The notes beneath the pieces are model-generated. The model did no database searches, had not been told where the DNA came from, and saw only the letters and a program-made list of their open reading frames with translations. Below, piece by piece: positions 1 to 64,000 of a stretch of 64,000 bases of DNA; positions within the stretch are counted from its first letter, which is position 1, and each line of letters begins with the position of its first letter. The position numbers and the translations under genes were made by a program. Location: contig NZ_CP034753.1 in the NCBI RefSeq assembly GCF_004006235.1, forward strand, positions 2,108,001 to 2,172,000, in the 5' to 3' direction. Origin of the DNA: Agromyces sp. LHK192 (GTDB lineage: Bacteria; Actinomycetota; Actinomycetes; Actinomycetales; Microbacteriaceae).

Positions 1-683
1 CGCCGGAGGAACCCGGCCACGTCGAGCACGCCCTGACCGGGGAACACGCGCGAGTGCAGGCTCCACTCGCGGACGTCGAGGTTCAGGCGCGGCGCGTCGG
101 CGAGCTGCACGTGGAACACCCTGCCGACGTCGATCCGTTCGACGGCGGCCACGTCGTTCGAGGCCGACAGCACGTGGAAGCTGTCGAGGCACAGGCCCAG
201 CGCCGGGTGGTCGACACCCGACACCAGCCGCCATGCCTCCTCATGGGTCCGCACGCGCCCCCATGGCACCGCTTCGAACGCCAGCCGGATGCCTCGTGCG
301 CCGGCGCGTTCGGCCAGCGCGTGGAGCTGTCCGGCCGCGAGGTCGTCGTCGTCGACGCCGTCGTCGCTCCTCGACGAGCAACAGACGAGCACGCGCGCAC
401 CCAGGTCGTCGAGCACGTCGAACTTCCGCTCGGCGCGGCGGAGGAACCCGGCGAGCCGTTCCGGCGGCACCGGCTCGACGTGGAACGGCTGGTAGACGTC
501 GATCGACAGACCGAGGTCGGCGGCCTCCTGGGCGAGGCGACCCGGCGACCAGGCCGACATGACGAGGTCGTACTCGAGCAGCTCCACGCCGGAGAAGCCG
601 GCGGCCGCGGCCGCGCGGACCTTGTCCTCGAGCGTGCCCGAGAGGCAGACCGTCGAGATGGACATGCCGGATGCGCGGACCAT
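1..683 (-). CDS. qsuB: 3-dehydroshikimate dehydratase (QsuB/AsbF type), 3' end beyond window
   Basis: TIM-barrel enzyme of the sugar-phosphate isomerase/AP-endonuclease-2 fold, expected to dehydrate 3-dehydroshikimate to protocatechuate in the cytoplasm. The N-terminal block (SISTVCLSGTLEDKVRAAA, about residues 8-26) and later blocks (LCLDSFHVLS, VQLADAP, SRVFPGQG) closely resemble what I recall of Corynebacterium QsuB. Probable divalent-metal ligands are E137, D167, H170 and Q193. The start at 683 has a purine-rich GGAGGGAGGG site 8 bases upstream; M7 is an alternative. The gene lies 61 bases after the ThDP gene in the same operon. The C-terminus is cut off, so a QsuB-like fusion to an HPPD-like domain cannot be judged. 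The main alternative is another sugar isomerase/epimerase, less likely because qsuD lies nearby. Confidence 0.78.
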   Translation of the reverse strand, partial: MVRASGMSISTVCLSGTLEDKVRAAAAAGFSGVELLEYDLVMSAWSPGRLAQEAADLGLSIDVYQPFHVEPVPPERLAGFLRRAERKFDVLDDLGARVLVCCSSRSDDGVDDDDLAAGQLHALAERAGARGIRLAFEAVPWGRVRTHEEAWRLVSGVDHPALGLCLDSFHVLSASNDVAAVERIDVGRVFHVQLADAPRLNLDVREWSLHSRVFPGQGVLDVAGFLR

Positions 684-744
684 GGTCGATCCCTCCCTCC
701 ATTCGCAGCAGCTGGATGCCTGTGCGCCGAACCGAGCGGCGAGC

Positions 745-2508
745 TCACTCGGTGGCGACGTGCTCGACGGTCTCCCCCGGGTTGTAGATGTCGAGGATGT
801 TCCAGTGGCCGGTGGTCGGGGTCGGCACGTTGACCATCGAGACGTCGATCACCACCGGGCGGCCGAGGGCGATCGCGCGTTCGAGTGCCGGCTTGAACTC
901 GGCGGCGGACTCGACCCTGATGCCCGTCACGCCGTACGCCTCGGCGATCGCCGCGAAGTCGGTGTACATCGGATCCGTGTCGGTGCCGAAGACCGTGCCG
1001 TACGTCGTGTCGAACGCGGCCTTCTCGAGGCCCGCGATGGTGCCGAACGCGTTGTTGTTCATGACCACCCACACGGCGGCGACCTGCTCTTCCCGCGCCG
1101 TCGAGAGCACGGCGGGGTTCTGTCCGAATCCCCCGTCGCCGACCAGCGAGACGACGACGCGGTCGGGGTGCGCCATCTTGGCGCCGACCGCCGCAGGCCC
1201 CCCGAACCCCATGGTCGCGAAGCCGCCGGGGGTCAGGAACGTGCCCGGAGTGAGGATGTCGAACTGCTGCCCGACGCCGTTCTTGTTCCAGCCGACGTCG
1301 GTCGTGATGATGGCGTCCGCCGGGAGGACCTCGCGCGTCTCGGCGAGGATCCGCTCCGGCCGCATCGGCCACGCGTCCGAGGCTTGGGCGTCGGCGTTCC
1401 CACGCTTCCGGGCTGATCGGTCTTCGGCGATCTCCGCCACGAGACCGTCACGTCGGACCCCATCCGGTGCCAGCCGACGGGCGACGCGCAGGAGCGCGGT
1501 CAGCGCGGCCTTGAGGTCGGCGATCGCACCGATCTCGAGCGGATAGTTGCGGCCGAGCTCGGCGGGATCGATGTCGACCTGCATGAGCCTGGTCTTCGGG
1601 ATGTCGAAGGTGTACTCCGGGTACCAGGAGCTCGAGTCCGCCTCCGCGAAGCGGGTTCCGAGCGCGAGGATCCAGTCGGCGGTCCGGGTCGTCCGGTTGG
1701 TGAGCGCAGTGCCCCAGAAGCCCGTCATGCCGAGCACGAGCGGGCTGTCGTCGGGCAGTGCGCCCTTGCCCATGAGGCTGTGCGCGACGGGCAGCGACAG
1801 CAGGCCGGCGAACTCCGCGAGCTCGGCTGCGGCGTCCGCGCCGACGATGCCGCCGCCGACGTAGAGCACGGGCCGTTCGGCGTCGAGGAGGTTCCGCACG
1901 ATCCGCTCGGCGACCGCCTCGTCGAGGCCGGGCTTGGCCAGCGACCGCGTGTTCGAGATCACCCGGTCGAACGGTGCGACGTCGACCTCGGCCGAGAAGA
2001 CGTCCATCGGCACGTCGACGAGCACCGGCCCGGGTCGGCCGCTCTCGGCGAGCGTGAACGCCTTGTCGAGCACCTCCGCGACGAGGTGCGGCTGGTCGAC
2101 CCGCCACGCGCGCTTCACGAACGGCCGGTAGATCTCGTACTGGGAGGCATCCGAGTGGAGGTTGACCTCCTGGTGCGGGTGCTTGCCGAAATAGTGGCTC
2201 GGGATGTCGCCCGCGATGACGACCATCGGGATGGAGTCGAGTGCCGCGTTCGCCACGCCCGTGGTCGCGTTCGTGAGCCCCGGGCCGAGGTGCGTGAGCA
2301 CGACGCCGGTGCGCCGGCCCGCCCGGGCGTAGCCGTCGGCCGCGTGGGCCGCGATCTGCTCGTGCCGCACGTTCACGAACGCGATCTGCTCGCTCTGCTC
2401 GAGCGCGGCGAGCAGTGCGATGTTGGTGTGCCCGCACAGTCCGAAGACGTGCTCGACGTCCCGTGACTCCAGATACCGGACGATCTGGTTCGACACGAGG
2501 TCCTTCAT
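745..2508 (-). CDS. ThDP-dependent 2-oxoacid decarboxylase/acetolactate-synthase-like enzyme
   Basis: A 587-residue three-domain thiamine diphosphate enzyme. The Pyr-domain catalytic glutamate is E50 in VRHEQIAAHA, and the PP-domain cofactor motif runs from GDG at 457-459 to NNN at 484-486. A Rossmann-like middle domain lies at about residues 195-340. The family decarboxylates 2-oxo acids, releasing an aldehyde or ligating it to an acceptor. The residues after the NN motif (AFGTIAGLE) differ from acetolactate synthase (usually NNQ-YLGM-like) and from sulfoacetaldehyde acetyltransferase, so neither is assigned. The start overlaps the stop of the citrate-synthase-like gene (ATGA), showing tight translational coupling. 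The neighbouring CoA-acylating dehydrogenase suggests an aldehyde product. The substrate is unknown. Confidence 0.85.
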   Translation of the reverse strand: MKDLVSNQIVRYLESRDVEHVFGLCGHTNIALLAALEQSEQIAFVNVRHEQIAAHAADGYARAGRRTGVVLTHLGPGLTNATTGVANAALDSIPMVVIAGDIPSHYFGKHPHQEVNLHSDASQYEIYRPFVKRAWRVDQPHLVAEVLDKAFTLAESGRPGPVLVDVPMDVFSAEVDVAPFDRVISNTRSLAKPGLDEAVAERIVRNLLDAERPVLYVGGGIVGADAAAELAEFAGLLSLPVAHSLMGKGALPDDSPLVLGMTGFWGTALTNRTTRTADWILALGTRFAEADSSSWYPEYTFDIPKTRLMQVDIDPAELGRNYPLEIGAIADLKAALTALLRVARRLAPDGVRRDGLVAEIAEDRSARKRGNADAQASDAWPMRPERILAETREVLPADAIITTDVGWNKNGVGQQFDILTPGTFLTPGGFATMGFGGPAAVGAKMAHPDRVVVSLVGDGGFGQNPAVLSTAREEQVAAVWVVMNNNAFGTIAGLEKAAFDTTYGTVFGTDTDPMYTDFAAIAEAYGVTGIRVESAAEFKPALERAIALGRPVVIDVSMVNVPTPTTGHWNILDIYNPGETVEHVATE

Positions 2509-3398
2509 GAACTGCTCCTTCGTTCGTCGCGTGCGCCAGGGACCGATCTGCGGGCCGGCCCCGTGTACGTGTATCCGATGGACTTCGGCATCGGCCCCTT
2601 GATCCGGCCGCCCTGTGCCATCTGCTCCACCGTGTGGGCGAGGATGCCGACCGAGCGCGCGAGGATGAACACTCCGCGCCCGAGCTCGGGCGTCAGGCCC
2701 AGTTCGCAGTAGATGACGGCCGTGACGCCGTCGACGTTCATCGGGATCCGCTTCGGCCTGCCGCGGGCGATCTCGTCCTCGACGGCCCGCCCGATCCGGG
2801 CGAAGCGGCCTTCGACGACACCGTCGGCGACCGCGTCGTCCACGAGCGACAGCAGCCGGGGGGTCCGCGGGTCGAGCGGATGCCACCGGTGCCCGAACCC
2901 CGGGATGTACCTCACGCCGGCTGCCCGGTGCCGGGCGAGCACGGTCCGCACCGCATCCTCGAGGTCGCCGGGTTCGTCGACCTCGCGGTCGATCTCGAGG
3001 TAGAGCTCCATGCACTGCTGGCCGGGGCCGCCGTGGATGTCGTCGAGCACGTTGATCGCCGAGGCCATCGCGCCGTTGACCGGCACGCCGCACGTGGTCG
3101 CCATCCGGGCGATCGCGATCGACGGGGCCTGCGGGCCGTGGTCGACGGATGCCACCAGGGCGGCCTCGAACAACGCGGCCTCGGCCGGGGCGGGCAGCTC
3201 GCCGCGCACCATCAGCCAGATCGTGTCGACGAATCCCGCGTTGCCGATGAGCTGCTCGATGGGATACCCGCGCAGCGCGATCTCACCCGGCCGCACGTCG
3301 ATGATGTCGGTCCGCCACCACCGCCGGGCCTCCTCGACGATCGCCGCGTCGTCGCCCGCGGCATCCGGACCGGGGAGGGCTTCCTGCTCGGTGGTCAC
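2505..3398 (-). CDS. citrate-synthase-like / citryl-CoA lyase-like protein
   Basis: A 297-residue citrate synthase superfamily protein. The three catalytic positions are recognisable: H122 in DIHGGPGQ, H170 in GFGHRWHPLDPR, and D223 in NVDGVTAV (corresponding to H274, H320 and D375 of pig citrate synthase). It is much shorter than housekeeping citrate synthases (about 370-430 residues) and lacks their N-terminal part, matching the length of citryl-CoA-lyase-type members. It should either condense an acyl-CoA with a 2-oxo acid or cleave a CoA thioester of a hydroxy polycarboxylate. The GTG start overlaps the dehydrogenase stop (GTGA) and the stop overlaps the ThDP start, so three enzymes are made from one coupled message. 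The true substrates cannot be read from the sequence. Confidence 0.85.
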   Translation of the reverse strand: MTTEQEALPGPDAAGDDAAIVEEARRWWRTDIIDVRPGEIALRGYPIEQLIGNAGFVDTIWLMVRGELPAPAEAALFEAALVASVDHGPQAPSIAIARMATTCGVPVNGAMASAINVLDDIHGGPGQQCMELYLEIDREVDEPGDLEDAVRTVLARHRAAGVRYIPGFGHRWHPLDPRTPRLLSLVDDAVADGVVEGRFARIGRAVEDEIARGRPKRIPMNVDGVTAVIYCELGLTPELGRGVFILARSVGILAHTVEQMAQGGRIKGPMPKSIGYTYTGPARRSVPGARDERRSSS

Positions 3399-4861
3399 GA
3401 CGTCGCGGCCCCGGTCGATGCGGCCCCGGTCGGCGCGACCTGTTCGAGGGCGGCGTCGTAGAACTCGCCGAACAGCTCCTGGTCGGTCGGGCGGTCTTCG
3501 GGGATGGTCCGCGAGACCCAGGTCGTGTTGAGGTAGTGGCGAAGCGACACGTTCTCCGAGGTGATGTTGCCGCCCCAGGTGCCGCAGCCCATCGACGAGG
3601 TCATCGGCATGCCGTTGGTGAACGCGCCGGCGTTCGCCTTCGAGTTCGGCTGGCGGACCATGATGCGCGACACCGGCATGTGGCGCGCGAAGTAGTCGAT
3701 GTGCGCGTCATCGGTCGACGCGATGCCGCACGAGTGGCCCTTGCCGCCGATGTCGTAGAGCCGCTTGGCGACCTCGACGCCGTCTTCGAAGCTGCCGTCG
3801 TAGGCATGGACCGCCATGAGCGTGGTCAGCTTCTCCTTGCAGAACTGGCGGTCCTCGGCGATGCCGTCGCCCTCGACCAGGATGAACCGGCGATCGTCGG
3901 GGATCTCGAACCCGGCCGCTCGCGCGAGCGCCTGCGGCGACACCGCGACGGTGTCGGGCAGGCGGTGCCCCTCGTCGTCCCACATCACGGACCGCAGCGC
4001 GTCGCGTTCGTCGGATGTCGCGAGGTGGCCCCCTTCGGCCACCAGCGCGTCGATCATGTCGCGGTACCGGGTCGACGGCACCAGCACGTTGCCGTCGGCC
4101 GAGCATCCCGAACCGAAGTCCGACGTCTTCGACAGCATGCAGTTGCGCGCCGTCTCCCGCAGGTCGGCGGTGTCGTCGACGAACTCCGTCGCGTTGCCGG
4201 CACCCACGCCGTATGCCGGCGTTCCCGAACTGTAGGCCGCGCGCACCAGGCCCTGTCCCCCGGTCGCGATCACCAGGTCGGCACGGCGCATGATCTCCTG
4301 CGACGCCGCGAGGCTCGGCAACGTGATGCACTGCAGGATGTCCGCCGGTGCGCCCTCCGCCTCCAGCGCCTCGCGCATGAGGCGGACGGTCTCCAGGGTC
4401 GTGTCCTTCGACCGCGGGTGCGGCGAGAACACGACGACATCGCGGGCCTTGACCGCGTAGATCGCATTGCCGGCCGGGGTGAGGTCGGGGTTCGTCGTCG
4501 GCACCACGCAGCCGATCACGCCGACGGGCTTGCCGTACTTGACGAGTCCCCGCTCGAGATCCTCCTCGATGACTCCCACCGACGGGCTGCGGAGCGCGTC
4601 ACGCAGGACGCCGCGGATCTTCATGCGCTTGTTCATCCGGCTGTCGAAGTCGCCGAGACCCGACTCCTCGATGCCCATGGCGACGAGACGTTCGAACGAG
4701 GACCGGTTCGCAACCGCCCACGCGATCGCCCGGATCAGCCGGTCGACCCGCTCCTGGTCGTAGGTCTCGATGATCGCGAGGGCGGCGCGCGCCCGGGCGA
4801 ACACCTCGTCGAGTTCGTGCTCCTGTTCGGGCGACAGGGACTTGGGTGCAGCAGCGGCCAT
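3395..4861 (-). CDS. CoA-acylating aldehyde dehydrogenase (SauS/EutE-like)
   Basis: A 488-residue aldehyde dehydrogenase of the CoA-acylating branch (AdhE N-domain, EutE, sulfoacetaldehyde dehydrogenase SauS, acylating succinate-semialdehyde dehydrogenase). The catalytic cysteine is C253 in FGSGCSADGN. The nucleotide-binding region includes GVIGCVVPTTNPDLTPAGN (about 114-132) and ATGGQGLVRAA (199-209). The conserved tail block GKGHSCGIAS (about 365-374) is present. It should convert an aldehyde plus CoA and NAD(P)+ to acyl-CoA, probably the aldehyde released by the downstream ThDP enzyme. It is the first gene of the operon and diverges from the quinoprotein gene across a 227-base control region holding two copies of the 17-bp palindrome. 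Aldehyde specificity is not deducible. Confidence 0.88.
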   Translation of the reverse strand: MAAAAPKSLSPEQEHELDEVFARARAALAIIETYDQERVDRLIRAIAWAVANRSSFERLVAMGIEESGLGDFDSRMNKRMKIRGVLRDALRSPSVGVIEEDLERGLVKYGKPVGVIGCVVPTTNPDLTPAGNAIYAVKARDVVVFSPHPRSKDTTLETVRLMREALEAEGAPADILQCITLPSLAASQEIMRRADLVIATGGQGLVRAAYSSGTPAYGVGAGNATEFVDDTADLRETARNCMLSKTSDFGSGCSADGNVLVPSTRYRDMIDALVAEGGHLATSDERDALRSVMWDDEGHRLPDTVAVSPQALARAAGFEIPDDRRFILVEGDGIAEDRQFCKEKLTTLMAVHAYDGSFEDGVEVAKRLYDIGGKGHSCGIASTDDAHIDYFARHMPVSRIMVRQPNSKANAGAFTNGMPMTSSMGCGTWGGNITSENVSLRHYLNTTWVSRTIPEDRPTDQELFGEFYDAALEQVAPTGAASTGAATS

Positions 4862-4932
4862 GACAACTCCGTCCGCCGGCGGTGCGCCGACGTCGGCATG
4901 CTAGGCACGCGCCGCGCGCGGCGACAACGCGT

Positions 4933-4949
4933 GTCCCACTGGGCAGAAA
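4933..4949. promoter_or_regulatory. putative IclR-type operator, copy a
   Basis: GTCCCACTGGGCAGAAA is a weaker match to the 17-bp palindrome GTYCCAYTSGRYGGRAC that recurs in the island. It lies 72 bases upstream of the acylating dehydrogenase start, in the divergent promoter region. Its link to an IclR protein is inferred from position and repetition. Confidence 0.45.
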
Positions 4950-4989
4950 GCGGACGACGGATCGCCTCCCGGCGAGGCGTTTCGCCGGT

Positions 4990-5006
4990 GTACCACTCGG
5001 TGGGTC
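4990..5006. promoter_or_regulatory. putative IclR-type operator, copy b
   Basis: GTACCACTCGGTGGGTC is a near-palindromic 17-mer in the divergent intergenic region. It ends six bases before the proposed -35 hexamer of the quinoprotein promoter, a position typical of an activator site for the rightward gene while still able to affect the leftward operon. Confidence 0.6.
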
Positions 5007-5012
5007 GAGGCG

Positions 5013-5041
5013 TTGCCACCCCCGCACGGGGGGTCTAGCGT
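5013..5041 (+). promoter_or_regulatory. putative sigma-70-like promoter of quinoprotein gene
   Basis: TTGCCA (5013-5018), a 17-base spacer and TAGCGT (5036-5041) stand 48 bases before the quinoprotein ATG. The spacer holds a short C/G hairpin (CCCCC-GCA-CGGGGGG). The fit is moderate; the assignment is by eye. Confidence 0.45.
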
Positions 5042-5088
5042 CCGACCTCGAACGGCATCGGGATCAACGACGATCGAGGAGTCGGAAC

Positions 5089-7800
5089 ATGCGGAAACGA
5101 ACGAAGAGCAGGCTGGCGTCGGCGGGACTGGGGGCACTCGTCGTGTTCGCCCTCGCGGCGTCACCGGCGTACGGAATGGCACCGGCCGAACCCGTGCCGC
5201 CGGAAGGCCTGACCGGGCTCGAGCCGACCGGCGCGGACATGCCGACCGTGGGCGGCAACCTCGGCAACCAGCACTACTCGGGCCTCACGCAGATCACCAA
5301 GCGCAACGTCGACCGGCTCGGACCCGTGTGGCGGACGCACGTGTCGGCGGTCGCACCGGCGACCGACGACGTCGGCCAGCAGACGACGCCCATCGTCGTC
5401 GACGGCATCATCTACCTGGACACCCCGAGCGGCGGCGTCATCGCCGTCGACGGCAGGACGGGTGCGGCCGGCTGGAAGTGGGAGGGCGGGACGCTCGGAC
5501 TGTCCGGGACCCGCCGCGGCGTCTCGGCGGGCGACGGCAAGATCTTCACCCTCGCCGGCGGCAACAGCGTCGTCGCGCTCGACCAGGCCACCGGCGCCGA
5601 GGTCTGGTCGGCACAGCCCACCGGTCCCGCCGGCGAGGACCTCGGGCGAGTCGGGAAGGTCGCGACCGTGTACTCCGACGGCATCGTGTACGCGCACGCC
5701 GCCGACGGCGATCGCGGCGCCGTCGTCGCCCTTGACGCGACCGACGGTTCGTACCTGTGGCACTTCTTCGGCGGTCCGAAGCGCGGCGAAAAGTTCACGG
5801 GCCTCGACGGCGTGACCTTCGACGCCTCGGAGACCTGGGGACCGGTCCTCCCCGACGGGACCGACTGCTCGGAGGAGGGCGGTGCGACCTCGTGGATGCA
5901 GGGCGCGGTCGACCCCGAGCTCGGGCTGTACTACATGACCTTCGGCAACGCCCGCAGCTGCACCAGCTCGCAGGACGGGTCCCTCCGACCCGGTGACAAC
6001 CTCTTCTCGAGCACGATGGTCGCGGTCGACGCGGCGACGGGCGAGTACCGGTGGCACTACCAGTCGATCCACCACGACGTGTGGGACATGGACAACGTGC
6101 ATCCGCCCACGCTCGCCGACATCGTGGTCGACGGCCAGGAGCGCAAGGTGGTCTTCTACGGCAGCAAGTCCGGACATCAGTTCGTGCTCGACCGCACGAA
6201 CGGGGAGCCGGTACTGCCGGTCGTCGAGAAGCCGATGATCACCGACTCGCGCCAGAGCCACTCGGCGACCCAGCCGTTCCCGGCCGAGCGCCTCCTCCCC
6301 GAATGCCTGGTGTGGGAGCAGCTGGGGACCGAGAATATCCCGGGCGATCCCTGGCGCGCGGTGCCGAACTACAACGGCTACCAGCCCGACGCCGAGGGCA
6401 ACCTCGTGTTCAACCCGGACAGTTACGTCGCGGCAGACGAGCCGTTCCTGACCTACCCGGAGGGCTCGTCGGGTCACCGCGAGGGATGCATGTACGACCC
6501 GCAGTGGGACCTGCCGATCCTCTCCACGACGAGCCAGAACGGCGGTGGAGACTGGTCGAACCATTCGTACAGCCACCTGACGAACCTCGTGTACTTCCCC
6601 TACGGCACCAACCCGGTCGCGCACTGGAACGGCGCCGCGGCCAACGGGCAGCGCGCGATCGGGCAGTACCAGACGGGCGGCATCCTGGCCTACGACGCGT
6701 CGACCGGTCAGGTGAAGTGGCGGAACCACCTCGGGACGGACATGTCGCACGGCCAGGGTCCGCTGACGACCGCATCCGACCTGCTCTTCGCCGGACAGAT
6801 CGACGGCCGGCTGATGGCGATGGACTCGTCCGACGGCGACGTGCTGTGGGAGTTCCAGACCGGATCGGGTATCGCCTCCGCGCCGGTCACGTACGAGATC
6901 GACGGCGAGCAGTACCTCGCGGTGTTCGCGGCGGGTTCGACGAACCCCTACGGCGGTTCGGTGACCCAGGGCGATTCGCTGTGGGCCTTCAAGCTCGGCG
7001 GGGACTACACCACCGAGTCCGGCAGCCCGGAGGGGCCGGACCCGGCGCCGCTTTCGATCCGGCGTCCGGTGAGCGGCGCAGCCGTCGCGGGCGAGACGGT
7101 GGGCAATACCGTGCTGCTCGCGCGGTCCAGTCGCACCGCCGACACCGCGGCGGCGAGGGATGCCACGGCCCAGGCCGCGATGCAGCCCACGCACCTCCGG
7201 GTCCCCGTCGGCACGACCGTCACGTTCCTCAACCCGGGCGCCGAGACCTTCCCGAACTTCCCCAACCAGTTGGAGCACTGCGCGACGCAGTTCTTCGAGG
7301 GCGAGTTCAACGCGAGGCTGCAACCGGGCGAGAGCTACCAGCACACCTTCGACCGCGCCGGCGAGTACTTCTTCAACGACTGCACCGATCCGCGGCCGAC
7401 GGGCAAGATCGAAGTGGTCCTGACGCCGCAGGACGTGCCCGGGGCTCTGAAGTTCCCGCTGAACCGCATCGACGTTCGCGACCATGGCGGGCTGCTGGGC
7501 AAGCTGAACCAGAAGGTGACCGTGACGTTCGACCTGCCGAAGGGGTACGAGTACGACGGGAGGGCGCAACTGCTCACTCCGCTGTCCTCGAATCCCGTCG
7601 AGGCGACGAGCGTGCACACGACCGGGAAGTGGCTGAACCGGCTGACGAAGCGCACCTGGCTCGTCGTCCAGTTCGACCGGGCCGCCCTGGATCACAACGT
7701 GCCGACCGGGCAGGCCGCGCTGACCTTCGAGGTCGACGTGCTCCACGAGGGCGTGCAGAAGCGGTTGAGCTCGACCGCGACGGTGGACGTGCGCAAGTAG
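5089..7800 (+). CDS. secreted PQQ-type quinoprotein dehydrogenase with C-terminal cupredoxin-like domain
   Basis: A 903-residue exported protein. Residues 1-29 form a signal peptide (RKRTKSR, hydrophobic core, ASPAYG). An eight-bladed quinoprotein propeller spans about 45-640 and shows PQQ-dehydrogenase landmarks: RPGDNLFSST (300-309) and HHDVWDMD (328-335), plus blade motifs such as YDASTGQVKW. A plastocyanin-like domain follows (about 697-778) with H730, H752 and C765, but the usual His and Met after the Cys are missing. Residues 780-903 form a further extracellular domain. It should oxidise an alcohol or polyol outside the cell; a PQQ quinate/shikimate dehydrogenase role is attractive given the neighbours but unproven. 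The start has GAGGAG seven bases upstream. No PQQ synthesis genes are visible here. Confidence 0.82.
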   Translation: MRKRTKSRLASAGLGALVVFALAASPAYGMAPAEPVPPEGLTGLEPTGADMPTVGGNLGNQHYSGLTQITKRNVDRLGPVWRTHVSAVAPATDDVGQQTTPIVVDGIIYLDTPSGGVIAVDGRTGAAGWKWEGGTLGLSGTRRGVSAGDGKIFTLAGGNSVVALDQATGAEVWSAQPTGPAGEDLGRVGKVATVYSDGIVYAHAADGDRGAVVALDATDGSYLWHFFGGPKRGEKFTGLDGVTFDASETWGPVLPDGTDCSEEGGATSWMQGAVDPELGLYYMTFGNARSCTSSQDGSLRPGDNLFSSTMVAVDAATGEYRWHYQSIHHDVWDMDNVHPPTLADIVVDGQERKVVFYGSKSGHQFVLDRTNGEPVLPVVEKPMITDSRQSHSATQPFPAERLLPECLVWEQLGTENIPGDPWRAVPNYNGYQPDAEGNLVFNPDSYVAADEPFLTYPEGSSGHREGCMYDPQWDLPILSTTSQNGGGDWSNHSYSHLTNLVYFPYGTNPVAHWNGAAANGQRAIGQYQTGGILAYDASTGQVKWRNHLGTDMSHGQGPLTTASDLLFAGQIDGRLMAMDSSDGDVLWEFQTGSGIASAPVTYEIDGEQYLAVFAAGSTNPYGGSVTQGDSLWAFKLGGDYTTESGSPEGPDPAPLSIRRPVSGAAVAGETVGNTVLLARSSRTADTAAARDATAQAAMQPTHLRVPVGTTVTFLNPGAETFPNFPNQLEHCATQFFEGEFNARLQPGESYQHTFDRAGEYFFNDCTDPRPTGKIEVVLTPQDVPGALKFPLNRIDVRDHGGLLGKLNQKVTVTFDLPKGYEYDGRAQLLTPLSSNPVEATSVHTTGKWLNRLTKRTWLVVQFDRAALDHNVPTGQAALTFEVDVLHEGVQKRLSSTATVDVRK

Positions 7801-7820
7801 CGACCCGATCCCCCTCGCAC

Positions 7821-7860
7821 GGCAGGCGGGCGGCCCGACACGTCGGGTCGCCCGCCTGCC
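7821..7860 (+). terminator. hairpin after quinoprotein gene
   Basis: A 12-bp outer stem (GGCAGGCGGGCG with CGCCCGCCTGCC) encloses a second GCCCGAC/GTCGGGT stem, 20 bases after the stop codon. There is no U-tract, as is usual in high-GC actinobacteria. It separates the quinoprotein gene from the TRAP operon. Confidence 0.7.
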
Positions 7861-7882
7861 CTGCGTCGCGCGTGGGCATAAT

Positions 7883-7899
7883 GTCCCATTCGGCGAGAC
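7883..7899. promoter_or_regulatory. putative IclR-type operator, copy c (TRAP operon)
   Basis: GTCCCATTCGGCGAGAC matches the recurring palindrome well. It lies between the quinoprotein terminator and the leader ORF before dctQ, so it would control the TRAP transporter operon. Confidence 0.6.
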
Positions 7900-7948
7900 T
7901 CGCCTTCCGGTGATCCGCGTGACGCCGGAGAGTCTCAGGAGCAGCCGC

Positions 7949-8023
7949 ATGCGCGCGCGACGGTGCGCGGGATCAACAGAGAGGTTGGCAATGCAGCATC
8001 ACAGCACGGCGGTGACGCCATGA
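7949..8023 (+). CDS. 24-codon leader ORF coupled to dctQ
   Basis: A short ORF with ATG at 7949 preceded by AGGAG (7937-7941) at seven bases; a second in-frame ATG at 7991 is preceded by AGAGAGG (7978-7984). It would encode a 24-residue peptide rich in Arg at the start and ending MQHHSTAVTP. Its TGA (8021-8023) overlaps the dctQ ATG (8020) as ATGA. dctQ itself has only a weak ribosome site, so the leader may deliver ribosomes to it. No family is recognised. Whether the peptide has a function, or only couples translation, cannot be told. Confidence 0.45.
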   Translation: MRARRCAGSTERLAMQHHSTAVTP

Positions 8024-8682
8024 CCGACAGGGAGCCCGGGTCCGGACCCGACCCCGATGACCGCCCGTCGGAGGAACCCGAGCCTCTGACGAGGAAGGCG
8101 TCGGAGGCCGCCCTGGGCGAGTCGATCTTCCCGCACACGGACACGTTCTACGCCGGACCCGAGCTGAACAAGGGCGTGCCGGCCGACCCGCGGTTCATCC
8201 GCGTGCTGTCCGCGATCGAGATCGTCATCGGCGTCACGCTCTTCGCCCTGATCGTCTTCGGCGTGATGTACCAGGTGCTCGGCCGGTACTTCCCCTCGGT
8301 CGCCTGGGTCGGAGCCGGCGAGATCGCGCTCCTGTCGATGATCGCGATGACGTTCATCACCACCGGATACCTCGTGGGTCGCAACGGGCACATCGTGCTC
8401 GAGATCTTCGACGGGCTGCTCGAGGGGACGAAGCTCTTCGTCGCCCTGCGGGTCACGTCCGCCGTCATCATGGTCGTCACGAGCCTCGCCCTCGCGTACG
8501 AGGCGTTCGTGAAGATCGAGCTCGAGTGGGGCCGGCTGAGCGCGGCGATGCACGTGCCCTACGGCATGCTCTACGTCTTCGCGCTGATCGGCTTCGTCTC
8601 CGCCGCGATCCACTCGACCATCAAGATCCCGTTCGCGAACCGCCCCGAGCGCAAGCTCGACATCGGCGAGATGGAAGGCTGA
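8020..8682 (+). CDS. dctQ: TRAP transporter small membrane subunit (DctQ)
   Basis: A 220-residue membrane protein with a polar N-terminal arm of about 60 residues, then four hydrophobic segments (about 65-87, 100-122, 140-160, 180-200). This is the DctQ topology; the motif GAGEIALLSMIAMTFITTG is typical of the family. It pairs with DctM to form the sodium-driven importer for a carboxylate. The start at 8020 is chosen because it overlaps the leader ORF stop and opens a hydrophilic acidic arm (TDREPGSGPDPDD); the reading frame stays open upstream to 7963. The arm is longer than in typical DctQ proteins. The gene ends four bases before dctM. Confidence 0.85.
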   Translation: MTDREPGSGPDPDDRPSEEPEPLTRKASEAALGESIFPHTDTFYAGPELNKGVPADPRFIRVLSAIEIVIGVTLFALIVFGVMYQVLGRYFPSVAWVGAGEIALLSMIAMTFITTGYLVGRNGHIVLEIFDGLLEGTKLFVALRVTSAVIMVVTSLALAYEAFVKIELEWGRLSAAMHVPYGMLYVFALIGFVSAAIHSTIKIPFANRPERKLDIGEMEG

Positions 8683-8686
8683 CCCG

Positions 8687-9970
8687 TTGGACCTCTGGCT
8701 CTACATCCTGCTCTTCGTCGTCTTCCTCCTCCTGCGGGTCCCCGTGGCGTTCGCGATGATCGCGGCCAGCCTGCTGTACTTCTACAGCAACGGCCTGTCG
8801 GCCGGCTACGCGATCACCTCGGTCGTCAACGGCATCAACAGCTTCCCCCTGCTCGCCGTGCCGCTGTTCATCTTCGTCGGCACGGTCGCCAACCACCTCG
8901 GCATCGCCACGAGGCTCTACGACCTCGCCCGGGCACTGCTGCCGAGGCTGCCGGGCAGTCTTGCGTACGTGAACCTGGGCACCGCGATCGGCTTCTCGTG
9001 GATCAGCGGCTCGGCGCTCGCCGACGCGGCGTCGACGAGCAAGGTGCAGGTGCCCCAGATGCTCAAGGCGGGGTATCCGTACGGCTTCTCGGCAGGGCTC
9101 ACGGCCTCGGGTTCGCTCATGAGCACCGTGATGCCCCCGAGCATCCCCGCGGTGCTGTTCGCCGCGACGGCGTCCATCTCGACCGGTGCCCTGTTCGCGG
9201 CGTCCATCGTGCCGGCGATGCTGATGGCGCTGGGGCTCGCGGCGTACATCTTCTTCTGGGTGCGGCGACACCCCGAGATCGCAGGCGGCAAGCCGTTCGT
9301 GGGTTCCCTGCTCGGCAAGGCGGCGGTGCGCGTCATCGGCCCCGCCCTGCTGCCGGTGATCATCCTCGGCGGCATCTTCAGCGGGTGGTTCACGCCGACC
9401 GAGAGCGCCGGCATCGCGGCGGTCTACATGCTCGTCCTCGGTGGGATCTACCGGACGCTCACCTGGCGGGTCTTCTGGAAGTCGGCCAAGGAGACCGTCG
9501 TCATCTCGGGCGGGATCCTGCTCATCCTCGGGGCCTCGAACCTGATGGGGCAGGTGCTCGCCCGCGAGCAGGTCTCGCGTTCCCTCGGTGAGTGGCTCAC
9601 CGGGCTGACCGACAACCCGATCCTCTTCCTGCTGATGCTCAACGTCCTGCTGATCCTGCTCGGCATCCCGCTCGAGGCTCCGCCGGTGATCCTCGTCCTC
9701 GTGCCGATCCTGATGCCGATCGTGACCCAGTTCGGCATCGACCCGGTGCAGCTCGGCGTGATCATGATCCTCAACCTGATGATCGGATCGCTGACGCCAC
9801 CGGTCGGCGCCGTCCTCTTCGTCGTCGGCTCGATCACCCGAAGGCCGATGGGCGAGCTCTTCCGCGGCATCCTGCCGTTCCTGATCCCGCTCGGCGCCGT
9901 GCTGCTGCTCATCACGCTCTTCCCCGCGATCGTGACGAGCCTGCCCACGCTGCTCGGCCTGATGGGCTGA
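8687..9970 (+). CDS. dctM: TRAP transporter large permease subunit (DctM)
   Basis: A 427-residue, strongly hydrophobic permease with about 12 membrane segments, the usual length for DctM. Family blocks include PLLAVPLFIFVGTVANHLG (about 46-64), FSWISGSALADAASTS (about 103-118) and LNLMIGSLTPPVGAVLF near the C-terminus. It forms the sodium:solute translocation path with DctQ. The start is a TTG at 8687 with GGAAGG upstream, four bases after dctQ. The solute is unknown; regulation with quinate/shikimate-type genes suggests a hydroxylated carboxylate such as quinate or shikimate, which is an inference. Confidence 0.92.
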   Translation: MDLWLYILLFVVFLLLRVPVAFAMIAASLLYFYSNGLSAGYAITSVVNGINSFPLLAVPLFIFVGTVANHLGIATRLYDLARALLPRLPGSLAYVNLGTAIGFSWISGSALADAASTSKVQVPQMLKAGYPYGFSAGLTASGSLMSTVMPPSIPAVLFAATASISTGALFAASIVPAMLMALGLAAYIFFWVRRHPEIAGGKPFVGSLLGKAAVRVIGPALLPVIILGGIFSGWFTPTESAGIAAVYMLVLGGIYRTLTWRVFWKSAKETVVISGGILLILGASNLMGQVLAREQVSRSLGEWLTGLTDNPILFLLMLNVLLILLGIPLEAPPVILVLVPILMPIVTQFGIDPVQLGVIMILNLMIGSLTPPVGAVLFVVGSITRRPMGELFRGILPFLIPLGAVLLLITLFPAIVTSLPTLLGLMG

Positions 9971-10004
9971 CGGCGAGATGGCCTCGGAGCGAAGCGAACC
10001 GGAT

Positions 10005-10021
10005 GTTCCATTCGACGGGAC
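10005..10021. promoter_or_regulatory. putative IclR-type operator, copy d (dctP)
   Basis: GTTCCATTCGACGGGAC is one of the best copies of the palindrome and lies in the 169-base gap between dctM and dctP. It implies that the binding-protein gene has its own regulated promoter, which would give extra expression of the receptor. Confidence 0.6.
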
Positions 10022-10139
10022 GCCGCTGTCCGCCCCACCGGAACTCGGTCAGAGTCGGCAGTGCCGGGATTTCCTGACCGGCCGTCGAATGTCACGCCAG
10101 AGGCGCACGAGGACGTGCGCACAACCAGAGGAGAGTCCC

Positions 10140-11195
10140 ATGGGCACAGCCCGCTCGACGCGCCGCGGTCGAATCGCCGCGTCGGTGCTCGCAGCATCCA
10201 CCCTCGTTCTCGCAGCCTGCTCCGGCGGCGGGACGCCGGAGGAGACCGGCGACGCCGGCGCCGCCGAGAACTCGCCGGTGACCCTCACCGTCGCGACCAG
10301 CCAGAACGAGGAGACCCCGAACTACTTCTGCGGCGTCGAGCTGCTCAAGGAACGGCTCGAGGGCGCCGACGTCGGATTCACCGTCGACCTCTACCCCGCG
10401 AGCCAACTCGGACCCGACGCGGACCGCTTCCCCCAGGTGCAGGCCGGCGACATCGACATCGACCTGCAGGGCGCCTCGGCCCTGAGCGCCACCTATGAGC
10501 CCATCGGCGTGGTCGACGCGGCGTACGCGTTCAACGACGTCGACCACGCGTTCCAGTGGATCGACGAGAGCTCCGAGGACCTCTTCACCGGCTTCCACGA
10601 GGCGACCGGCGTGAACATCGTCGACGGATGGTTCTTCGGCAACCGCACCTTCACGACGAAGGACGTCGAGGTGACGAGCCCCGACGACCTCGCCGGCGTG
10701 CCCATCCGGTTCCCGAACTCGCCGATCTTCCTCGCGAACGCGGAGGCGCTCGGTGTCACGAACCCGGTCTCGGTCGCGGTGGAGGAGGTCTACACGGCGC
10801 TGCAGCAGGGCATCGCGGTCGGCCAGGAGAACCCGATCGTCGCCACCCGCTCGTCGAGCTACGACGAAGTGCTCAACACGGCGATCCTCAACGACCACCA
10901 GGTCGGCATCCACTGGATCATCGTGAGCGACGCGACCTACGAGAAGATGAACGAGGAGCAGACCGCGCTGCTCGAGGAGACGATCCACGAGATCCGCCCC
11001 GAGAACCGCGACTGCGTCGACGAGTCGACGGAGGAGATCCTCGACGAGTACCGCGCGAACGACGCGTTCACCGTGGTCGAGCAGGACGACATCGACATGG
11101 ATGCGTTCATCAGCAAGGCCGAGGAGTTCTTCCAGGGCTACTTCACCGGTGAGAACCTGGAGGCCTACCAGGCCATCCGCGACACGGCGGAGTGA
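10140..11195 (+). CDS. dctP: TRAP transporter substrate-binding lipoprotein (DctP)
   Basis: A 351-residue solute receptor. A lipoprotein signal peptide ends in the lipobox LAAC (Cys at about residue 28), so it is tethered outside the membrane. The mature part follows the DctP pattern: strand and helix LTVATSQNEETPNYF, then QAGDIDIDLQGASALS, and the hinge region around DDLAGVPIRFPNSPIF, which contains the conserved Arg that normally holds a substrate carboxylate. Start 10140 has GAGGAGAG just upstream. The preceding region carries its own operator copy, and a strong hairpin follows the stop. It is the third gene of the TRAP set. Confidence 0.92.
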   Translation: MGTARSTRRGRIAASVLAASTLVLAACSGGGTPEETGDAGAAENSPVTLTVATSQNEETPNYFCGVELLKERLEGADVGFTVDLYPASQLGPDADRFPQVQAGDIDIDLQGASALSATYEPIGVVDAAYAFNDVDHAFQWIDESSEDLFTGFHEATGVNIVDGWFFGNRTFTTKDVEVTSPDDLAGVPIRFPNSPIFLANAEALGVTNPVSVAVEEVYTALQQGIAVGQENPIVATRSSSYDEVLNTAILNDHQVGIHWIIVSDATYEKMNEEQTALLEETIHEIRPENRDCVDESTEEILDEYRANDAFTVVEQDDIDMDAFISKAEEFFQGYFTGENLEAYQAIRDTAE

Positions 11196-11226
11196 GGCGT
11201 CACCCGCGAGCCGCGGGTGGTGAACA

Positions 11227-11257
11227 GGAGCGTGGCGGGTCCCACCCGCCACGCTCC
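11227..11257. terminator. hairpin between dctP and convergent iclR pair
   Basis: A perfect 14-bp stem (GGAGCGTGGCGGGT with ACCCGCCACGCTCC) has a CCC loop between the dctP stop and the stop of the convergent IclR gene. It can serve both strands. Confidence 0.85.
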
Positions 11258-11263
11258 TTCGCG

Positions 11264-12028
11264 TCAGTCGCCCGGGTTCGCGGCGAGGCGGCGGCCCAGC
11301 GCGGACGCCGCCGCGCGGACGGCGGGCGCGACGCGCTCGGGCGCCAGCACCCCCTCGGGTCCGGCGACCGCGACGGCGGCGATCGCTGCGCCGCCCGGCG
11401 CCAGGATCGGACTGGCCGCGCAGGCACGGTCGTCGGCGCACTCGCCGAGCTCGGTCGCGACGCCGAGCCGCCGGACCTCCGCCAGCTGGCGCCGGAGCAG
11501 GTCGGGATCGCGGATGGTGCGATCGGTGCGGCCCGGCAGGCCACCGGCGAGCACCGGGTCGAGGTCATCGCGCGGCAGGTACGCCAGCATCGCCTTGCCG
11601 GTCGCGGTGGCGTGCGCCGGCAGCCGGCCGCCGATCCGGAGCAGCGGCGATCCGGTGGATTCCCCGCGCACCATCGCGATGCACACGACATCGGCGCCAT
11701 CGAGCACGCTCAGGCTCACGGAGTGCCCGGTGGCGTCGCGCAGCTCGGTCATCACCGGCATCGCGATGCGCCGCAGCATCCGCGGCCGTTCGACGGTCTG
11801 GGCGAACTCGAACAGGCGCAGGCCGAGGAAGAGCCGATCGCCGTCGCGCTCGAGGAACCGCTGCGCGACGAGGTCGGCGGCGAGCCGCGAGACCGTGGAC
11901 TTGGGCAGGTGCGCCCGGCGGGCCAGCTCCGACACCCCGAGGCCCTCGTCCTCGTCGCCGAACGCGTCGAAGACCGCCGTGATCCGGTCCAGCACGCTGA
12001 CGGTGGCCGTCCAGTCCGCGGTGCGCAT
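11264..12028 (-). CDS. IclR-family transcriptional regulator 1
   Basis: A 254-residue IclR protein. The winged helix-turn-helix is at about 10-70 (LGVSELARRAHLPKSTVSRLAADLV). The effector domain (about 85-250) shows LPAHATATGKAMLAYL and ends in the typical VAVAGP/AAASALGRRL helix. It probably binds one of the 17-bp palindromes and responds to an aromatic or cyclohexane acid. It lies three bases after iclR 2 and should be cotranscribed with it from the promoter at about 12.8 kb. Which of the four IclR proteins controls which operator cannot be read from the sequence. Confidence 0.88.
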   Translation of the reverse strand: MRTADWTATVSVLDRITAVFDAFGDEDEGLGVSELARRAHLPKSTVSRLAADLVAQRFLERDGDRLFLGLRLFEFAQTVERPRMLRRIAMPVMTELRDATGHSVSLSVLDGADVVCIAMVRGESTGSPLLRIGGRLPAHATATGKAMLAYLPRDDLDPVLAGGLPGRTDRTIRDPDLLRRQLAEVRRLGVATELGECADDRACAASPILAPGGAAIAAVAVAGPEGVLAPERVAPAVRAAASALGRRLAANPGD

Positions 12029-12031
12029 CGG

Positions 12032-12796
12032 CTACGCAGCCGCCACTCGCCGGCTGACGCTCGTGCCCGCGGCGCGCACGATCGGAGCGATCCGGTCCGG
12101 ATCCATCCCACCGCTCGGGCCGGCGATCGAGATCGCGCCGACGACGGACCTGCCGGAGCCGAACACGGGACTCGCCACCGCGAGGATCCCCGGGTAGGAG
12201 ACCTCAAGGTCGGTCGCGAGGGTCGACGACCGCACCTGGGCGAGCTCGTCGCGGAAGTGCCTCGCGTCGTCGTCGACGAGCGAGGCGGTGACGCGGTCGA
12301 CGACCCGCTGGTCGGCGCAGAAGGCGAGATACGCCTTGCCGCTGGCGGTCGTCAGTGCGGGCGAGTGCATGCCGGCGCTCGTCGGCAGCATCGGCAGCCT
12401 GCCCGGCAGCGCGGCGATCGAGACCATGTCGGTGCCCTGCTGGACCCAGAGTCCCACCCGCTCGCCCGTCGCCTCGCGAAGTCGCCGGATCACCGGTGCT
12501 GCCGCGGCGAGGAGTCGGCGCGGTCGGCTCGCCCTGGCGCCCAGTTCGAACAGCCGCAGGCCGAGCTCGACGCCGGCGCCGCCTCCGACCCGTGCGAGGT
12601 ACCGCTGGTCGGCCAGGTCGGCGACGAGTCGGGACGTCGTGGACTTCGGCAGCCCGACGCGTGCGGCGATGTCGGTGATCGTGGCCGGGCCGTCGCTCTC
12701 GCGGACCGCCTCGAGGATCGCGATGATGCGGTCGAGCACCGAGACCGGCGACGCCGTCGGATCGGGGGCGGTGTTCCATTCGGTGGGACTCGTCAT
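12032..12796 (-). CDS. IclR-family transcriptional regulator 2
   Basis: A 254-residue IclR regulator with HTH TITDIAARVGLPKSTTSRLVADLA (about 31-54) and an IclR effector domain (MHSPALTTASGKAYLAF block near 125-141). Start 12796 is selected because AAGGGG lies nine bases upstream. The best-matching copy of the palindrome lies within codons 3-8 of this gene, which points to autoregulation by a roadblock or start-site mechanism. It diverges from the qsuD-like gene and is followed closely by iclR 1. Confidence 0.88.
   Translation of the reverse strand: MTSPTEWNTAPDPTASPVSVLDRIIAILEAVRESDGPATITDIAARVGLPKSTTSRLVADLADQRYLARVGGGAGVELGLRLFELGARASRPRRLLAAAAPVIRRLREATGERVGLWVQQGTDMVSIAALPGRLPMLPTSAGMHSPALTTASGKAYLAFCADQRVVDRVTASLVDDDARHFRDELAQVRSSTLATDLEVSYPGILAVASPVFGSGRSVVGAISIAGPSGGMDPDRIAPIVRAAGTSVSRRVAAA
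12773..12789. promoter_or_regulatory. putative IclR-type operator, copy e (within iclR 2 start)
   Basis: GTTCCATTCGGTGGGAC has the cleanest half-sites, GTTCCA and TGGGAC. It overlaps the first codons of iclR 2, encoding SPTEW on the other strand, and is 143 bases upstream of qsuD. It could control both directions. Confidence 0.6.
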
Positions 12797-12845
12797 CGAG
12801 CGACCCCTTCCAGCGGCTTGAATCATCGTCGATCGCGCTTTCGAT

Positions 12846-12865
12846 TACGAACGTACTAGTTCGTA
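12846..12865. promoter_or_regulatory. putative TetR operator in qsuD-tetR promoter
   Basis: An inverted repeat TACGAAC-N6-GTTCGTA (20 bp) sits 67 bases before the qsuD start and overlaps a possible -10 element TACACT (12864-12869). Its symmetry and length fit a TetR-family operator. The nearest candidate binder is the TetR protein encoded as the second gene of this operon. Confidence 0.55.
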
Positions 12866-12931
12866 CACTGGCGTGCAATGCTTGTCGAGGACTCACGTGG
12901 CCCCACAGAGCGGTGGGCGGGAAGGGCATCC

Positions 12932-13834
12932 ATGCGCACATCGCCTCGCCCCCGATACCTCGTCGGGCTCGTCGGCGACGGCATCAGCGCGTCGCTGACG
13001 CCGGCGATGCACGAGGTCGAGGCGGCCGCGCTCGGCCTCGACTACGAGTACCGGGTCCACGACCTGATCGAACTCGGACGTCCTCCGAGCGACATCGGCG
13101 CCATCCTCCAGGAGGCTCGAGCGAGCGGGTACGCGGCGATGAACATCACCCACCCGTGCAAGCAGCTCGTGGTCGACCTCGTCGACGTCCTCGAGCCGGA
13201 CGCCGAGCGCCTGGGTGCCGTCAACCTCGTCGTCTTCGAACCCGATCGGACCGTCGGACACAACACGGACTGGATGGGGTTCCGCGACGGGCTCGAAACG
13301 GGCCTCCCCGGAGCGTCCCTCCGACGCGTGGTGCAGATCGGATGCGGCGGCGCGGGCGCCGCGACCGCGTACGCCCTGCTCGCGGGCGGCACCGCACACC
13401 TCGATCTCCACGACCAGGACGGCGATCGCGCAGAACGCCTCATGACGCGGATGCGCACGCTCTACCCGTCGCACGAGATCGCCGCGATCGACCTCGCCGA
13501 GCTCCCCGACTCGATCGCACGCGCGAGCGGAGTGGTGCACGCCACGCCGATGGGGATGAGCCACCACCCCGGCACCGCGTTCGACCTCGACCGCCTCGCG
13601 GCGAACGCGTGGGTCGCCGACGTCGTGTACCGACCGCTCGAGACCGAACTCCTCGGCCGCGCGACCGCGCTCGGGCATCCGGTGCTCGACGGTGGACGGA
13701 TGGCGGTCGGCCAGGCATGCGCTAGTCTCCGGATCATCACGGGCGTCGCACCCGACCGCGACCGGATGGAGCGGCACTTCCGCGCGCTGATCCGCGCCGA
13801 AGGGCGACCCGACGCCGGAGGGAGCGCGGAGTGA
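12932..13834 (+). CDS. qsuD: quinate/shikimate dehydrogenase (QsuD-like, AroE family)
   Basis: A 300-residue NAD(P)-dependent dehydrogenase of the shikimate dehydrogenase family, interconverting quinate/3-dehydroquinate or shikimate/3-dehydroshikimate. Substrate-site residues are present: S-TPAMH near 23-27, catalytic Lys in NITHPCKQ and Asp in GHNTDWMGF. The nucleotide fold carries GCGGAGAA (about 134-141). The blocks GVVHATPMGM, HPGTAFD and LDGGRMAVGQA resemble Corynebacterium QsuD more than biosynthetic AroE, as far as I can recall. Start 12932 follows GGGAAGGGC. Its stop overlaps the tetR GTG start. Together with the dehydratase at the left edge it supports quinate/shikimate catabolism; a biosynthetic aroE role is less likely in this setting. 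Confidence 0.82.
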   Translation: MRTSPRPRYLVGLVGDGISASLTPAMHEVEAAALGLDYEYRVHDLIELGRPPSDIGAILQEARASGYAAMNITHPCKQLVVDLVDVLEPDAERLGAVNLVVFEPDRTVGHNTDWMGFRDGLETGLPGASLRRVVQIGCGGAGAATAYALLAGGTAHLDLHDQDGDRAERLMTRMRTLYPSHEIAAIDLAELPDSIARASGVVHATPMGMSHHPGTAFDLDRLAANAWVADVVYRPLETELLGRATALGHPVLDGGRMAVGQACASLRIITGVAPDRDRMERHFRALIRAEGRPDAGGSAE

Positions 13835-14487
13835 CCGATCGCATCGACGACGTGCACGCGGGCACCACCGAGCGGGCGAGCCGGACGCAGCGCGACATCC
13901 TCGAGGTCGCGATCGCCGAGTTCGCGGCGAACGGCTACGCCGGCGCCAGGGTGGACGAGATCGCCGCGCGCACCCGAACCACGAAGCGCATGATCTACTA
14001 CTACTTCGGCTCGAAGGAAGGCCTCTACCTCGCGGTCCTCGAGCGCGCCTACGCGCAGATCCGCCTGGTCGAACGCGGCATCCGCATCGACTCGCTCAGC
14101 CCGACCGAGGCGCTCAGGAGACTCGCGGAGGCCACCTACGTGCACCACACGACGCATCCGGAGTTCATCCAGCTCGTGAGCATCGAGAACATCCACCGGG
14201 CCGAGCACCTGCGCCGCTCCGAGACCGTGATGCGCGAGAACGTCACCGCGATCACGCTCCTCGAAGAGGTCATCGACCGCGGCGTCGAGGAGGGCGCCTT
14301 CCGCGACGACGTCGACGCGCTCGACGTGCACATGGTGATCAGCGCCTACGCGTGCTTCCACGTCGCGAACCGCCACACCTTCCAGGCCATCTTCGACCGC
14401 GACATGCTCGCTCCCGAACTGCAGGACTCGCATCGCCGCCTCATCGGCGACATGGTCGTCGCCACGATGACCGGCTCGCGCGGGTAG
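13831..14487 (+). CDS. TetR-family regulator cotranscribed with qsuD
   Basis: A 218-residue TetR regulator. The HTH lies at about 28-60 (VDEIAARTRTTKRMIYYYFGSKEGLYLAV), followed by an all-helical ligand domain with a C-terminal region around AYACFHVANRHTFQAIF as in TetR_C-type aromatic-acid regulators. The GTG start overlaps the qsuD stop by four bases (GTGA), so the two are translationally coupled. The inverted repeat at 12846-12865 in their common promoter is a natural site for autorepression. The ligand may be the QsuD substrate or product; that is inference. Confidence 0.85.
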   Translation: MTDRIDDVHAGTTERASRTQRDILEVAIAEFAANGYAGARVDEIAARTRTTKRMIYYYFGSKEGLYLAVLERAYAQIRLVERGIRIDSLSPTEALRRLAEATYVHHTTHPEFIQLVSIENIHRAEHLRRSETVMRENVTAITLLEEVIDRGVEEGAFRDDVDALDVHMVISAYACFHVANRHTFQAIFDRDMLAPELQDSHRRLIGDMVVATMTGSRG

Positions 14488-14510
14488 CGACGGCGGCCGC
14501 ACCCGACGAC

Positions 14511-15281
14511 TCAGGTGTCGCCTGAGGGCGCCTCCTCGAGCCGCCGTGTCAAGGCCCCCGCAGCCGCATGAACGACCGGCGCGAACAGCTCCGCGTCGAA
14601 CACCGTCGACGTGTTCGACACCGACAGCGCGCCCACCACGTCGCCGGAGCGGTCGAACAGCCCGTGCGCGACGCACGAGACGCCGGCGAGGTACTCCCCC
14701 GCGTCCAGGGCCGGAGCGCCGCGGCCGATCCGGTCGAGCTCGACCCGCAACGCCGTCGGATCGGTGAGCGTCCGCTCCGTCCACGCCGGCAGCGGAGCCG
14801 AGAGGATCTCCTCGACGAACGCGGCCCGCGAATGCGCGAGCACCGCCTTGCCGAGCGCCGTGGCGTGCATCGGGAGGAAGGCACCGGTGTGCGCGATCAC
14901 CGGTGCGGGCGCCTGGCCGCGCATCACCGCGATGCAGACCAGCTCGCGTTCGTCGCGGATCGCGACGTTGACGGTTCCGCCCGTGGTGTTGCGCAGGTTC
15001 GCCATGATCGGCAGCGCCGCACTCCGAAGCCGTCGCGGCTGCTCGGCGAGGTGGCCGAGCTCGAACAACCGCAGGCCGAGATGCAGCAGCCTGCCGTCCC
15101 GCTCGAGGTAGTTCCTGCGGACGAGGATCGCGACCAGCCGCGACACCGTCGACTTCGGCAGGCCCGCGCGCAGCGCGAGCTCCGAGATCCCCAGTCCGCG
15201 GTCGTCGGACTCGAAGGCCTCGAGCAGTGCCGTGAGGCGGTCGAGCACGCCGATCGCGTCGTCGCCGTCTGCCTCGGCCAC
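14511..15281 (-). CDS. IclR-family transcriptional regulator 3
   Basis: A 256-residue IclR protein with HTH LGISELALRAGLPKSTVSRL (about 30-49) and an effector domain with LPMHATALGKAVLAHS (about 133-148). The GTG start at 15281 lies four bases after the iclR 4 stop, so the two form an operon. It resembles iclR 1 in its HTH and AEQPRRLR/VERPRMLR linker, while iclR 4 resembles iclR 2, suggesting that an ancestral pair was duplicated on either side of qsuD-tetR. Confidence 0.87.
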   Translation of the reverse strand: MAEADGDDAIGVLDRLTALLEAFESDDRGLGISELALRAGLPKSTVSRLVAILVRRNYLERDGRLLHLGLRLFELGHLAEQPRRLRSAALPIMANLRNTTGGTVNVAIRDERELVCIAVMRGQAPAPVIAHTGAFLPMHATALGKAVLAHSRAAFVEEILSAPLPAWTERTLTDPTALRVELDRIGRGAPALDAGEYLAGVSCVAHGLFDRSGDVVGALSVSNTSTVFDAELFAPVVHAAAGALTRRLEEAPSGDT

Positions 15282-15285
15282 CGGG

Positions 15286-16026
15286 TCAGGCCACCCGGAG
15301 CGCCAGCCGGTGCGTGAGCGCGAGTGCCGCGTGGCGGACCAGGGGCATCATCCGATCGGCGTCCATGTCGGTCTCCGGTCCGGCGACCGAGATCGCCGCC
15401 ACCGGCTGGCGCTGCGCGGAGAGCACCGGGCTCGCGATCGCCATCACCCCGCGGAAGGTCTCGCACCGATCGACCGCGAGACCTTCGCCGCGGACGCGCA
15501 CGAACTCCCGCTCGAGGCTTCGCCGGCGGTCGGGGTCGAGCCCGCCCAGCACGCGCCCGACGACCACCTCGTCCGACGTGAACGCGAGCACCGCCTTGCC
15601 GAGCGCGGTCGTCGCCGACGGGACCCGCACGCCCGCCCGGGACGGGCACGGCCTGAGCCGGCCCTGCACCGAGACGACCGAGAGCATGTCGCGGCCGTCC
15701 TGCACGGCGACGTTCAGGTGCTCGCCGGTCGCGTGGTACAGCTCGGCGAGCACCGGCAGGGCCGCGATGCCGAGACGACGGGGGGTGCTCGCGCGCGACC
15801 CCAGCTCGAACAGCCGCAGGCCGATCACCACGCCGTCGGCGCTCCGGGCGAGGTAGCGCTGTCGGACGAGGTCGCCGACGATCCGGGAGACCGTGGACTT
15901 CGGGATCCCCGTCGTCCGCGCGAGCTCGCTGACCGTGGTCGAGCCGTGCGCCTCGCGTGCGGCGTCGAGGACGGCGAGGATCCGGTCGAGGACCGAGACC
16001 GGCTCGGCAGTGAGAGCGGACCGCAT
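15286..16026 (-). CDS. IclR-family transcriptional regulator 4
   Basis: A 246-residue IclR regulator: HTH TTVSELARTTGIPKSTVSRI (about 29-48) and effector domain with VPSATTALGKAVLAF (about 125-139). Start 16026 (MRSALTAEPVSVLDRI) is chosen by alignment with the other three; the frame is open far upstream, but the DNA there contains an operator copy and a terminator. It is the first gene of the iclR 4-iclR 3 pair. An operator copy lies 62 bases upstream. Confidence 0.86.
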   Translation of the reverse strand: MRSALTAEPVSVLDRILAVLDAAREAHGSTTVSELARTTGIPKSTVSRIVGDLVRQRYLARSADGVVIGLRLFELGSRASTPRRLGIAALPVLAELYHATGEHLNVAVQDGRDMLSVVSVQGRLRPCPSRAGVRVPSATTALGKAVLAFTSDEVVVGRVLGGLDPDRRRSLEREFVRVRGEGLAVDRCETFRGVMAIASPVLSAQRQPVAAISVAGPETDMDADRMMPLVRHAALALTHRLALRVA

Positions 16027-16087
16027 ATGCGCAGTATCGGTCGGGCTCGCGAGTACGGCAACCGAACCTCCGTGGGAGCCGGTGGAT

Positions 16088-16104
16088 GTCCCACTGGACG
16101 GAAC
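16088..16104. promoter_or_regulatory. putative IclR-type operator, copy f
   Basis: GTCCCACTGGACGGAAC is a good palindromic copy upstream of the iclR 4-iclR 3 operon, implying autoregulation or cross-regulation. Confidence 0.58.
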
Positions 16105-16119
16105 TTCCGGACACGGAAG

Positions 16120-16155
16120 GGGCCCGGGCCTCGCCGGTCGACGAGGCCCGGGCCC
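16120..16155 (-). terminator. hairpin after interrupted ThuA gene
   Basis: A perfect 14-bp stem (GGGCCCGGGCCTCG with CGAGGCCCGGGCCC) with an 8-base loop lies 37 bases after the stop codon of the ThuA-domain gene. Confidence 0.8.
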
Positions 16156-16615
16156 ACGTGGCGGGAGCCGGGGAGGAGCTCCCGCGCGGGTGTCAGGCCG
16201 CGCAGAAGGGCTTGATGCCCATCGCGCTCTCGAGGCCCTCCATGACGTGCTGCTTGAACAGGTCGTCGCCGGCCAGGGGTGCATCGGTCCACGCCGCGAT
16301 GTCGTGACCGAGGGTCGTGAGCCACGCCCGTCCGCCGTCGTAGTACTGGCACCAGCTCACGGGATGCGACTCGCCGTGGCCTGCCGGCGTCGCCTGGCTG
16401 GTCGCCTGGTCGACCTCGAGCAGCACGTTGACGTAGCTGGGGTACGGCGCGAGATTGTACCACTCGTCCTTGAACGCCCAGGTCCTGGGCATGAACGAGG
16501 TCGAGGCGTCCTTGCGGTTGATCCGCTCCACGGTTCCGTCGCGGTTCGGCCCGTGGTTGTAGAAGTTGGCTCCGCCGAGGAGACCCTCGTAGTACGGCCA
16601 GCTGTATTCCCTGAG

Positions 16616-16637
16616 TTCAACCGGTCGTTGCAACACC
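16616..16637 (+). repeat. IS30 left inverted repeat
   Basis: The repeat begins TTCAACCGGTCGTTGCAACA. It contains the stop codon of the transposase (16617-16619). Confidence 0.85.
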
Positions 16638-18056
16638 GGACTGTTGGAGTGAGCGTAGCTGCTCCTCGAACACCTCCGCGGGAGTCTTCCAGTCGAGACT
16701 CTTGCGTGGCCGGTTGTTGAGCGTGAGCGCGACAGCCTCGAGGTCTTCGGCACTCCAGCGCGATAGATCGGTCCCCTTCGGGAAGTACTGACGTAGCAGC
16801 CCGTTCGTGTTCTCGTTCGTCGGGCGCTGCCAGGGCGAGTGCGGGTCCGCGAAAAACACCTTCGTGCCGGTCTCGAGCGCGAACTGCGCATGTCCGGAGA
16901 GTTCTTTGCCGCGGTCCCAGGTGATCGTCTTTCGGAGCTGCTCGGGAAGCTTCGTCATCGACGTCGTCAATGCGGCGTTCATCGCCATCGCGCCGTAGCC
17001 GCCCAGCGCCGGACCGTTCTTCACCGGTGGTATCTCGCCCCAACCCTCAAGCCGAGGCAGATGCACGAGCAACGTCGAGCGGCTCCTGCGTTCGACGATC
17101 GTGCCGATCGCGGATCGGCCGGTGCCGATGATCAGGTCACCTTCCCAATGGCCGGGAACCGCGCGGTCCGCGGCCTCAGCAGGGCGCTCTGAGAACACCA
17201 CATCCTCGGTGACATGCCCCTGCGGTCGGTTGCGTGCTCGCGCTCGTGGTTGCCGGAGTGCACGGCCGGTCCGCAGGCAGGCGACGAGCTCGCGTTTGAG
17301 CGCGCCACGGCCTTGGATGAAGAGCGACTGGTAGATCGCCTCGTGGCTGATGCGCATGGACTCATCATCCGGGAAGTCGACCTGCAGCCGGTGCGAGATC
17401 TGCTCCGGACTCCACGCCAGCGTCCACCGCCGGTCCTGCCGGTGCGGCTTGTTCAGTCCTTTCCATGCCGGCGGTTCCGGCCCCACGACGATCGTGCCGT
17501 CTGATCGTCGGACGTGCCCGGACAGACGCTCCTGCACGTATTCGCGCAATCTGTCGTTGGTGACGAGCTTTCCGGCCTTCGGGCGCTTCGCGGCCTGCTG
17601 AGCCTTCCACTGCGCGACCAACGCCCGGTACTCCTGCTTCCCGCTCCGTGTGGCCGCGTTGCGACGCAGCTCGCGAGAGATCGTGCCGGGATCGCGCCCG
17701 ATCTTGCGCGCGATCTCACGAACTCCAACCTGCCTGGCACGAAGCAGCGCGATCTCCTCACGCTCCTCGAAGGTCAGGTAGCGCCCGGACGGCTCGGCCA
17801 ATGAGATCGGCGGCATGCCCCCAGCGTGGCGAAACCATCGGGACCCGACCGGCACGGACACGCCCACCTTCAACGCCGCTTCGGCCGAAGTGATGCCCGT
17901 CGCGATCAACTTCCAGAACTGCCGCTGCACCGCCCGCGAGGGCTCTGGCCGACCGGGTGAGCGCATCGGAGGTCGTAGCGCTCGATCCGCACGCCACTGC
18001 CGACGCGCCCCTTCAGGAACGTCACTCGTCTTCGCGAACCAATCCTTCGTCGCCAC
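16617..18056 (-). CDS. IS30-family transposase
   Basis: A 479-residue DDE transposase. The N-terminal HTH region has FEEREEIALLRARQVGVREI and IGRDPGTISRELRRN (about 95-135). The catalytic core shows HWEGDLIIG (first Asp), TWDRGKELSGH (second Asp) and SPWQRPTNENTNGLLRQYFP (Glu), the IS30 signature. The GTG start at 18056 follows a GGAGG site; the stop lies inside the left inverted repeat. It is somewhat longer than classic IS30 transposases (about 380-400), with an extra N-terminal 80-90 residues holding a second HTH-like segment. It appears intact. Confidence 0.92.
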   Translation of the reverse strand: MATKDWFAKTSDVPEGARRQWRADRALRPPMRSPGRPEPSRAVQRQFWKLIATGITSAEAALKVGVSVPVGSRWFRHAGGMPPISLAEPSGRYLTFEEREEIALLRARQVGVREIARKIGRDPGTISRELRRNAATRSGKQEYRALVAQWKAQQAAKRPKAGKLVTNDRLREYVQERLSGHVRRSDGTIVVGPEPPAWKGLNKPHRQDRRWTLAWSPEQISHRLQVDFPDDESMRISHEAIYQSLFIQGRGALKRELVACLRTGRALRQPRARARNRPQGHVTEDVVFSERPAEAADRAVPGHWEGDLIIGTGRSAIGTIVERRSRSTLLVHLPRLEGWGEIPPVKNGPALGGYGAMAMNAALTTSMTKLPEQLRKTITWDRGKELSGHAQFALETGTKVFFADPHSPWQRPTNENTNGLLRQYFPKGTDLSRWSAEDLEAVALTLNNRPRKSLDWKTPAEVFEEQLRSLQQSGVATTG

Positions 18057-18078
18057 TGCTGAACACCTCCACGATCAA

Positions 18079-18100
18079 GGTGTTGCGACGACCAGTTGAA
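18079..18100 (-). repeat. IS30 right inverted repeat
   Basis: Read inward it begins TTCAACTGGTCGTCGCAACA, differing from the left repeat at two of 22 positions. Confidence 0.85.
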
Positions 18101-18794
18101 TCCACCTTCGGCGCCGAACGCGTTGTGGATCCCGACGAAGCCGCCGCCGCCGCGCACGTACTGCATGAGCGTGGTCTGCGCGGTGTCGTCGAGCGTGTCG
18201 CGGTTCGAGCTCAGGAAGACGACCGCCTGGTAGTTGTTCAGCCGGAACTGCGACAGGTCCTCCGTGTAGTCGGCGGCGATGCCCCGCTCAGCGGCCCACG
18301 CGATCATCGCGGCCTGGGCGACGTTGTCGGCGTTCAGCGGCGGGTTCAGGCCGGCCGCGAGCGGTGTGCCGAGGTGCGCGTGGCGAGGGCCCGCGGTGCG
18401 GCTCCAGATGAGGATCCGCTTCTGTTCGCCTTCGACCCAGCCGTTCCCGTAGTCGTTGTAGCACTCGGGGTCGACACCGCGGCACACGCCGTAGTCCTTG
18501 ATCTCGTCGAGGTAGATCGACTCCGCCGTCACCGAGTGCCGGCCGCCGTCCCGATCGCCGCCACGGCCGTCTCGCCAGTTGCCGTCCCCCCAGTCGCCGT
18601 GGCCGCCCATGGCGGTTCCGCCGAGCGCGATCCCGGCACCGAGCGCCGCCGCCGCGACCAGGCCGGCCGCGGAGCGTATGCGTGACTTCATGTGATCTCC
18701 TTTGATCGGGTGGTGCTGACTCCTCGGCGCCGGCCACCGTCGACCCGGGGCTGAGCGGCAATCTAGGAGCGCGGCGAGCCGCGCGGCAAAGCGC

Positions 18795-18811
18795 GTTCCA
18801 CCCAGTAGGCC
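18795..18811. promoter_or_regulatory. possible operator-like copy g upstream of ThuA gene
   Basis: GTTCCACCCAGTAGGCC keeps the left half-site of the island palindrome but has a degenerate right half. It lies 104 bases upstream of the ThuA start. It may mark this gene as a former regulon member or be chance. Confidence 0.25.
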
Positions 18812-18872
18812 GACCCGCGACATCCGCCTCGCAATCGGCGCCGGAGCAGCGTGCCGTCGGCAGAATCGCAGG

Positions 18873-19922
18873 GTGAGCGAGAACCTGCCGAACGGCCGCC
18901 TGCTGGTCGTGAACAAGGACGACGACACCCTCGGGATCGTCGACTTCGACCGCGGAGCCACGGTCGCGACCGTGCCGCTCATTGGCACCTCGGGGCACGA
19001 GGTCGCCGTGACGCCCGACCGGCGATCGGCCCTCGTGCCGATCTACAGCGACGCCCCGGTCGGGGTTCCCGGCATCGAGGGACGCACGATCGACGTGATC
19101 GACCTCGAGTCGGCGAACGTCATCCGCACGGTCGACCTCGGCGGCCCGGCGCGACCGCACTGCCCGATGTTCGGCGACGGATGGCTCTACGTGACCGCCG
19201 AGAGCCGGAACGCGGTGCTCGTACTCGACCCCGCAACGCTCGAGGTCGTCGGATCGATCGACACCGGCGCGGCCCAGTCGCACATGCTGGCGGTCTCCGG
19301 TGACGGCTCGATCGGATGCACGGCCAACGTCGAGCCGGGCAGCGTGAGCATCCTCGACCTGACGACGCGGAGCCTGCGGGCCGTCGTGCCGGTCGCCGCG
19401 AAGATCAACCGGATCGCCCTCTCCCCCGACGGACGCACCGCCTACACGGCCGATCAGCAGGATGCCCGTCTCGCCGTCGTCGACGTCGCCCGGGGTCGCG
19501 TCGAGCGGTGGATCGACCTCCCGGCCGTCGGATTCGGCGCCGCGCTCACCCCCTCCGGCGATCTCGTCGTCGCACTGCGATCAGCCGACGCGGTCGCCGT
19601 GGTCGATCCCTCGGCGTCGGATGCCTCGCCGACACGGCTGATCACCACTCCCCGGTGGCCGCAGATGATCGTGCTCGACCCGAGCGGGACGCACGCCTAC
19701 ACCGCGTGCCGCGACGACGAGGTCGCCGTCGAGATCGACCTCGCGGCCGGACGGGTCGCACGGACGGCCGCCGTCGGCCGGGATCCCGACGGGATCGCGT
19801 GGGTAGGCGGTCAGCCGCGTCCGGTCGTGTCGGCATCGGCGAGCTCCGCCTCGTGGGTCGCCGCCCACGACGCGAGCAGGTGGAGCGCGTCCGCGCTCGG
19901 CGACCCGGCGGGCGCGGTGTAG
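18873..19922 (+). CDS. YVTN/NHL-type beta-propeller protein
   Basis: A 349-residue protein with about six to seven repeats of 40-45 residues carrying D-x-x-SGT/DGR-x-A-Y/L motifs (ALSPDGRTAYTADQQDARLAVVDV, VLDPSGTHAYTACRDDEVAVEI). It forms a propeller but has no signal peptide, so it is probably cytoplasmic or non-classically placed. The GTG start at 18873 opens directly on the first blade. The final 37 residues or so lie past the last recognisable blade and are antisense to the XRE gene, with a 112-base tail-to-tail overlap. Function is unknown. Confidence 0.75.
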   Translation: MSENLPNGRLLVVNKDDDTLGIVDFDRGATVATVPLIGTSGHEVAVTPDRRSALVPIYSDAPVGVPGIEGRTIDVIDLESANVIRTVDLGGPARPHCPMFGDGWLYVTAESRNAVLVLDPATLEVVGSIDTGAAQSHMLAVSGDGSIGCTANVEPGSVSILDLTTRSLRAVVPVAAKINRIALSPDGRTAYTADQQDARLAVVDVARGRVERWIDLPAVGFGAALTPSGDLVVALRSADAVAVVDPSASDASPTRLITTPRWPQMIVLDPSGTHAYTACRDDEVAVEIDLAAGRVARTAAVGRDPDGIAWVGGQPRPVVSASASSASWVAAHDASRWSASALGDPAGAV

Positions 19923-20695
19923 ACGTTGAGCACCAGGCCGGGTTCGCTCGGAAGCTCCATCGACTCGTAGTTCAGGTCGAGGTCGCCGACGATCGGATGC
20001 CGCAACCGCTTGATGCCGCTGCGGTGGAACTTCACGTCGCGCGAAGCCCACCGTCGGCGGAACACCTCGCTCTTCGTCGACAGTTCGCCGATGAGCTGGA
20101 TCAGATCAGGGTCGTGGGGGTTGCGACCGGCCTCCAGGCGCAGCATCGACGACGCGTCGTGGAGGATCTGGTCGTAGTCGCGCCAGAACTCTCGCGCTGC
20201 CGGATTCAGGTAGGCGAATCGCGTGGTGTTCACCGGGCGGTGCGGGTCGTCGAACACCGGCGCGTAGAGCGCCCGGCCCATCCGGTTGGTCGCGAGGATG
20301 TCGTGACGCGCATTGCGGACCCAGGCCGGGGCATCCGACATCGCATCGAGTACCTGCTGCACGGCCGGGCGCACGGAGCCTGCGGGCTTCCGTCGCCGGC
20401 GCGGCGACCCGCCCTCGGCTCGGGCGAGGTCGAAGAGGTACTGCCGCTCGGCGTCGTCGAGCCTGAGCGCGTTCGCGAGCGCGTCGAGGACGCCCTCGGA
20501 TGCCCCGGAGAGGTTGCCGCGCTCGAGCCGCACGTAGTAGTCGACGGAGACGCCGGCGAGCATCGCGACCTCCTCACGGCGCAACCCGGGCACGCGTCGG
20601 TTGCCGCCGTACGCGGGAAGCCCCGCCGCGTCGGGCGTGAGCCGGCCGCGGCGGGTGGAGAGGAACTCCCTGACCTCTGCGCGCAGATCGCTCAT
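19811..20695 (-). CDS. XRE-family regulator with MmyB-like ligand domain
   Basis: A 294-residue regulator. The N-terminal HTH (about 35-95: RRVPGLRREEVAMLAGVSVDYYVRLERG) is followed by a MmyB-like sensor domain (about 110-280: RNARHDILATNRMGRALYAPVF, DLIQLIGELSTKSEVFRRRWA, NVYTAPAGSPSADALHLLASW). This is the common actinobacterial 'helix-turn-helix transcriptional regulator' that controls adjacent oxidoreductases. Its start faces the aldo/keto reductase gene, with 129 bases between, so it probably regulates that gene. Its 3' end overlaps the propeller gene. Confidence 0.88.
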   Translation of the reverse strand: MSDLRAEVREFLSTRRGRLTPDAAGLPAYGGNRRVPGLRREEVAMLAGVSVDYYVRLERGNLSGASEGVLDALANALRLDDAERQYLFDLARAEGGSPRRRRKPAGSVRPAVQQVLDAMSDAPAWVRNARHDILATNRMGRALYAPVFDDPHRPVNTTRFAYLNPAAREFWRDYDQILHDASSMLRLEAGRNPHDPDLIQLIGELSTKSEVFRRRWASRDVKFHRSGIKRLRHPIVGDLDLNYESMELPSEPGLVLNVYTAPAGSPSADALHLLASWAATHEAELADADTTGRG

Positions 20696-20824
20696 GCGCC
20701 CAACCGTACGCGGGCGCGAAGCGCGCCGGGAGGTCCTGCGAGTACCTGCCCGCGCGGCAGGGCGGGCGAGCGGGGTACCGTCGGGGCCTCCCTTCGGCGC
20801 GGGCACCTCCGTAGCGTGGAACGG

Positions 20825-21714
20825 GTGAGTGCAGAACTGATCCTCAACAACGGCGTCCGGATGCCGACGCTCGGCCTCGGCGTGTTCCAGAGCCCGCCCG
20901 ACGAGACGGCGAGGGCGGTCGAGGCCGCCCTCGCGGTCGGGTACCGACACATCGACACGGCGGCGGCCTACGGCAACGAACGACAGGTCGGCGAGGGCAT
21001 CCGACGGTCGGGGCTCGACCGAGCGGACGTCTTCATCGAGACCAAGGTGTGGCCGAGCGATTACGGAACCGACGAGACGCTGCACGCCTGGGAGAAATCC
21101 ATGCGCAAGCTCGGCGTCGAGCAGATCGACCTGTTGATCCTCCACCAGCAGGCCGCGAACCTGTTCGACCGCACGGTGGCGGCCTACCGTGCCCTCGAAA
21201 TCCTGCTGGCCGACGGCCGGGTGCGGGCGATCGGCGTGAGCAACTTCACGACCGACGCCCTGGACCGGCTGATGGCCGAGGTCGAGGTGACGCGGCCGTG
21301 AACCAGGTGGAGCTCCACCCGTACCACGCGCAGCCCGAACTGCAGCGGGCGGACACGGCACGGGGAATCCTCACCCAGGCGTGGTCGCCGATCGGCGGCA
21401 TCACGTTCTACCCCGGCCCGTGGGGCGACGAACGGCGCAATGTCATGCATGACCCGACGATCGTCGCCATCGCCGACGCGCACGGCAAGTCGGCCGCCCA
21501 GGTCATGCTCCGCTGGCACCTCCAGCAGGGCCGCTCGGCGATCCCGAAGTCGACGAACCCGTCACGCATCGCCGAGAACTTCGACGTCTTCGACTTCGAC
21601 CTCTCAGCCGACGAGCTCGCACGCATCGACGCACTCGACACCGGCAGGGGCAGCGGCCCGGACCCCGACCGGGAGTTCGACGAGCGCATGCTGTTCCCGA
21701 TCCCCGAGGACTGA
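20825..21714 (+). pseudogene. aldo/keto reductase with single-base frameshift
   Basis: The first frame (GTG at 20825 to TGA at 21301) encodes the catalytic half: HIDTAAAYGNE (Asp and Tyr), ETKVW (Lys), LLILHQQ (His) and AIGVSNFT. The protein then continues in the next frame from about 21290: VNQVELHPYHAQPEL, MLRWHLQQGRSAIPKS, the NADP-binding tail and a stop at 21714. At 21290-21300 the reading GTGACGCGGCCGTGA needs one extra base to give the conserved TPAVNQVELHPY. The repaired protein would be 296 residues, a normal AKR length. It is either a recent pseudogene or a one-base consensus error in a GC-rich run. The XRE regulator is divergent. Confidence 0.88.
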
Positions 21715-21813
21715 GCAGGAAGGAGGAGGACGTCGGTCGCGCACAGGGGTACCGTCGGTACCCGGCACGGCAGGGACTCCCCCGCCCGGTTCGACGCAGG
21801 TGGGATGGATGAC

Positions 21814-22863
21814 ATGAAGGCCACGTTCATGTACGGCGCCGGCGATGTCCGCGTCGAGACCGTCCCCGACCCCGTCATCCAGTCCCCCACCGATGCGATC
21901 GTGCGCACCGTGCGCACGTGCGTCTGCGGATCCGACCTGCATCCGTACCACTCGATGGCGGCTTCCGAGCACGGCACCTCGATGGGCCACGAGCTCATCG
22001 CCATCGTCGAAGAGGTCGGCTCGGCCGTCACGACCGTCAAGCCAGGAGACTTCGTCGTCGCGCCGTTCGCGTTCCAGGACAACACCTGCGTGTTCTGCCG
22101 CGAGGGCGTTCAGACCGCGTGCATCCACGGCGGCTGGTACGGCACCCCGGCTGCGGCCGGGCTGCAGGCCGAGTTCGCCCGCATCCCCCAGGCCGACGGG
22201 TCGCTCGTCGTCGTGCCCGGCGTCGATCCCGCCGACGCCGACGAGTCGCTGCTCGCCTCCCTGCTGACCCTCTCCGACGTCTACCTGACCGGATACCACG
22301 CCGCGCACATGGGCCAGGTCGGGCCCGGCAAGACCGTCACGGTGGTCGGCGACGGAGCGGTCGGACTCGGCGCGGTGCTCGCCTCCCGGCGATTCCGTGC
22401 CGGGCGCATCATCCTGATGGGCCGCCACACCGACCGCACCGACCTCGGTGTCGAGTTCGGCGCGACCGACGTCGTCGCCGAACGCGGCGAAGACGGCATC
22501 GCACGCGTCATGGACCTCACCGACGGCGAGGGCAGCCACATCGTGCTCGAGGCCGTCGGGCACCTGCCCGCCTACGAGCAGGCGTACGGCATCGTCCGCC
22601 CGGGCGGCATCATCTCGCGCGTCGGCGTCCCGCAATACGAGGATGCCCCCATCGGCTTCGGCTCGCTGTTCGGGAAGAACGCTCGCCTGGCCGGCGGTCC
22701 CGCCCCCGTCCGCGCCTACCTCGAACCGGCCATCCAGCAGGTCCTGAACGGTGAGATCGATCCGGGCAGGGTCTTCGACCGCACCGTCGCCCTCGACGAC
22801 ATCGCCACCGGGTACGCGGCAATGGATGCCCGCGAAGCCCTCAAGGTGATGGTCACCGTCTGA
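21814..22863 (+). CDS. zinc-dependent alcohol dehydrogenase (MDR superfamily)
   Basis: A 349-residue medium-chain dehydrogenase. Catalytic zinc site: C-G-S-D near CVCGSDLHPYHS and GHE in SMGHELIAIVEE; a structural-zinc-type region CVFCREGVQTAC has fewer cysteines than the classic four. The cofactor fold has VVGDGAVGLGAVLA (about 172-185). The start at 21814 (MKATFMYG) is preferred to 21805 because AGGTGGG lies at proper spacing and the family begins this way. It oxidises an alcohol or reduces an aldehyde; substrate unknown. It is separated from the AKR gene by 99 bases. Confidence 0.88.
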   Translation: MKATFMYGAGDVRVETVPDPVIQSPTDAIVRTVRTCVCGSDLHPYHSMAASEHGTSMGHELIAIVEEVGSAVTTVKPGDFVVAPFAFQDNTCVFCREGVQTACIHGGWYGTPAAAGLQAEFARIPQADGSLVVVPGVDPADADESLLASLLTLSDVYLTGYHAAHMGQVGPGKTVTVVGDGAVGLGAVLASRRFRAGRIILMGRHTDRTDLGVEFGATDVVAERGEDGIARVMDLTDGEGSHIVLEAVGHLPAYEQAYGIVRPGGIISRVGVPQYEDAPIGFGSLFGKNARLAGGPAPVRAYLEPAIQQVLNGEIDPGRVFDRTVALDDIATGYAAMDAREALKVMVTV

Positions 22864-22892
22864 CGCTTCGATCCGACGGGGTCGCCACGACG

Positions 22893-24116
22893 TCAGTACG
22901 GGTGATCGGGATTGTTCTCCGTCGGGATGTCGATGTTGATCCGCTGGAACGGGTTCAGGTAGAACAGCGCGAACAGGCGGATCAGCTCCTCGAACGCCGA
23001 GTAGATCGTCGGCGCCAAGGGGATCGGCAGCCCGGCCTCGCGGATCTTGATGAAGATCGGCCAGGCTTCCGAGACGGTCTTCTGCAGCAGCGGGCGGCGC
23101 TGCAGTTCGAGCATGTCGGTCACGGTGTCGCCCAGCATGTACCGCGTGACGGCCTCGAACAGTGGCTGGGTGACCAGTGTGAAGTCGATGTACTCGCCGA
23201 GGTTCACGAGCTTGTCGGCGAGCTTCACGCCTTCGTCGGTGCGCGCGAGGATCGGCACCAGGACCTGCTGGCGCTGCAACTCCGCCTGCTCCCAGCTCAC
23301 GGGGATGAACTCGTCGTTCACGCCGAGCATCGACGCGGTCACCTGCCACAGGTGCAGGTAGGCATCCGATTCGTTCTTCGGAATCCGCACGCCCCACTCG
23401 TTGAGCTTCTGCATCACCGATGAGGCAAGGCTGTGCCAGGTGACGAGGATGTCGTGCTGGCTGATCGGGATCTGCTCGTCGGCGGATGCCCGCCAGTACG
23501 GCGACTGCGGCAGCAGGTGGCGGACTGCGGAGTGCGTGAGCCGGGTCTTCACGCAGGTGACGATCATCTGCCCCTCGGGCCGGTAGGCACGGTATGCGCC
23601 GATGTCGTAGCCGAGCTTGGCGGTCTTCGCGATCCGGTCGCGGATGTCCCCTCCGCCCTTGGACCAGTAGACCGCCCGCGCCTCGCGCGGGATCGCCGCG
23701 CTCATCATGCCGCTGTTCATGCCGTACAGGACCCCGAGGTAGAGCCCGCGCTTCGTGGCGAAGCGGTACGCCGTGTCGAGCCTGCCGAGGTCCGTCCACG
23801 TCGGAAGGGTGCGCGCCATGTCGACGATGCCCTGGACGTCGGCGGGAAGCCCGGACGGTACCGCCTGCCCGTTGTAGATCCACGGCTTGAGGACGCGGTT
23901 GACGTCAGGCACCCCGCCGCGGTCGAGCAGCGCGGCCATTACGGGGTCGACGCGGTCGTCCCAGACGAACCGCGGATCGCGCGTCGTGTCGCTCCGGGCG
24001 ATGGAGCCGAGGGAGGACCAGGTCCAGGCGTAGGAGGGACTCGCGGCGGCGAGCGCACCGGCCGCGCCGAGTGCGCCGCCGGCGAGGAGGAGCTTTCGTC
24101 TGCTGAGGTCTGACAT
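22893..24116 (-). CDS. lcp: Lcp-type rubber (polyisoprene) oxygenase homologue
   Basis: A 407-residue exported protein of the MpaB/rubber oxygenase catalytic domain family. The Tat signal SRRKLLLAGG precedes a hydrophobic stretch ending SPSYA (about 5-30). The residues known to form the b-type heme pocket of Streptomyces LcpK30 (E148, R164, K167, T168, H198) occur here as E145, R161, K164, T165 and H195, a constant offset of three. Further blocks are RLTHSAVRHLLPQSPYW and PISQHDILVTWHSL. Lcp cleaves cis-1,4-polyisoprene outside the cell to oligo-isoprenoid aldehydes. The start has AAGGAG nine bases upstream. The promoter has a perfect palindrome just downstream of its -10. Lcp-like proteins of other substrate range are possible. 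Confidence 0.88.
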   Translation of the reverse strand: MSDLSRRKLLLAGGALGAAGALAAASPSYAWTWSSLGSIARSDTTRDPRFVWDDRVDPVMAALLDRGGVPDVNRVLKPWIYNGQAVPSGLPADVQGIVDMARTLPTWTDLGRLDTAYRFATKRGLYLGVLYGMNSGMMSAAIPREARAVYWSKGGGDIRDRIAKTAKLGYDIGAYRAYRPEGQMIVTCVKTRLTHSAVRHLLPQSPYWRASADEQIPISQHDILVTWHSLASSVMQKLNEWGVRIPKNESDAYLHLWQVTASMLGVNDEFIPVSWEQAELQRQQVLVPILARTDEGVKLADKLVNLGEYIDFTLVTQPLFEAVTRYMLGDTVTDMLELQRRPLLQKTVSEAWPIFIKIREAGLPIPLAPTIYSAFEELIRLFALFYLNPFQRINIDIPTENNPDHPY

Positions 24117-24150
24117 CGATCGAACTCCTTTGTCCGTACTGCGGTCAGTT

Positions 24151-24166
24151 GTGAATCGCGATTCAC
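24151..24166. promoter_or_regulatory. perfect 16-bp palindromic operator (lcp/tetR)
   Basis: GTGAATCGCGATTCAC is a perfect palindrome, flanked by TT on both sides. It lies about five bases downstream of the lcp -10 hexamer and upstream of the divergent TetR gene, an ideal repressor site for the adjacent TetR protein. Confidence 0.75.
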
Positions 24167-24171
24167 TTCGC

Positions 24172-24201
24172 ATCGTAGGATGCCTATTGACGAAATGACA
24201 A
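24172..24201 (-). promoter_or_regulatory. putative lcp promoter
   Basis: On the minus strand TTGTCA (24201-24196), an 18-base spacer and TACGAT (24177-24172) precede the palindrome. Transcription would begin at about 24165, inside the operator. Confidence 0.5.
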
Positions 24202-24285
24202 CAAGATCTCACGATCCGGCCCCCTACGCCCGATCGCGATCTTCGCCTGCCCGGTCGACGGTCTCAGCTGCGGCAGAATGAAGGC

Positions 24286-24921
24286 GTGGCCACCAGCCGT
24301 CTCCCACCCGTGCAGCGGCGCGCGCAGATCGTCGCGGCAGCGAGCGAGGTGTTCGCGTCGCATCCGTACGACGAGGTGTCCACTGCCCAGCTCGCCGCCG
24401 TATGCGGAGTGAGTCGGCCGCTCCTCAACCACTACTTCGCCAGCAAGCGCGACCTGTACGTCGCCGTCGTCGACCGGTTGTTCAACGAACCCCGTTTCGA
24501 CGCGCCGACCTTCCCCCCTGGCACCCCCGTCGAACGACGGATCGCCATCGGCGTGCAGGGCTGGGTCGGCATGGTCTCGCAGAGCCGGGAGACCTGGCTC
24601 ACGGCATCCCGATTCCTCGGATCCCACCGGGACGAGGACCTCACGCCGATCGTCGACGCGTACGTCGACACCATGTCCGACGAGATCTGCCGCATCGTCG
24701 GCCTCTTCGACGTCCGCGACGATCCCGCCGTCAGGTCGGCACTGCGCGCCTACTCGGCCTTCGCCACGGCGCTCGCCCGCCGCTGGCTCATCGACGCCGA
24801 CCTCTCGCGTGAGCAACTCGAAACGCTTCTCCGCACGACGCTCGTCACGCTCGTGAGCCGCGCCATCCCCGACGCGATCGGGCTCGAACGCGCATCGCGA
24901 ACCTCGCGCACCGAAGCCTGA
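24286..24921 (+). CDS. TetR-family regulator divergent from lcp
   Basis: A 211-residue TetR regulator with HTH STAQLAAVCGVSRPLLNHYFASKRDLYVAV (about 32-61) and a helical C-terminal domain. The GTG start at 24286 begins the usual short arm ATSRLPPVQRRAQIV. It is divergent from lcp, with the perfect palindrome between them. In other rubber degraders TetR proteins (LcpR) repress lcp, so the same logic is likely here; the inducer is unknown. Confidence 0.85.
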   Translation: MATSRLPPVQRRAQIVAAASEVFASHPYDEVSTAQLAAVCGVSRPLLNHYFASKRDLYVAVVDRLFNEPRFDAPTFPPGTPVERRIAIGVQGWVGMVSQSRETWLTASRFLGSHRDEDLTPIVDAYVDTMSDEICRIVGLFDVRDDPAVRSALRAYSAFATALARRWLIDADLSREQLETLLRTTLVTLVSRAIPDAIGLERASRTSRTEA

Positions 24922-24954
24922 GCGACCGTTCCGTCGGGGCCGCGGAGGACAACG

Positions 24955-25506
24955 TCAGTCCGTGTCGTCGACCTCGTGCCACGGGCGTCGATCGCCGCGA
25001 AGCAGGGAGTAGACGAGCACGTCATTGCTCACCCCGTCGTTGAAGAATGCACCCCGCGCGGTTCCCTCGAGCGTGAACCCGGTCTTCTCGGCGATGCGCC
25101 GAGACGCCCGGTTACCGGGGACGATGACCAACTGGATCCACTCGTCCTTCTTCGTCGCGAACAGGTAGTCGACCAGCAATTGGACCGCCTCCGTCGTGTA
25201 GCCGCGGCCCGCGAACCGTTCGTCGTAGAGCTGGTACGAGAGCTCGAAGGCATCCCAATAGGACACCGCGCGAAAGAACTCGATGTGGCCGACCAGGGTC
25301 GCGCCGTCGTCGATCGTGATGAGGAGCGTGCCCTCGGTGCGCTCCCAGAAGCCCGTCTGGGCGAATTCGCGCCGGAAAGCCGGCTCCGACTTTACCCCGA
25401 GCGGAAAGAACGCGCCACGGTTGCCGATGTCGACGTGCGCGTCGTACACGGCGTCGAGGTCGGTCTCGCGCACGGGTCGGAGGCGGACGAGCCGGCCCTG
25501 CAGCAT
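24955..25506 (-). CDS. GNAT acetyltransferase (RimJ/RimL type)
   Basis: A 183-residue GNAT protein of the RimJ/RimL N-acetyltransferase group: LQGRLVRLRPVRETDLDAVY at the start, the acetyl-CoA loop region FAGRGYTTEAVQLLVDYLF (about 100-118) and NRASRRIAEKTGFTLEGTAR near the end. It would acetylate an amino group of a protein, ribosomal subunit or small molecule. The start at 25506 is where the family homology begins. It stands alone, convergent with the TetR gene. Confidence 0.85.
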   Translation of the reverse strand: MLQGRLVRLRPVRETDLDAVYDAHVDIGNRGAFFPLGVKSEPAFRREFAQTGFWERTEGTLLITIDDGATLVGHIEFFRAVSYWDAFELSYQLYDERFAGRGYTTEAVQLLVDYLFATKKDEWIQLVIVPGNRASRRIAEKTGFTLEGTARGAFFNDGVSNDVLVYSLLRGDRRPWHEVDDTD

Positions 25507-25559
25507 GCCGTCAGGGTACTCCGGGGAACGCCTGCGAACCAGACGGCGAGCGCACCGGG

Positions 25560-26300
25560 TCAGGATGCGACGACCAGGCCGATCGAGACGACCCCGGCGG
25601 AGTCGAGCCGACCGACCGCAGGCAAGTTCTCCTGCGTGCCGTACAGCACACGGAGGCCGTCGGCGGGAAGTCGTCCGTCCTCCGTGCATTCGCTTCGCGC
25701 AGAATCGGTGGGCAGGAGGAGGACGAGGCACACGTCCTCGCCGTCGATCGTGCGCGCCACGTAGGCTGCGGGACCCTCGAGCCGACTGGCGAGCAGCCGT
25801 ACGGATGCCAGGTCGATCGTCTCGTCGACGCTCGCGACCCGCGCCGACTCGGCGGCAGGCGGCAGCTGTTCGATCAGCGTGAACAGCTCGGTGTCGCCGA
25901 GCGGAACCCCGGCATCAGGCGACCCTTCGATGCTCGGCGCTGCGGTCGAGGGGATGTCGGACCCCGGTGCCGTGCGCTGAGCTGCACCCCAACCGAGGAT
26001 CGCGCCGAGGAGGAGGCCGACTCCACCTGCTGCGGACGCCCAGCGCACGATGGCGAGGCGGACGAGGGCCGGATCAGTCATCCCGCGCGGAATATCGGCT
26101 CGACCGTTCGGGGCATCCGACGGGCCGACAGGACCGGCAGCCTGGTCGGCGGTGGTGGTGCCCGGACGCTCAGCGCGAATGGACCCGCGCGCTTCCAGCT
26201 CGGCGATCTCGTCCACGGCGCGCGCGCGTTCCTCGTCGGTCGGATCGGCACCGTACGCTCGACGCTGCAACGCACGGAGCCGGGCCTCACTCGCGTCCAT
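25560..26300 (-). CDS. hypothetical single-pass membrane protein
   Basis: A 246-residue protein of unknown function. The N-terminal 80 residues are charged and cytoplasmic (MDASEARLRALQRRAYGADP), resembling the short helical start of many Microbacteriaceae membrane proteins. One membrane segment lies at about 83-107 (RWASAAGGVGLLLGAILGWG). The external part (about 110-246) has LIEQLPPAAESARVAS and a small beta-rich domain with one Cys pair (C178 and C190, roughly). It precedes the tRNA-Ala gene. No catalytic motif is seen. Confidence 0.65.
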   Translation of the reverse strand: MDASEARLRALQRRAYGADPTDEERARAVDEIAELEARGSIRAERPGTTTADQAAGPVGPSDAPNGRADIPRGMTDPALVRLAIVRWASAAGGVGLLLGAILGWGAAQRTAPGSDIPSTAAPSIEGSPDAGVPLGDTELFTLIEQLPPAAESARVASVDETIDLASVRLLASRLEGPAAYVARTIDGEDVCLVLLLPTDSARSECTEDGRLPADGLRVLYGTQENLPAVGRLDSAGVVSIGLVVAS

Positions 26301-26410
26301 GCCGCCCCTTCGCGGCCAGCATGCAACACCGCCCGCCAGTCGGCAAGGGGTGGCGGGCGGCCGGCCGGCCGGCCGACGGGGCTCGCAGCGGACTCGCCCC
26401 TCTGACGCCG

Positions 26411-26447
26411 AAAAACCCCCGACGAATCTACCGATTCATCAGGGGTT
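26411..26447 (-). terminator. rho-independent terminator of tRNA-Ala
   Basis: On the minus strand AACCCCTGATGAATC pairs with GATTCGTCGGGGGTT across a short loop and is followed by a T run, starting three bases after the encoded CCA. Confidence 0.88.
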
Positions 26448-26452
26448 CTTGG

Positions 26453-26525
26453 TGGATCTGAGGGGACTCGAACCCCTGACCCCCTGCATGCCATGCAGGT
26501 GCGCTACCAGCTGCGCCACAGACCC
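26453..26525 (-). tRNA. tRNA-Ala (anticodon GGC)
   Basis: The cloverleaf folds: acceptor GGGTCTG with CAGATCC (one G-T pair), D arm GCGCAGCTGGTAGCGC, anticodon stem CCTGC/GCAGG with loop ATGGCAT (anticodon GGC), T arm AGGGGTTCGAGTCCCCT, discriminator A. The CCA end is encoded at 26452-26450. No integrase or att-like duplication is seen next to it. Confidence 0.96.
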
Positions 26526-26636
26526 AGATTTCGTCTTCCGCTCTCGCGGCGACGTCGTCCAGCTTACACCAGCGTCGCCTGCGAAATGAAATCGAGGCGA
26601 CCTCACGGTGACGAGTGCACGCGCGAGCGGCTCGGC

Positions 26637-27023
26637 TCAGGGCGCCTCGGCCGCCGACGACTGCAGCATCGAGTCGACCGGGATCGCCGGGCAGTCGAGC
26701 CACAGCCGCTCGAGGCCGTAGTACATCCGGTCCTCGCGGTGGAACACGTGCACGACGACGTCGCCGAAGTCGAGCAGCACCCAGCGGCCGTTCTCACGAC
26801 CCTCGCGGTGCACGGCCTTGGCGCCGGCCTCGAGCATGCGCTCCTCCACCTCCTCGGCGATCGCGAGCACGTTGCGCTCGCTCGTGCCGGTGACGAGCAG
26901 GAAGACATCCGCGAACGGCGTCGGCAACGACACATCCAGCGCGACGAGGTCCTCGCCGCCCTTCGCGTCGGCGGCGCGTGCGGCGACCGCGGTGAGATCG
27001 AGGGCGTGCGAGGAGGCGGTCAT
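26637..27023 (-). CDS. rsfS: ribosome silencing factor RsfS
   Basis: A 128-residue RsfS/iojap protein that binds uL14 of the large ribosomal subunit and blocks subunit joining during starvation. Typical blocks are DLVALDVSLPTPFADVFLLVTGTSERNVLAIAEEVEE in segments and WVLLDFGDVVVHVFHREDR with YYGLERLW at the C-terminus. The start at 27023 begins the family domain after a short TASSHALDL arm. It follows nadD and the Pro/Ala-rich gene, the usual nadD-rsfS gene order. Confidence 0.95.
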   Translation of the reverse strand: MTASSHALDLTAVAARAADAKGGEDLVALDVSLPTPFADVFLLVTGTSERNVLAIAEEVEERMLEAGAKAVHREGRENGRWVLLDFGDVVVHVFHREDRMYYGLERLWLDCPAIPVDSMLQSSAAEAP

Positions 27024-27087
27024 GCTGTCCTTTCGGAGGTCGCCCCGGGTGCGGGGCGGCTGTGGGTCGAGTCGGAGGACGACCGCA

Positions 27088-28583
27088 TCAGAAGAGTCCG
27101 AACACCGCACCGACGACGAGGGTGGCGACGATGCCGAGCGTCAGGACGCCGGCCGTGATCGCCAGCACGAGGGGCATGTTCATGCCCTCCTTCTTCGGCG
27201 GCGTGAGCATCGTCTTCGACGGGCCCTGCGTGCTGATCGCACGCGTTGCCGCGACCGGCGCGACGCCCGTCGTCGCGGTGTCCTCGACCTGGTCGAAGAG
27301 GCGGTCGACGTCACCGGAGTCGATCTGGCTCGGGTGCACGCCCGTCGCACCGTAGCTGCGCGGCAGGTCGATCGTGCCGGTGACGATGATCTCGTTCTGG
27401 CCGCCCTGCTGCCCGAGGCTGCCCTGGTCGGGCAGCATCGGCAGGATCAACGCGTTCGTGGTGGTCGGCACGCCGCGGGTGGCACCGCCACCGCGCGAGA
27501 GGATCTGGTCGTACGGCTCCGGCTCAGCGGCGGGCAGGTCCAACTGCGTGGTCCAGTGCCCGACCGGCTTCGCAGCCGCGGGCGACTCCTCGGCGCGAGC
27601 TGCGGCGAACGGCGAAGCCGGCGCGCCGCTACGGGCAGCGGGCTGAGCGGATGCCGCCGCAGGCGCACCGGTCGGCGCGACGCGCGGATCGACGGGGCGT
27701 CCGGTGCCGTGTTGCTGCTGACCGGTCGACGGTTGTCCCGGGAACGGCTGCCCGGGCGCGGCAGCCGGACGCGCCGGCGTGATCGGCTGGCTGGCGGGCG
27801 GCTGCCCGGCGGGGCCCTGGGGCCGGCCGAGCCGCCACGGAGCGCGGCGGCCTGCTGCGTTGCCTGCTGGGCGGCGGCCTGTTGCGCCGCCTGTTGGGCC
27901 GCGGCCTGCTGCGCCGCGGCGAACGGGTTCGGCTGACCGGCCGCCGGTGCGCCCGACGGTGCCGACGGGTACCGAGCGGCGTCCGGCTGGGGTCGCGCCT
28001 GAGCATTCCACGCCGGACCGGCGGCGGGTGCCGCGGGCGCACCCGCTGCGGCCGGCTCGTCGTCGGCGTCGTCGAGTCCGTCGATCAGCCCGCGGAGTTC
28101 CCGCCGCGTCAGCGTGCGCTCGGGCGTCCGTGCCGGCTGCGACGGCGACGTCCCGGCCTGGGCGTCCGCCCGGGTCGCCGGTGCCGGTGCATCGTGGGGC
28201 ACGTACGAGACGCCGGTCGAGCCGGGCTGCGGTGCTGCGGGCGCCGGCGCGGACGTCGGAGCGGCGATCGGGCCGCCGAACGGCGAACCCGTCGCCGTCG
28301 AGGCGCCTCCCGCCGACATGGGTGCGTACCCGGGGTTCGCGGCAGGTGCCGCGCCCGCGGGCCGAGCCGCGGCGGGCGCCGGCTGCGGTGCGGACGGCGC
28401 GGGCTGGGCAGCGCCGTACGGCGCCGGCGGCGGGTAGGCGGGAGCCACGGGAGCCGGCGCAGGTGCCGACGGAGTGGGAGCGGCGGTCTGTTGCGGGGTC
28501 GGCGAATCGCTCTGCAGCTCCTGCAGACGCTCGCGCTCGCGCATTTCACGACGAGTGAGCGGCGGTTCGTTCGACGACGTCAT
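27088..28583 (-). pseudogene. Pro/Ala/Gln-rich membrane protein with frameshift
   Basis: The first frame starts at 28583 ([20 protein letters not shown]) and runs through low-complexity Pro/Ala sequence, a short conserved motif (RTLTRRELRGLIDGLDDADD) and Ala-Gln repeats. Near the GGGG run at 27819-27822 the sense passes to another frame, which carries GPAGQPPASQPITPARPAA and ends with one membrane helix (PLVLAITAGVLTLGIVATLV) and stop at 27088. One added C on the coding strand restores a 498-residue protein. A cytoplasmic disordered region anchored by a C-terminal helix is implied. The gene starts within the nadD stop (ATGA). It may be a consensus error in a homopolymer rather than true inactivation. 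Function is unknown. Confidence 0.72.
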
Positions 28584-29179
28584 TCGACACTCCGGTAGAG
28601 ATGGTGCTTGGAGATGTACTGGACGACCCCATCGGGCACCAAGTACCACACCGGGAAGTCCCGGCGCACCCGTTCCCGACAGTCAGTCGACGAAATCGCG
28701 AGAGCCGGGACTTCGAGCAAGCTTACGTGTTGCTCCGGCAATCCAGAAACGTTCAGGACATGTCCCGGTCGACTCACAGCTACGAAGTGCGCGAGCTCCC
28801 AGAGCGCGCCGACGTCGCGCCAGCTCAGGATCTGGGCGACGGCGTCCGCGCCGGTGATGAAGAAAAGCTCGGCGTCGGGCCGCTGCTCCCGGATGTCGTG
28901 CAGCGTGTCGATCGTGTACGTCGGCTTCGACCGGTCGATGTCGACCCGGCTCACCGTGAACCGCGGATTCGACGCTGTCGCGATCACCGTCATCAGGTAC
29001 CGGTGCTCCGCCGCCGTGACGACCTCCTTGTAGGAGGGACGCCCGGTCGGCACGAACACGACCTCGTCGAGGTCGAACGACGTGGCGACCTCGCTGGCTG
29101 CGACGAGGTGGCCGTGGTGGATGGGATCGAACGTCCCGCCCATCACGCCGATCCTCGGTCGGCGCCGACCGTCCGTCAT
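28580..29179 (-). CDS. nadD: nicotinate-nucleotide adenylyltransferase NadD
   Basis: A 199-residue enzyme making deamido-NAD from nicotinate mononucleotide and ATP. It has the nucleotidyltransferase motif [12 protein letters not shown] (about 14-25) and the second ATP motif [10 protein letters not shown] near 170-180. Length and order match NadD. Its TGA overlaps the ATG of the Pro/Ala-rich gene, and rsfS follows, forming the conserved nadD-rsfS cluster. Confidence 0.96.
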
Positions 29180-29192
29180 GGAGAACGAGGCC

Positions 29193-29399
29193 TCAGTGAC
29201 CCGCGTGCTCGTCGTCGGCGTGACGGGCCGCGTACGCCTCGGCCTTGAACCGGTGCCGGTTGGCGACGTCGCGGTACGAGTACGTGACGAACGCGAGCGC
29301 GAGGAGGACCACGAACGCGACCACGCCGTACAGGATGGGCTCCATCGGCAGTTCGCGCGCGTGCACCGTCTCGGTCAGGACTACGGTCGCCAGGCTCAT
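29193..29399 (-). CDS. small single-pass membrane protein
   Basis: A 68-residue protein with one helix (about 23-42, [20 protein letters not shown]) and a charged His-rich tail ending DDEHAGH. A short polar arm precedes the helix; M19 is an alternative start. It lies 13 bases before nadD and 69 bases after proA, separated from proA by a hairpin, so it probably opens the nadD transcript. Function is unknown. Confidence 0.7.
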
Positions 29400-29420
29400 T
29401 CAGCGGTTCCTCTCGGTTCT

Positions 29421-29447
29421 CACGTCGCCCCTCGGGTGGGCGACGTG
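29421..29447 (-). terminator. hairpin after proA
   Basis: CACGTCGCCC and GGGCGACGTG form a perfect 10-bp stem with a 7-base loop between the proA stop and the next gene, ending the obg-proB-proA transcript. Confidence 0.72.
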
Positions 29448-29467
29448 CATCGGACAGTCTAGCGAGG

Positions 29468-30736
29468 TCAGGCCCGCACGTGCCCCGCGCCGCGCACGAT
29501 CCACTTGGTGCTGGTCAGCTCGGGTAGCCCCATCGGGCCGCGGGCGTGCAGCTTCTGCGTCGAGATGCCGACCTCTGCACCGAACCCGAATTCCGCGCCG
29601 TCGGTGAATCGCGTCGAGGCGTTCACCATCACCGCGGCCGCATCGACCTCGTTGAGGAAGCGTTCGGCGTTGCCGAGGTCGTTAGTGACGATCGACTCGG
29701 TGTGCCGCGTGGAGTACCGGCGGATGTGCTCGAGCGCGTCGTCGAGCGAGTCGACGACGGCGACCGACAGGTCGAGGCTCATGTGCTCGGTCGCCCAGTC
29801 CTCTTCGGTCACGGCGACCGCGGTGGGACGGATCGCGCGCACGCGCTCGTCGCCGTGGACGGTGACACCGGATGCCTCGAGCCGGTCGAGCACGCTCGGC
29901 AGGAGCCGCTCGGCGGCGACCCGGTGCACGAGCAGCGTCTCGAGCGCATTGCACACACTGGGCCGCTGCACCTTCGCGTTGTGGACGAGTTCGACCGCCC
30001 AGTCCTCGCGGGCCGACTCGTCGAGGAACATGTGCACGACCCCCGCGCCGGTCTCGATGACGGGGACCTTGGCCTCGTCGACGACGGCGCGGATGAGGCC
30101 GGCACTCCCCCGCGGGATCAGCACGTCGACGTACTCGCGGGCCTGCATCAGGTGACGCGCGCCGGCCCGGCCGTAGTCGTCGACGGTCTGCACGGCATCC
30201 GCAGGAAGCCCGGCGGCGGCGAACCCGTCGCGGAGGATCCCGAGCAGCACGGCGTTCGTGCGTTCGGCCGCGGTACCGCCGCGCAACACGACGGCGTTGC
30301 CGCTCTTGAGCGCGAGCGCCGCGATGTCGATCGTGACGTTCGGCCGCGCCTCGTAGATCGCGCCGACCACGCCCAACGGCACCCGGACCTGGTCGATCCG
30401 GACTCCGCTCGGCAGCGACCGCCCCGACACGGTCTCGCCGATCGGATCGTCGAGTGCCACGACGTCGACGACGGCGTCGGCCAGGGCGTCGATCCGCCGC
30501 TCGTCGAGCTTCAGCCGGTCGAGCAGCCCCTCGCCGAGTCCGGCTTCGGCGCCGGCCTCGAGATCTGCCCGGTTCGCGGCGACGACCTCGCCCGCCCGCT
30601 CGCGGAGGAGCCGCGCGATGTGCCCCAGGGCGGCATCCTTCTCGGCGGTCGTCGCGGTCGCGAGTCGGTACGAGGCGCGCTTCGCGGCGGCGAGTCGGGA
30701 GTCGAGGGCCTCGGGATCGAGTTCGGGATGCGACAT
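29468..30736 (-). CDS. proA: gamma-glutamyl phosphate reductase ProA
   Basis: A 422-residue NADPH enzyme of proline synthesis reducing gamma-glutamyl phosphate to glutamate semialdehyde. The catalytic Cys is C262 in VQRPSVCNALETLLVH; YEARPNVTIDIAALALKSGN (129-148) and the C-terminal RFTDGAEFGFGAEVGIST are diagnostic. It begins nine bases after proB in the same operon. Confidence 0.97.
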   Translation of the reverse strand: MSHPELDPEALDSRLAAAKRASYRLATATTAEKDAALGHIARLLRERAGEVVAANRADLEAGAEAGLGEGLLDRLKLDERRIDALADAVVDVVALDDPIGETVSGRSLPSGVRIDQVRVPLGVVGAIYEARPNVTIDIAALALKSGNAVVLRGGTAAERTNAVLLGILRDGFAAAGLPADAVQTVDDYGRAGARHLMQAREYVDVLIPRGSAGLIRAVVDEAKVPVIETGAGVVHMFLDESAREDWAVELVHNAKVQRPSVCNALETLLVHRVAAERLLPSVLDRLEASGVTVHGDERVRAIRPTAVAVTEEDWATEHMSLDLSVAVVDSLDDALEHIRRYSTRHTESIVTNDLGNAERFLNEVDAAAVMVNASTRFTDGAEFGFGAEVGISTQKLHARGPMGLPELTSTKWIVRGAGHVRA

Positions 30737-30745
30737 GGCCCCAGC

Positions 30746-31564
30746 TTAGGAGAGCGGCGCAGGCTCCCCGGCAGTGTGACGATCGACGGCGGGCTCGAAC
30801 CACGTGCCGATCTCGCGGCCTTCGAGCGCATCCGCGACGAGCGCCGTCGCCGTGATGAGCACGGCGCTGCCGGACGCCGCGGCGATCCTCGCGGCACTGA
30901 TCTTCGTCTCGGCGCCACCGGTGCCGACCCCGGCCGACCCGATGGTGCCGATCTCGATGCCCGCGAGATCGTCGCCGAAGGGCACGTGCGCGATGCGCTC
31001 GGCGCCGGGAAGCTGCGGGGGCTTCGTGTAGAGCGAGTCGACGTCGGAGAGCAGGATGAGCAGTTCGGCGCCGACGAGCTCGGCGACCAGCGCCGCCAGG
31101 CGGTCGTTGTCGCCGAACCGGATCTCGTGCGTCGCGACGGTGTCGTTCTCGTTCACGATCGGCAGGATCCGCAGCCCGATCAGCCGCTCCATCGCGCGCT
31201 GGGCGTTCGACCGGTGGGTGGGGTTCTCCAGGTCGCCGGCGGTGAGCAGCACCTGGCCGGCGACGATGCCGTACCGGTCGAGCGAGTCCTGGTAGCGGTA
31301 CATGAGCACGTTCTGGCCGACGGACGCCGCCGCCTGCTGCGTCGCGAGGTCGCCCGGACGCGAATCGAGCTTCAGGTACGGCATCCCGGTCGCGATCGCG
31401 CCCGACGACACGAGCACCACCTCGGCACCGCGGCCGTGCGCGGCAGCGAGGGCGTCGACGAGCGGGGCGATCTGCCCCGCATTCACGCCGCTGATCGAGC
31501 TCGACCCGACCTTCACGACGATGCGCATGGCCGCAGGGATGTCTGCGCGGCGGAGCGGCGTCAC
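30746..31564 (-). CDS. proB: glutamate 5-kinase ProB (no PUA domain)
   Basis: A 272-residue amino-acid-kinase-fold enzyme phosphorylating glutamate, the first step of proline synthesis. Motifs: [51 protein letters not shown] and [15 protein letters not shown]. It ends after the kinase domain, lacking the C-terminal PUA domain found in Escherichia coli ProB. The GTG start at 31564 overlaps the obg stop (GTGA) and has GGAGGAG eight bases upstream; an internal ATG at 31528 lacks a ribosome site. Confidence 0.95.
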
Positions 31565-33081
31565 TGCTCGGTCTCCTCCGGCTCGTCGTCGGCCCACATG
31601 CCGGCCTCGCGCTCGCGCTCGAGCTCGGCTCGTGCCTCGGCCTTGGCATCCATGCGCTCGTGGTACTCCGAGCGTCGTTCGGCTCGCGTCGCGCGTCGGT
31701 TCTCGTCGAGGCGCGCATCGGTGCCGCGCGGAGCCGTCATGAGCTCGGCCGTCGAGGTGAGCGTCGGCTCCCAGTCGAACACGACGCCGGAGCCGGCGCC
31801 GATGACGACCGTGGAGCCCGCGACCGCGCCCGCCCGGACCAGTTCGTCCTCGACCCCGAGGCGGGCGAGCCGGTCGGCGAGGTAGCCGACGGCCTCGTCG
31901 TTCGTGAAGTCGGTCTGGGCGACCCAGCGCTCGGGCTTGCCGCCGATCACCCGGTAGAGGGTGCCGTAACTGCCGCCCTCGGCACGGACGACGAAGTCCT
32001 GCGCGTCGACGGCCTTCGGCCGCATGATGATCCGGGGCGCCTCCGGGGCGTCGGCCTGCGCACGCCGGGCTTCGTCGACGAGGTCGCCCAACGCGAACCC
32101 GAGCGGACGAAGGCCCTCGTGCGACACCGTGGAGATCTCGAACACGCGGTAGCCGCGCGACTCGAGCTCGGGACGCACGAAGTCGGCCAGCTCGCGGGCT
32201 TCGGGCACGTCGACCTTGTTCAGCGCGACGAGCTGGGGGCGCTCGAGCAGCGGCACCTGACCCTCGGGCACCGGGTACGCGGCGAGCTCGCCGAGGATCA
32301 CGTCGAGGTCGCTGATCGGGTCGCGTCCGGGCTCGAGGGTCGCGCAGTCGAGCACGTGCAGCAGCGCCGAGCACCGCTCGACGTGACGGAGGAACTCGAG
32401 CCCGAGGCCCTTGCCCTCGCTCGCGCCCTCGATCAGGCCCGGCACGTCGGCGACGGTGAACCGGTGGTCGCCCGCCTCCACGACGCCGAGGTTCGGGTGC
32501 AGTGTCGTGAACGGGTAGTCCGCGATCTTCGGGCGCGCGGCCGACATCGCCGCGATGAGGCTCGACTTGCCCGCCGAAGGGTACCCGACGAGTGCGACGT
32601 CGGCGATCGTCTTGAGCTCGAGCGTGACTTCGCCCTCGAAGCCCGGGGTGCCGAGCAGCGCGAAACCGGGCGCCTTGCGCTTGGTCGACGCGAGCGCCGC
32701 GTTGCCGAGGCCGCCCTGGCCGCCGGGGGCGGCGACGAACCGCATGCCCGCTTCGGCCAGGTCGGCGAGCTCGACGCCGTGCTCGTCCTTCACGACGGTA
32801 CCGACCGGGACGGGCAGCTCGATGTCCTCGCCCATCGACCCGGAGCGGTTGTCGCCCATGCCGGGCTGGCCGTTCGGGGAGGTCCGGTGCGGGCGGCCGT
32901 GGTACGCGAGGAGCGTCGTGACCTGCGGGTCGGCGACGAGCACGATGTCGCCGCCGTCGCCGCCGTTGCCGCCGTCGGGGCCCGCGAGCGGCTTGAACTT
33001 CTCGCGCCGCACCGACACGCAGCCGTTGCCGCCGTGCCCGGCCTTCACGAACAGCCGGACCTCATCGACGAAGCTGACCAC
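31561..33081 (-). CDS. obg: GTPase Obg
   Basis: A 506-residue ribosome-assembly GTPase. The glycine-rich Obg fold covers residues 1-158 ([28 protein letters not shown]), the G domain about 160-340 (P-loop [34 protein letters not shown]) and the C-terminal OCT domain about 350-430, followed by an acidic/charged tail. The GTG start at 33081 has GGGGAG upstream. It is downstream of rplU and rpmA and coupled to proB. Confidence 0.96.
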
Positions 33082-33116
33082 GCCGCGACTCCCCTCTCGA
33101 AGAACTTCTGGAAACA

Positions 33117-33146
33117 CGTGAGGGCGAGCCGAAGCCCGCCCTCACG
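33117..33146 (-). terminator. hairpin between rpmA and obg
   Basis: CGTGAGGGCG and CGCCCTCACG form a 10-bp stem with a 10-base loop in the rpmA-obg gap. It may terminate or attenuate the ribosomal-protein transcript so that obg receives less read-through. Confidence 0.65.
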
Positions 33147-33161
33147 CGATGGATCGAACGC

Positions 33162-33419
33162 TTACGCGCCGACCGCCACGATGTTGACGACCTTGCGGCC
33201 GCCCTTGGCGCCGAACTGGACGGCGCCGGCCTCGAGCGCGAACAGCGTGTCGTCGCCACCGCGACCGACACCCGCGCCGGGGTGGAAGTGGGTGCCGCGC
33301 TGGCGGACGATGATCTCGCCGGCCTTGACGACCTGACCACCGAAGCGCTTCACGCCGAGGCGCTGGGCGTTCGAGTCACGACCGTTGCGAGTGGAGCTCG
33401 CTCCCTTTTTGTGTGCCAT
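33162..33419 (-). CDS. rpmA: 50S ribosomal protein L27
   Basis: 85 residues with the invariant start [20 protein letters not shown] and core [23 protein letters not shown]. The N-terminal tail reaches the peptidyl-transferase centre. It has no cleavable Firmicutes-type N-extension. It follows rplU by 24 bases. Confidence 0.98.
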
Positions 33420-33443
33420 GTCAGTCTCTCCTTGCGAGCCGCG

Positions 33444-33752
33444 TTACTTGATGCCGGTGATCTTGACGCGCGTGAGCTCCTGACGGTGGCCCTGGCGCTT
33501 CTTGTAGCCCGACTTGTTCTTGAACTTCTGGATCACGATCTTGGGGCCGCGGAGGTCGTTCAGGACCTCGGCCGTGACCTTGACCTTCGCGAGCGACTCG
33601 GCGTCGGAGGTGATCTTGGCGCCGTCGACGAGGAGGACGGGGGTCAGCGAGACCTTGCCGTCCTTGTCGGCCTTGATGCGGTCCATCGTCACGATGGTGC
33701 CGACCTCGACCTTCTCCTGCCGGCCGCCGGCGCGCACTACTGCGTAAACCAC
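33444..33752 (-). CDS. rplU: 50S ribosomal protein L21
   Basis: 102 residues; [17 protein letters not shown] at the start, then [13 protein letters not shown] and the C-terminal [21 protein letters not shown] signature. It is the first gene of rplU-rpmA(-obg-proBA). A strong promoter lies about 140 bases upstream, leaving a leader of about 130 bases that could hold ribosomal-protein feedback structure. Confidence 0.98.
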
Positions 33753-33891
33753 TACTCGTACCTATCTCTGGGGAGCCGGGGCTCCGTCTGTCTGATGGGG
33801 ATGTCACCTGCGCGAGACCCCAGCGGGAAGGAGGGTCGTCTGCCAGAAAACTGTGCGTGCGCGCCGGGATAAGCGGCGGCACCAACGGTCG

Positions 33892-33920
33892 AGTTTACCG
33901 GATGCTTCGAGGACGGTCAA
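33892..33920 (-). promoter_or_regulatory. sigma-70-like promoter of rplU operon
   Basis: On the minus strand TTGACC (33920-33915), a 17-base spacer and TAAACT (33897-33892) give one of the best promoter matches in the window. Confidence 0.72.
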
Positions 33921-33969
33921 ACGCGCGCCGCCGGCGCGTCGCACTCCCCCGCTGCCTAGACTCGCACCC

Positions 33970-34254
33970 ATGACGGTGCTGATCGACACGCCGATGTGGC
34001 CGAACCACGGCACGCTCTGGGCGCACCTGGTCAGCGACGCCTCGCTCGATGAGCTGCACGCCTTCGCGCACCGCGCCGGAATCCCGCCGCGGGCGTTCGA
34101 TCTCGACCACTACGACGTCCCGGCGGAGCGCTACGACGAGCTGGTCGCCGCGGGCGCGACGCCGGTCGAACCCAAGGAGCTCGTCCGGCGCCTCGCCCGC
34201 AGCGGCCTGCGGATCAGCGCTCGGGAACGCCGCAGCGGGTCAGACGCCCGCTGA
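33970..34254 (+). CDS. DUF4031 domain-containing protein
   Basis: 94 residues, MTVLIDTPMWPNHGTLWAHL followed by SDASLDELHAFAHRAGIPPRAFDLDHYDVP; this is the DUF4031 family common in actinobacteria. Charge pattern and size suggest a small cytoplasmic protein, function unknown. It diverges from rplU and its 3' end overlaps the rne stop region by 15 bases. Confidence 0.88.
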   Translation: MTVLIDTPMWPNHGTLWAHLVSDASLDELHAFAHRAGIPPRAFDLDHYDVPAERYDELVAAGATPVEPKELVRRLARSGLRISARERRSGSDAR

Positions 34255-37023
34255 GTCGTCAGCGTCGTCGGCCGCGCCGGACTCGCGCGCGGCGCCGTCG
34301 ACCCGGACGATGACGGGCGCTCCGCCGGTGGCGCTCACCGCGGACGTCGACACCCGACGGCTGCGGTTCCGGCCCTCGCCCGGCTGCTTCGGCGCGGGCA
34401 GCGCGTCGAGCACCGAACCGAGCAGCGCGTCCGCGTCGACCGGAGGCTGACGACGCTCGGCGACGTCGGGGAGGTCGGGCAGGTCGATCAGCGGGAGCTG
34501 CTGCTCGGCCTGCTCATCGTCGACGGCGTCGGCGCCCGGGGGCGCCTCGATGACGTCCGTCGCATCCGTCCGCTCCGGTTCAGCCGGTTCGGGCACCTCC
34601 GCCCGAGCGGAGACCGGCGACACGTCGGCCGGGGCATCCGTTCGGTCCTCGTCGGCTCCCTCGCGGGTGGTCGGCGAGACCACGGCGACCGACTGCCCGC
34701 CGCGCGACGCCCGACGGCGACCGCGGCGACCGCTGCGCGTCGAGGCCTCCGCGGGACGCTCGGCCTGCACTGCCGCTTCGGCGGACTCCGAGGCCGGCGA
34801 GGCATCGGCGGCCGCGTGCTGTCCGGCGATCGTGGACGCGGCGATCTGCGCGAGCGCGTGCTTCACGTCCTCGGTGATCTCGTGCGCACCCGGGTGCGGC
34901 TTGTGCTCGGCCGGCGGCTGCTGCTCGCGCTGCGGCTGCTGCTGCTGGCCGCCGCGGTTGCGACGACGCTCGGGCTGCGGCTGCTGCTGGCGGTGCCGGA
35001 GGATCGGCTCGTGGTGCACGATGATGCCGCGCCCCGCGCAGACCTCGCACGGCTCGCTGAAGGACTCGAGGAGGCCCAACCCGAGCTTCTTGCGGGTCAT
35101 CTGCACGAGCCCGAGCGAGGTGACCTCGGCCACCTGGTGCTTCGTCCGGTCGCGGCTCAGGCACTCCACCAGACGGCGCAGGACGAGGTCGCGGTTGGAC
35201 TCGAGCACCATGTCGATGAAGTCGACGACGATGATGCCGCCGATGTCGCGCAGGCGGAGCTGGCGCACGATCTCCTCGGCGGCCTCGAGGTTGTTCTTGG
35301 TGACCGTCTCCTCGAGATTGCCGCCCGAGCCGACGAACTTGCCGGTGTTCACGTCGACGACCGTCATCGCCTCGGTGCGGTCGATGATGAGCGAGCCGCC
35401 CGACGGCAGCCAGACCTTCCGGTCGAGCGCCTTCTCGATCTGCTCCGAGATGCGGAACTCGTCGAACGAGTCGCGCTCGCCCGTGTACGCCTCGACCCGC
35501 TCGAGCAGGTCGGGCGCGACGCCGCGGAGGTACCGCTCGATCGTCTGGCGCGCCTCGTCGCCCTCGATGATCATCTTCTGGAAGTCCTCGTTGAAGACGT
35601 CGCGGACGATCTTCACGAGCAGGTCGGGCTCGGAGTGGAGCAGCGCCGGCGCCTGCGCCTTCTCGAGCTGCGCCGAGATGTCGGCCCACTGCGAGGTCAG
35701 GCGGTTCACGTCGAGCGTGAGCTGCTCCTCGGTGGCGCCCTCGGCCGCCGTGCGCACGATGACGCCGACGTTCTCGGGGAGCACCTCCTTGAGGATCTTC
35801 TTGAGGCGGGCGCGCTCGGTGTCCGGCAGCTTGCGGCTGATGCCGTTCATCGATCCGTTCGGCACGTACACGAGGTAGCGGCCCGGCAGCGAGACCTGGC
35901 TGGTGAGGCGTGCGCCCTTGTGGCCGACCGGGTCCTTCGTGACCTGGACGAGCACCCGGTCGCCGGGCTTGAGCGCGAGTTCGATGCGGCGCGGCTGGTT
36001 CTTCTCGCCGTTCTCGGCGGCGGCGTCCCAGTCGACCTCGCCCGAGTAGAGCACGGCGTTGCGGCCACGGCCGATGTCGACGAACGCAGCCTCCATGCTG
36101 GGCAGCACGTTCTGCACGCGACCCAGGTAGACGTTGCCGATGAGCGACGCGTCCTGGTTGCGGGCGACGTAGTGCTCGACGAGCACGTCGTCCTCGAGGA
36201 CGCCGATCTGGATGCGGCCGCCCTTCTGACGCACCACCATCTGCCGGTCGACCGACTCGCGGCGGGCGAGGAACTCGGACTCGGTGATGATCGTGCGCCG
36301 GCGGCCGGCGTCGCGACCGTCGCGGCGACGCTGCTTCTTCGCTTCGAGTCGCGTCGAGCCCTTGACCTTCTGCGGCTCGGTGATCAGCTCGGGTTCGCGG
36401 GGCTTGCGCACCCGCACGACCGTGTTCGCGGGGTCGTCGGCGGCACCGCGTGCCTCCTCACCGCTGCGACGACGGCTGCGGCGGCGCACGCTGGTCGACG
36501 GCTCGTCGCGATCGGCGCGGTCGTCGCGTTCCTCGCCCTCGGGCGCCTCGACGACCTTCAGGACGGGCGGCGCCCGGAAGATGAGCGACGTCGTGGTGAG
36601 CCCCTGCGGGATCGGCTCGAACTCGGGGGCCGCGGGCGTCGCCGCCTCATCGACCGCGTCCGACGCCGGATCGGAGGCGGATGCCGCCGCGGGCATGCCG
36701 TCGACCTCCTCGGATACCGCTGCGGGAACGGATGCCTCCGACGCCGCGTCGACGGCCGCCTCGGGCGTACCGGCCGCCGCGAGCTGCTGCCCGGTGCCGG
36801 GCGCCGCCGCGGTGCCCGCCGGGGTCGCATCCACCGGGGTCGCGTCCGCCGTGATCGGGGTCGCTGCGGGCTCCTCCGCGCCGGGCGCCGGCTCGGTGCT
36901 GATCCGGTCGGGCGCCGTCAGGTGCCGTCCGCGACCGCGGCGGCCGCCGAACAGGCCACCGCGACGTCGCTGCGGCTTCTCGCCGCCTGCCTCGTTGTTG
37001 TTCTGGTCGTTGCCTTCCACCAT
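34240..37023 (-). CDS. rne: ribonuclease E/G
   Basis: A 927-residue endoribonuclease for mRNA decay and rRNA processing. The catalytic core is central (about 250-670), flanked by disordered Pro/Ala/Glu-rich arms, the actinobacterial layout. It has an S1 domain (IGNVYLGRVQNVLPSMEAAFVDIG), metal-binding Asp in TVVDVNTGKFVGSGGN and IIVVDFIDM, and the zinc-link motif CEVCAGRG. The start at 37023 (MVEGNDQNNNEAGG) has GGAG ten bases upstream; longer frames upstream have no clear ribosome site. The C-terminal arm has basic RRNRGGQQQQ segments likely to bind RNA. Confidence 0.95.
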   Translation of the reverse strand: MVEGNDQNNNEAGGEKPQRRRGGLFGGRRGRGRHLTAPDRISTEPAPGAEEPAATPITADATPVDATPAGTAAAPGTGQQLAAAGTPEAAVDAASEASVPAAVSEEVDGMPAAASASDPASDAVDEAATPAAPEFEPIPQGLTTTSLIFRAPPVLKVVEAPEGEERDDRADRDEPSTSVRRRSRRRSGEEARGAADDPANTVVRVRKPREPELITEPQKVKGSTRLEAKKQRRRDGRDAGRRRTIITESEFLARRESVDRQMVVRQKGGRIQIGVLEDDVLVEHYVARNQDASLIGNVYLGRVQNVLPSMEAAFVDIGRGRNAVLYSGEVDWDAAAENGEKNQPRRIELALKPGDRVLVQVTKDPVGHKGARLTSQVSLPGRYLVYVPNGSMNGISRKLPDTERARLKKILKEVLPENVGVIVRTAAEGATEEQLTLDVNRLTSQWADISAQLEKAQAPALLHSEPDLLVKIVRDVFNEDFQKMIIEGDEARQTIERYLRGVAPDLLERVEAYTGERDSFDEFRISEQIEKALDRKVWLPSGGSLIIDRTEAMTVVDVNTGKFVGSGGNLEETVTKNNLEAAEEIVRQLRLRDIGGIIVVDFIDMVLESNRDLVLRRLVECLSRDRTKHQVAEVTSLGLVQMTRKKLGLGLLESFSEPCEVCAGRGIIVHHEPILRHRQQQPQPERRRNRGGQQQQPQREQQPPAEHKPHPGAHEITEDVKHALAQIAASTIAGQHAAADASPASESAEAAVQAERPAEASTRSGRRGRRRASRGGQSVAVVSPTTREGADEDRTDAPADVSPVSARAEVPEPAEPERTDATDVIEAPPGADAVDDEQAEQQLPLIDLPDLPDVAERRQPPVDADALLGSVLDALPAPKQPGEGRNRSRRVSTSAVSATGGAPVIVRVDGAARESGAADDADDSAGV

Positions 37024-37310
37024 CTCTGGTGCACTCCTATGCCGGTCCACGACGGCCGCGCCATCGGTCTCCGGTACTCCTCGGAGCGGTTCCGCGCGTG
37101 GCGCGGTCCCGCCGAACTTCTCGTGAGCGCCCGGCTGTCGGCCGGGTCGCTTCCCTCTTCGCGGTGCGTTCACCGCCGGTGCGGATGCGGGGCATCCTCA
37201 AAAGCCTTCGTTGGCGCCGTGCCGGGCGCGGCCCGGACGACTCCCTCGATTATCGCACGACCGGGCCGCACTCACCGGATCCGCCATTCCGGCCGTGCCA
37301 TAATCCGACC

Positions 37311-37937
37311 ATGCCCGACACTCCCCAACCCGCCTCCAAGCGCGGTCTCGGCGTCTTCCTGCTGGTCGCGGGGGTCCTCGGGCTCCTCGCCGCGTACGAG
37401 CTCTCGGTCGAGAAGGTGCTCACCCTGAGCGACCCCGAGCACGTCCCGTCGTGCAACGTCGGCGTCCTGGTCGGGTGCAGCACGAACCTCGAATCGTGGC
37501 AGGGTTCGGTGTTCGGCTTCCCGAACCCGTTCCTCGGCATGATGGCGTGGCCCGTGGTGATCACGATCGCCGTCGCGCTGATCAGCCGCGTGGAGTTCCC
37601 GCGCTGGATCTGGATCGGGTTCAACGTGGGCGTCGCCGGTGCGCTCGTCTTCGTCGGCTGGCTGATCTACCAGAGCATCTACGTCCTCGACGTGCTCTGC
37701 CCGTGGTGCATGCTCACCTGGGCCGTGACGATCCCGACCTTCTGGGCGGTGACGCTCGACAACCTCCGCGAGGGGCGCATCCCGTCGAGCGCGCGGGTGC
37801 AACGACTCGCGGGTGCGTGGTTCGGATGGATCCCGCTGATCACCGTGGTCTGCTACCTCGTGGTGATCCTGCTGGCGCAGGCGCAGATGAACGCGATCCC
37901 GCGGGTGATGCTCGACCTGCAGAACCTCTTCGGCTGA
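37311..37937 (+). CDS. vitamin K epoxide reductase (VKOR) family protein
   Basis: A 208-residue membrane protein with about five helices. The redox motif C130-P-W-C133 and the outer-loop cysteines C48 and C56 (PSCNVGVLVGC) match bacterial VKOR, which reoxidises DsbA-like thiol oxidases through quinones. The conserved Ser/Phe/Gly-Phe-Pro loop (GSVFGFPNPFLGM) is present. No DsbA fusion or partner is seen alongside. It ends in a bidirectional hairpin. Confidence 0.93.
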   Translation: MPDTPQPASKRGLGVFLLVAGVLGLLAAYELSVEKVLTLSDPEHVPSCNVGVLVGCSTNLESWQGSVFGFPNPFLGMMAWPVVITIAVALISRVEFPRWIWIGFNVGVAGALVFVGWLIYQSIYVLDVLCPWCMLTWAVTIPTFWAVTLDNLREGRIPSSARVQRLAGAWFGWIPLITVVCYLVVILLAQAQMNAIPRVMLDLQNLFG

Positions 37938-37995
37938 GCTGCCGCGTCGTCGCACGGCGGTCGCTCCGCGGTCGGCGGCGAGGTGAAGCACGGAA

Positions 37996-38030
37996 CCACG
38001 AAGGGCCCGACATCGTCGGGCCCTTCGTGG
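37996..38030. terminator. bidirectional terminator between VKOR gene and ndk
   Basis: A perfect 16-bp stem (CCACGAAGGGCCCGAC with GTCGGGCCCTTCGTGG) closes on an ATC loop between convergent genes. Confidence 0.92.
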
Positions 38031-38053
38031 TCACCCGCGGTGCGGGGAGCGGT

Positions 38054-38476
38054 TCAGGCGAACCAGAGCGCGAGTTCCCGCTCGGCCGACTCGACCGAGT
38101 CGGAGCCGTGCACGAGGTTCTGCTGCACCTTGAGGCCCCAGTCGCGGCCGAAGTCGCCCCGGATGGTGCCGGGCGCGGCGGTCGTCGGGTCGGTGGCGCC
38201 CGCGAGCACGCGGAATCCCTCGATCACGCGGTTGCCCGCGACGCGGATCGCCACGACCGGGCCGGACTCCATGAACTCGACGAGCGGCTCGTAGAACGGC
38301 TTGCCCTCGTGCTCCGCGTAGTGCTTCGCGAGCAGCTCGCGGTCGGCCTGCACGAGGCGGATGTCGACGAGCGAGTAGCCCTTGGCCTCGATGCGGCGGA
38401 GGATCTCGCCGGTGAGGTTGCGTGCGACGCCGTCGGGCTTCACGAGGACGAGGGTCTCCTCGATGGGGGTGGTCAT
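38054..38476 (-). CDS. ndk: nucleoside diphosphate kinase
   Basis: A 140-residue enzyme equilibrating NTP and dNTP pools. The phosphohistidine is H123 in NLVHGSDS; TLVLVKPDGV and AIRVAGNRVIEGFRVLAG are typical. Its ATG overlaps the stop of the DUF4233 gene (ATGA), the last link of an ileS-folC-DUF4233-ndk chain. Confidence 0.97.
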   Translation of the reverse strand: MTTPIEETLVLVKPDGVARNLTGEILRRIEAKGYSLVDIRLVQADRELLAKHYAEHEGKPFYEPLVEFMESGPVVAIRVAGNRVIEGFRVLAGATDPTTAAPGTIRGDFGRDWGLKVQQNLVHGSDSVESAERELALWFA

Positions 38477-38943
38477 GGCGTTTCCTTCCCGGCCGCGAAC
38501 GCGGCCTTCTGTCGGTCGATGCGGGCACCGGTGATCATCGCGTACGCCCAGATGCCGCCGAAGAGCGCACCGACGAAGAACAGCGCGGGGTTGATGAATC
38601 CGGCGGCCAGGATGAGCACGTGGATGCCCCACCCGAGGCCGATCGCCCAGTCGTAGCGCAGCAGCGCGGCGATGTCGACGAGCATCAGCACGATGATCGC
38701 ACCGCCCACGGCGAGGATGCTCCAGCGCGGCAGGCCGAACGGCGTGTCGCCGTCGACGGCCAGGCCCCACAGCACGAGGGCGGCGAGGAACACGACGATG
38801 AGCTCGAAACCGAGCACGATCGTCGCGAGGCTGCGCCGCACCGAACGGGGTGCGCGTCCGTCGGATGCCCGATCGGCACCGCCGGGGACGTCGGGCTCGC
38901 CCGGTCCGCCCGAGAAGCCGGCGGCGGGGGGCACCGCGCTCAT
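38473..38943 (-). CDS. DUF4233 membrane protein
   Basis: 156 residues with four hydrophobic helices (LATIVLGFELIVVFLAALVL, ILAVGGAIIVLMLVDIAALL, IGLGWGIHVLILAAGFINPA, ALFFVGALFGGIWAYAMIT) after a Pro/Gly-rich arm. This is the DUF4233 family found between folC and ndk in actinobacteria. Starts and stops overlap both neighbours by four bases. Function is unknown. Confidence 0.9.
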   Translation of the reverse strand: MSAVPPAAGFSGGPGEPDVPGGADRASDGRAPRSVRRSLATIVLGFELIVVFLAALVLWGLAVDGDTPFGLPRWSILAVGGAIIVLMLVDIAALLRYDWAIGLGWGIHVLILAAGFINPALFFVGALFGGIWAYAMITGARIDRQKAAFAAGKETP

Positions 38944-40316
38944 GCGTGCCCCCAACCGCGGTCGCCGGCGTACGCGATCGTCTCGCCGACCAGCGTGATC
39001 GAACCGGTCACGACGACGCCGCGACCCGTCTCTGCGCCGGCCCAGTCGCGAGCCGTCTCGAGGGCCTCCTCGAGGCGGTCGACGACCTGGACGCGCTCCG
39101 GCCCGGCGACCGACGCGACGATCGCCGCGAGCTCGTGGGCCGGGACCGCCCGGTCGGACTCGCCCTGGGTGACCAGGAACGTAGCGCCGGTCGCCGCGAG
39201 CTCGCGTGCGATGCCGGCGGCGTCCTTGTCGGCGAGCACGCCGAGCACGATGACGAGCTCCTCGAAGTCGAAGTACTCGCCGAGCGAGGCGACGAGCGAC
39301 TGCGCGCCGTGAGGGTTGTGGGCGGCGTCCACGATGATCGTCGGCTCGCTGCCCACGCGCTGGAGGCGCCCGGGCGAGGTCGCATCCGCGAGACCTGCCT
39401 GCACGACGTCGTCGGCCAGGCGGACGGTGCCGCCGCCGAGGAACGACTCGACCGCGGCGATCGCGAGGGCGGCGTTGTCGGCCTGGTGCCGGCCGAAGAG
39501 CGGCAGCGCGAGGTCGCGGTACTCCCCCGCGAGACCCCGCACCGAGATCAGCTGGCCGCCGACGGCGACCTGGCTGTCGAGCACCGCGAATCCGCCGCCC
39601 TCGACCGCGAGGGTCGCGTCGTTCGCGGCGGCGACCTCCGCGAGCACGCCGAGGGACTCGGGGGCCTGGAACGCGGTGACCACCGCGGCCCCGGGCTTGA
39701 TGATGCCCGCCTTCGTGCGCGTGATCTCCTCGACGGTGCGGCCGAGCCGTGCGACGTGGTCGAGTGCGATCGGCGTGAACACGGCGACCTGCCCGTCGGC
39801 GACGTTCGTGGAGTCCCACTCGCCGCCCATGCCGACCTCGAGCACGACCACGTCGACCGGGGCGTCCGCGAACACGGCGAACGCGAGCACCGTCAGCGCC
39901 TCGAAGAAGGTCAGCGGCGCGTCGCCCGCGGCCTCGAGCTCGGCGTCCACGAGCTGGACGTACGGCTCGATCTCCGACCAGATGCGTGCGACGTCGGCAT
40001 CGGCGACCGACTCGCCGTCGACCCGGATGCGCTCGGTGAAGCGTTCGAGGTGCGGGCTCGTCATGAGCCCGGTGCGCAGGCCTCCGGCGCGCAGCAGGCT
40101 CTCGATGATCCGCGCCGTCGTGGTCTTGCCGTTCGTCCCCGTGAGGTGGATGACCGGGGCCGCGCGGTGCGGATCGCCGAGCAGCTCGACCGCGCGCCGG
40201 GTCGCGTCGAGCCGCGGCTCGGGCGACTGCTCGCCGACACGATCGAGCAGGGCCGCGTACACGGCGTCGGCGGCGTCGCGAGCCGCGGCGTCGTCCTCGG
40301 GGAACTCGTCGGTCAC
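38940..40316 (-). CDS. folC: bifunctional dihydrofolate/folylpolyglutamate synthase
   Basis: A 458-residue Mur-ligase-fold enzyme adding glutamate to (dihydro)folate. It shows [15 protein letters not shown] (P-loop), [35 protein letters not shown] and [12 protein letters not shown]. The GTG start overlaps the ileS stop (GTGA). Part of the ileS-folC-DUF4233-ndk chain. Confidence 0.95.
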
Positions 40317-43300
40317 ACGGCCTCCAGCGTCACGAGGAGCGACGAACCGTCGCCCACGGGCTTGGCGGCGGAGTCGCCCGCCGGGTCGGCCGGTGCCGTC
40401 ACGTCGAGCACCGCCACGTCGAGCTCCGTCGCGAGGGTCTCGCCCGCGATCAGGTCGCGGTGCGCGTCGACCGCAGCGACGCCTGCGGCATCGAGCGTGA
40501 GGCCGAGCCGGATCCGGTCGCCGACCTCGAGGCCCGCGGCCTTCCGCGCCTCCTGCACCGCGCGCACGACGTCGCGCGCGAGGCCTTCGGCCTCGAGCTC
40601 GGGGGTCGTCGCAGTGTCGAGGATCACGAACCCGCCGTCGGCGAGGAGCCCGAGGGCGCGCTCGCCGTCGCCGGCGCCGGCCTCGAGCACGAGGTCGTAC
40701 TCGGAGGGCTCGAGCGCGATGCCGCCCGCGACGACGACGTCGCCGTCGAGCGACCAGTCCCCCGAGCGCGCCGCCTGGATCGCCTGCTGCACCTGCTTGC
40801 CCAGGCGCGGGCCCGCGGCGCGCGCGTTCACGGTCAGGCGCTTGGTCACGCCGAACCGCTCGGCGCTGCCCTCCTCGAGCGGCACCAACTCGACGGCCTT
40901 CACGTTGAGCTCGTCGCGCAGGATCGCCTCGAACGGCGCGAGTGCCGAGGCATCCGATGCCACGACGGTGAGCGACGCCAACGGAAGACGCACCCGGCGA
41001 CCGGCCTGCTTGCGCAGGGCCAGCGAGGTGCTCGAGATGTCGCGGACGGCGTCCATCGCGGCGACCAGGGCGTGGTCCTCGGGGAACTCCGAGGCCTCGG
41101 GCCAGCCGGCGAGGTGCACGCTGCGGCCGCCCGTGAGCCCGCGCCACACCTTCTCGGTGACGAGCGGCAGCAGAGGCGCCGCGAGCCGGGTGAACGTCTC
41201 GAGCACCGTGTACAGCGTGTCGAAGGCCTCGGCGTTCGCGCCTTCGTCGTCGACGCCGGTCCAGAACCGGTCGCGCGAACGGCGCACGTACCAGTTGGTG
41301 AGCACGTCGGCGAAGTCGCGCAGCTTCTGCGCGGCGAGCGTCGAGTCGAACACGTCGAGGTCGGCCGTGACGGATTCGACGAGGTCGCGCAGCTTCGCGA
41401 GCAGGTACCGGTCGAGCACGTCGGTCGACGCGGTCGAGCGCTTCGCCTCGTACCCGCCGTCGCGCGCCGTGTTGGCGTACAGCGAGAAGAAGTACCACGT
41501 GCTCCACAGCGGCAGCATCACCTGGCGGACGCCCTCGCGGATGCCCTCTTCAGTCACGATCAGGTTGCCGCCGCGCAGCACCGGGCTCGACATCAGGAAC
41601 CAGCGCATCGCATCGGAGCCGTCGCGGTCGAACACCTCGTTCACGTCGGGGTAGTTCCGCAGCGACTTCGACATCTTCTGCCCGTCGCTGCCGAGCACGA
41701 TGCCGTGGCTGACGACGTTGCGGTACGCCGGCCGGTCGAACAGCGCGGTCGACAGCACGTGCATGACGTAGAACCATCCGCGCGTCTGGCCGATGTACTC
41801 GACGATGAAGTCCGACGGGTGGTGCGTGTCGAACCACTCACGGTTCTCGAACGGGTAGTGCACCTGCGCGAACGGCATCGAGCCGGAGTCGAACCACACG
41901 TCGAGCACGTCCGGGATGCGCCGCATGGTCGACTTCCCGGTCGGGTCGTCGGGATTGGGCCGGGTGAGGTCGTCGATGTACGGACGGTGCAGATCGGGTT
42001 CACCCGCGCCGTTCAGGGGCAGCCGGCCGAAGTCGCGCTCGATGTCCTCGAGCGAGCCGTACACGTCGACGCGCGGGTACTCGGGGTCGTCGCTCTTCCA
42101 CACCGGGATCGGCGAGCCGAAGTAGCGGTTGCGGCTGATCGACCAGTCGCGGGCGTTGCCGACCCACTTGCCGAACTGCCCGTACTTGACGTTCTCGGGC
42201 ACCCAGGTGATGTCGTCGTTGAGCTGCTCCATGCGGTCGCGGAACTCGGGCACGCGCACGAACCAGCTCGACACGGCCTTGTAGATCAGCGGGTTCCGGC
42301 AGCGCCAGCAGTGCGGGTAGGAGTGCTCGTAGCTCGCCTGGCGCAGCAGGCGCCCCTCGGCCTTCAGCAGCTGGGTCAGGGGCTTGTTCGCGTCGCTCCA
42401 CAGGAGCCCGGCGACGTCGGTGACCTCGGGGAGGAAGCGGCCCGAGTCGTCGAGCGAGAGGATCACGGGGACACCGTTCGCCTCGCCGACCTTCTGGTCC
42501 TCCTCGCCGTAGGCGGGAGCCTGGTGCACGATGCCGGTGCCGTCCTCGGTGGTGACGTAGTCGGCGACCACGATGCGCCACGCCTGCTGCAGGCCGAACG
42601 CGTCGACATCCGCGTAGTAGTCGAACAGGCGGTCGTAGGCGACGCCGGCGAGATCCGCGCCGCGGACCGTCCGCGAGATCGCAGCCTGCGCGTCGCCCGC
42701 CGACTCGTAGCCGAGCTCCTTGGCGTACGAGCCCACGAGCGCCGACGCGAGCAGGTACTCGCCGCCCAGCACCTCGGTGTCGGATGCCTCGCCGGCGACC
42801 TGCTCGCGCAGCACGGTCGCGTCGGGCGTGCCGTTCGGGCCCGCGGGCACCACCGCGTACTCGATGTCGGGGCCGACGGCGAGGAGGAAGTTGGTCGGCA
42901 GCGTCCACGGGGTCGTCGTCCACGCCAGCGCGCGAACGGCGGTGAGTCCGAGCGACTCGGCCTTCGCCCCGGTGAGCGGGAAGGTCACGGTGACGGTCTG
43001 GTCCTGCCGCATCTTGTAGACGTCGTCGTCCATGCGCAGCTCGTGGTTCGACAGCGGCGTCTGGTCGCGCCAGCAGTACGGCAGCACGCGGTGGCCCTCG
43101 TACGCGAGGCCCTTGTCGTGGAGGGTCTTGAACGCCCAGATGACCGACTCCATGAAGGTCACGTCGAGCGTCTTGTAGTCGTTCTCGAAGTCGACCCAGC
43201 GGGCCTGGCGGGTGACGTACTCCTGCCACTCCGCGGTGTAGCGGAGCACGGCGTCGCGTGCGGCCTGGTTGAAGGCCGCGATGCCCATCTGCTCGATCTC

Positions 43301-43636
43301 GCTCTTGTCGGTGATGCCGAGCTGCCGCTCGGCCTCGAGCTCGGCGGGCAGGCCGTGCGTGTCCCAGCCGAAGCGGCGGTGCACCTGCTTGCCGCGCATG
43401 GTCTGGTACCGCGGGAACAGGTCCTTCGCATAGCCGGTGAGCAGGTGGCCGTAGTGCGGGAGGCCGTTCGCGAACGGCGGGCCGTCGTAGAAGACCCACT
43501 CGGGCGCGCCCTCGCGCTGGTCGATGGACGCCTGGAAGGTGCCGTCGGCCTTCCAGTGGCCGAGGACCTGCTCTTCGATCGCCGGGAAGTCCGGTGAGGG
43601 GACCACGCCGTGGTCGTCTGGGGTGCGCGGGTACAC
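40313..43636 (-). CDS. ileS: isoleucyl-tRNA synthetase
   Basis: A 1107-residue class I synthetase of the larger IleRS type. It has a HIGH-type motif in [15 protein letters not shown] (about 58-72), a CP1 editing domain ([11 protein letters not shown] to about 400), [13 protein letters not shown] as the KMSKS loop, and a long C-terminal region with anticodon-binding and DUF5915-like segments. The GTG start has AAGGAG six bases upstream, and that Shine-Dalgarno sequence is the probable target of the T-box leader. Confidence 0.97.
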
Positions 43637-43639
43637 GCT

Positions 43640-43862
43640 CGCTCCTTGCGGGGACGGTTCCGGTACGAGGACGGCGACGACTCCCTGAGCCGCGTCGCGG
43701 TACCACCTCGCTTGCCCCTGGCTCGCACCCTGGGCCCCTTGTTCTTCGGCTGTGACGGGCCGGCCCCGTTCGGTTCTACCGGCGATCGGATGCCCCGGGC
43801 CCGTGAGCCCGTCGCCTCAGATCGCGTTCTTCCGAAGACTCCCCGGTGATGGCCGGATCGCG
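43640..43862 (-). promoter_or_regulatory. T-box riboswitch controlling ileS (translational type)
   Basis: The leader on the minus strand has CCGGCCATCACCGGGGAG with specifier ATC (43850-43848, Ile codon), then a TCTTCGGAAGAAC element, and the conserved T-box sequence AGGTGGTACCGCG (43709-43697), whose TGGT bulge pairs with the tRNA end. The ileS Shine-Dalgarno follows 40-50 bases later with no terminator U-run. This is the compact Stem I, translation-controlling form known from actinobacterial ileS genes. Uncharged tRNA-Ile would open the ribosome site. Stem I lies inside the coding end of the upstream TetR gene. Confidence 0.9.
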
Positions 43863-44525
43863 GTCGTTGGCATCCAGTGTACCGGCCGGTGGGATCGCGT
43901 CGAGCAGCGGCGCGAACCCGGCGACGACCGGGGCGACGGAGCGATGGACGTCGTCGGCGAGATCGCCCCGCTCCACCCCCGAGAGCCCCCATGCGGCCGC
44001 TCCCGTCGCGGCGGCGGCCAGCGTCGCGTTCGCGGCGGCGCGCACGACGAGCGGCTCGACCCCGGCCGGAGCGCGTGCGGCGAGGAACTCGGCGAGCGCG
44101 GCGGCGACCGCGAGGAATCGCGGGAGGCCGGCGGCGAGGAACTCCTCCTGGGTCGCCATCGGCTCGCGCTGGCTGAGTGCGAGCGGTACGGCGGCGCGGG
44201 GATGCCTCGCGGCGAGGGCGGTCATGGCGTGCTCGAGCGCGGCGCTGGGCGGGAGCTCGGTCGGGATGTCGGCGAGGACGTCGGGCAGGGCGCCGAGGGT
44301 CTCGTCGGCGTCGACCCAGAGCAGGTCGCGCTTTGCGGAGAAGTAGTTGAAGAAGGTGTTGCGTCCGACGCCGGCGTGCTGGGCGATCTGGTCGATCGTG
44401 GTCTGCGCGTACCCCTGCTCGAGGAACAGCTCGGTGGCGGCGTCTTCGAGGGTGCGGCGGGACGACGCGCGGGGGCGACCGCCTCGCGGCCGCCCCGTCG
44501 TGCCGCGGAGCCCGGAATCCGTCAT
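43776..44525 (-). CDS. TetR-family regulator overlapping the ileS T-box
   Basis: A 249-residue TetR regulator: [33 protein letters not shown] (about 42-71) and an Ala-rich helical domain. A -10-like CATAAT lies about eight bases before the ATG at 44525 and no good ribosome site is seen, suggesting a leaderless message. The reading frame runs through ileS Stem I: the tail [19 protein letters not shown] is encoded by T-box sequence, ending at TAG 43778-43776. It diverges from the peptide ABC operon, which it may regulate. Confidence 0.82.
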
Positions 44526-44591
44526 AGGATCATTATGGACTGAGTACGGAAACCGGTCCGATCCCACCCCACCGATGGAGTCACTCCGAAC

Positions 44592-46271
44592 ATGGCTGCC
44601 CCGCGCTCCGCACGAACCCCACGCTCGCTCCGCGCACGTCGCTCGCTCCGCGCCGTCGGCGCGGCATCCGCCGGCGTCCTGCTCGCCGCCCTCGCGGCGT
44701 GCACGACCGGCCCGGCCGAGTCGACGTCGTCCGCCGAGGCGGGCGGCACGCTCGTCTACGCGTCGGGCGACGGCGAACCCACCTGCCTCGACCCGCACGT
44801 CGGCGGCAACTACCCGCAGGCGCTCATCGCCGGGCAGTACCTCGAGTCGCTCGTCTCACTCGACGACGACCGGGAGGTCATCCCGTGGCTCGCGACCGAG
44901 TGGACCGTGAGCGACGACGGCCTCACCTGGGACTTCACGCTCCGCGACGACGTCGAGTTCACCGACGGGACGCCGTTCGACGCCGAGGCCGTGAAGGTCA
45001 ACGTCGAGCACCTGCAGGACCCCGAGACCCAGTCCTCGACCGGGTACCTCGCGGTCGGCAAGGTCGCCGAGGTCGAGGTCGTCTCCGACACGGTCGTCCG
45101 GTTCCACCTGTCGGCCCCCGACAGCGCCCTGCTCGAGTCGCTCGCGCAGCCGTGGACCGCGATCCAGTCGCCCGCCGGCATCGCCCGCGGCATGGAGGAG
45201 AACTGCCAGGCGCCGATCGGCACCGGGCCGTTCGTCGTCGACGAGTGGGTGCCGCAGGACCACATCTCGCTCGTGCGCAACGACGACTACACCGGTGGGC
45301 CCGCCGATCGCGGGCGCGACGGCGCCGCGCTGCTCGACGGCATCGAGTGGCGGTTCATCCCGGATGCCGCGTCGCGGTACGCCGCGCTCCAGGCCGGCGA
45401 GGTCGACGTGATCGACAACGCCCAGCCCGACACGCTGGCGCAGGCCGAGGACACCGGCACGCTCGTCGAGATCGACGCCCCGCGTCCGGGCGCCTCGAAC
45501 CGGCTCGAGCTGAACTCCGGCCAGGCGCCGTTCGACGACGAGCGCGTGCGCGAGGCGTTCATCCGAGCCGTCGACGTGAACGACGGCATCGACAGCCTGT
45601 TCTTCGGCACCGCCCAGCGCTCGTACTCGGTGCTCTCGAGTGTCGAGCCGACCGCCTACTCCGACGACGCGCTGTTCGAGACGGACCTCGACGCGGCGAA
45701 CGCATTGCTCGACGAGGCGGGCTGGACGGAGCGCGGCGCCGACGGCGTCCGCTCGAAGGCCGGCGTGCCGCTCGTCGTGCGCTTCCCGGTGTCGACGAAC
45801 CAGTCGATCCCCGCCGAGCAGTCCCTGTTCGAGCAGGTGCAGGCGACGGCCGGCGCCGCGGGCTTCGATGTCCGCATCGAGCCGCTCGACCTGTCGGGCT
45901 GGTACGGCGCACTGTTCGCGAACGAGTACGAGGTGGTGAGCGCGCCCTACACGAAGATCGGCCCCGACGTGCTGCGGATCCTCTACCACAGCGACAGCAT
46001 CGTGCCGGCGCCGAGCGGGTACTTCGCGAACCTCGCGCAACTCTCGGACCCGGAGCTGGACACGCTGCTGACGACGGCGGCCTCCGAGTCGGATGCCGAT
46101 GCCCGCGCCGCCCTGTACCTGCAGGCGCAGGAGCTGATCCTCGGCGGGTTCTACGCCCTGCCGCTCTACGACCAGCAGAACCACTTCCTGCACGCCCCCG
46201 AGGTCGAGGGCATCCGCGCCATGCCGACGGTGTCGACGCTCTGGTTCGCCGACGCGACCCTCGCGGGCTGA
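44592..46271 (+). CDS. ABC transporter substrate-binding lipoprotein, family 5
   Basis: A 559-residue receptor of the Dpp/Opp/Nik type (SBP_bac_5). The lipoprotein signal ends ALAAC (Cys at about residue 37). The mature part carries GGTLVYASGDGEPTCLDPH, LTWDFTLRDDVEFTDGTPF and PIGTGPFVVDEWVPQDHI. It should bind a peptide, opine or metal-chelate outside the cell. First gene of a four-gene import operon; the divergent TetR gene is 66 bases away. Confidence 0.92.
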   Translation: MAAPRSARTPRSLRARRSLRAVGAASAGVLLAALAACTTGPAESTSSAEAGGTLVYASGDGEPTCLDPHVGGNYPQALIAGQYLESLVSLDDDREVIPWLATEWTVSDDGLTWDFTLRDDVEFTDGTPFDAEAVKVNVEHLQDPETQSSTGYLAVGKVAEVEVVSDTVVRFHLSAPDSALLESLAQPWTAIQSPAGIARGMEENCQAPIGTGPFVVDEWVPQDHISLVRNDDYTGGPADRGRDGAALLDGIEWRFIPDAASRYAALQAGEVDVIDNAQPDTLAQAEDTGTLVEIDAPRPGASNRLELNSGQAPFDDERVREAFIRAVDVNDGIDSLFFGTAQRSYSVLSSVEPTAYSDDALFETDLDAANALLDEAGWTERGADGVRSKAGVPLVVRFPVSTNQSIPAEQSLFEQVQATAGAAGFDVRIEPLDLSGWYGALFANEYEVVSAPYTKIGPDVLRILYHSDSIVPAPSGYFANLAQLSDPELDTLLTTAASESDADARAALYLQAQELILGGFYALPLYDQQNHFLHAPEVEGIRAMPTVSTLWFADATLAG

Positions 46272-46275
46272 CAGG

Positions 46276-47232
46276 GTGCGACGCGCGTCGCGGCCGCTCC
46301 GCACGTTCCTCGTCCGCCTCGGCGGTGCGGTGTTCGTGCTGTGGGCGGTCGCGACGCTGACCTTCTTCGCCATCCACCTCGTTCCCGGCGATCCCGCGCA
46401 GGCGATCCTCGGCGGGCCGGGTTCGCAGGCGTCGCAGGAAGCGCTCGACCGCGTGCGCGCCGACTACGGGCTCGACCAGCCCCTTGTGGTGCAGTACCTC
46501 GCCATGCTCGGGCGCCTGCTGTCGGGTGACCTCGGCGACTCGTACTCGCTGAAGGTGCCGGTCGCCGAGCTCATCGGCGGCCAGCTCATCGGCACGCTCA
46601 CCCTCGCGGTGCTGGCGCTCGCGCTCGCGTGGCTCATCGCGGTCGGCCTGGCGTTGTGGGCGTCGGCGCCCGGTCGGGTGGCGCGCTCGGTCTCGGGAGC
46701 GGTCGAGCTCACGGCCGCCGCGCTCCCCCATTTCTGGCTCGCGACCGTGCTCATCGCGGTGTTCTCGACGTCGCTCGGATGGTTGCCTCCGGTGGCCGAC
46801 GACACCGCGGCCGGGCTGGTCCTGCCCGTCGTCACGCTCGCGGTGCCGCTCGCCGGATTCCTCGCGCAGCTCATGCGCGAACACCTGCTCGACGCGCTCG
46901 AGCAGCCGTTCACGGTGTCGGCGCTGGCCCGCGGCGAGACGGGGGCGGGCATCCGCCTCCGCCACGCGCTGCGCCACGCCGTGCTCCCGGCCGTCAACCT
47001 CTCGGGGTGGGCGGTCGGCTACCTGATCTCCGGCGCCGTCGTGGTCGAGACGATCTTCGCCAGGCCGGGCCTCGGTCGGACCCTCCTGCGGGCCACCGAA
47101 CTGCGCGATGTGCCCGTCGTCGTCGGGGTGGTCCTGGTCGTCGCGGTCGTGTACGTGGTGATGACGGTCGTCACCGACGCGATCTCCGGCGTCGCCGACC
47201 CGCGGCTGCGACGCGAGCGGAGCCGCGCATGA
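46276..47232 (+). CDS. ABC transporter permease, DppB type
   Basis: A 318-residue permease with about six helices and the BPD_transp_1 loop around LARGETGAGIRLRHALRHAVLPAVN. The start region FLVRLGGAVFVLWAVATLTF and LVPGDPAQAILG are typical of DppB/OppB. The GTG start lies four bases after the receptor stop; its stop overlaps dppC (ATGA). Confidence 0.93.
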   Translation: MRRASRPLRTFLVRLGGAVFVLWAVATLTFFAIHLVPGDPAQAILGGPGSQASQEALDRVRADYGLDQPLVVQYLAMLGRLLSGDLGDSYSLKVPVAELIGGQLIGTLTLAVLALALAWLIAVGLALWASAPGRVARSVSGAVELTAAALPHFWLATVLIAVFSTSLGWLPPVADDTAAGLVLPVVTLAVPLAGFLAQLMREHLLDALEQPFTVSALARGETGAGIRLRHALRHAVLPAVNLSGWAVGYLISGAVVVETIFARPGLGRTLLRATELRDVPVVVGVVLVVAVVYVVMTVVTDAISGVADPRLRRERSRA

Positions 47233-48110
47233 GCGATGTCGAGCTCCGGAGCCGGGCCGCCGGCACCGACGCGGCGGCCGCGCCGCGCACGCCGGGCGGA
47301 CGGTGGCGTCGGCCGCGCGTCGGGACGGTCCTCGCGGGCGCCTTCGCGCTCTTCCTCCTCATCGCCTGCGTCGCACCCGGCCTCCTGCAGACGGCCGATC
47401 CGAACGCCATCGCACCACGCGACGCGTTCTCCCCGCCGTCGGCGGCGCACTGGTTCGGTACCGACGAATCCGGCCGCGACGTCTACAGCCGCACCGTCGA
47501 GGGCACGGGCGCGTCGCTGCTCATCGGCGTCACCGCGACCGCGATCGGCCTCGCCCTCGGGCTGGCGCTGGGCATGCTCGCGGCACTCGGCGGCCGGGTC
47601 GTCGATTTCGTCGTCGGCCGGGTGAACGAGGTGCTGTTCGCGTTCCCGGGGCTCCTGCTCGCCCTGCTGGTCATCGTGCTGTGGGGCCCGGGCCCGGTGA
47701 CCGCGACCATCGCCGTCGGGTTGTCGACGGCGCCGGGCTACGCGCGGATCATCCGCGGCGAACTGCTCTCGATCCGCGACTCGGGCTACGTCGAGGCCGC
47801 GCGACTGCTCGGACACGGCGGATTCCGCATCGTCGTACGGCACGTGCTCCCGAACGCACTGGTGCCCGTCGCGGCCCTCGCGACCCTCGGCATCGGCCAG
47901 GCGGTGGTGTGGGCGTCGTCGCTCAGCTACCTGGGACTCGGCGCCCAGCCGCCCGCCGCGGAGTGGGGTGCGATGCTCTCGGCCGGGCGCACCTACATCA
48001 CCACGGCATGGTGGTTGACCGTCTTCCCCGGCCTCATGATCGTGCTCACCACGCTCGCGACCACCGTCCTCGGCCGCGCGCTGACGGCACGTGACGGGAG
48101 ACGACGATGA
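47229..48110 (+). CDS. ABC transporter permease, DppC type
   Basis: A 293-residue permease with six helices. Family signs are HWFGTDESGRDVYSRTVEGT (about 73-92) and the ATPase-contact loop YVEAARLLGHGGFRIVVRHV. The start at 47229 follows the ATGA overlap with dppB and gives the normal DppC N-terminus; a longer open frame upstream is only an overlap with dppB. Its stop overlaps the ATPase start. Confidence 0.93.
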   Translation: MSDVELRSRAAGTDAAAAPRTPGGRWRRPRVGTVLAGAFALFLLIACVAPGLLQTADPNAIAPRDAFSPPSAAHWFGTDESGRDVYSRTVEGTGASLLIGVTATAIGLALGLALGMLAALGGRVVDFVVGRVNEVLFAFPGLLLALLVIVLWGPGPVTATIAVGLSTAPGYARIIRGELLSIRDSGYVEAARLLGHGGFRIVVRHVLPNALVPVAALATLGIGQAVVWASSLSYLGLGAQPPAAEWGAMLSAGRTYITTAWWLTVFPGLMIVLTTLATTVLGRALTARDGRRR

Positions 48111-49801
48111 CGGATGCCGCTCCCCCGGCCCGTGCGCTGCCCGACGGCGCCGCCGCACCGGCGCTCGTGATCGAGGGCCTGCGCGTCGCCTTCGGGACCG
48201 GCGCCGACCGCGCCGAGGTCGTCCACGGGATCGACCTGACGGTGGGGCGCGGCGAGATCGTCGCGCTCGTCGGCGAATCCGGATCGGGCAAGAGCGTGAC
48301 CGCACGGGCGGCGCTCGGCCTCGCCGGGCCCGGCGCACAGGTCGCGGCCGACCGCCTCGAACTCGACGGCATCGACGTGCGCACGGCGTCGGCACGCACG
48401 TGGCGGCGTCTGCGGGGGGCGAAGGCCGGCCTCGTCCTCCAGGACGCGCTCGTCTCCCTCGACCCCCTCCGCCCGATCGGTCGCGAGATCGGCGACGCCC
48501 TGCGCCTCCACCGCGGGCTCCGACCGGCCGCGGCGCGCCGACGCGTGCTCGAACTGCTCGACTCGGTCGGCATGCCGCACCCGGCCCTCACGATCGACCG
48601 GCGGTCGGGCGAACTCTCGGGCGGCATGCGCCAGCGGGCGCTCATCGCGGCCGCCATCGCCCTCGACCCTCCGCTGATCATCGCCGACGAGCCCACCACG
48701 GCCCTCGACGTCGGCGTGCAGGTGCGAGTGCTCGACCTGCTCCGCGACACCGCAGACCGTGGTGCCGGCGTCCTCCTCATCAGCCACGACCTCGCGGTCG
48801 TGTCCCGCATCGCCGACCGGATCGTGGTGATCGCCGACGGATCGGCGGTCGAGTCCGGGCCGGCCGGCGCCGTGCTGGCGGCACCGCAGCACCCCTGCAC
48901 CCACGAACTCGTCGCCGCCGTGCCGACCGACGTCCCGCGCGGGGTGCCGCTGCTGGGCACGTCGCGTGCACCGGATGCACCGAATGCACGCGGCGCTTCT
49001 CCCGAACACCGCGCCGACGCATCCGATCGCGTACTCGCCGACGCGCCCGTCCTCGACGCGCGGGGCCTCGTGAAGGCGTTCACGACGCGCGGCGGCGCCA
49101 CGGTCGCGGTCGACGACGTCGACCTCGACCTGCACCGCGGGCGCACCCTCGGCCTGGTCGGCGAGTCGGGGTCGGGCAAGACCACGCTCGCGAGGCTGCT
49201 GCTCGCCCTCGAACGACCGGACGCGGGCGCGGTGCGGCTCGACGGGGCGCCGTGGAATCCGCTGCCCGAGCGCGACCGCCGTCCCGACCGGCGGCGCATT
49301 GGTGCGATCCAGCAGGACCCCTACGGATCGTTCGATCCGCGCTGGGGCGTCGACCGCATCCTGCGGGACGCGCTCGCGGCCGGCGGCGCCGCGTCCGACC
49401 GGGCCGCCGTCGACGACCTGCTCGCGCAGGTGCACCTCGCGGCGGGCACCGCGTCGCGGCATCCGCTCGAGCTGTCGGGCGGCCAGCGTCAGCGGGTCGC
49501 GATCGCCCGCGCCCTCGCGGCGCGACCCGAGATCCTGATCTGCGACGAACCGGTGTCCTCGCTCGACGTCACCGTGCAGGCCCGGGTGCTCGACCTGCTC
49601 GACGAACTCCAGCGCGAGCGCGGCCTCGCCCTGCTCGTGATCTCGCACGACCTCGGCGTGGTGCGCCACATGAGCGACGAGCTCGCGGTCATGCGGCACG
49701 GACGCATCGTCGAGCGCGGGGCGACCGAGGCCGTGTTCGGGGCGCCTTCGCACGAGTACACGCGGTCGCTGATCCGCGATTCGCCGCGCCTGCCCCGGTA
49801 G
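48107..49801 (+). CDS. fused double ABC ATPase (DppD-DppF type)
   Basis: A 564-residue protein with two nucleotide-binding domains. First: Walker A GESGSGKS (56-63), signature LSGGMRQR, Walker B LIIADEPTTALD. Second (from about 315): GESGSGKTTLARLLLAL, signature LSGGQRQRVAIARAL, Walker B ILICDEPVSSLD. It powers the permease pair. A linker of about 60 residues joins the halves. The fusion replaces the usual two genes and completes the operon. Confidence 0.95.
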   Translation: MTDAAPPARALPDGAAAPALVIEGLRVAFGTGADRAEVVHGIDLTVGRGEIVALVGESGSGKSVTARAALGLAGPGAQVAADRLELDGIDVRTASARTWRRLRGAKAGLVLQDALVSLDPLRPIGREIGDALRLHRGLRPAAARRRVLELLDSVGMPHPALTIDRRSGELSGGMRQRALIAAAIALDPPLIIADEPTTALDVGVQVRVLDLLRDTADRGAGVLLISHDLAVVSRIADRIVVIADGSAVESGPAGAVLAAPQHPCTHELVAAVPTDVPRGVPLLGTSRAPDAPNARGASPEHRADASDRVLADAPVLDARGLVKAFTTRGGATVAVDDVDLDLHRGRTLGLVGESGSGKTTLARLLLALERPDAGAVRLDGAPWNPLPERDRRPDRRRIGAIQQDPYGSFDPRWGVDRILRDALAAGGAASDRAAVDDLLAQVHLAAGTASRHPLELSGGQRQRVAIARALAARPEILICDEPVSSLDVTVQARVLDLLDELQRERGLALLVISHDLGVVRHMSDELAVMRHGRIVERGATEAVFGAPSHEYTRSLIRDSPRLPR

Positions 49802-49965
49802 CACCGCCGACGCCGGCGCCGGAACGGAATCCGCGACCGGCGCCGCGACCTGCCGCCCGCCGGCACCGGCCGATGCCCTGTGCGACACACCCAGCGGGTA
49901 GGCTGGAGCGTCGCATACTCAGGCACCCCAACGACTCGGTGCCGCACATACCGAACCGGAGCATC

Positions 49966-52563
49966 ATGACCGACACCTCGCGCATCCCCGACAAGCCGGC
50001 CCTCGAGGGCCTCGAGGGCAAGTGGGGCGGCACCTGGGAACAGGACGGCACCTACCGGTTCGACCGCACCACCGCGACCCGCGATGCGATCTACTCGATC
50101 GACACGCCCCCGCCGACGGCCTCCGGCTCGCTGCACATCGGCCACGTCTTCTCGTACACGCACACCGACGTCGCCGCGCGCTTCCAGCGCATGCGCGGCC
50201 GCAGCGTGTTCTACCCGATGGGCTGGGACGACAACGGCCTGCCGACCGAGCGACGCGTGCAGAACTACTACGGCGTCCGCTGCGACCCGACGCTCGCCTA
50301 CGACCCCGACTTCACCCCGCCGTTCGAGGGCGGCGACGGCAAGAGCACGAAGGCGGCCGACCAGGTTCCGATCTCGCGGCGCAACTTCATCGAGCTGTGC
50401 GAGCGCCTCACCGTCGAGGACGAGCAGCAGTTCGAGGAGCTGTGGCGCACGCTCGGCCTCTCGGTCGACTGGACCCAGACCTACCGCACCATCGCCGACG
50501 AGGCGCTGTTCACGTCGCAGCTCGCGTTCATCCGCAACGTCGAACGCGGCGAGGCGTACCAGGCGCTCGCACCGACCCTGTGGGACGTCACGTTCCGCAC
50601 GGCCGTCGCGCAGGCCGAGCTCGAGGACCGCGAGCAGCCCGGCCACTACCACCGCATCGCGTTCCACCGCCCCGCCGCAGCCGACGGCACGCCCGGCGGC
50701 GACATCGAGATCGAGACCAGCCGGCCCGAGCTGCTGCCCGCGTGCGTCGCCCTCGTCGCGCACCCCGACGACGAGCGCTACCAGCCGCTGTTCGGCACCA
50801 CCGTGACCACGCCCGTGTTCGGCGTGGAGGTGCCCGTCGTCGCGCACCACCTCGCCCAGAAGGACAAGGGCACCGGCATCGCGATGATCTGCACCTTCGG
50901 CGACGTGACCGACGTCGTGTGGTGGCGCGAGCTCGACCTCCCGAACCGTGCGATCGTCGGCTTCGACGGACGCATCGTCGCCGACGCCCCCGAGGCCATC
51001 ACCACCGATGCCGGGCGCGCCGCGTTCGCCCAGCTCGCGGGCAAGACCGTGTTCTCGGCGAAGCAGGCGGTCGTGGAGCTCCTGCGCGAGTCCGGTGAAC
51101 TGCTCGCCGACCCGAAGGCGATCACGCACCCGGTGAAGTTCTTCGAGAAGGGCGACCGCCCGCTCGAGATCGTCTCGACCCGCCAGTGGTACGTCGTCAA
51201 CGGCGCACGCGACGAGCAGCTCCGCGAGCGTCTCCTCTCCCGCGGCCGCGAGATGTCGTGGCACCCCGACTTCATGCGCGTGCGCTACGAGAACTGGGTC
51301 GGCGGCCTCTCGGGCGACTGGCTGATCTCGCGCCAGCGCTTCTTCGGCGTGCCGATCCCGGTCTGGTACCCCCTCGACGCCGACGGCAACCCGGTGTTCG
51401 ACGCGCCGATCGTCGCGACCCGCGACCTGCTGCCGGTCGACCCGTCGTCGGCCGCTGCTCCCGGGTTCGACGAGTCGCAGCGCGGTGTCGCCGGCGGCTT
51501 CATCGGCGAGCACGACGTCATGGACACCTGGGCGACCAGCTCGCTGACCCCGCAGCTCGCGGGCGGTTGGGAGCGCGACCCCGAGCTCTTCGACCTCGTC
51601 TTCCCGTACTCGCTGCGCCCGCAGGGCCAGGACATCATCCGCACCTGGCTCTTCTCCACCACGCTGCGCGCCGAGCTCGAGCACGGCGTGGCCCCCTGGG
51701 CGAACGCCGCGATCTCCGGCTTCATCGTCGACCCCGACCGCAAGAAGATGTCGAAGTCGAAGGGCAACGTCGTGACTCCGGCCGGGCTCCTCGAACAGCA
51801 CGGCTCGGACGCCGTGCGCTACTGGGCGGCCTCGAGCCGCCTCGGCACGGATGCCGCGTTCGACCCGCAGAACCCCACCCAGGTGAAGATCGGCCGTCGG
51901 CTCGCGATCAAGGTGCTCAACGCGGCCAAGTTCATCCTCGGCTTCGAGGGCGCGGCGGATGCCCCGGTCACCGAGGCCGTCGACCGCAGCATGCTGGCCG
52001 CGCTCGCGACCGTCGTCGACCAGGCGACCCGCGCGCTCGACGCGTACGACCACGCCCGCGCCCTCGAAGTCGCCGAGACGTTCTTCTGGACCTTCTGCGA
52101 CGACTACCTCGAGCTCGTGAAGGAGCGCGCCTACGGCGAGCCCTCCCCGGCGCAGGCCTCCGCCGTCGCCGCCCTCAAGTCCGCGCTCAGCGTGCTGCTG
52201 CGCCTGTTCGCACCGGTGATCCCCTTCGCGACCGAGGAGGCGTGGAGCTGGACGAACGCCGACAGCGTGCACACCGCCGCCTGGCCGACGTCCGACGAGC
52301 TCGCCGCGCGAGGCGACGCCGGCGCCGAGCTCCTCGAACTCACGGGCCTCGCGCTCACCGGCATCCGTCGTGCGAAGACCGACGCCAAGGTGTCGCAGAA
52401 GACCGTCGTCGCCCGTGCGACGATCACCGGGCCGTCGGACGCCGTCCGACTGCTCGAGTCCGCAGCAGGTGACCTTCGCGCGGTGGGGCGCATCACCGAG
52501 CTCGCCTTCGCGGAGGGCGAGGAGCTCGCGGTGTCCGAGGTCGTGCTCGAGACGACCGACTGA
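49966..52563 (+). CDS. valS: valyl-tRNA synthetase
   Basis: An 865-residue class I synthetase. HIGH motif in TASGSLHIGHVFSYTHTD; KMSKS in DRKKMSKSKGNVVTP; a CP1 editing domain with the ETSRPELLPACVALVAHPDD block. It lacks the long C-terminal coiled coil of many bacterial ValRS, as in several actinobacteria. The start has CGGAG just upstream. The last seven codons are the first copy of a 25-bp tandem repeat. Confidence 0.96.
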   Translation: MTDTSRIPDKPALEGLEGKWGGTWEQDGTYRFDRTTATRDAIYSIDTPPPTASGSLHIGHVFSYTHTDVAARFQRMRGRSVFYPMGWDDNGLPTERRVQNYYGVRCDPTLAYDPDFTPPFEGGDGKSTKAADQVPISRRNFIELCERLTVEDEQQFEELWRTLGLSVDWTQTYRTIADEALFTSQLAFIRNVERGEAYQALAPTLWDVTFRTAVAQAELEDREQPGHYHRIAFHRPAAADGTPGGDIEIETSRPELLPACVALVAHPDDERYQPLFGTTVTTPVFGVEVPVVAHHLAQKDKGTGIAMICTFGDVTDVVWWRELDLPNRAIVGFDGRIVADAPEAITTDAGRAAFAQLAGKTVFSAKQAVVELLRESGELLADPKAITHPVKFFEKGDRPLEIVSTRQWYVVNGARDEQLRERLLSRGREMSWHPDFMRVRYENWVGGLSGDWLISRQRFFGVPIPVWYPLDADGNPVFDAPIVATRDLLPVDPSSAAAPGFDESQRGVAGGFIGEHDVMDTWATSSLTPQLAGGWERDPELFDLVFPYSLRPQGQDIIRTWLFSTTLRAELEHGVAPWANAAISGFIVDPDRKKMSKSKGNVVTPAGLLEQHGSDAVRYWAASSRLGTDAAFDPQNPTQVKIGRRLAIKVLNAAKFILGFEGAADAPVTEAVDRSMLAALATVVDQATRALDAYDHARALEVAETFFWTFCDDYLELVKERAYGEPSPAQASAVAALKSALSVLLRLFAPVIPFATEEAWSWTNADSVHTAAWPTSDELAARGDAGAELLELTGLALTGIRRAKTDAKVSQKTVVARATITGPSDAVRLLESAAGDLRAVGRITELAFAEGEELAVSEVVLETTD

Positions 52564-52611
52564 GGGCGTGCTCGGCACGATCGACCGAGGGCGTGCTCGA
52601 CACGACCGACC
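52537..52611 (+). repeat. 25-bp unit repeated three times at valS 3' end
   Basis: Units at 52537-52561, 52562-52586 and 52587-52611 each begin GAGG-CGTGCTCG and end CGACC/T, with four to six differences from the first copy. The first encodes the ValRS C-terminus and most of its stop; the other two fill the gap before the GNAT gene. Confidence 0.85.
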
Positions 52612-52624
52612 TAGGGGGAAACGA

Positions 52625-53071
52625 ATGACCTATGAGATCCGGCCTGCGGCCGACGACGACTTCTTCGGCTGGCTGCCGCTGTTCGCGGCGTACTGCACGT
52701 TCTACGAGAAGGAGCTCGACGACGCGAAGGCGCTCATCGTCTGGAACTGGCTGCGCGACGAGGCGAACCCGCTCCACGCGGTCCTGGCCGTCGACGCCGA
52801 AGGCGCACCGATCGGCCTCGCGCACTACCGAGCCGTTCCGGACACGCTGAGCGGAACGACCGGCTGCTACCTCGACGACCTGTACGTCGCGGAGGAGCAC
52901 CGCCGCGACGGCGTCGCCCGCGCGCTCATCGAGCATGTGCACGACCGCTCGGGCGAGCTCGGCGGCGGCAGCGTGAGCTGGATCACGGCGGAGGGCAACG
53001 AGTCGGCCCGCGCACTCTACGACTCGCTCGCACGTCGGACGGACTGGGTCACCTACGAGATGGACGCCTGA
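52625..53071 (+). CDS. GNAT-family acetyltransferase
   Basis: A 148-residue GNAT enzyme: YLDDLYVAEEHRRDGVARAL (about 81-100) is the acetyl-CoA loop and EGNESARALYDSLARRTDW the closing motif. AGGGGGA precedes the ATG. It resembles the spermidine/amino-acid type GNATs, but the substrate is unknown. It shares one base with the next start (TGATG). Confidence 0.88.
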   Translation: MTYEIRPAADDDFFGWLPLFAAYCTFYEKELDDAKALIVWNWLRDEANPLHAVLAVDAEGAPIGLAHYRAVPDTLSGTTGCYLDDLYVAEEHRRDGVARALIEHVHDRSGELGGGSVSWITAEGNESARALYDSLARRTDWVTYEMDA

Positions 53072-53328
53072 TGCAGCTCGGGACCCGCTGGGCGTTCGGC
53101 GCCGAGCCGCCGCGGTCGGTGCCCGACTCGCTGCGACCGCGGATCGCCGCTGTCGAACAGGAGCGTGTCGAGGAGGCGCGTGGCGACGGCGGCGACGGCC
53201 GCCACTGGACGCTCACCTGGCTCGAAGGGCGCCCGATCGCCGAGCTCGACGACGGAACCGTCGTACGGGATGCCCCGACTCACGCGGAACCCGGTGCCGA
53301 CGGAATCGATTCCGACGACGACTGGTGA
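53071..53328 (+). CDS. small hypothetical protein
   Basis: 85 residues, starting MQLGTRWAFGAEPPRSVPDS and ending with an acidic tail DGIDSDDDW. The central segment RHWTLTWLEGRPIAELDDGT looks like a short beta hairpin. Start and upstream stop share a base, so it is probably translated with the GNAT gene. Small proteins of this type sit near acetyltransferases in related genomes as far as I recall; no function is known. Confidence 0.7.
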   Translation: MQLGTRWAFGAEPPRSVPDSLRPRIAAVEQERVEEARGDGGDGRHWTLTWLEGRPIAELDDGTVVRDAPTHAEPGADGIDSDDDW

Positions 53329-53420
53329 CCTGCGCGACCGATCCGTCGGATGCCGCCCGGATCACGCGCATGCGGTGAGGCGCGCGGCGCGTCCCGTCAG
53401 CCGCGCACCGCGTCGGTGGG

Positions 53421-54233
53421 TCACCCCCGGGCGACGACCTCGCCGTGCGGCATCAGGAACCAGCCGTCGGGGTCGGCGACCCAGGCGGTCCATGCATCCG
53501 CGACGCGCTGCAGCCGATCCGGTGTCGCGAGACCGGAATCGAGGGCGTGCGTCGCGAACTGCGACTGCGTCGCCCGGTCGGCCCACGCGGCGCCCCACCA
53601 CGCGCGCTCGGCCGCCGACGCGTACAGCCAGGACGACGCGCTCCCGTCGAGGTCCGTGAATCCGGCCTCCCGCACCCACCCGGTCAGGCGCCGACCCGCG
53701 TCGGGTTCGCCGCCATTCCAGCGGTGCACCGCCTGGTAGAGCTCGAGCCAGTCCTCGAGGCCCGCGGCCGGATTCCAGATGATCCCGCCGTAGTCGACCT
53801 CGCGCACCGCGAGGATGCCACCGGGCTTCAGCACACGTCGCCACTCGCGCAGCGCGTCGACCGGTCGTGCGAGGTGCTGCAGCACCTGGTGCGCGTGCAC
53901 GACGTCGAAGGAATCGTCGGGATGTTCGAGCGCATACGCGTCGCCGACCGCGAAGGCGACGCCGTCGACGCCGGCGTCTGCGGCCAGCTCGCGTGCGGCG
54001 TCGACGATCTCCGCCGAGGCGTCGACGCCGAGCACCGAGCCGCCGGGCACGTGCCGGCCGAGGTCGATCGTGATCGATCCCGGACCCGACCCGACGTCGA
54101 GGACGCGCGTCCCCGGCGTGAGGTGCGGCACGAGATACGCCGCGGAGTTCGCAACGTCCCGTCGCGCATGGGTGCGCACGACGCTCTCGTGGTGCCCGTG
54201 CGTGTAGGCGTCGCGGCTCGCGCCGGAAGTCAT
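53421..54233 (-). CDS. class I SAM-dependent methyltransferase
   Basis: A 270-residue methyltransferase with motif I VLDVGSGPGSITIDLG (about 43-58), acidic loop GVDASAEIVDAA, motif II VVHAHQVLQHLARP and post-motif LKPGGILAVREVDYGG. It resembles the UbiE/ArsM-like small-molecule group; the substrate is unknown. It lies downstream of sufT by 13 bases on the same strand direction, so it may be read through from the suf operon or stand alone. Confidence 0.88.
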   Translation of the reverse strand: MTSGASRDAYTHGHHESVVRTHARRDVANSAAYLVPHLTPGTRVLDVGSGPGSITIDLGRHVPGGSVLGVDASAEIVDAARELAADAGVDGVAFAVGDAYALEHPDDSFDVVHAHQVLQHLARPVDALREWRRVLKPGGILAVREVDYGGIIWNPAAGLEDWLELYQAVHRWNGGEPDAGRRLTGWVREAGFTDLDGSASSWLYASAAERAWWGAAWADRATQSQFATHALDSGLATPDRLQRVADAWTAWVADPDGWFLMPHGEVVARG

Positions 54234-54246
54234 CCCGGGTTCGCGA

Positions 54247-54576
54247 TCAGATCGCGAAGCCGAGCGCGCGCATCATGTCGCGACCGTCGTCGGTGATGCG
54301 CTCCGGGCCCCACGGGGGCATCCAGACCCAGTTGATCCGGAACTGGTCGACGACGCCGTCGAGCGCCTCGGCGGTCTGCTCTTCGAGCACGTCGGTGAGG
54401 GGGCATCCGGCGCTCGTGAGCGTCATGTGGATGACCAGCGCGTCGTGCTCGTCGTCCCAGCCGAGGTCGTAGATGAGGCCGAGGTCGACGACGTTGACCC
54501 CGAGTTCGGGGTCGACGACGTCCTTGAGCGCCTCGGTGACCTCGTCGAACTTCTCCGGCGCGAGTGAGGTGACCAT
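54247..54576 (-). CDS. sufT: Fe-S assembly factor SufT (DUF59/MIP18)
   Basis: A 109-residue DUF59 protein: VDPELGVNVVDLGLIYDLGW and MTLTSAGCPLTDVLEEQ (conserved Cys), with the C-terminal VWMPPWGPERITDDGRDMM. It helps mature Fe-S proteins. It is the last suf gene here, 20 bases after sufC. Confidence 0.93.
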   Translation of the reverse strand: MVTSLAPEKFDEVTEALKDVVDPELGVNVVDLGLIYDLGWDDEHDALVIHMTLTSAGCPLTDVLEEQTAEALDGVVDQFRINWVWMPPWGPERITDDGRDMMRALGFAI

Positions 54577-54596
54577 GTCCTGAGTCTACGCGCCGA

Positions 54597-55379
<783 letters not shown>

Positions 55380-55438
55380 GAGGTGTTGAATTCCTTCGAT
55401 CGGATGTCGGCCGCGGTGCGGCCCGAGCAGTGGGTCGG

Positions 55439-55765
55439 TCAGACGGCCAGGGTGACCGCGGGGTCGATCAGGACGTCGCCGCCCTCGATGCTGACCTGGT
55501 AGACGGGAACCGGCTCGTAGGCCGGGAGGGTGAGGGGCTTGCCGGTGTGCAGCGAGAACTTCGACCCGTGGGCCCAGCACTCGAGCGTGTCGTCCTCGAC
55601 GAAGCCCTCGGAGAGCGAGATGTCGCCGTGCGTGCACACGTCGCCGATGGCGAACACGTCACCGGCGGAGTCCTTCACGACCGCGATCGCGACGCCGTCG
55701 AGCACGAACTTCGATGCCTGGTTCTCGACGAGCTCGTCGATCCCGCACACGCGAACGGATGCCAC
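55439..55765 (-). CDS. Rieske-type [2Fe-2S] ferredoxin in suf operon
   Basis: A 108-residue Rieske protein with C-T-H (CTHGDISLSEG) and C-W-A-H (CWAHGSKF) cluster ligands, as in the NirD/BphF-like non-heme ferredoxin group. Start GTG 55765 lies one base after the sufD stop. Such a gene between sufD and sufC is common in actinobacteria; it may donate electrons during cluster assembly. Confidence 0.93.
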   Translation of the reverse strand: MASVRVCGIDELVENQASKFVLDGVAIAVVKDSAGDVFAIGDVCTHGDISLSEGFVEDDTLECWAHGSKFSLHTGKPLTLPAYEPVPVYQVSIEGGDVLIDPAVTLAV

Positions 55766-55766
55766 G

Positions 55767-56954
55767 TCAGCTCCCCTGGAGTTCGGCTTCGAGTGCGGCG
55801 ATGAGGTGCTCCTCGAGCTCGGGCGCACCGATCTGCTGCACGATCTCCGTGAGGAAGCCGCGCACGACGAGGCGGCGGGCCTCGTCCTCGCGGATGCCGC
55901 GCGCCATGAGGTAGAAGAGCTGCTCGTCGTCGAACCGACCGGTCGCCGACGCGTGGCCGGCGCCCTCGATGTCGCCGGTCTCGATCTCGAGGTTCGGCAC
56001 CGAGTCGGCACGCGTGCCGTCGGTGAGCACGAGGTTGCGGTTCTGCTCGTAGCTGTCGGTGCCGACCGCGGCGTTGCCGATGAGCACGTCGCCGATCCAG
56101 ACCGTGCGCGCACCCTCGCCCTGGAGCGCGCCCTTGTAGGTCACGCGCGAGCGGGTGTGGGGGGCGTCGTGGTGGACGTACACCTGCTGCTCGAGGTGCT
56201 GCCCCGCGTCGGAGAAGTACAGGCCGAGCGCCTCGACATCGCCGCCCTGCTCCGCGAGGTGCGTCGACGGGTTCACCCGGACGACCTTGCCGCCGAGCGA
56301 CACGACGATGTGCTTGAGCTTCGCATCGCGGCCGACGCGGGCGAAGTGGCTCGCCAGGTGCACCGAGTCGTCGGTCCACTCCTGGAGCGAGACGACGGTG
56401 AGGTTCGCGCCTTCGCCGACGAGGATCTCGACGTTCTCCGCGAGGCGCGCGTCGCCCGAACCGCCGAGCACGACGAGCCCACGGCTGTTCGGCGCGGCCT
56501 CGATGAGCGTGTGCGCGCCCCGAGGCGCGGTGCCGAGCGCCGTCCGGGTCACGGTCGCGGCCTTGTCGTCCTCGCCCGTCACGCGGATGAGGAGCGCCTC
56601 CTGGAAGCTCGACCAGGCGTTCGCCGAGCCTCGGTCCTCGGGCAGGCCCGCGGTGCCGATTCGGGCGTCGTCGCGCGACACCCAGGACACCTCGATGCCC
56701 GCGGCGTCCACCGTCTCGAGCGGCGTGCGCGATCCGTCGAGCTCGCCGCCGGTGAGGTCGGCGAACGCCGCGACCGGAGAGAGCTTCCACTCGTGCTCGC
56801 GGCCCGTGACGGGAGCGAAGTCGGCGACGTCGGCCGAGCGGAACCGCTCGGAGCGGGTCTGGACGGGCACCGTCGCGCCGGCGCCGTCCGAGTGCGCACG
56901 GATGCCGTGCTGCTCGGCGGTGGGCATGGCTGTGCTCTGCGTAGCGGCGGTCAC
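55767..56954 (-). CDS. sufD: Fe-S cluster assembly protein SufD
   Basis: A 395-residue beta-helix scaffold protein. Diagnostic are DAGQHLEQQVYVHHDAPHTRSR, FDDEQLFYLMARGI and RRLVVRGFLTEIVQQI. The GTG start at 56954 lies two bases after the sufB stop. It forms the SufBC2D complex. Confidence 0.95.
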   Translation of the reverse strand: MTAATQSTAMPTAEQHGIRAHSDGAGATVPVQTRSERFRSADVADFAPVTGREHEWKLSPVAAFADLTGGELDGSRTPLETVDAAGIEVSWVSRDDARIGTAGLPEDRGSANAWSSFQEALLIRVTGEDDKAATVTRTALGTAPRGAHTLIEAAPNSRGLVVLGGSGDARLAENVEILVGEGANLTVVSLQEWTDDSVHLASHFARVGRDAKLKHIVVSLGGKVVRVNPSTHLAEQGGDVEALGLYFSDAGQHLEQQVYVHHDAPHTRSRVTYKGALQGEGARTVWIGDVLIGNAAVGTDSYEQNRNLVLTDGTRADSVPNLEIETGDIEGAGHASATGRFDDEQLFYLMARGIREDEARRLVVRGFLTEIVQQIGAPELEEHLIAALEAELQGS

Positions 56955-56956
56955 TC

Positions 56957-58375
56957 TCAGCCCACCGATCCTTCCATGCCCATCTCGATGAGCTTGTTGA
57001 GTTCCATCGCGTACTCCATGGGCAGTTCGCGGGCGATCGGCTCGATGAAGCCGCGCACGATCATCGCCATCGCCTCGTCCTCCGGCAGACCGCGGGACAT
57101 GAGGTAGAAGAGCTGCTCCTCGCTGACCTTCGAGACGGTCGCCTCGTGGCCGAGCTGCACGTCGTCGACGCGGATGTCGATCGCCGGGTAGGTGTCGGAG
57201 CGGGAGATGGTGTCGACCAGGAGCGCGTCGCAGCGGACGGTGTTGGCCGAGTGGTGCGCGTTCGCGTCGACGCGGACCTCGCCGCGGTAGCCGGCACGAC
57301 CGCCACCGCGCGCGATCGACTTCGAGACGATCGACGACTGCGTGTACGGCGCCATGTGGATCATCTTCGCGCCGGCGTCCTGATGCTGGCCGGGGCCCGC
57401 GAAGGCGACCGACAGGGTCTCGCCCTTGGCGTGCTCGCCCATCAAGAAGATCGACGGGTACTTCATCGTGACCTTCGAGCCGATGTTGCCGTCGATCCAC
57501 TCCATGGTGGCGCCCTCGTGCGCGACCGCGCGCTTGGTGACGAGGTTGTAGACGTTGTTCGACCAGTTCTGGATCGTCGTGTAGCGCACGCGCGCGTTCT
57601 TCTTCACGATGATCTCGACGACGGCCGAGTGCAGCGAGTCCGACTTGTAGATCGGGGCCGTGCAGCCCTCGATGTAGTGGACGTAGCTGTCTTCGTCCGC
57701 GATGATCAGCGTCCGCTCGAACTGCCCCATGTTCTCGGTGTTGATCCGGAAGTAGGCCTGCAGGGGGATCTCGACGTGCACGCCCTTCGGGACGTAGACG
57801 AACGAACCGCCCGACCAGACGGCGGTGTTGAGCGCGGCGAACTTGTTGTCGCCGGCCGGGATCACGGTGCCGAAGTACTCCTCGAAGATCTCGGGGTGCT
57901 CCTTGAGCGCGGTGTCCGTGTCGAGGAAGATGACGCCCTGCTCCTCCAGGTCCTCGCGGATCTGGTGGTACACCACCTCGGACTCGTACTGCGCGGCGAC
58001 GCCGGCGACGAGGCGCTGGCGCTCCGCCTCGGGGATGCCGAGCCGTTCGTACGTGTTGCGGATGTCCTCGGGCAGGTCCTCCCAGGTCTGGGCCTGCTTC
58101 TCCGTCGAGCGGACGAAGTACTTGATGTTCTCGAAGTCGATCTCCGACAGGTCGGCGCCCCACGAGGGCATCGGCTTGCGGTCGAACAGCTGCAGCGCGC
58201 GCAGTCGGCGCTTGAGCATCCATTCGGGCTCGTCCTTCAGTCGCGAGATGTCCGCGACCACGTTCTCCGAGAGACCCCGGCGGGCTGATGCGCCGGCGGC
58301 GTCGGAGTCGGACCAGCCGAACTCGTAGACGCCGAGGCCCTCGAGCTCCGGGCGGTCGATCAGTACGTCCGTCAT
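56957..58375 (-). CDS. sufB: Fe-S cluster assembly protein SufB
   Basis: A 472-residue SufB. Blocks: [52 protein letters not shown] (first 20 of it), and the [17 protein letters not shown] region with its conserved Cys. First gene of sufB-sufD-ferredoxin-sufC-sufT. No SufR-type repressor, SufS or SufU gene is present in this window; the gene upstream is the divergent ctaA. Confidence 0.97.
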
Positions 58376-58625
58376 GTGCTCCTCTTCTCCTCCCGTGCGA
58401 CCGGCTATCAGTCCGGCTCACCGTTCCTCGATGGTCGAGGCGGTTCGATCAGCGGTGATGTGCGGGTGGCTCCAGTGCGAACCTAAGATGGCTGAGGAGT
58501 CTGCGCGGACGCGCGTGCGCGCCGGGCCCAGATCTCCCAACCCATCAAGTCTACAGGGTCGCGCCGCCCTCGATGCCGACTCACGGCACCGTCCCAGCAC
58601 GGCCCGAGTGAGGAACGAACCACCC

Positions 58626-59606
58626 GTGCACCGCACCGCGCAGCCCGCAACCCGCACCACCGGCGGCAACCGCCTCCTCGCGTTCCTGCTCCCCACCGAG
58701 ATCACGCGCTGGGTCCGCGCGATGGCCTGGCTGTCGCTCATCGTGAACATCGGCATCGTGGGCACCGGCGGGCTGGTCCGCCTGACGGGGTCCGGCATGG
58801 GATGCGAGACGTGGCCCTACTGCACGGCCGACTCGCTGGTGCCGACACCCGAACTCGGCATCCACGGCCTGATCGAATTCGGCAACCGCACGCTCACCGG
58901 CGTCCTCGTCGTCGTCGCGGCGCTCATGTTCCTGTCCGTGCTGCGGCTCCGACCGCGCCGCCGGGATCTGGTCGGGATCTCGTTCGCCATCGGCATCGGC
59001 ATCATCGTGCAGGCCGTCGTCGGCGGCATCACCGTCTGGCTCCACCTGCACCCGGCCATCGTCGGCTTCCACTTCCTGGTCTCGGCGGCGCTCGTCGCCC
59101 TCGCGACGGTCCTCGTGTACCGCGTCTACGCCGCTCCGGGGCCACGGAAGCCGGCCGTCTCGCGCGGCTACGCGATCCTCGCGCACGTCACGAGCGCGGC
59201 CGTCCTGATCACGGTGATCGTCGGCATCCTGCTCACCGGCTCAGGCCCGCACGCCGGGGACGACGAAGCGGCACGGAACGGGCTCGACCCCATCCTCTGG
59301 CAGCACATCCACGCGTGGCCGGGCTACGCGACGTTCGCCCTCACGATCGCGCTGCTGATCGGCGCGCTCAGAACCCCGCGCGACCTCGGCCTCCGCGGTG
59401 CCGTCGGCCTCCTCCTCGCGGTCGAACTGATCCAGATCGCCGTCGGGCTCTGGCAGGCCCGCACCGGTCTCCCGATCGTCCTCGTGAACATCCACATGGT
59501 GCTCGCCGTCACGCTCGTCGCCGCGATGACCTCCGTCGTCCTCCGCCTGAAGCGTGCGGAGAACGCGGACCGCGTGGTGGAGGCATCCGTGCCCGTCGGG
59601 TCGTGA
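58626..59606 (+). CDS. ctaA: heme A synthase CtaA
   Basis: A 326-residue membrane enzyme with eight helices converting heme O to heme A for aa3 oxidase. Conserved parts: GGLVRLTGSGMGCETWPYC (with the Cys pair), GLIEFGNRTLTG, GFHFLVSAALV, WQHIHAWPGY and LVNIHMVLAV; the His residues bind heme. GTG at 58626 is chosen with AGGA 11 bases upstream; GTG 58608 in frame is possible. It diverges from sufB and converges with ctaB. Confidence 0.95.
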   Translation: MHRTAQPATRTTGGNRLLAFLLPTEITRWVRAMAWLSLIVNIGIVGTGGLVRLTGSGMGCETWPYCTADSLVPTPELGIHGLIEFGNRTLTGVLVVVAALMFLSVLRLRPRRRDLVGISFAIGIGIIVQAVVGGITVWLHLHPAIVGFHFLVSAALVALATVLVYRVYAAPGPRKPAVSRGYAILAHVTSAAVLITVIVGILLTGSGPHAGDDEAARNGLDPILWQHIHAWPGYATFALTIALLIGALRTPRDLGLRGAVGLLLAVELIQIAVGLWQARTGLPIVLVNIHMVLAVTLVAAMTSVVLRLKRAENADRVVEASVPVGS

Positions 59607-59658
59607 CCCTCCCACGGAACCGGGCCCGGATGTGCGCCCGACTGGACGCCCGGTTGCG

Positions 59659-60579
59659 CTAGAAGGGCAGCAGCGGGTCGATGCCGACCGCGAGGAACAC
59701 GAGCGACAGGTAGACGATCGAGCCGTGGAACACCCGCATCGGCGAGACCTGCTGGTGGTGGATCGCGAGGTGGTACAGCCGGTGCGTCTCGTAGATGAAC
59801 CATCCGCCCGACACCAGCGCCGTCGCGGTGTACACCAGGCCCATGTCGGCGATCGGGATGAGCAGCAGCGAGCAGGCGACGGTCGCCCACGCGTAGAGGA
59901 TCACCTGGAGGCCGACCTGGGCTCGTCCTCGCACGACGGCGAGCATGGGCACGCCGGCGGCGGCGTAGTCGTCCTTGTACTTCATCGACAGCGGCCAGTA
60001 GTGCGGCGGGGTCCACAGGAAGATGATGAGGAACAGGATGAACGGCGCCCAGTCGAGGCTGCCGGTGACGGCGGCCCAGCCGATCAGCACGGGCATGCAA
60101 CCGGCGATGCCGCCCCAGACGATGTTCTGCGCGGTGCGGCGCTTCAGGATGATGCTGTAGAAGACGACGTACAGCAGGATCGCGGCGAGCGAGAGGGCTG
60201 CGGCGACCCAGTTGGTGAAGATCCAGAGCCAGGCGATGGATGCCGCTCCGAGTCCGTACGCGAAGACCAGCGCTTCGCGGTCGGTCAGCTCGCCGGTCAC
60301 GAGCGGCCGGTTCTCGGTGCGCTTCATGACGCGGTCGATGTCGCGGTCGATGTAGCAGTTGAACGCGCCCGCGGAGCCCGCGCTCATCGCGCCGCCGATC
60401 AGGGTCGCGAGCATCAGCCAGAGGCTCGGGAGCCCCTGCTGGGCGAGGATCATCGTCGGCGCGGTGACGACGAGCAGCAGTTCGATCACCCGCGGCTTGG
60501 TGAGGGCCAGGTAAGCGGCCGCCTTGCGACGCAGGGTCGACGGCGGTCGGACCTCGCGGGTGTCTACTGCTGCCTGCAT
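59659..60579 (-). CDS. ctaB: protoheme IX farnesyltransferase CtaB
   Basis: A 306-residue UbiA-type prenyltransferase making heme O. The Asp-rich motif [19 protein letters not shown] (about 97-115), [17 protein letters not shown] and the second motif [16 protein letters not shown] are present with about eight helices. The start at 60579 follows AGAGGAACG. It pairs with ctaA, its product being the CtaA substrate. Confidence 0.96.
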
Positions 60580-60901
60580 CGTTCCTCTTCCGGTTCGCGG
60601 GCGCGCTCGTACGGCGCGCGAACCGCTCTCGATTCTAGGCCATCGGCTCGGCCGGAGATGTCGGTCGGGTGTCGTGCCGCTCACCGGGCGGCCACGGACG
60701 TGTGAGTCATGTCCCGTCACGGCGTGTCATGGACTCCATATACTGATCGGAGCGCGCCCGGCGGCGCGGTTCTGTTGCGCGTCCCCGATGCGCCGGTCCG
60801 CAGGCTGTCGCCAGGCTCCACCGCGCCGAAGCGTATCCCGGCGGGTCCGGGGGCCGTCGGCTCCCCGGATGCCCGCCACGATCGGAAGGAACACACACCT
60901 C
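60580..60901. other. 322-base intergenic region between ctaB and tkt
   Basis: A divergent control region with no convincing ORF. A -10-like TATACT lies at 60739-60744 on the plus strand, about 160 bases before tkt, with a weak -35. GGAAGGAA near 60885 is the tkt ribosome site. Several short GGGCGG-type repeats occur but no clear operator or riboswitch is seen. Confidence 0.5.
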
Positions 60902-62992
60902 GTGGCAACTCTGCAGTGGGATCCCATCGACGACCGTGCCGTGGACACCGCGCGCGTGCTCGCCGCGGACGCGGTCGAGAAGGTCGGCAATGGGCACCCG
61001 GGTACGGCGATGAGCCTCGCGCCCGCCGCCTACCTCCTCTTCCAGAAGGTCATGCGGCGCAACCCGTCCGACACGGATTGGCTCGGTCGCGACCGGTTCA
61101 TCCTGTCGGCCGGCCACAGCTCCCTCACCCAGTACGTCCAGCTCTTCCTCGAGGGCTCGGGCCTCGAACTCGACGACCTCAAGGCGCTGCGCACCTGGGG
61201 CTCGAAGACCCCCGGCCACCCCGAGTACGGGCACACCGCGGGCGTCGAGATCACGACCGGTCCGCTCGGCCAGGGCCTCGCGTCCTCGGTCGGCTTCGCG
61301 TACGCGGCCCGCTACGAGCGCGGCCTGTTCGACCCGGAGGCACCGGCCGGCGAGAGCCCGTTCGACCACTTCGTGTACGTGATCGCGGGCGACGGCGACC
61401 TGCAGGAGGGCGTGACCAGCGAGGCCGCCTCGCTCGCCGGCCACCAGCAGCTCGGCAACCTCATCGCGATCTACGACTCGAACCAGATCTCCATCGAGGA
61501 CGACACGAACATCGCCTTCACCGAGGACGTCGCCAAGCGCTACGAGGCGTACGGATGGCACGTGCAGACGGTCGACTGGAAGCACACGGGCGAGTACGTC
61601 GAGGACGTCGCGGCCCTGTACGACGCGATCGAGGCCGCCAAGGGCGAGCAGTCGAAGCCGTCGATCATCATCCTGAAGACGATCATCGGCTGGCCCTCCC
61701 CCGGCAAGCAGAACACCGGCAAGATCCACGGCTCCGCCCTCGGCGCCGCCGAGCTCGCCGCGACCAAGGAGGTGCTCGGCTTCGACCCCGAGCAGTCGTT
61801 CGTCGTCGCCGACGACGTGTTCGAGCACACGCGGGCCGCGCGAGAGCGCGGCGCTGCCGCCCAGGCCGAGTGGCAGGTCGCGTTCGACGCGTGGGCCGCG
61901 GCGAACCCCGAGCGCAAGGCGCTGCTCGACCGCCTCGAGGCCGGCGAGCTGCCCGACGGCATCGAGTCGCTGCTGCCCGTGTTCGAGGGCGGCACCGAGG
62001 TGTCCACGCGTGCGGCGTCCGGCAAGGTCATCAACGCCCTCGCCCCGGCGCTGCCGGAGTTCTGGGGCGGCTCGGCCGACCTGGCCGAGTCGAACCTGAC
62101 GACCATCAACGGCGCGCCGTCGTTCATCCCGGAGCAGTGGTCGACCCACGAGTTCTCGGGCAACCCGTACGGCCGTGTGCTGCACTTCGGCATCCGCGAG
62201 CACGCGATGGGCGCGATCGTCAACGGCATCGCCCTGCACGGACCGACCCGACCGTTCGGCGGCACGTTCCTCATCTTCAGCGACTACATGCGTCCGGCCG
62301 TGCGCCTCGCGGCGCTGATGAAGGTGCCCTCGATCTTCGTCTGGACGCACGACTCCGTCGCGCTCGGCGAGGACGGCCCCACGCACCAGCCGATCGAACA
62401 GCTCGCGACGCTGCGCGCGATCCCCGACTTCACGGTGGTCCGTCCGGCCGACGCGAACGAGGTCTCGTACGCCTGGCTCGAGATCCTCAAGCGACACGAC
62501 GCCCCGGTCGGCATCGCGCTCACGCGGCAGAACATCCCCGTGTTCGAGCGCGGCGACGGCGAGGCGTCCGGCGACGTGTTCGCATCCGCGGCCAACCTCG
62601 CGAAGGGCGCGTACGTGCTCGCCGAGGCACCGTCGGGCACGCCCGACGTGATCCTGATCGCCACGGGCTCCGAGGTGCAGCTCGCCGTCGCCGCGCGCGA
62701 GCAGCTCGCGGCCGAGGGCGTGCAGGCGCGCGTCGTCTCGGCCCCGAGCCTCGAGTGGTTCGAGGCGCAGGACGCCGAGTACCGCGAGTCGGTGCTGCCC
62801 GCATCGGTCACCGCCCGCGTCTCGGTCGAGGCCGGCCTCGCGCTGAGCTGGGCGAAGTACGTGGGTGCACGCGGTCGCAGCGTCTCGATCGAGCACTTCG
62901 GCGCCTCCGCCGACTACAAGACCCTCTTCCGCGAGTTCGGCATCACGACGGAAGCCGTCGTCGCCGCCGCCAAGGAATCGCTCGCCTCCTGA
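60902..62992 (+). CDS. tkt: transketolase
   Basis: A 696-residue ThDP enzyme of the pentose phosphate pathway. Motifs: [20 protein letters not shown], the ThDP site [18 protein letters not shown] with [11 protein letters not shown], and catalytic Glu in [18 protein letters not shown] start at 60902 after GGAAGGAA. It is followed by tal after 23 bases, the usual tkt-tal order. Confidence 0.97.
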
Positions 62993-63015
62993 GCGAGCAG
63001 AAGGAGACACATCCC

Positions 63016-64000
63016 ATGAGCACCACTCCCACCGCCGCCCTCTCCCAGGCCGGCGTCAGCATCTGGCTCGACGACCTCTCGCGCGAGCGACTCACGACCG
63101 GCAGCCTCGAGCGGCTCATCGCCGAGCGCGACGTCGTCGGCGTCACCACCAACCCGACGATCTTCGCGGGCGCACTGTCGAACGGCGCGGCCTACGCCGG
63201 CCAGCTCCACGAGCTCGCGGCGGCCGGCACCGACGTGGACACCGCGGTCTTCGAGATCACGACCGACGACGTGCGCGACGCATCCGACGTGTTCCGGCCG
63301 ATCTACGACCGCAGCGCCGGCTTCGACGGCCGCGTCTCGATCGAGGTCGCGCCCGACCTCGCCCACGACACCGAGGGCACGATCGCCTCGGCGAAGCAGC
63401 TCTGGGCGAAGGTCGACCGACCCAACGCCATGATCAAGATCCCGGCGACGGTCGAGGGCCTCGACGCGATCCGCGAGACGATCGGCGCGGGCATCAGCGT
63501 CAACGTCACGCTGATCTTCAGCCTCGACCGCTACCGCCAGGTCATCGACGCGTACCTCTCGGGACTCGAGCAGGCGAAGGCCGCGGGAATCGACCTCTCG
63601 ACCATCCACTCGGTCGCGTCGTTCTTCGTCTCCCGTGTGGACACCGAGATCGACAAGCGACTCGAAGCCATCGGCACCGACGAGGCGCTCGCGCTCAAGA
63701 GCAAGGCGGGCGTCGCGAACGCGCAGCTCGCGTACGAGCTCTACGAGCAGGAGTTCGGCGGGGAGCGCGCGACGGCACTCGTGGCCGCCGGTGCCAACCA
63801 CCAGCGCCCGCTCTGGGCCTCGACCGGCGTCAAGGACCCGGCGCTGCCCGACACGCTCTACGTCACCCAGCTGGTCGCGAAGGGCGTCGTGAACACGATG
63901 CCCGAGAAGACGCTCGAGGCGACCGCCGACCACGGCGAGATCCTCGGCGACACCATCACCGGCGCGTACGCCGACGCCGCCCGCGTGCTCGATGCCCTCG
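63016..64000 (+). CDS. tal: transaldolase, 3' end beyond window
   Basis: 328 codons of a transaldolase of the longer actinobacterial type (about 370 residues). The Schiff-base lysine is K141 in [26 protein letters not shown] and [10 protein letters not shown] open the barrel, and [15 protein letters not shown] lies near the end. AAGGAG precedes the ATG by nine bases. The frame is still open at the last base. Confidence 0.96.

Follow-up and report, generated by a model that had tools for sequence, protein, structure and literature searches.

Organization of the locus

The window analysed is a 64,000 nt segment of Agromyces sp. LHK192 (GCF_004006235.1; NZ_CP034753.1, forward-strand positions 2,108,001 to 2,172,000) from a complete, one-contig genome. 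It contains a leftwards-transcribed trio of genes coding for an acylating aldehyde dehydrogenase (ALDH), a citryl-CoA-lyase homologue (CCL) and a ThDP-dependent enzyme (Table 1). Neighbouring members overlap by 4 bp, at 3398 (GTGA; ALDH/CCL) and 2508 (ATGA; CCL/ThDP), just as the original prediction described, and their products are presumably made together. When the start codon is taken as the first one in frame close to each stop, ALDH and CCL also overlap by 4 bp in all seven actinobacterial relatives L022–L028, and CCL and ThDP in six, the exception (L026) having TAATG at the junction.

The gene downstream of the trio had been read as a 3-dehydroshikimate dehydratase; it does encode a QuiC-like TIM barrel, but is really an 897-aa fusion in which this barrel is joined to an HPPD-like domain and to a further TIM barrel of AP_endonuc_2 type (the second TIM barrel), and it extends out of the window. 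Against NF042435 (QuiC dehydroshikimate dehydratase; cut-off 1200) the whole fusion scores 460.8 and the second TIM barrel alone 35. The second barrel agrees with a metal-dependent TIM barrel of the DSD kind, matching the residues listed for QuiC1 (E134, D165, H168, Q191 and E239) with E133, D163, H166, H or Q at 189, and E238 (matched by eye), but its A208 stands where QuiC has S206; it appears to be related to dehydroshikimate dehydratase and to IolI.

Divergent from the trio are genes for a PQQ-type dehydrogenase and a TRAP transporter, followed by a shikimate/quinate dehydrogenase (SDH) and several regulators. The PQQ protein is below the cut-offs of TIGR03074 (quinate/glucose membrane PQQ dehydrogenase; 216.9 vs 832.65) and TIGR03075 (278 vs 480) and by these models lies outside the quinate/glucose family; the Agromyces genome has no PqqE match over cut-off. 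The SDH is below the NF010631 (quinate/shikimate dehydrogenase) cut-off (252 vs 515).

Table 1. Genes and operator-like sites of the locus (window coordinates).
Feature	Coordinates	Strand	Remarks
897-aa fusion, initial 227 codons	1..683	-	QuiC-type dehydratase + HPPD-like domain + second TIM barrel; runs beyond the window to L009:13991
ThDP-dependent enzyme	745..2508	-	ATG start at 2508; proposed ring-opening 1,2-dione hydrolase
CCL	2505..3398	-	GTG start at 3398; proposed homocitryl-CoA lyase
Acylating (CoA-dependent) ALDH	3395..4861	-	proposed homocitrate-semialdehyde dehydrogenase
Operator-like site CCAGTGGGAC	4933..4942	-	within a block conserved across four Agromyces/Microbacterium relatives
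Operator-like site CGAGTGGTAC	4990..4999	-	
PQQ-type beta-propeller dehydrogenase	5089..7800	+	divergent from trio; PF01011, 274 bits
Operator-like site ahead of DctQ	7883..7892	-	
TRAP small permease DctQ	7963..8682	+	PF04290; alternative start 8020
TRAP large permease DctM	8687..9970	+	TIGR00786, 349 vs cut-off 268
Operator-like site ahead of DctP	10005..10014	-	
TRAP solute-binding protein DctP	10110..11195	+	PF03480; start position approximate
IclR-family regulator, first	11264..12028	-	
IclR-family regulator, second	12032..12796	-	
Operator-like site upstream of SDH	12773..12782	-	within start of IclR gene
SDH	12878..13834	+	alternative start 12932; NF009201 (shikimate dehydrogenase), 363 bits vs cut-off 235
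TetR-family regulator	13831..14487	+	4-bp overlap with SDH
IclR-family regulator, third	14511..15281	-	
IclR-family regulator, fourth	15286..16026	-	
Operator-like site upstream of fourth IclR gene	16088..16097	-	

The window has ten occurrences of the operator-like motif CSARTGGDAC where 1.3 would be expected, a circular count because the pattern was built from such sites (those of the window and the ALDH–PQQ stretch of L022, L023, L025 and L026). Sites in relatives outside this motif-defining stretch are a better test; eight relatives (L022–L028 and L159) have just two to five sites per locus, and visual inspection places most of them between the same genes (between ALDH and PQQ, between PQQ and DctQ, ahead of DctP and ahead of SDH). 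This recurrence agrees with the operators claimed originally, but an unguided 16-mer comparison of intergenic regions gave nothing significant (best p 0.07). A tie of the trio and fusion to the PQQ-type dehydrogenase, the TRAP transporter and the SDH through this putative operator is supported.

Distribution and gene neighbourhoods

Searches of named genomes yielded 533 CCL relatives; among the 80 best of these, the ThDP enzyme is present at 21 CCL loci (ThDP+) and missing at 59 (ThDP-). The second TIM barrel is found at 17 of the 21 and none of the 59, the QuiC domain at 13/21 and 0/59, and the SDH at 9/21 and 1/59. Any quinate-type gene is present at 18/21 versus 1/59 (the lone ThDP- case being Propionivibrio limicola), counts in which matches at ThDP+ loci are favoured by the origin of the queries in the window and in ThDP+ or P. 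limicola loci. When the loci are grouped manually into 12 lineages, the co-occurrence is 8/12 and 9/12. Well outside the genus the trio is still conserved as a unit, and both its conservation in relatives and its placement beside quinate/shikimate genes, as first proposed, are borne out.

Whole-sequence searches of 13 ThDP-bearing genomes or records left six in which no second TIM barrel was found: three MAGs, two genomes with a ThDP type of 50–54%, and a plasmid record that was searched by itself. The trio might act on a different plant acid, cyclic or 2-oxo, and lie near quinate genes only since plant-acid genes cluster, a reading suited by three type-B loci with no TIM barrel nearby, by two type-B genomes without any second-kind barrel, and by PQQ and TRAP substrates that need not be quinate. 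We consider it rather unlikely, however, as linkage to quinate genes is seen again in unrelated phyla and on a plasmid of Azoarcus KH32C, where SDH and aroD lie immediately behind the ThDP gene, and as the operator-like motif is common to eight relatives.

At the thresholds used, 20 of the 21 ThDP+ loci have an acylating ALDH (11), a CoA-transferase (eight) or both (one); the remaining locus has neither and lies near a contig end. A CoA-transferase and an ordinary aldehyde dehydrogenase take the place of the acylating ALDH in other taxa, and we infer that these are two ways to the same thioester. Tripartite tricarboxylate transporter genes (TctA/B/C-type clusters) are near 33 of the 59 ThDP- CCLs versus one of the 21 ThDP+ CCLs (types assigned from one representative per cluster) and a CoA-transferase is at 52 of the 59, and the CCL family therefore plausibly handles citrate-like thioesters.

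Enzymes of the trio

The best NCBIfam match of the ALDH is SauS (NF047625; 446.4 bits, cut-off 600) and its best PDB match is the CoA-dependent succinate-semialdehyde dehydrogenase 8cei (303 bits). The ThDP enzyme is below every one of the 25 cut-offs listed (best 25 of 54 families matched), including those of TIGR00118 (acetolactate synthase; 409.2 vs 538.35) and NF005713/PRK07525 (sulfoacetaldehyde acetyltransferase; 286.2 vs 620), and IolD (TIGR04377; cut-off 715) is not among these 25, the weakest of which scores 286 bits. The ALDH and ThDP enzyme thus fall short of the sulfonate and ThDP families listed, but the CCL passes NF004864 'citryl-CoA lyase' (432.9 vs 261; PDB match 6hxp). That the trio belongs to a known sulfonate, oxalate or 2-hydroxyacyl-CoA pathway, as the SauS match and a distant likeness of the ThDP enzyme to Xsc might suggest, is highly improbable given the curated cut-offs missed and a gene context of quinate genes.

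Eight residues (H122, H170, D223, R171, R178, R241, R248 and R265) are invariant in 83 of 83 CCLs; a His-His-Asp set with arginines is that of the citrate-synthase fold. ThDP-associated CCLs have C129, M130, G240, I245 and I274, positions at which most of the 53 non-Bradyrhizobium ThDP- CCLs differ. In place of citryl-CoA, the substrate split by this CCL is most likely a thioester of the homocitryl-CoA kind.

His27 of the ThDP enzyme aligns with the active-site H28 of cyclohexane-1,2-dione hydrolase (Cdh; L150, PDB 2pgn) and with H40 of IolD (L151; 838 vs cut-off 715). Ten of the 13 other rows of this alignment (two genomes) have G, A, S, D or N at this position and one is unaligned; the remaining two are the ThDP enzyme itself and its Aromatoleum diolicum orthologue. 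His27 is invariant in all 13 rows of a separate ThDP-enzyme alignment, P. limicola included, and a GH motif is present in 27 of 27 locus copies, the window included, a set that contains the same genomes twice (L017/L022 and L019/L025) and two loci with identical CCLs (L032/L033). Identity to Cdh is 27%, and other Cdh active-site residues are not kept (H31 to I30, H76 to L74, N484 to I491). According to PMC12247030, Cdh carrying H28A/N484A joins pyruvate to ketones.

The histidine common to two hydrolases points to water as the ThDP co-substrate. The chemistry originally suggested, ThDP-dependent decarboxylation of a 2-oxo acid followed by condensation or release, is not favoured given this histidine of two ring-cleaving 1,2-dione hydrolases, and the three-enzyme scheme overlooked a fourth component, the second TIM barrel; what stands of that interpretation includes the conserved unit with quinate genes. 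A quinate route without aromatization could also be drawn in which the TIM barrel is an isomerase like IolI and the ThDP enzyme acts as an acyloin lyase that opens 3-dehydroquinate or a keto isomer to a dialdehyde, yielding a hydroxylated 2-oxo acid and acetyl-CoA. This is unlikely, since the dialdehyde requires two oxidations whereas no more than one of the two kinds of aldehyde dehydrogenase is seen at 20 of the 21 ThDP+ loci (thresholds used), and water is the co-substrate favoured by the shared histidine.

A proposed route for quinate

Gene content, conservation, co-occurrence and aligned active-site residues lead us to infer that the trio and second TIM barrel probably serve catabolism of quinate (and of shikimate via dehydroquinase) without an aromatic ring. 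Quinate is oxidized in the standard manner to 3-dehydroquinate. The TIM barrel would then remove the C5 hydroxyl to give the cyclic 1,2-dione 1-hydroxy-3,4-dioxocyclohexane-1-carboxylate; the same elimination turns dehydroshikimate into protocatechuate. The ThDP enzyme, like IolD and Cdh, would hydrolytically cut the C3–C4 bond to form homocitrate semialdehyde (OHC-CH2-C(OH)(COOH)-CH2-CH2-COOH), which the acylating dehydrogenase, or elsewhere an ordinary aldehyde dehydrogenase with a family III CoA-transferase, would convert to homocitryl-CoA for cleavage by the CCL to acetyl-CoA and 2-oxoglutarate. Such a route would retain all seven carbons with every step balanced, and its redox bookkeeping closes; because the ring would be opened directly to ordinary metabolites and not aromatized first, it would need no oxygen. 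In its favour, the complete Agromyces genome has no match to PF00775, the intradiol dioxygenase family of the protocatechuate (beta-ketoadipate) route, and none to PF07746.

P. limicola is reportedly a fermenter that grows on hydroaromatics and is said to degrade quinate non-aromatically. Its ALDH, ThDP enzyme and TIM barrel are encoded together at one site (L114), and its CCL, which groups with ThDP-associated CCLs in the tree, at another (L036) behind a CoA-transferase III, SDH and type II dehydroquinase; it carries an acylating ALDH plus a divergent CoA-transferase (28–39% to the others). Genes for 2-oxoglutarate dehydrogenase follow on the opposite strand and offer weak support for the route; a citrate synthase gene is there too, so this may be just a TCA-cycle cluster. 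The genome also has methylmalonyl-CoA mutase, and MaoC- and glyoxalase-like genes without a role in the proposed scheme.

The earlier 2-oxo-acid idea takes its strongest form in an aromatic branch, in which a 4,5-dioxygenase cleaves protocatechuate or gallate to 4-carboxy-4-hydroxy-2-oxoadipate, ThDP decarboxylation gives citrate semialdehyde, and the ALDH and CCL proceed via citryl-CoA to acetyl-CoA and oxaloacetate. The CCL family name and the QuiC domain beside the trio agree with this. LigA (PF07746), however, is over cut-off in just two of 14 genomes and absent from Agromyces and P. limicola; each of these two genomes has one PF02900 homologue, and Agromyces has one unassigned class III extradiol dioxygenase. 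With P. limicola described as fermentative, and with neither the second TIM barrel nor the histidine of IolD/Cdh type explained, this branch is improbable. Because the trio has retained a QuiC-type dehydratase domain next to it, aromatization may run in parallel to the proposed route.

Relationship to known systems

The proposed quinate route resembles myo-inositol catabolism (IolE/IolI–IolD–IolA), in which a TIM barrel acts on a cyclic ketone, a ThDP hydrolase on a cyclic 1,2-dione, and a CoA-acylating aldehyde dehydrogenase follows, and the ThDP histidine is shared (position 27 here, 40 in IolD). It differs in its substrate, in having no aldolase or kinase, in a final cleavage of the citryl-CoA-lyase type and in a ThDP enzyme that by score is no IolD. 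Cdh is of the ThDP family and has the aligned histidine, but is otherwise divergent in its active site; Aromatoleum diolicum 22Lin encodes both Cdh and a 68% orthologue of the window's ThDP enzyme (L029). Loci with citryl-CoA lyase and CoA-transferase III, often near TctABC, share the CCL family and its catalytic residues but lack the ThDP enzyme, and only one of 59 has quinate genes.

Like the proposed route, the QuiC/QsuB route to protocatechuate oxidizes quinate and employs dehydroquinase as well as a TIM-barrel dehydratase from the same family, but it aromatizes and needs oxygen for ring cleavage, and the proposed route would do neither. PMC4213383 describes quinate degradation in Acinetobacter baylyi as proceeding via protocatechuate and the beta-ketoadipate pathway. 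The original view that the trio lies outside described routes is upheld in that the literature matches listed include no description of the route, although this is weak evidence with most subscription journals and preprints outside the search.

Quinate and chlorogenate esters are an abundant form of plant carbon. The chances seem slightly to favour a pathway, widespread but patchy and independent of oxygen, in which quinate and shikimate pass through a cyclic 1,2-dione and homocitryl-CoA and end as acetyl-CoA and 2-oxoglutarate. Its new enzymes would be a 3-dehydroquinate 5-dehydratase and a ThDP hydrolase that opens the ring, acting along with a homocitryl-CoA lyase. If so, three enzyme activities would be added, and genes annotated merely as 'citryl-CoA lyase', 'thiamine pyrophosphate-binding protein' and 'sugar phosphate isomerase/epimerase' would gain functions. 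An inositol-like, oxygen-free route of this kind would explain growth on hydroaromatic acids by fermenters, and may do so for P. limicola.

Organization of the cluster

The original prediction placed three overlapping genes ahead of a 3-dehydroshikimate dehydratase. The checked coordinates bear out the overlaps, with the acylating aldehyde dehydrogenase (ALDH) and citryl-CoA-lyase homologue (CCL) genes sharing GTGA, and the CCL and ThDP enzyme genes sharing ATGA. A 61-bp gap separates the ThDP gene from the next gene (also minus strand), which encodes an 897-aa protein; a QuiC-type (dehydroshikimate dehydratase) TIM barrel is present in it, but the protein is a fusion also containing an HPPD-like domain and a second TIM barrel. 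The fusion also occurs in Agromyces and Microbacterium relatives, with a partial copy at the locus end in Occultella; at L052 (Povalibacter) the second TIM barrel is instead a standalone protein. An aldo-keto reductase-type oxidoreductase gene immediately 3′ of it on the same strand reaches none of the model cut-offs (84 vs 280 bits at best).

A PQQ-type dehydrogenase and a TRAP transporter are divergent from the trio, and genes for a shikimate/quinate dehydrogenase (SDH), a TetR regulator and four IclR regulators are situated farther out; the IclR paralogues lie within 5 kb, with SDH and TetR interspersed, and a transposase-like ORF (HTH_38; weak integrase core match) adjoins the cluster. No PqqE over cut-off was found in the window genome (best 55 vs 381 bits), and the PQQ-type dehydrogenase may either scavenge its cofactor or have a non-PQQ function. 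The motif 5′-CSARTGGDAC is common to the trio, PQQ/TRAP and SDH units, its in-window count being circular; the predicted sharing of operator sequences holds in that this putative operator is also found in eight relatives, mostly between the same genes.

Coordinates of features in the window (C1:2108001-2172000 of the complete genome, 4,088,319 bases) and at loci of relatives; L009 is the window genome's trio locus, reaching past the window
Feature	Coordinates	Strand	Remark
ALDH	window 3395-4861	-	trio gene
CCL	window 2505-3398	-	trio gene
ThDP gene	window 745-2508	-	trio gene
Fusion (QuiC-type barrel, HPPD-like domain, second TIM barrel)	L009:13991-16684	-	one chain; exits window at base 1
Aldo-keto reductase-type gene	L009:12983-13915	-	
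PQQ-type dehydrogenase	window 5089-7800		
IclR paralogues, SDH, TetR	window 11264-16026		
Transposase-like ORF	window 16617-17930		
Glyoxalase-like, MaoC-like, CoA-transferase III genes	L036:6298-8431		Propionivibrio limicola; 5′ of SDH, dehydroquinase, CCL
Carboxylesterase gene	L052:12608-14269		Povalibacter; immediately 3′ of ThDP gene

A proposed pathway for quinate

Quinate and citrate have in common a C(OH)(COOH) group flanked by two CH2 groups. In the proposed pathway, 3-dehydroquinate would first lose its C5 hydroxyl through the second TIM barrel (step 2), and the ThDP enzyme would then cut the ring between C3 and C4, with C3 becoming the aldehyde of homocitrate semialdehyde. The semialdehyde would be oxidized to a CoA thioester, homocitryl-CoA; this is a beta-hydroxy-acyl-CoA, which an enzyme of the citryl-CoA-lyase type could cleave to acetyl-CoA and 2-oxoglutarate. 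The four enzyme families match the four proposed reactions, and the computed degree of reduction is 28 for quinate, 26 for dehydroquinate, the dione and the semialdehyde, and 24 for homocitrate or acetate plus 2-oxoglutarate.

By alignment, the second TIM barrel retains the metal-site residues and histidine given for QuiC1 in PMC7442255. It scored 35 as QuiC against a cut-off of 1200, and its predicted fold (mean pLDDT 92.8) is closest to Lmo2234, IolI and QuiC1. The ThDP enzyme has a histidine at the exact position of that in cyclohexane-1,2-dione hydrolase (Cdh) and the inositol-route hydrolase IolD, where ten other ThDP enzymes have G, A, S, D or N; of the 16 alignment rows, two are the ThDP enzyme itself, one is its Aromatoleum diolicum orthologue, one each are Cdh and IolD, ten are the enzymes just mentioned, and one is unaligned there. 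Three other Cdh residues checked (H31, H76 and N484), in contrast, are without counterpart in the window ThDP enzyme.

Conservation and co-occurrence

A scan of named genomes with the CCL alignment yielded at least 533 relatives, of which the best 80 were kept for locus comparison. A ThDP orthologue (at least 45% identity over half of the query) is present at 21 of these 80 loci, 12 of them with an acylating ALDH, and the trio is conserved as a unit in relatives. Acylating ALDH is absent from the other nine, eight of which have a family III CoA-transferase, accompanied in seven by an ordinary aldehyde dehydrogenase; at two loci (L029 and L052) the CoA-transferase gene overlaps CCL by 4 bp. Such a swap is readily explained if both gene sets lead to one shared intermediate, the CoA thioester of the oxidized aldehyde.

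Gene content of CCL loci with and without a ThDP orthologue; queries were taken from the window and from ThDP-positive or P. limicola loci, which biases the comparison towards the ThDP-positive side (any quinate-type gene: SDH, dehydroquinase, QuiC domain or PQQ protein)
Gene	ThDP-positive (21)	ThDP-negative (59)
Second TIM barrel	17	0
Acylating ALDH	12	0
CoA-transferase	9	52
SDH	9	1
Type I dehydroquinase	5	0
QuiC domain	13	0
Any quinate-type gene	18	1

Seven of the 21 loci are from close Actinomycetota and two (L032 and L033) have identical CCLs. Merged by hand into 12 lineages, with the 59 ThDP-negative loci left unmerged, they retain the TIM barrel in 8/12 and quinate genes in 9/12. On the CCL tree the ThDP-positive label takes 4 changes, compared with 21 for shuffled labels. 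The L032/L033 pair, from a Thiobacillus MAG and Thauera phenylacetica, also has near-identical surroundings, which may reflect either a binning error or recent transfer. The Povalibacter carboxylesterase could release quinate from chlorogenate-type esters. Beyond the 80 loci, a plasmid of Azoarcus sp. KH32C carries IclR, HPPD-like, QuiC-type TIM barrel, CoA-transferase, CCL, ThDP, SDH and aroD genes, with the second TIM barrel ~14 kb away.

The sole ThDP-negative locus with quinate genes (L036) is that of Propionivibrio limicola GolChi1, a species specialized in hydroaromatic compounds according to the title of its description. It contains genes for a DctP-type solute receptor, glyoxalase-like and MaoC-like proteins, CoA-transferase III, SDH and type II dehydroquinase, then CCL. 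A whole-genome search located a ThDP orthologue (67%) elsewhere, flanked on one side by an acylating ALDH (55%) and on the other by the second TIM barrel; the group is truncated where the contig ends. In this genome PF00775 (intradiol dioxygenase) and LigA gave no match, and PF02900 (class III extradiol dioxygenase) gave one. Three 2-oxoglutarate dehydrogenase component genes adjoin CCL on the opposite strand, which would fit 2-oxoglutarate as the CCL product; an ordinary TCA cluster is just as likely, since a citrate synthase gene lies in the same stretch.

Four Bradyrhizobium CCLs (L031, L034, L035 and L055) have the signature residues of ThDP-associated CCLs. The L031 CCL neighbors encode a CoA-transferase, a DASS/citrate-type transporter and an FGGY kinase, and a search of that genome found no ThDP orthologue (34% identity best, at top score); these four are possibly homocitrate users.

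Aromatic route and distribution of the module

PF00775 is over cut-off in 9 of the 14 genomes searched, so aromatic and non-aromatic routes may exist side by side in many hosts, and the QuiC domain kept in the fusion fits such coexistence. Against an aromatic route, the window genome has neither PF00775 nor LigA in a whole-genome profile search, and its lone class III extradiol homologue is far under every protocatechuate/gallate model listed; an aromatic route of some other kind may nonetheless operate there.

Of 13 genomes or records that encode the ThDP enzyme and were searched whole, six gave no second TIM barrel: three MAGs, a plasmid record searched by itself, and two genomes whose ThDP enzyme is of a type with 50–54% identity. 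Where the barrel is missing, either QuiC or some other enzyme performs the dehydration, or the proposed step 2 is wrong. The 50–54% type (L020, L021, L153, L154 and L158) adjoins a different aldehyde dehydrogenase, CoA-transferase, CCL and PQQ dehydrogenase, with SDH nearby at 3/5 loci, a QuiC domain at 2/5 and a branched-chain-type ABC transporter at all three gene-scanned loci (L153, L154 and L158). A sixth copy of that similarity (52%) is a second ThDP paralogue of Thauera phenylacetica (L115; G063:C47). The 18 kb of that locus lack CCL but encode an aldehyde dehydrogenase as well as a TIM barrel belonging to the second kind.

The ThDP enzyme (E ≤ 1e-150) is present in 5 of 60 genomes of the genus and 3 of 396 of a phylum sample, both including the window genome, and this patchy distribution would fit horizontal spread of the module. 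Among the full-text matches listed, with most subscription journals and preprints outside coverage, no paper joins quinate with homocitryl-CoA, citryl-CoA lyase or ThDP ring-opening. The enzymes belong to known superfamilies and the proposed pathway follows the logic of inositol degradation; its use for quinate appears to be undescribed.
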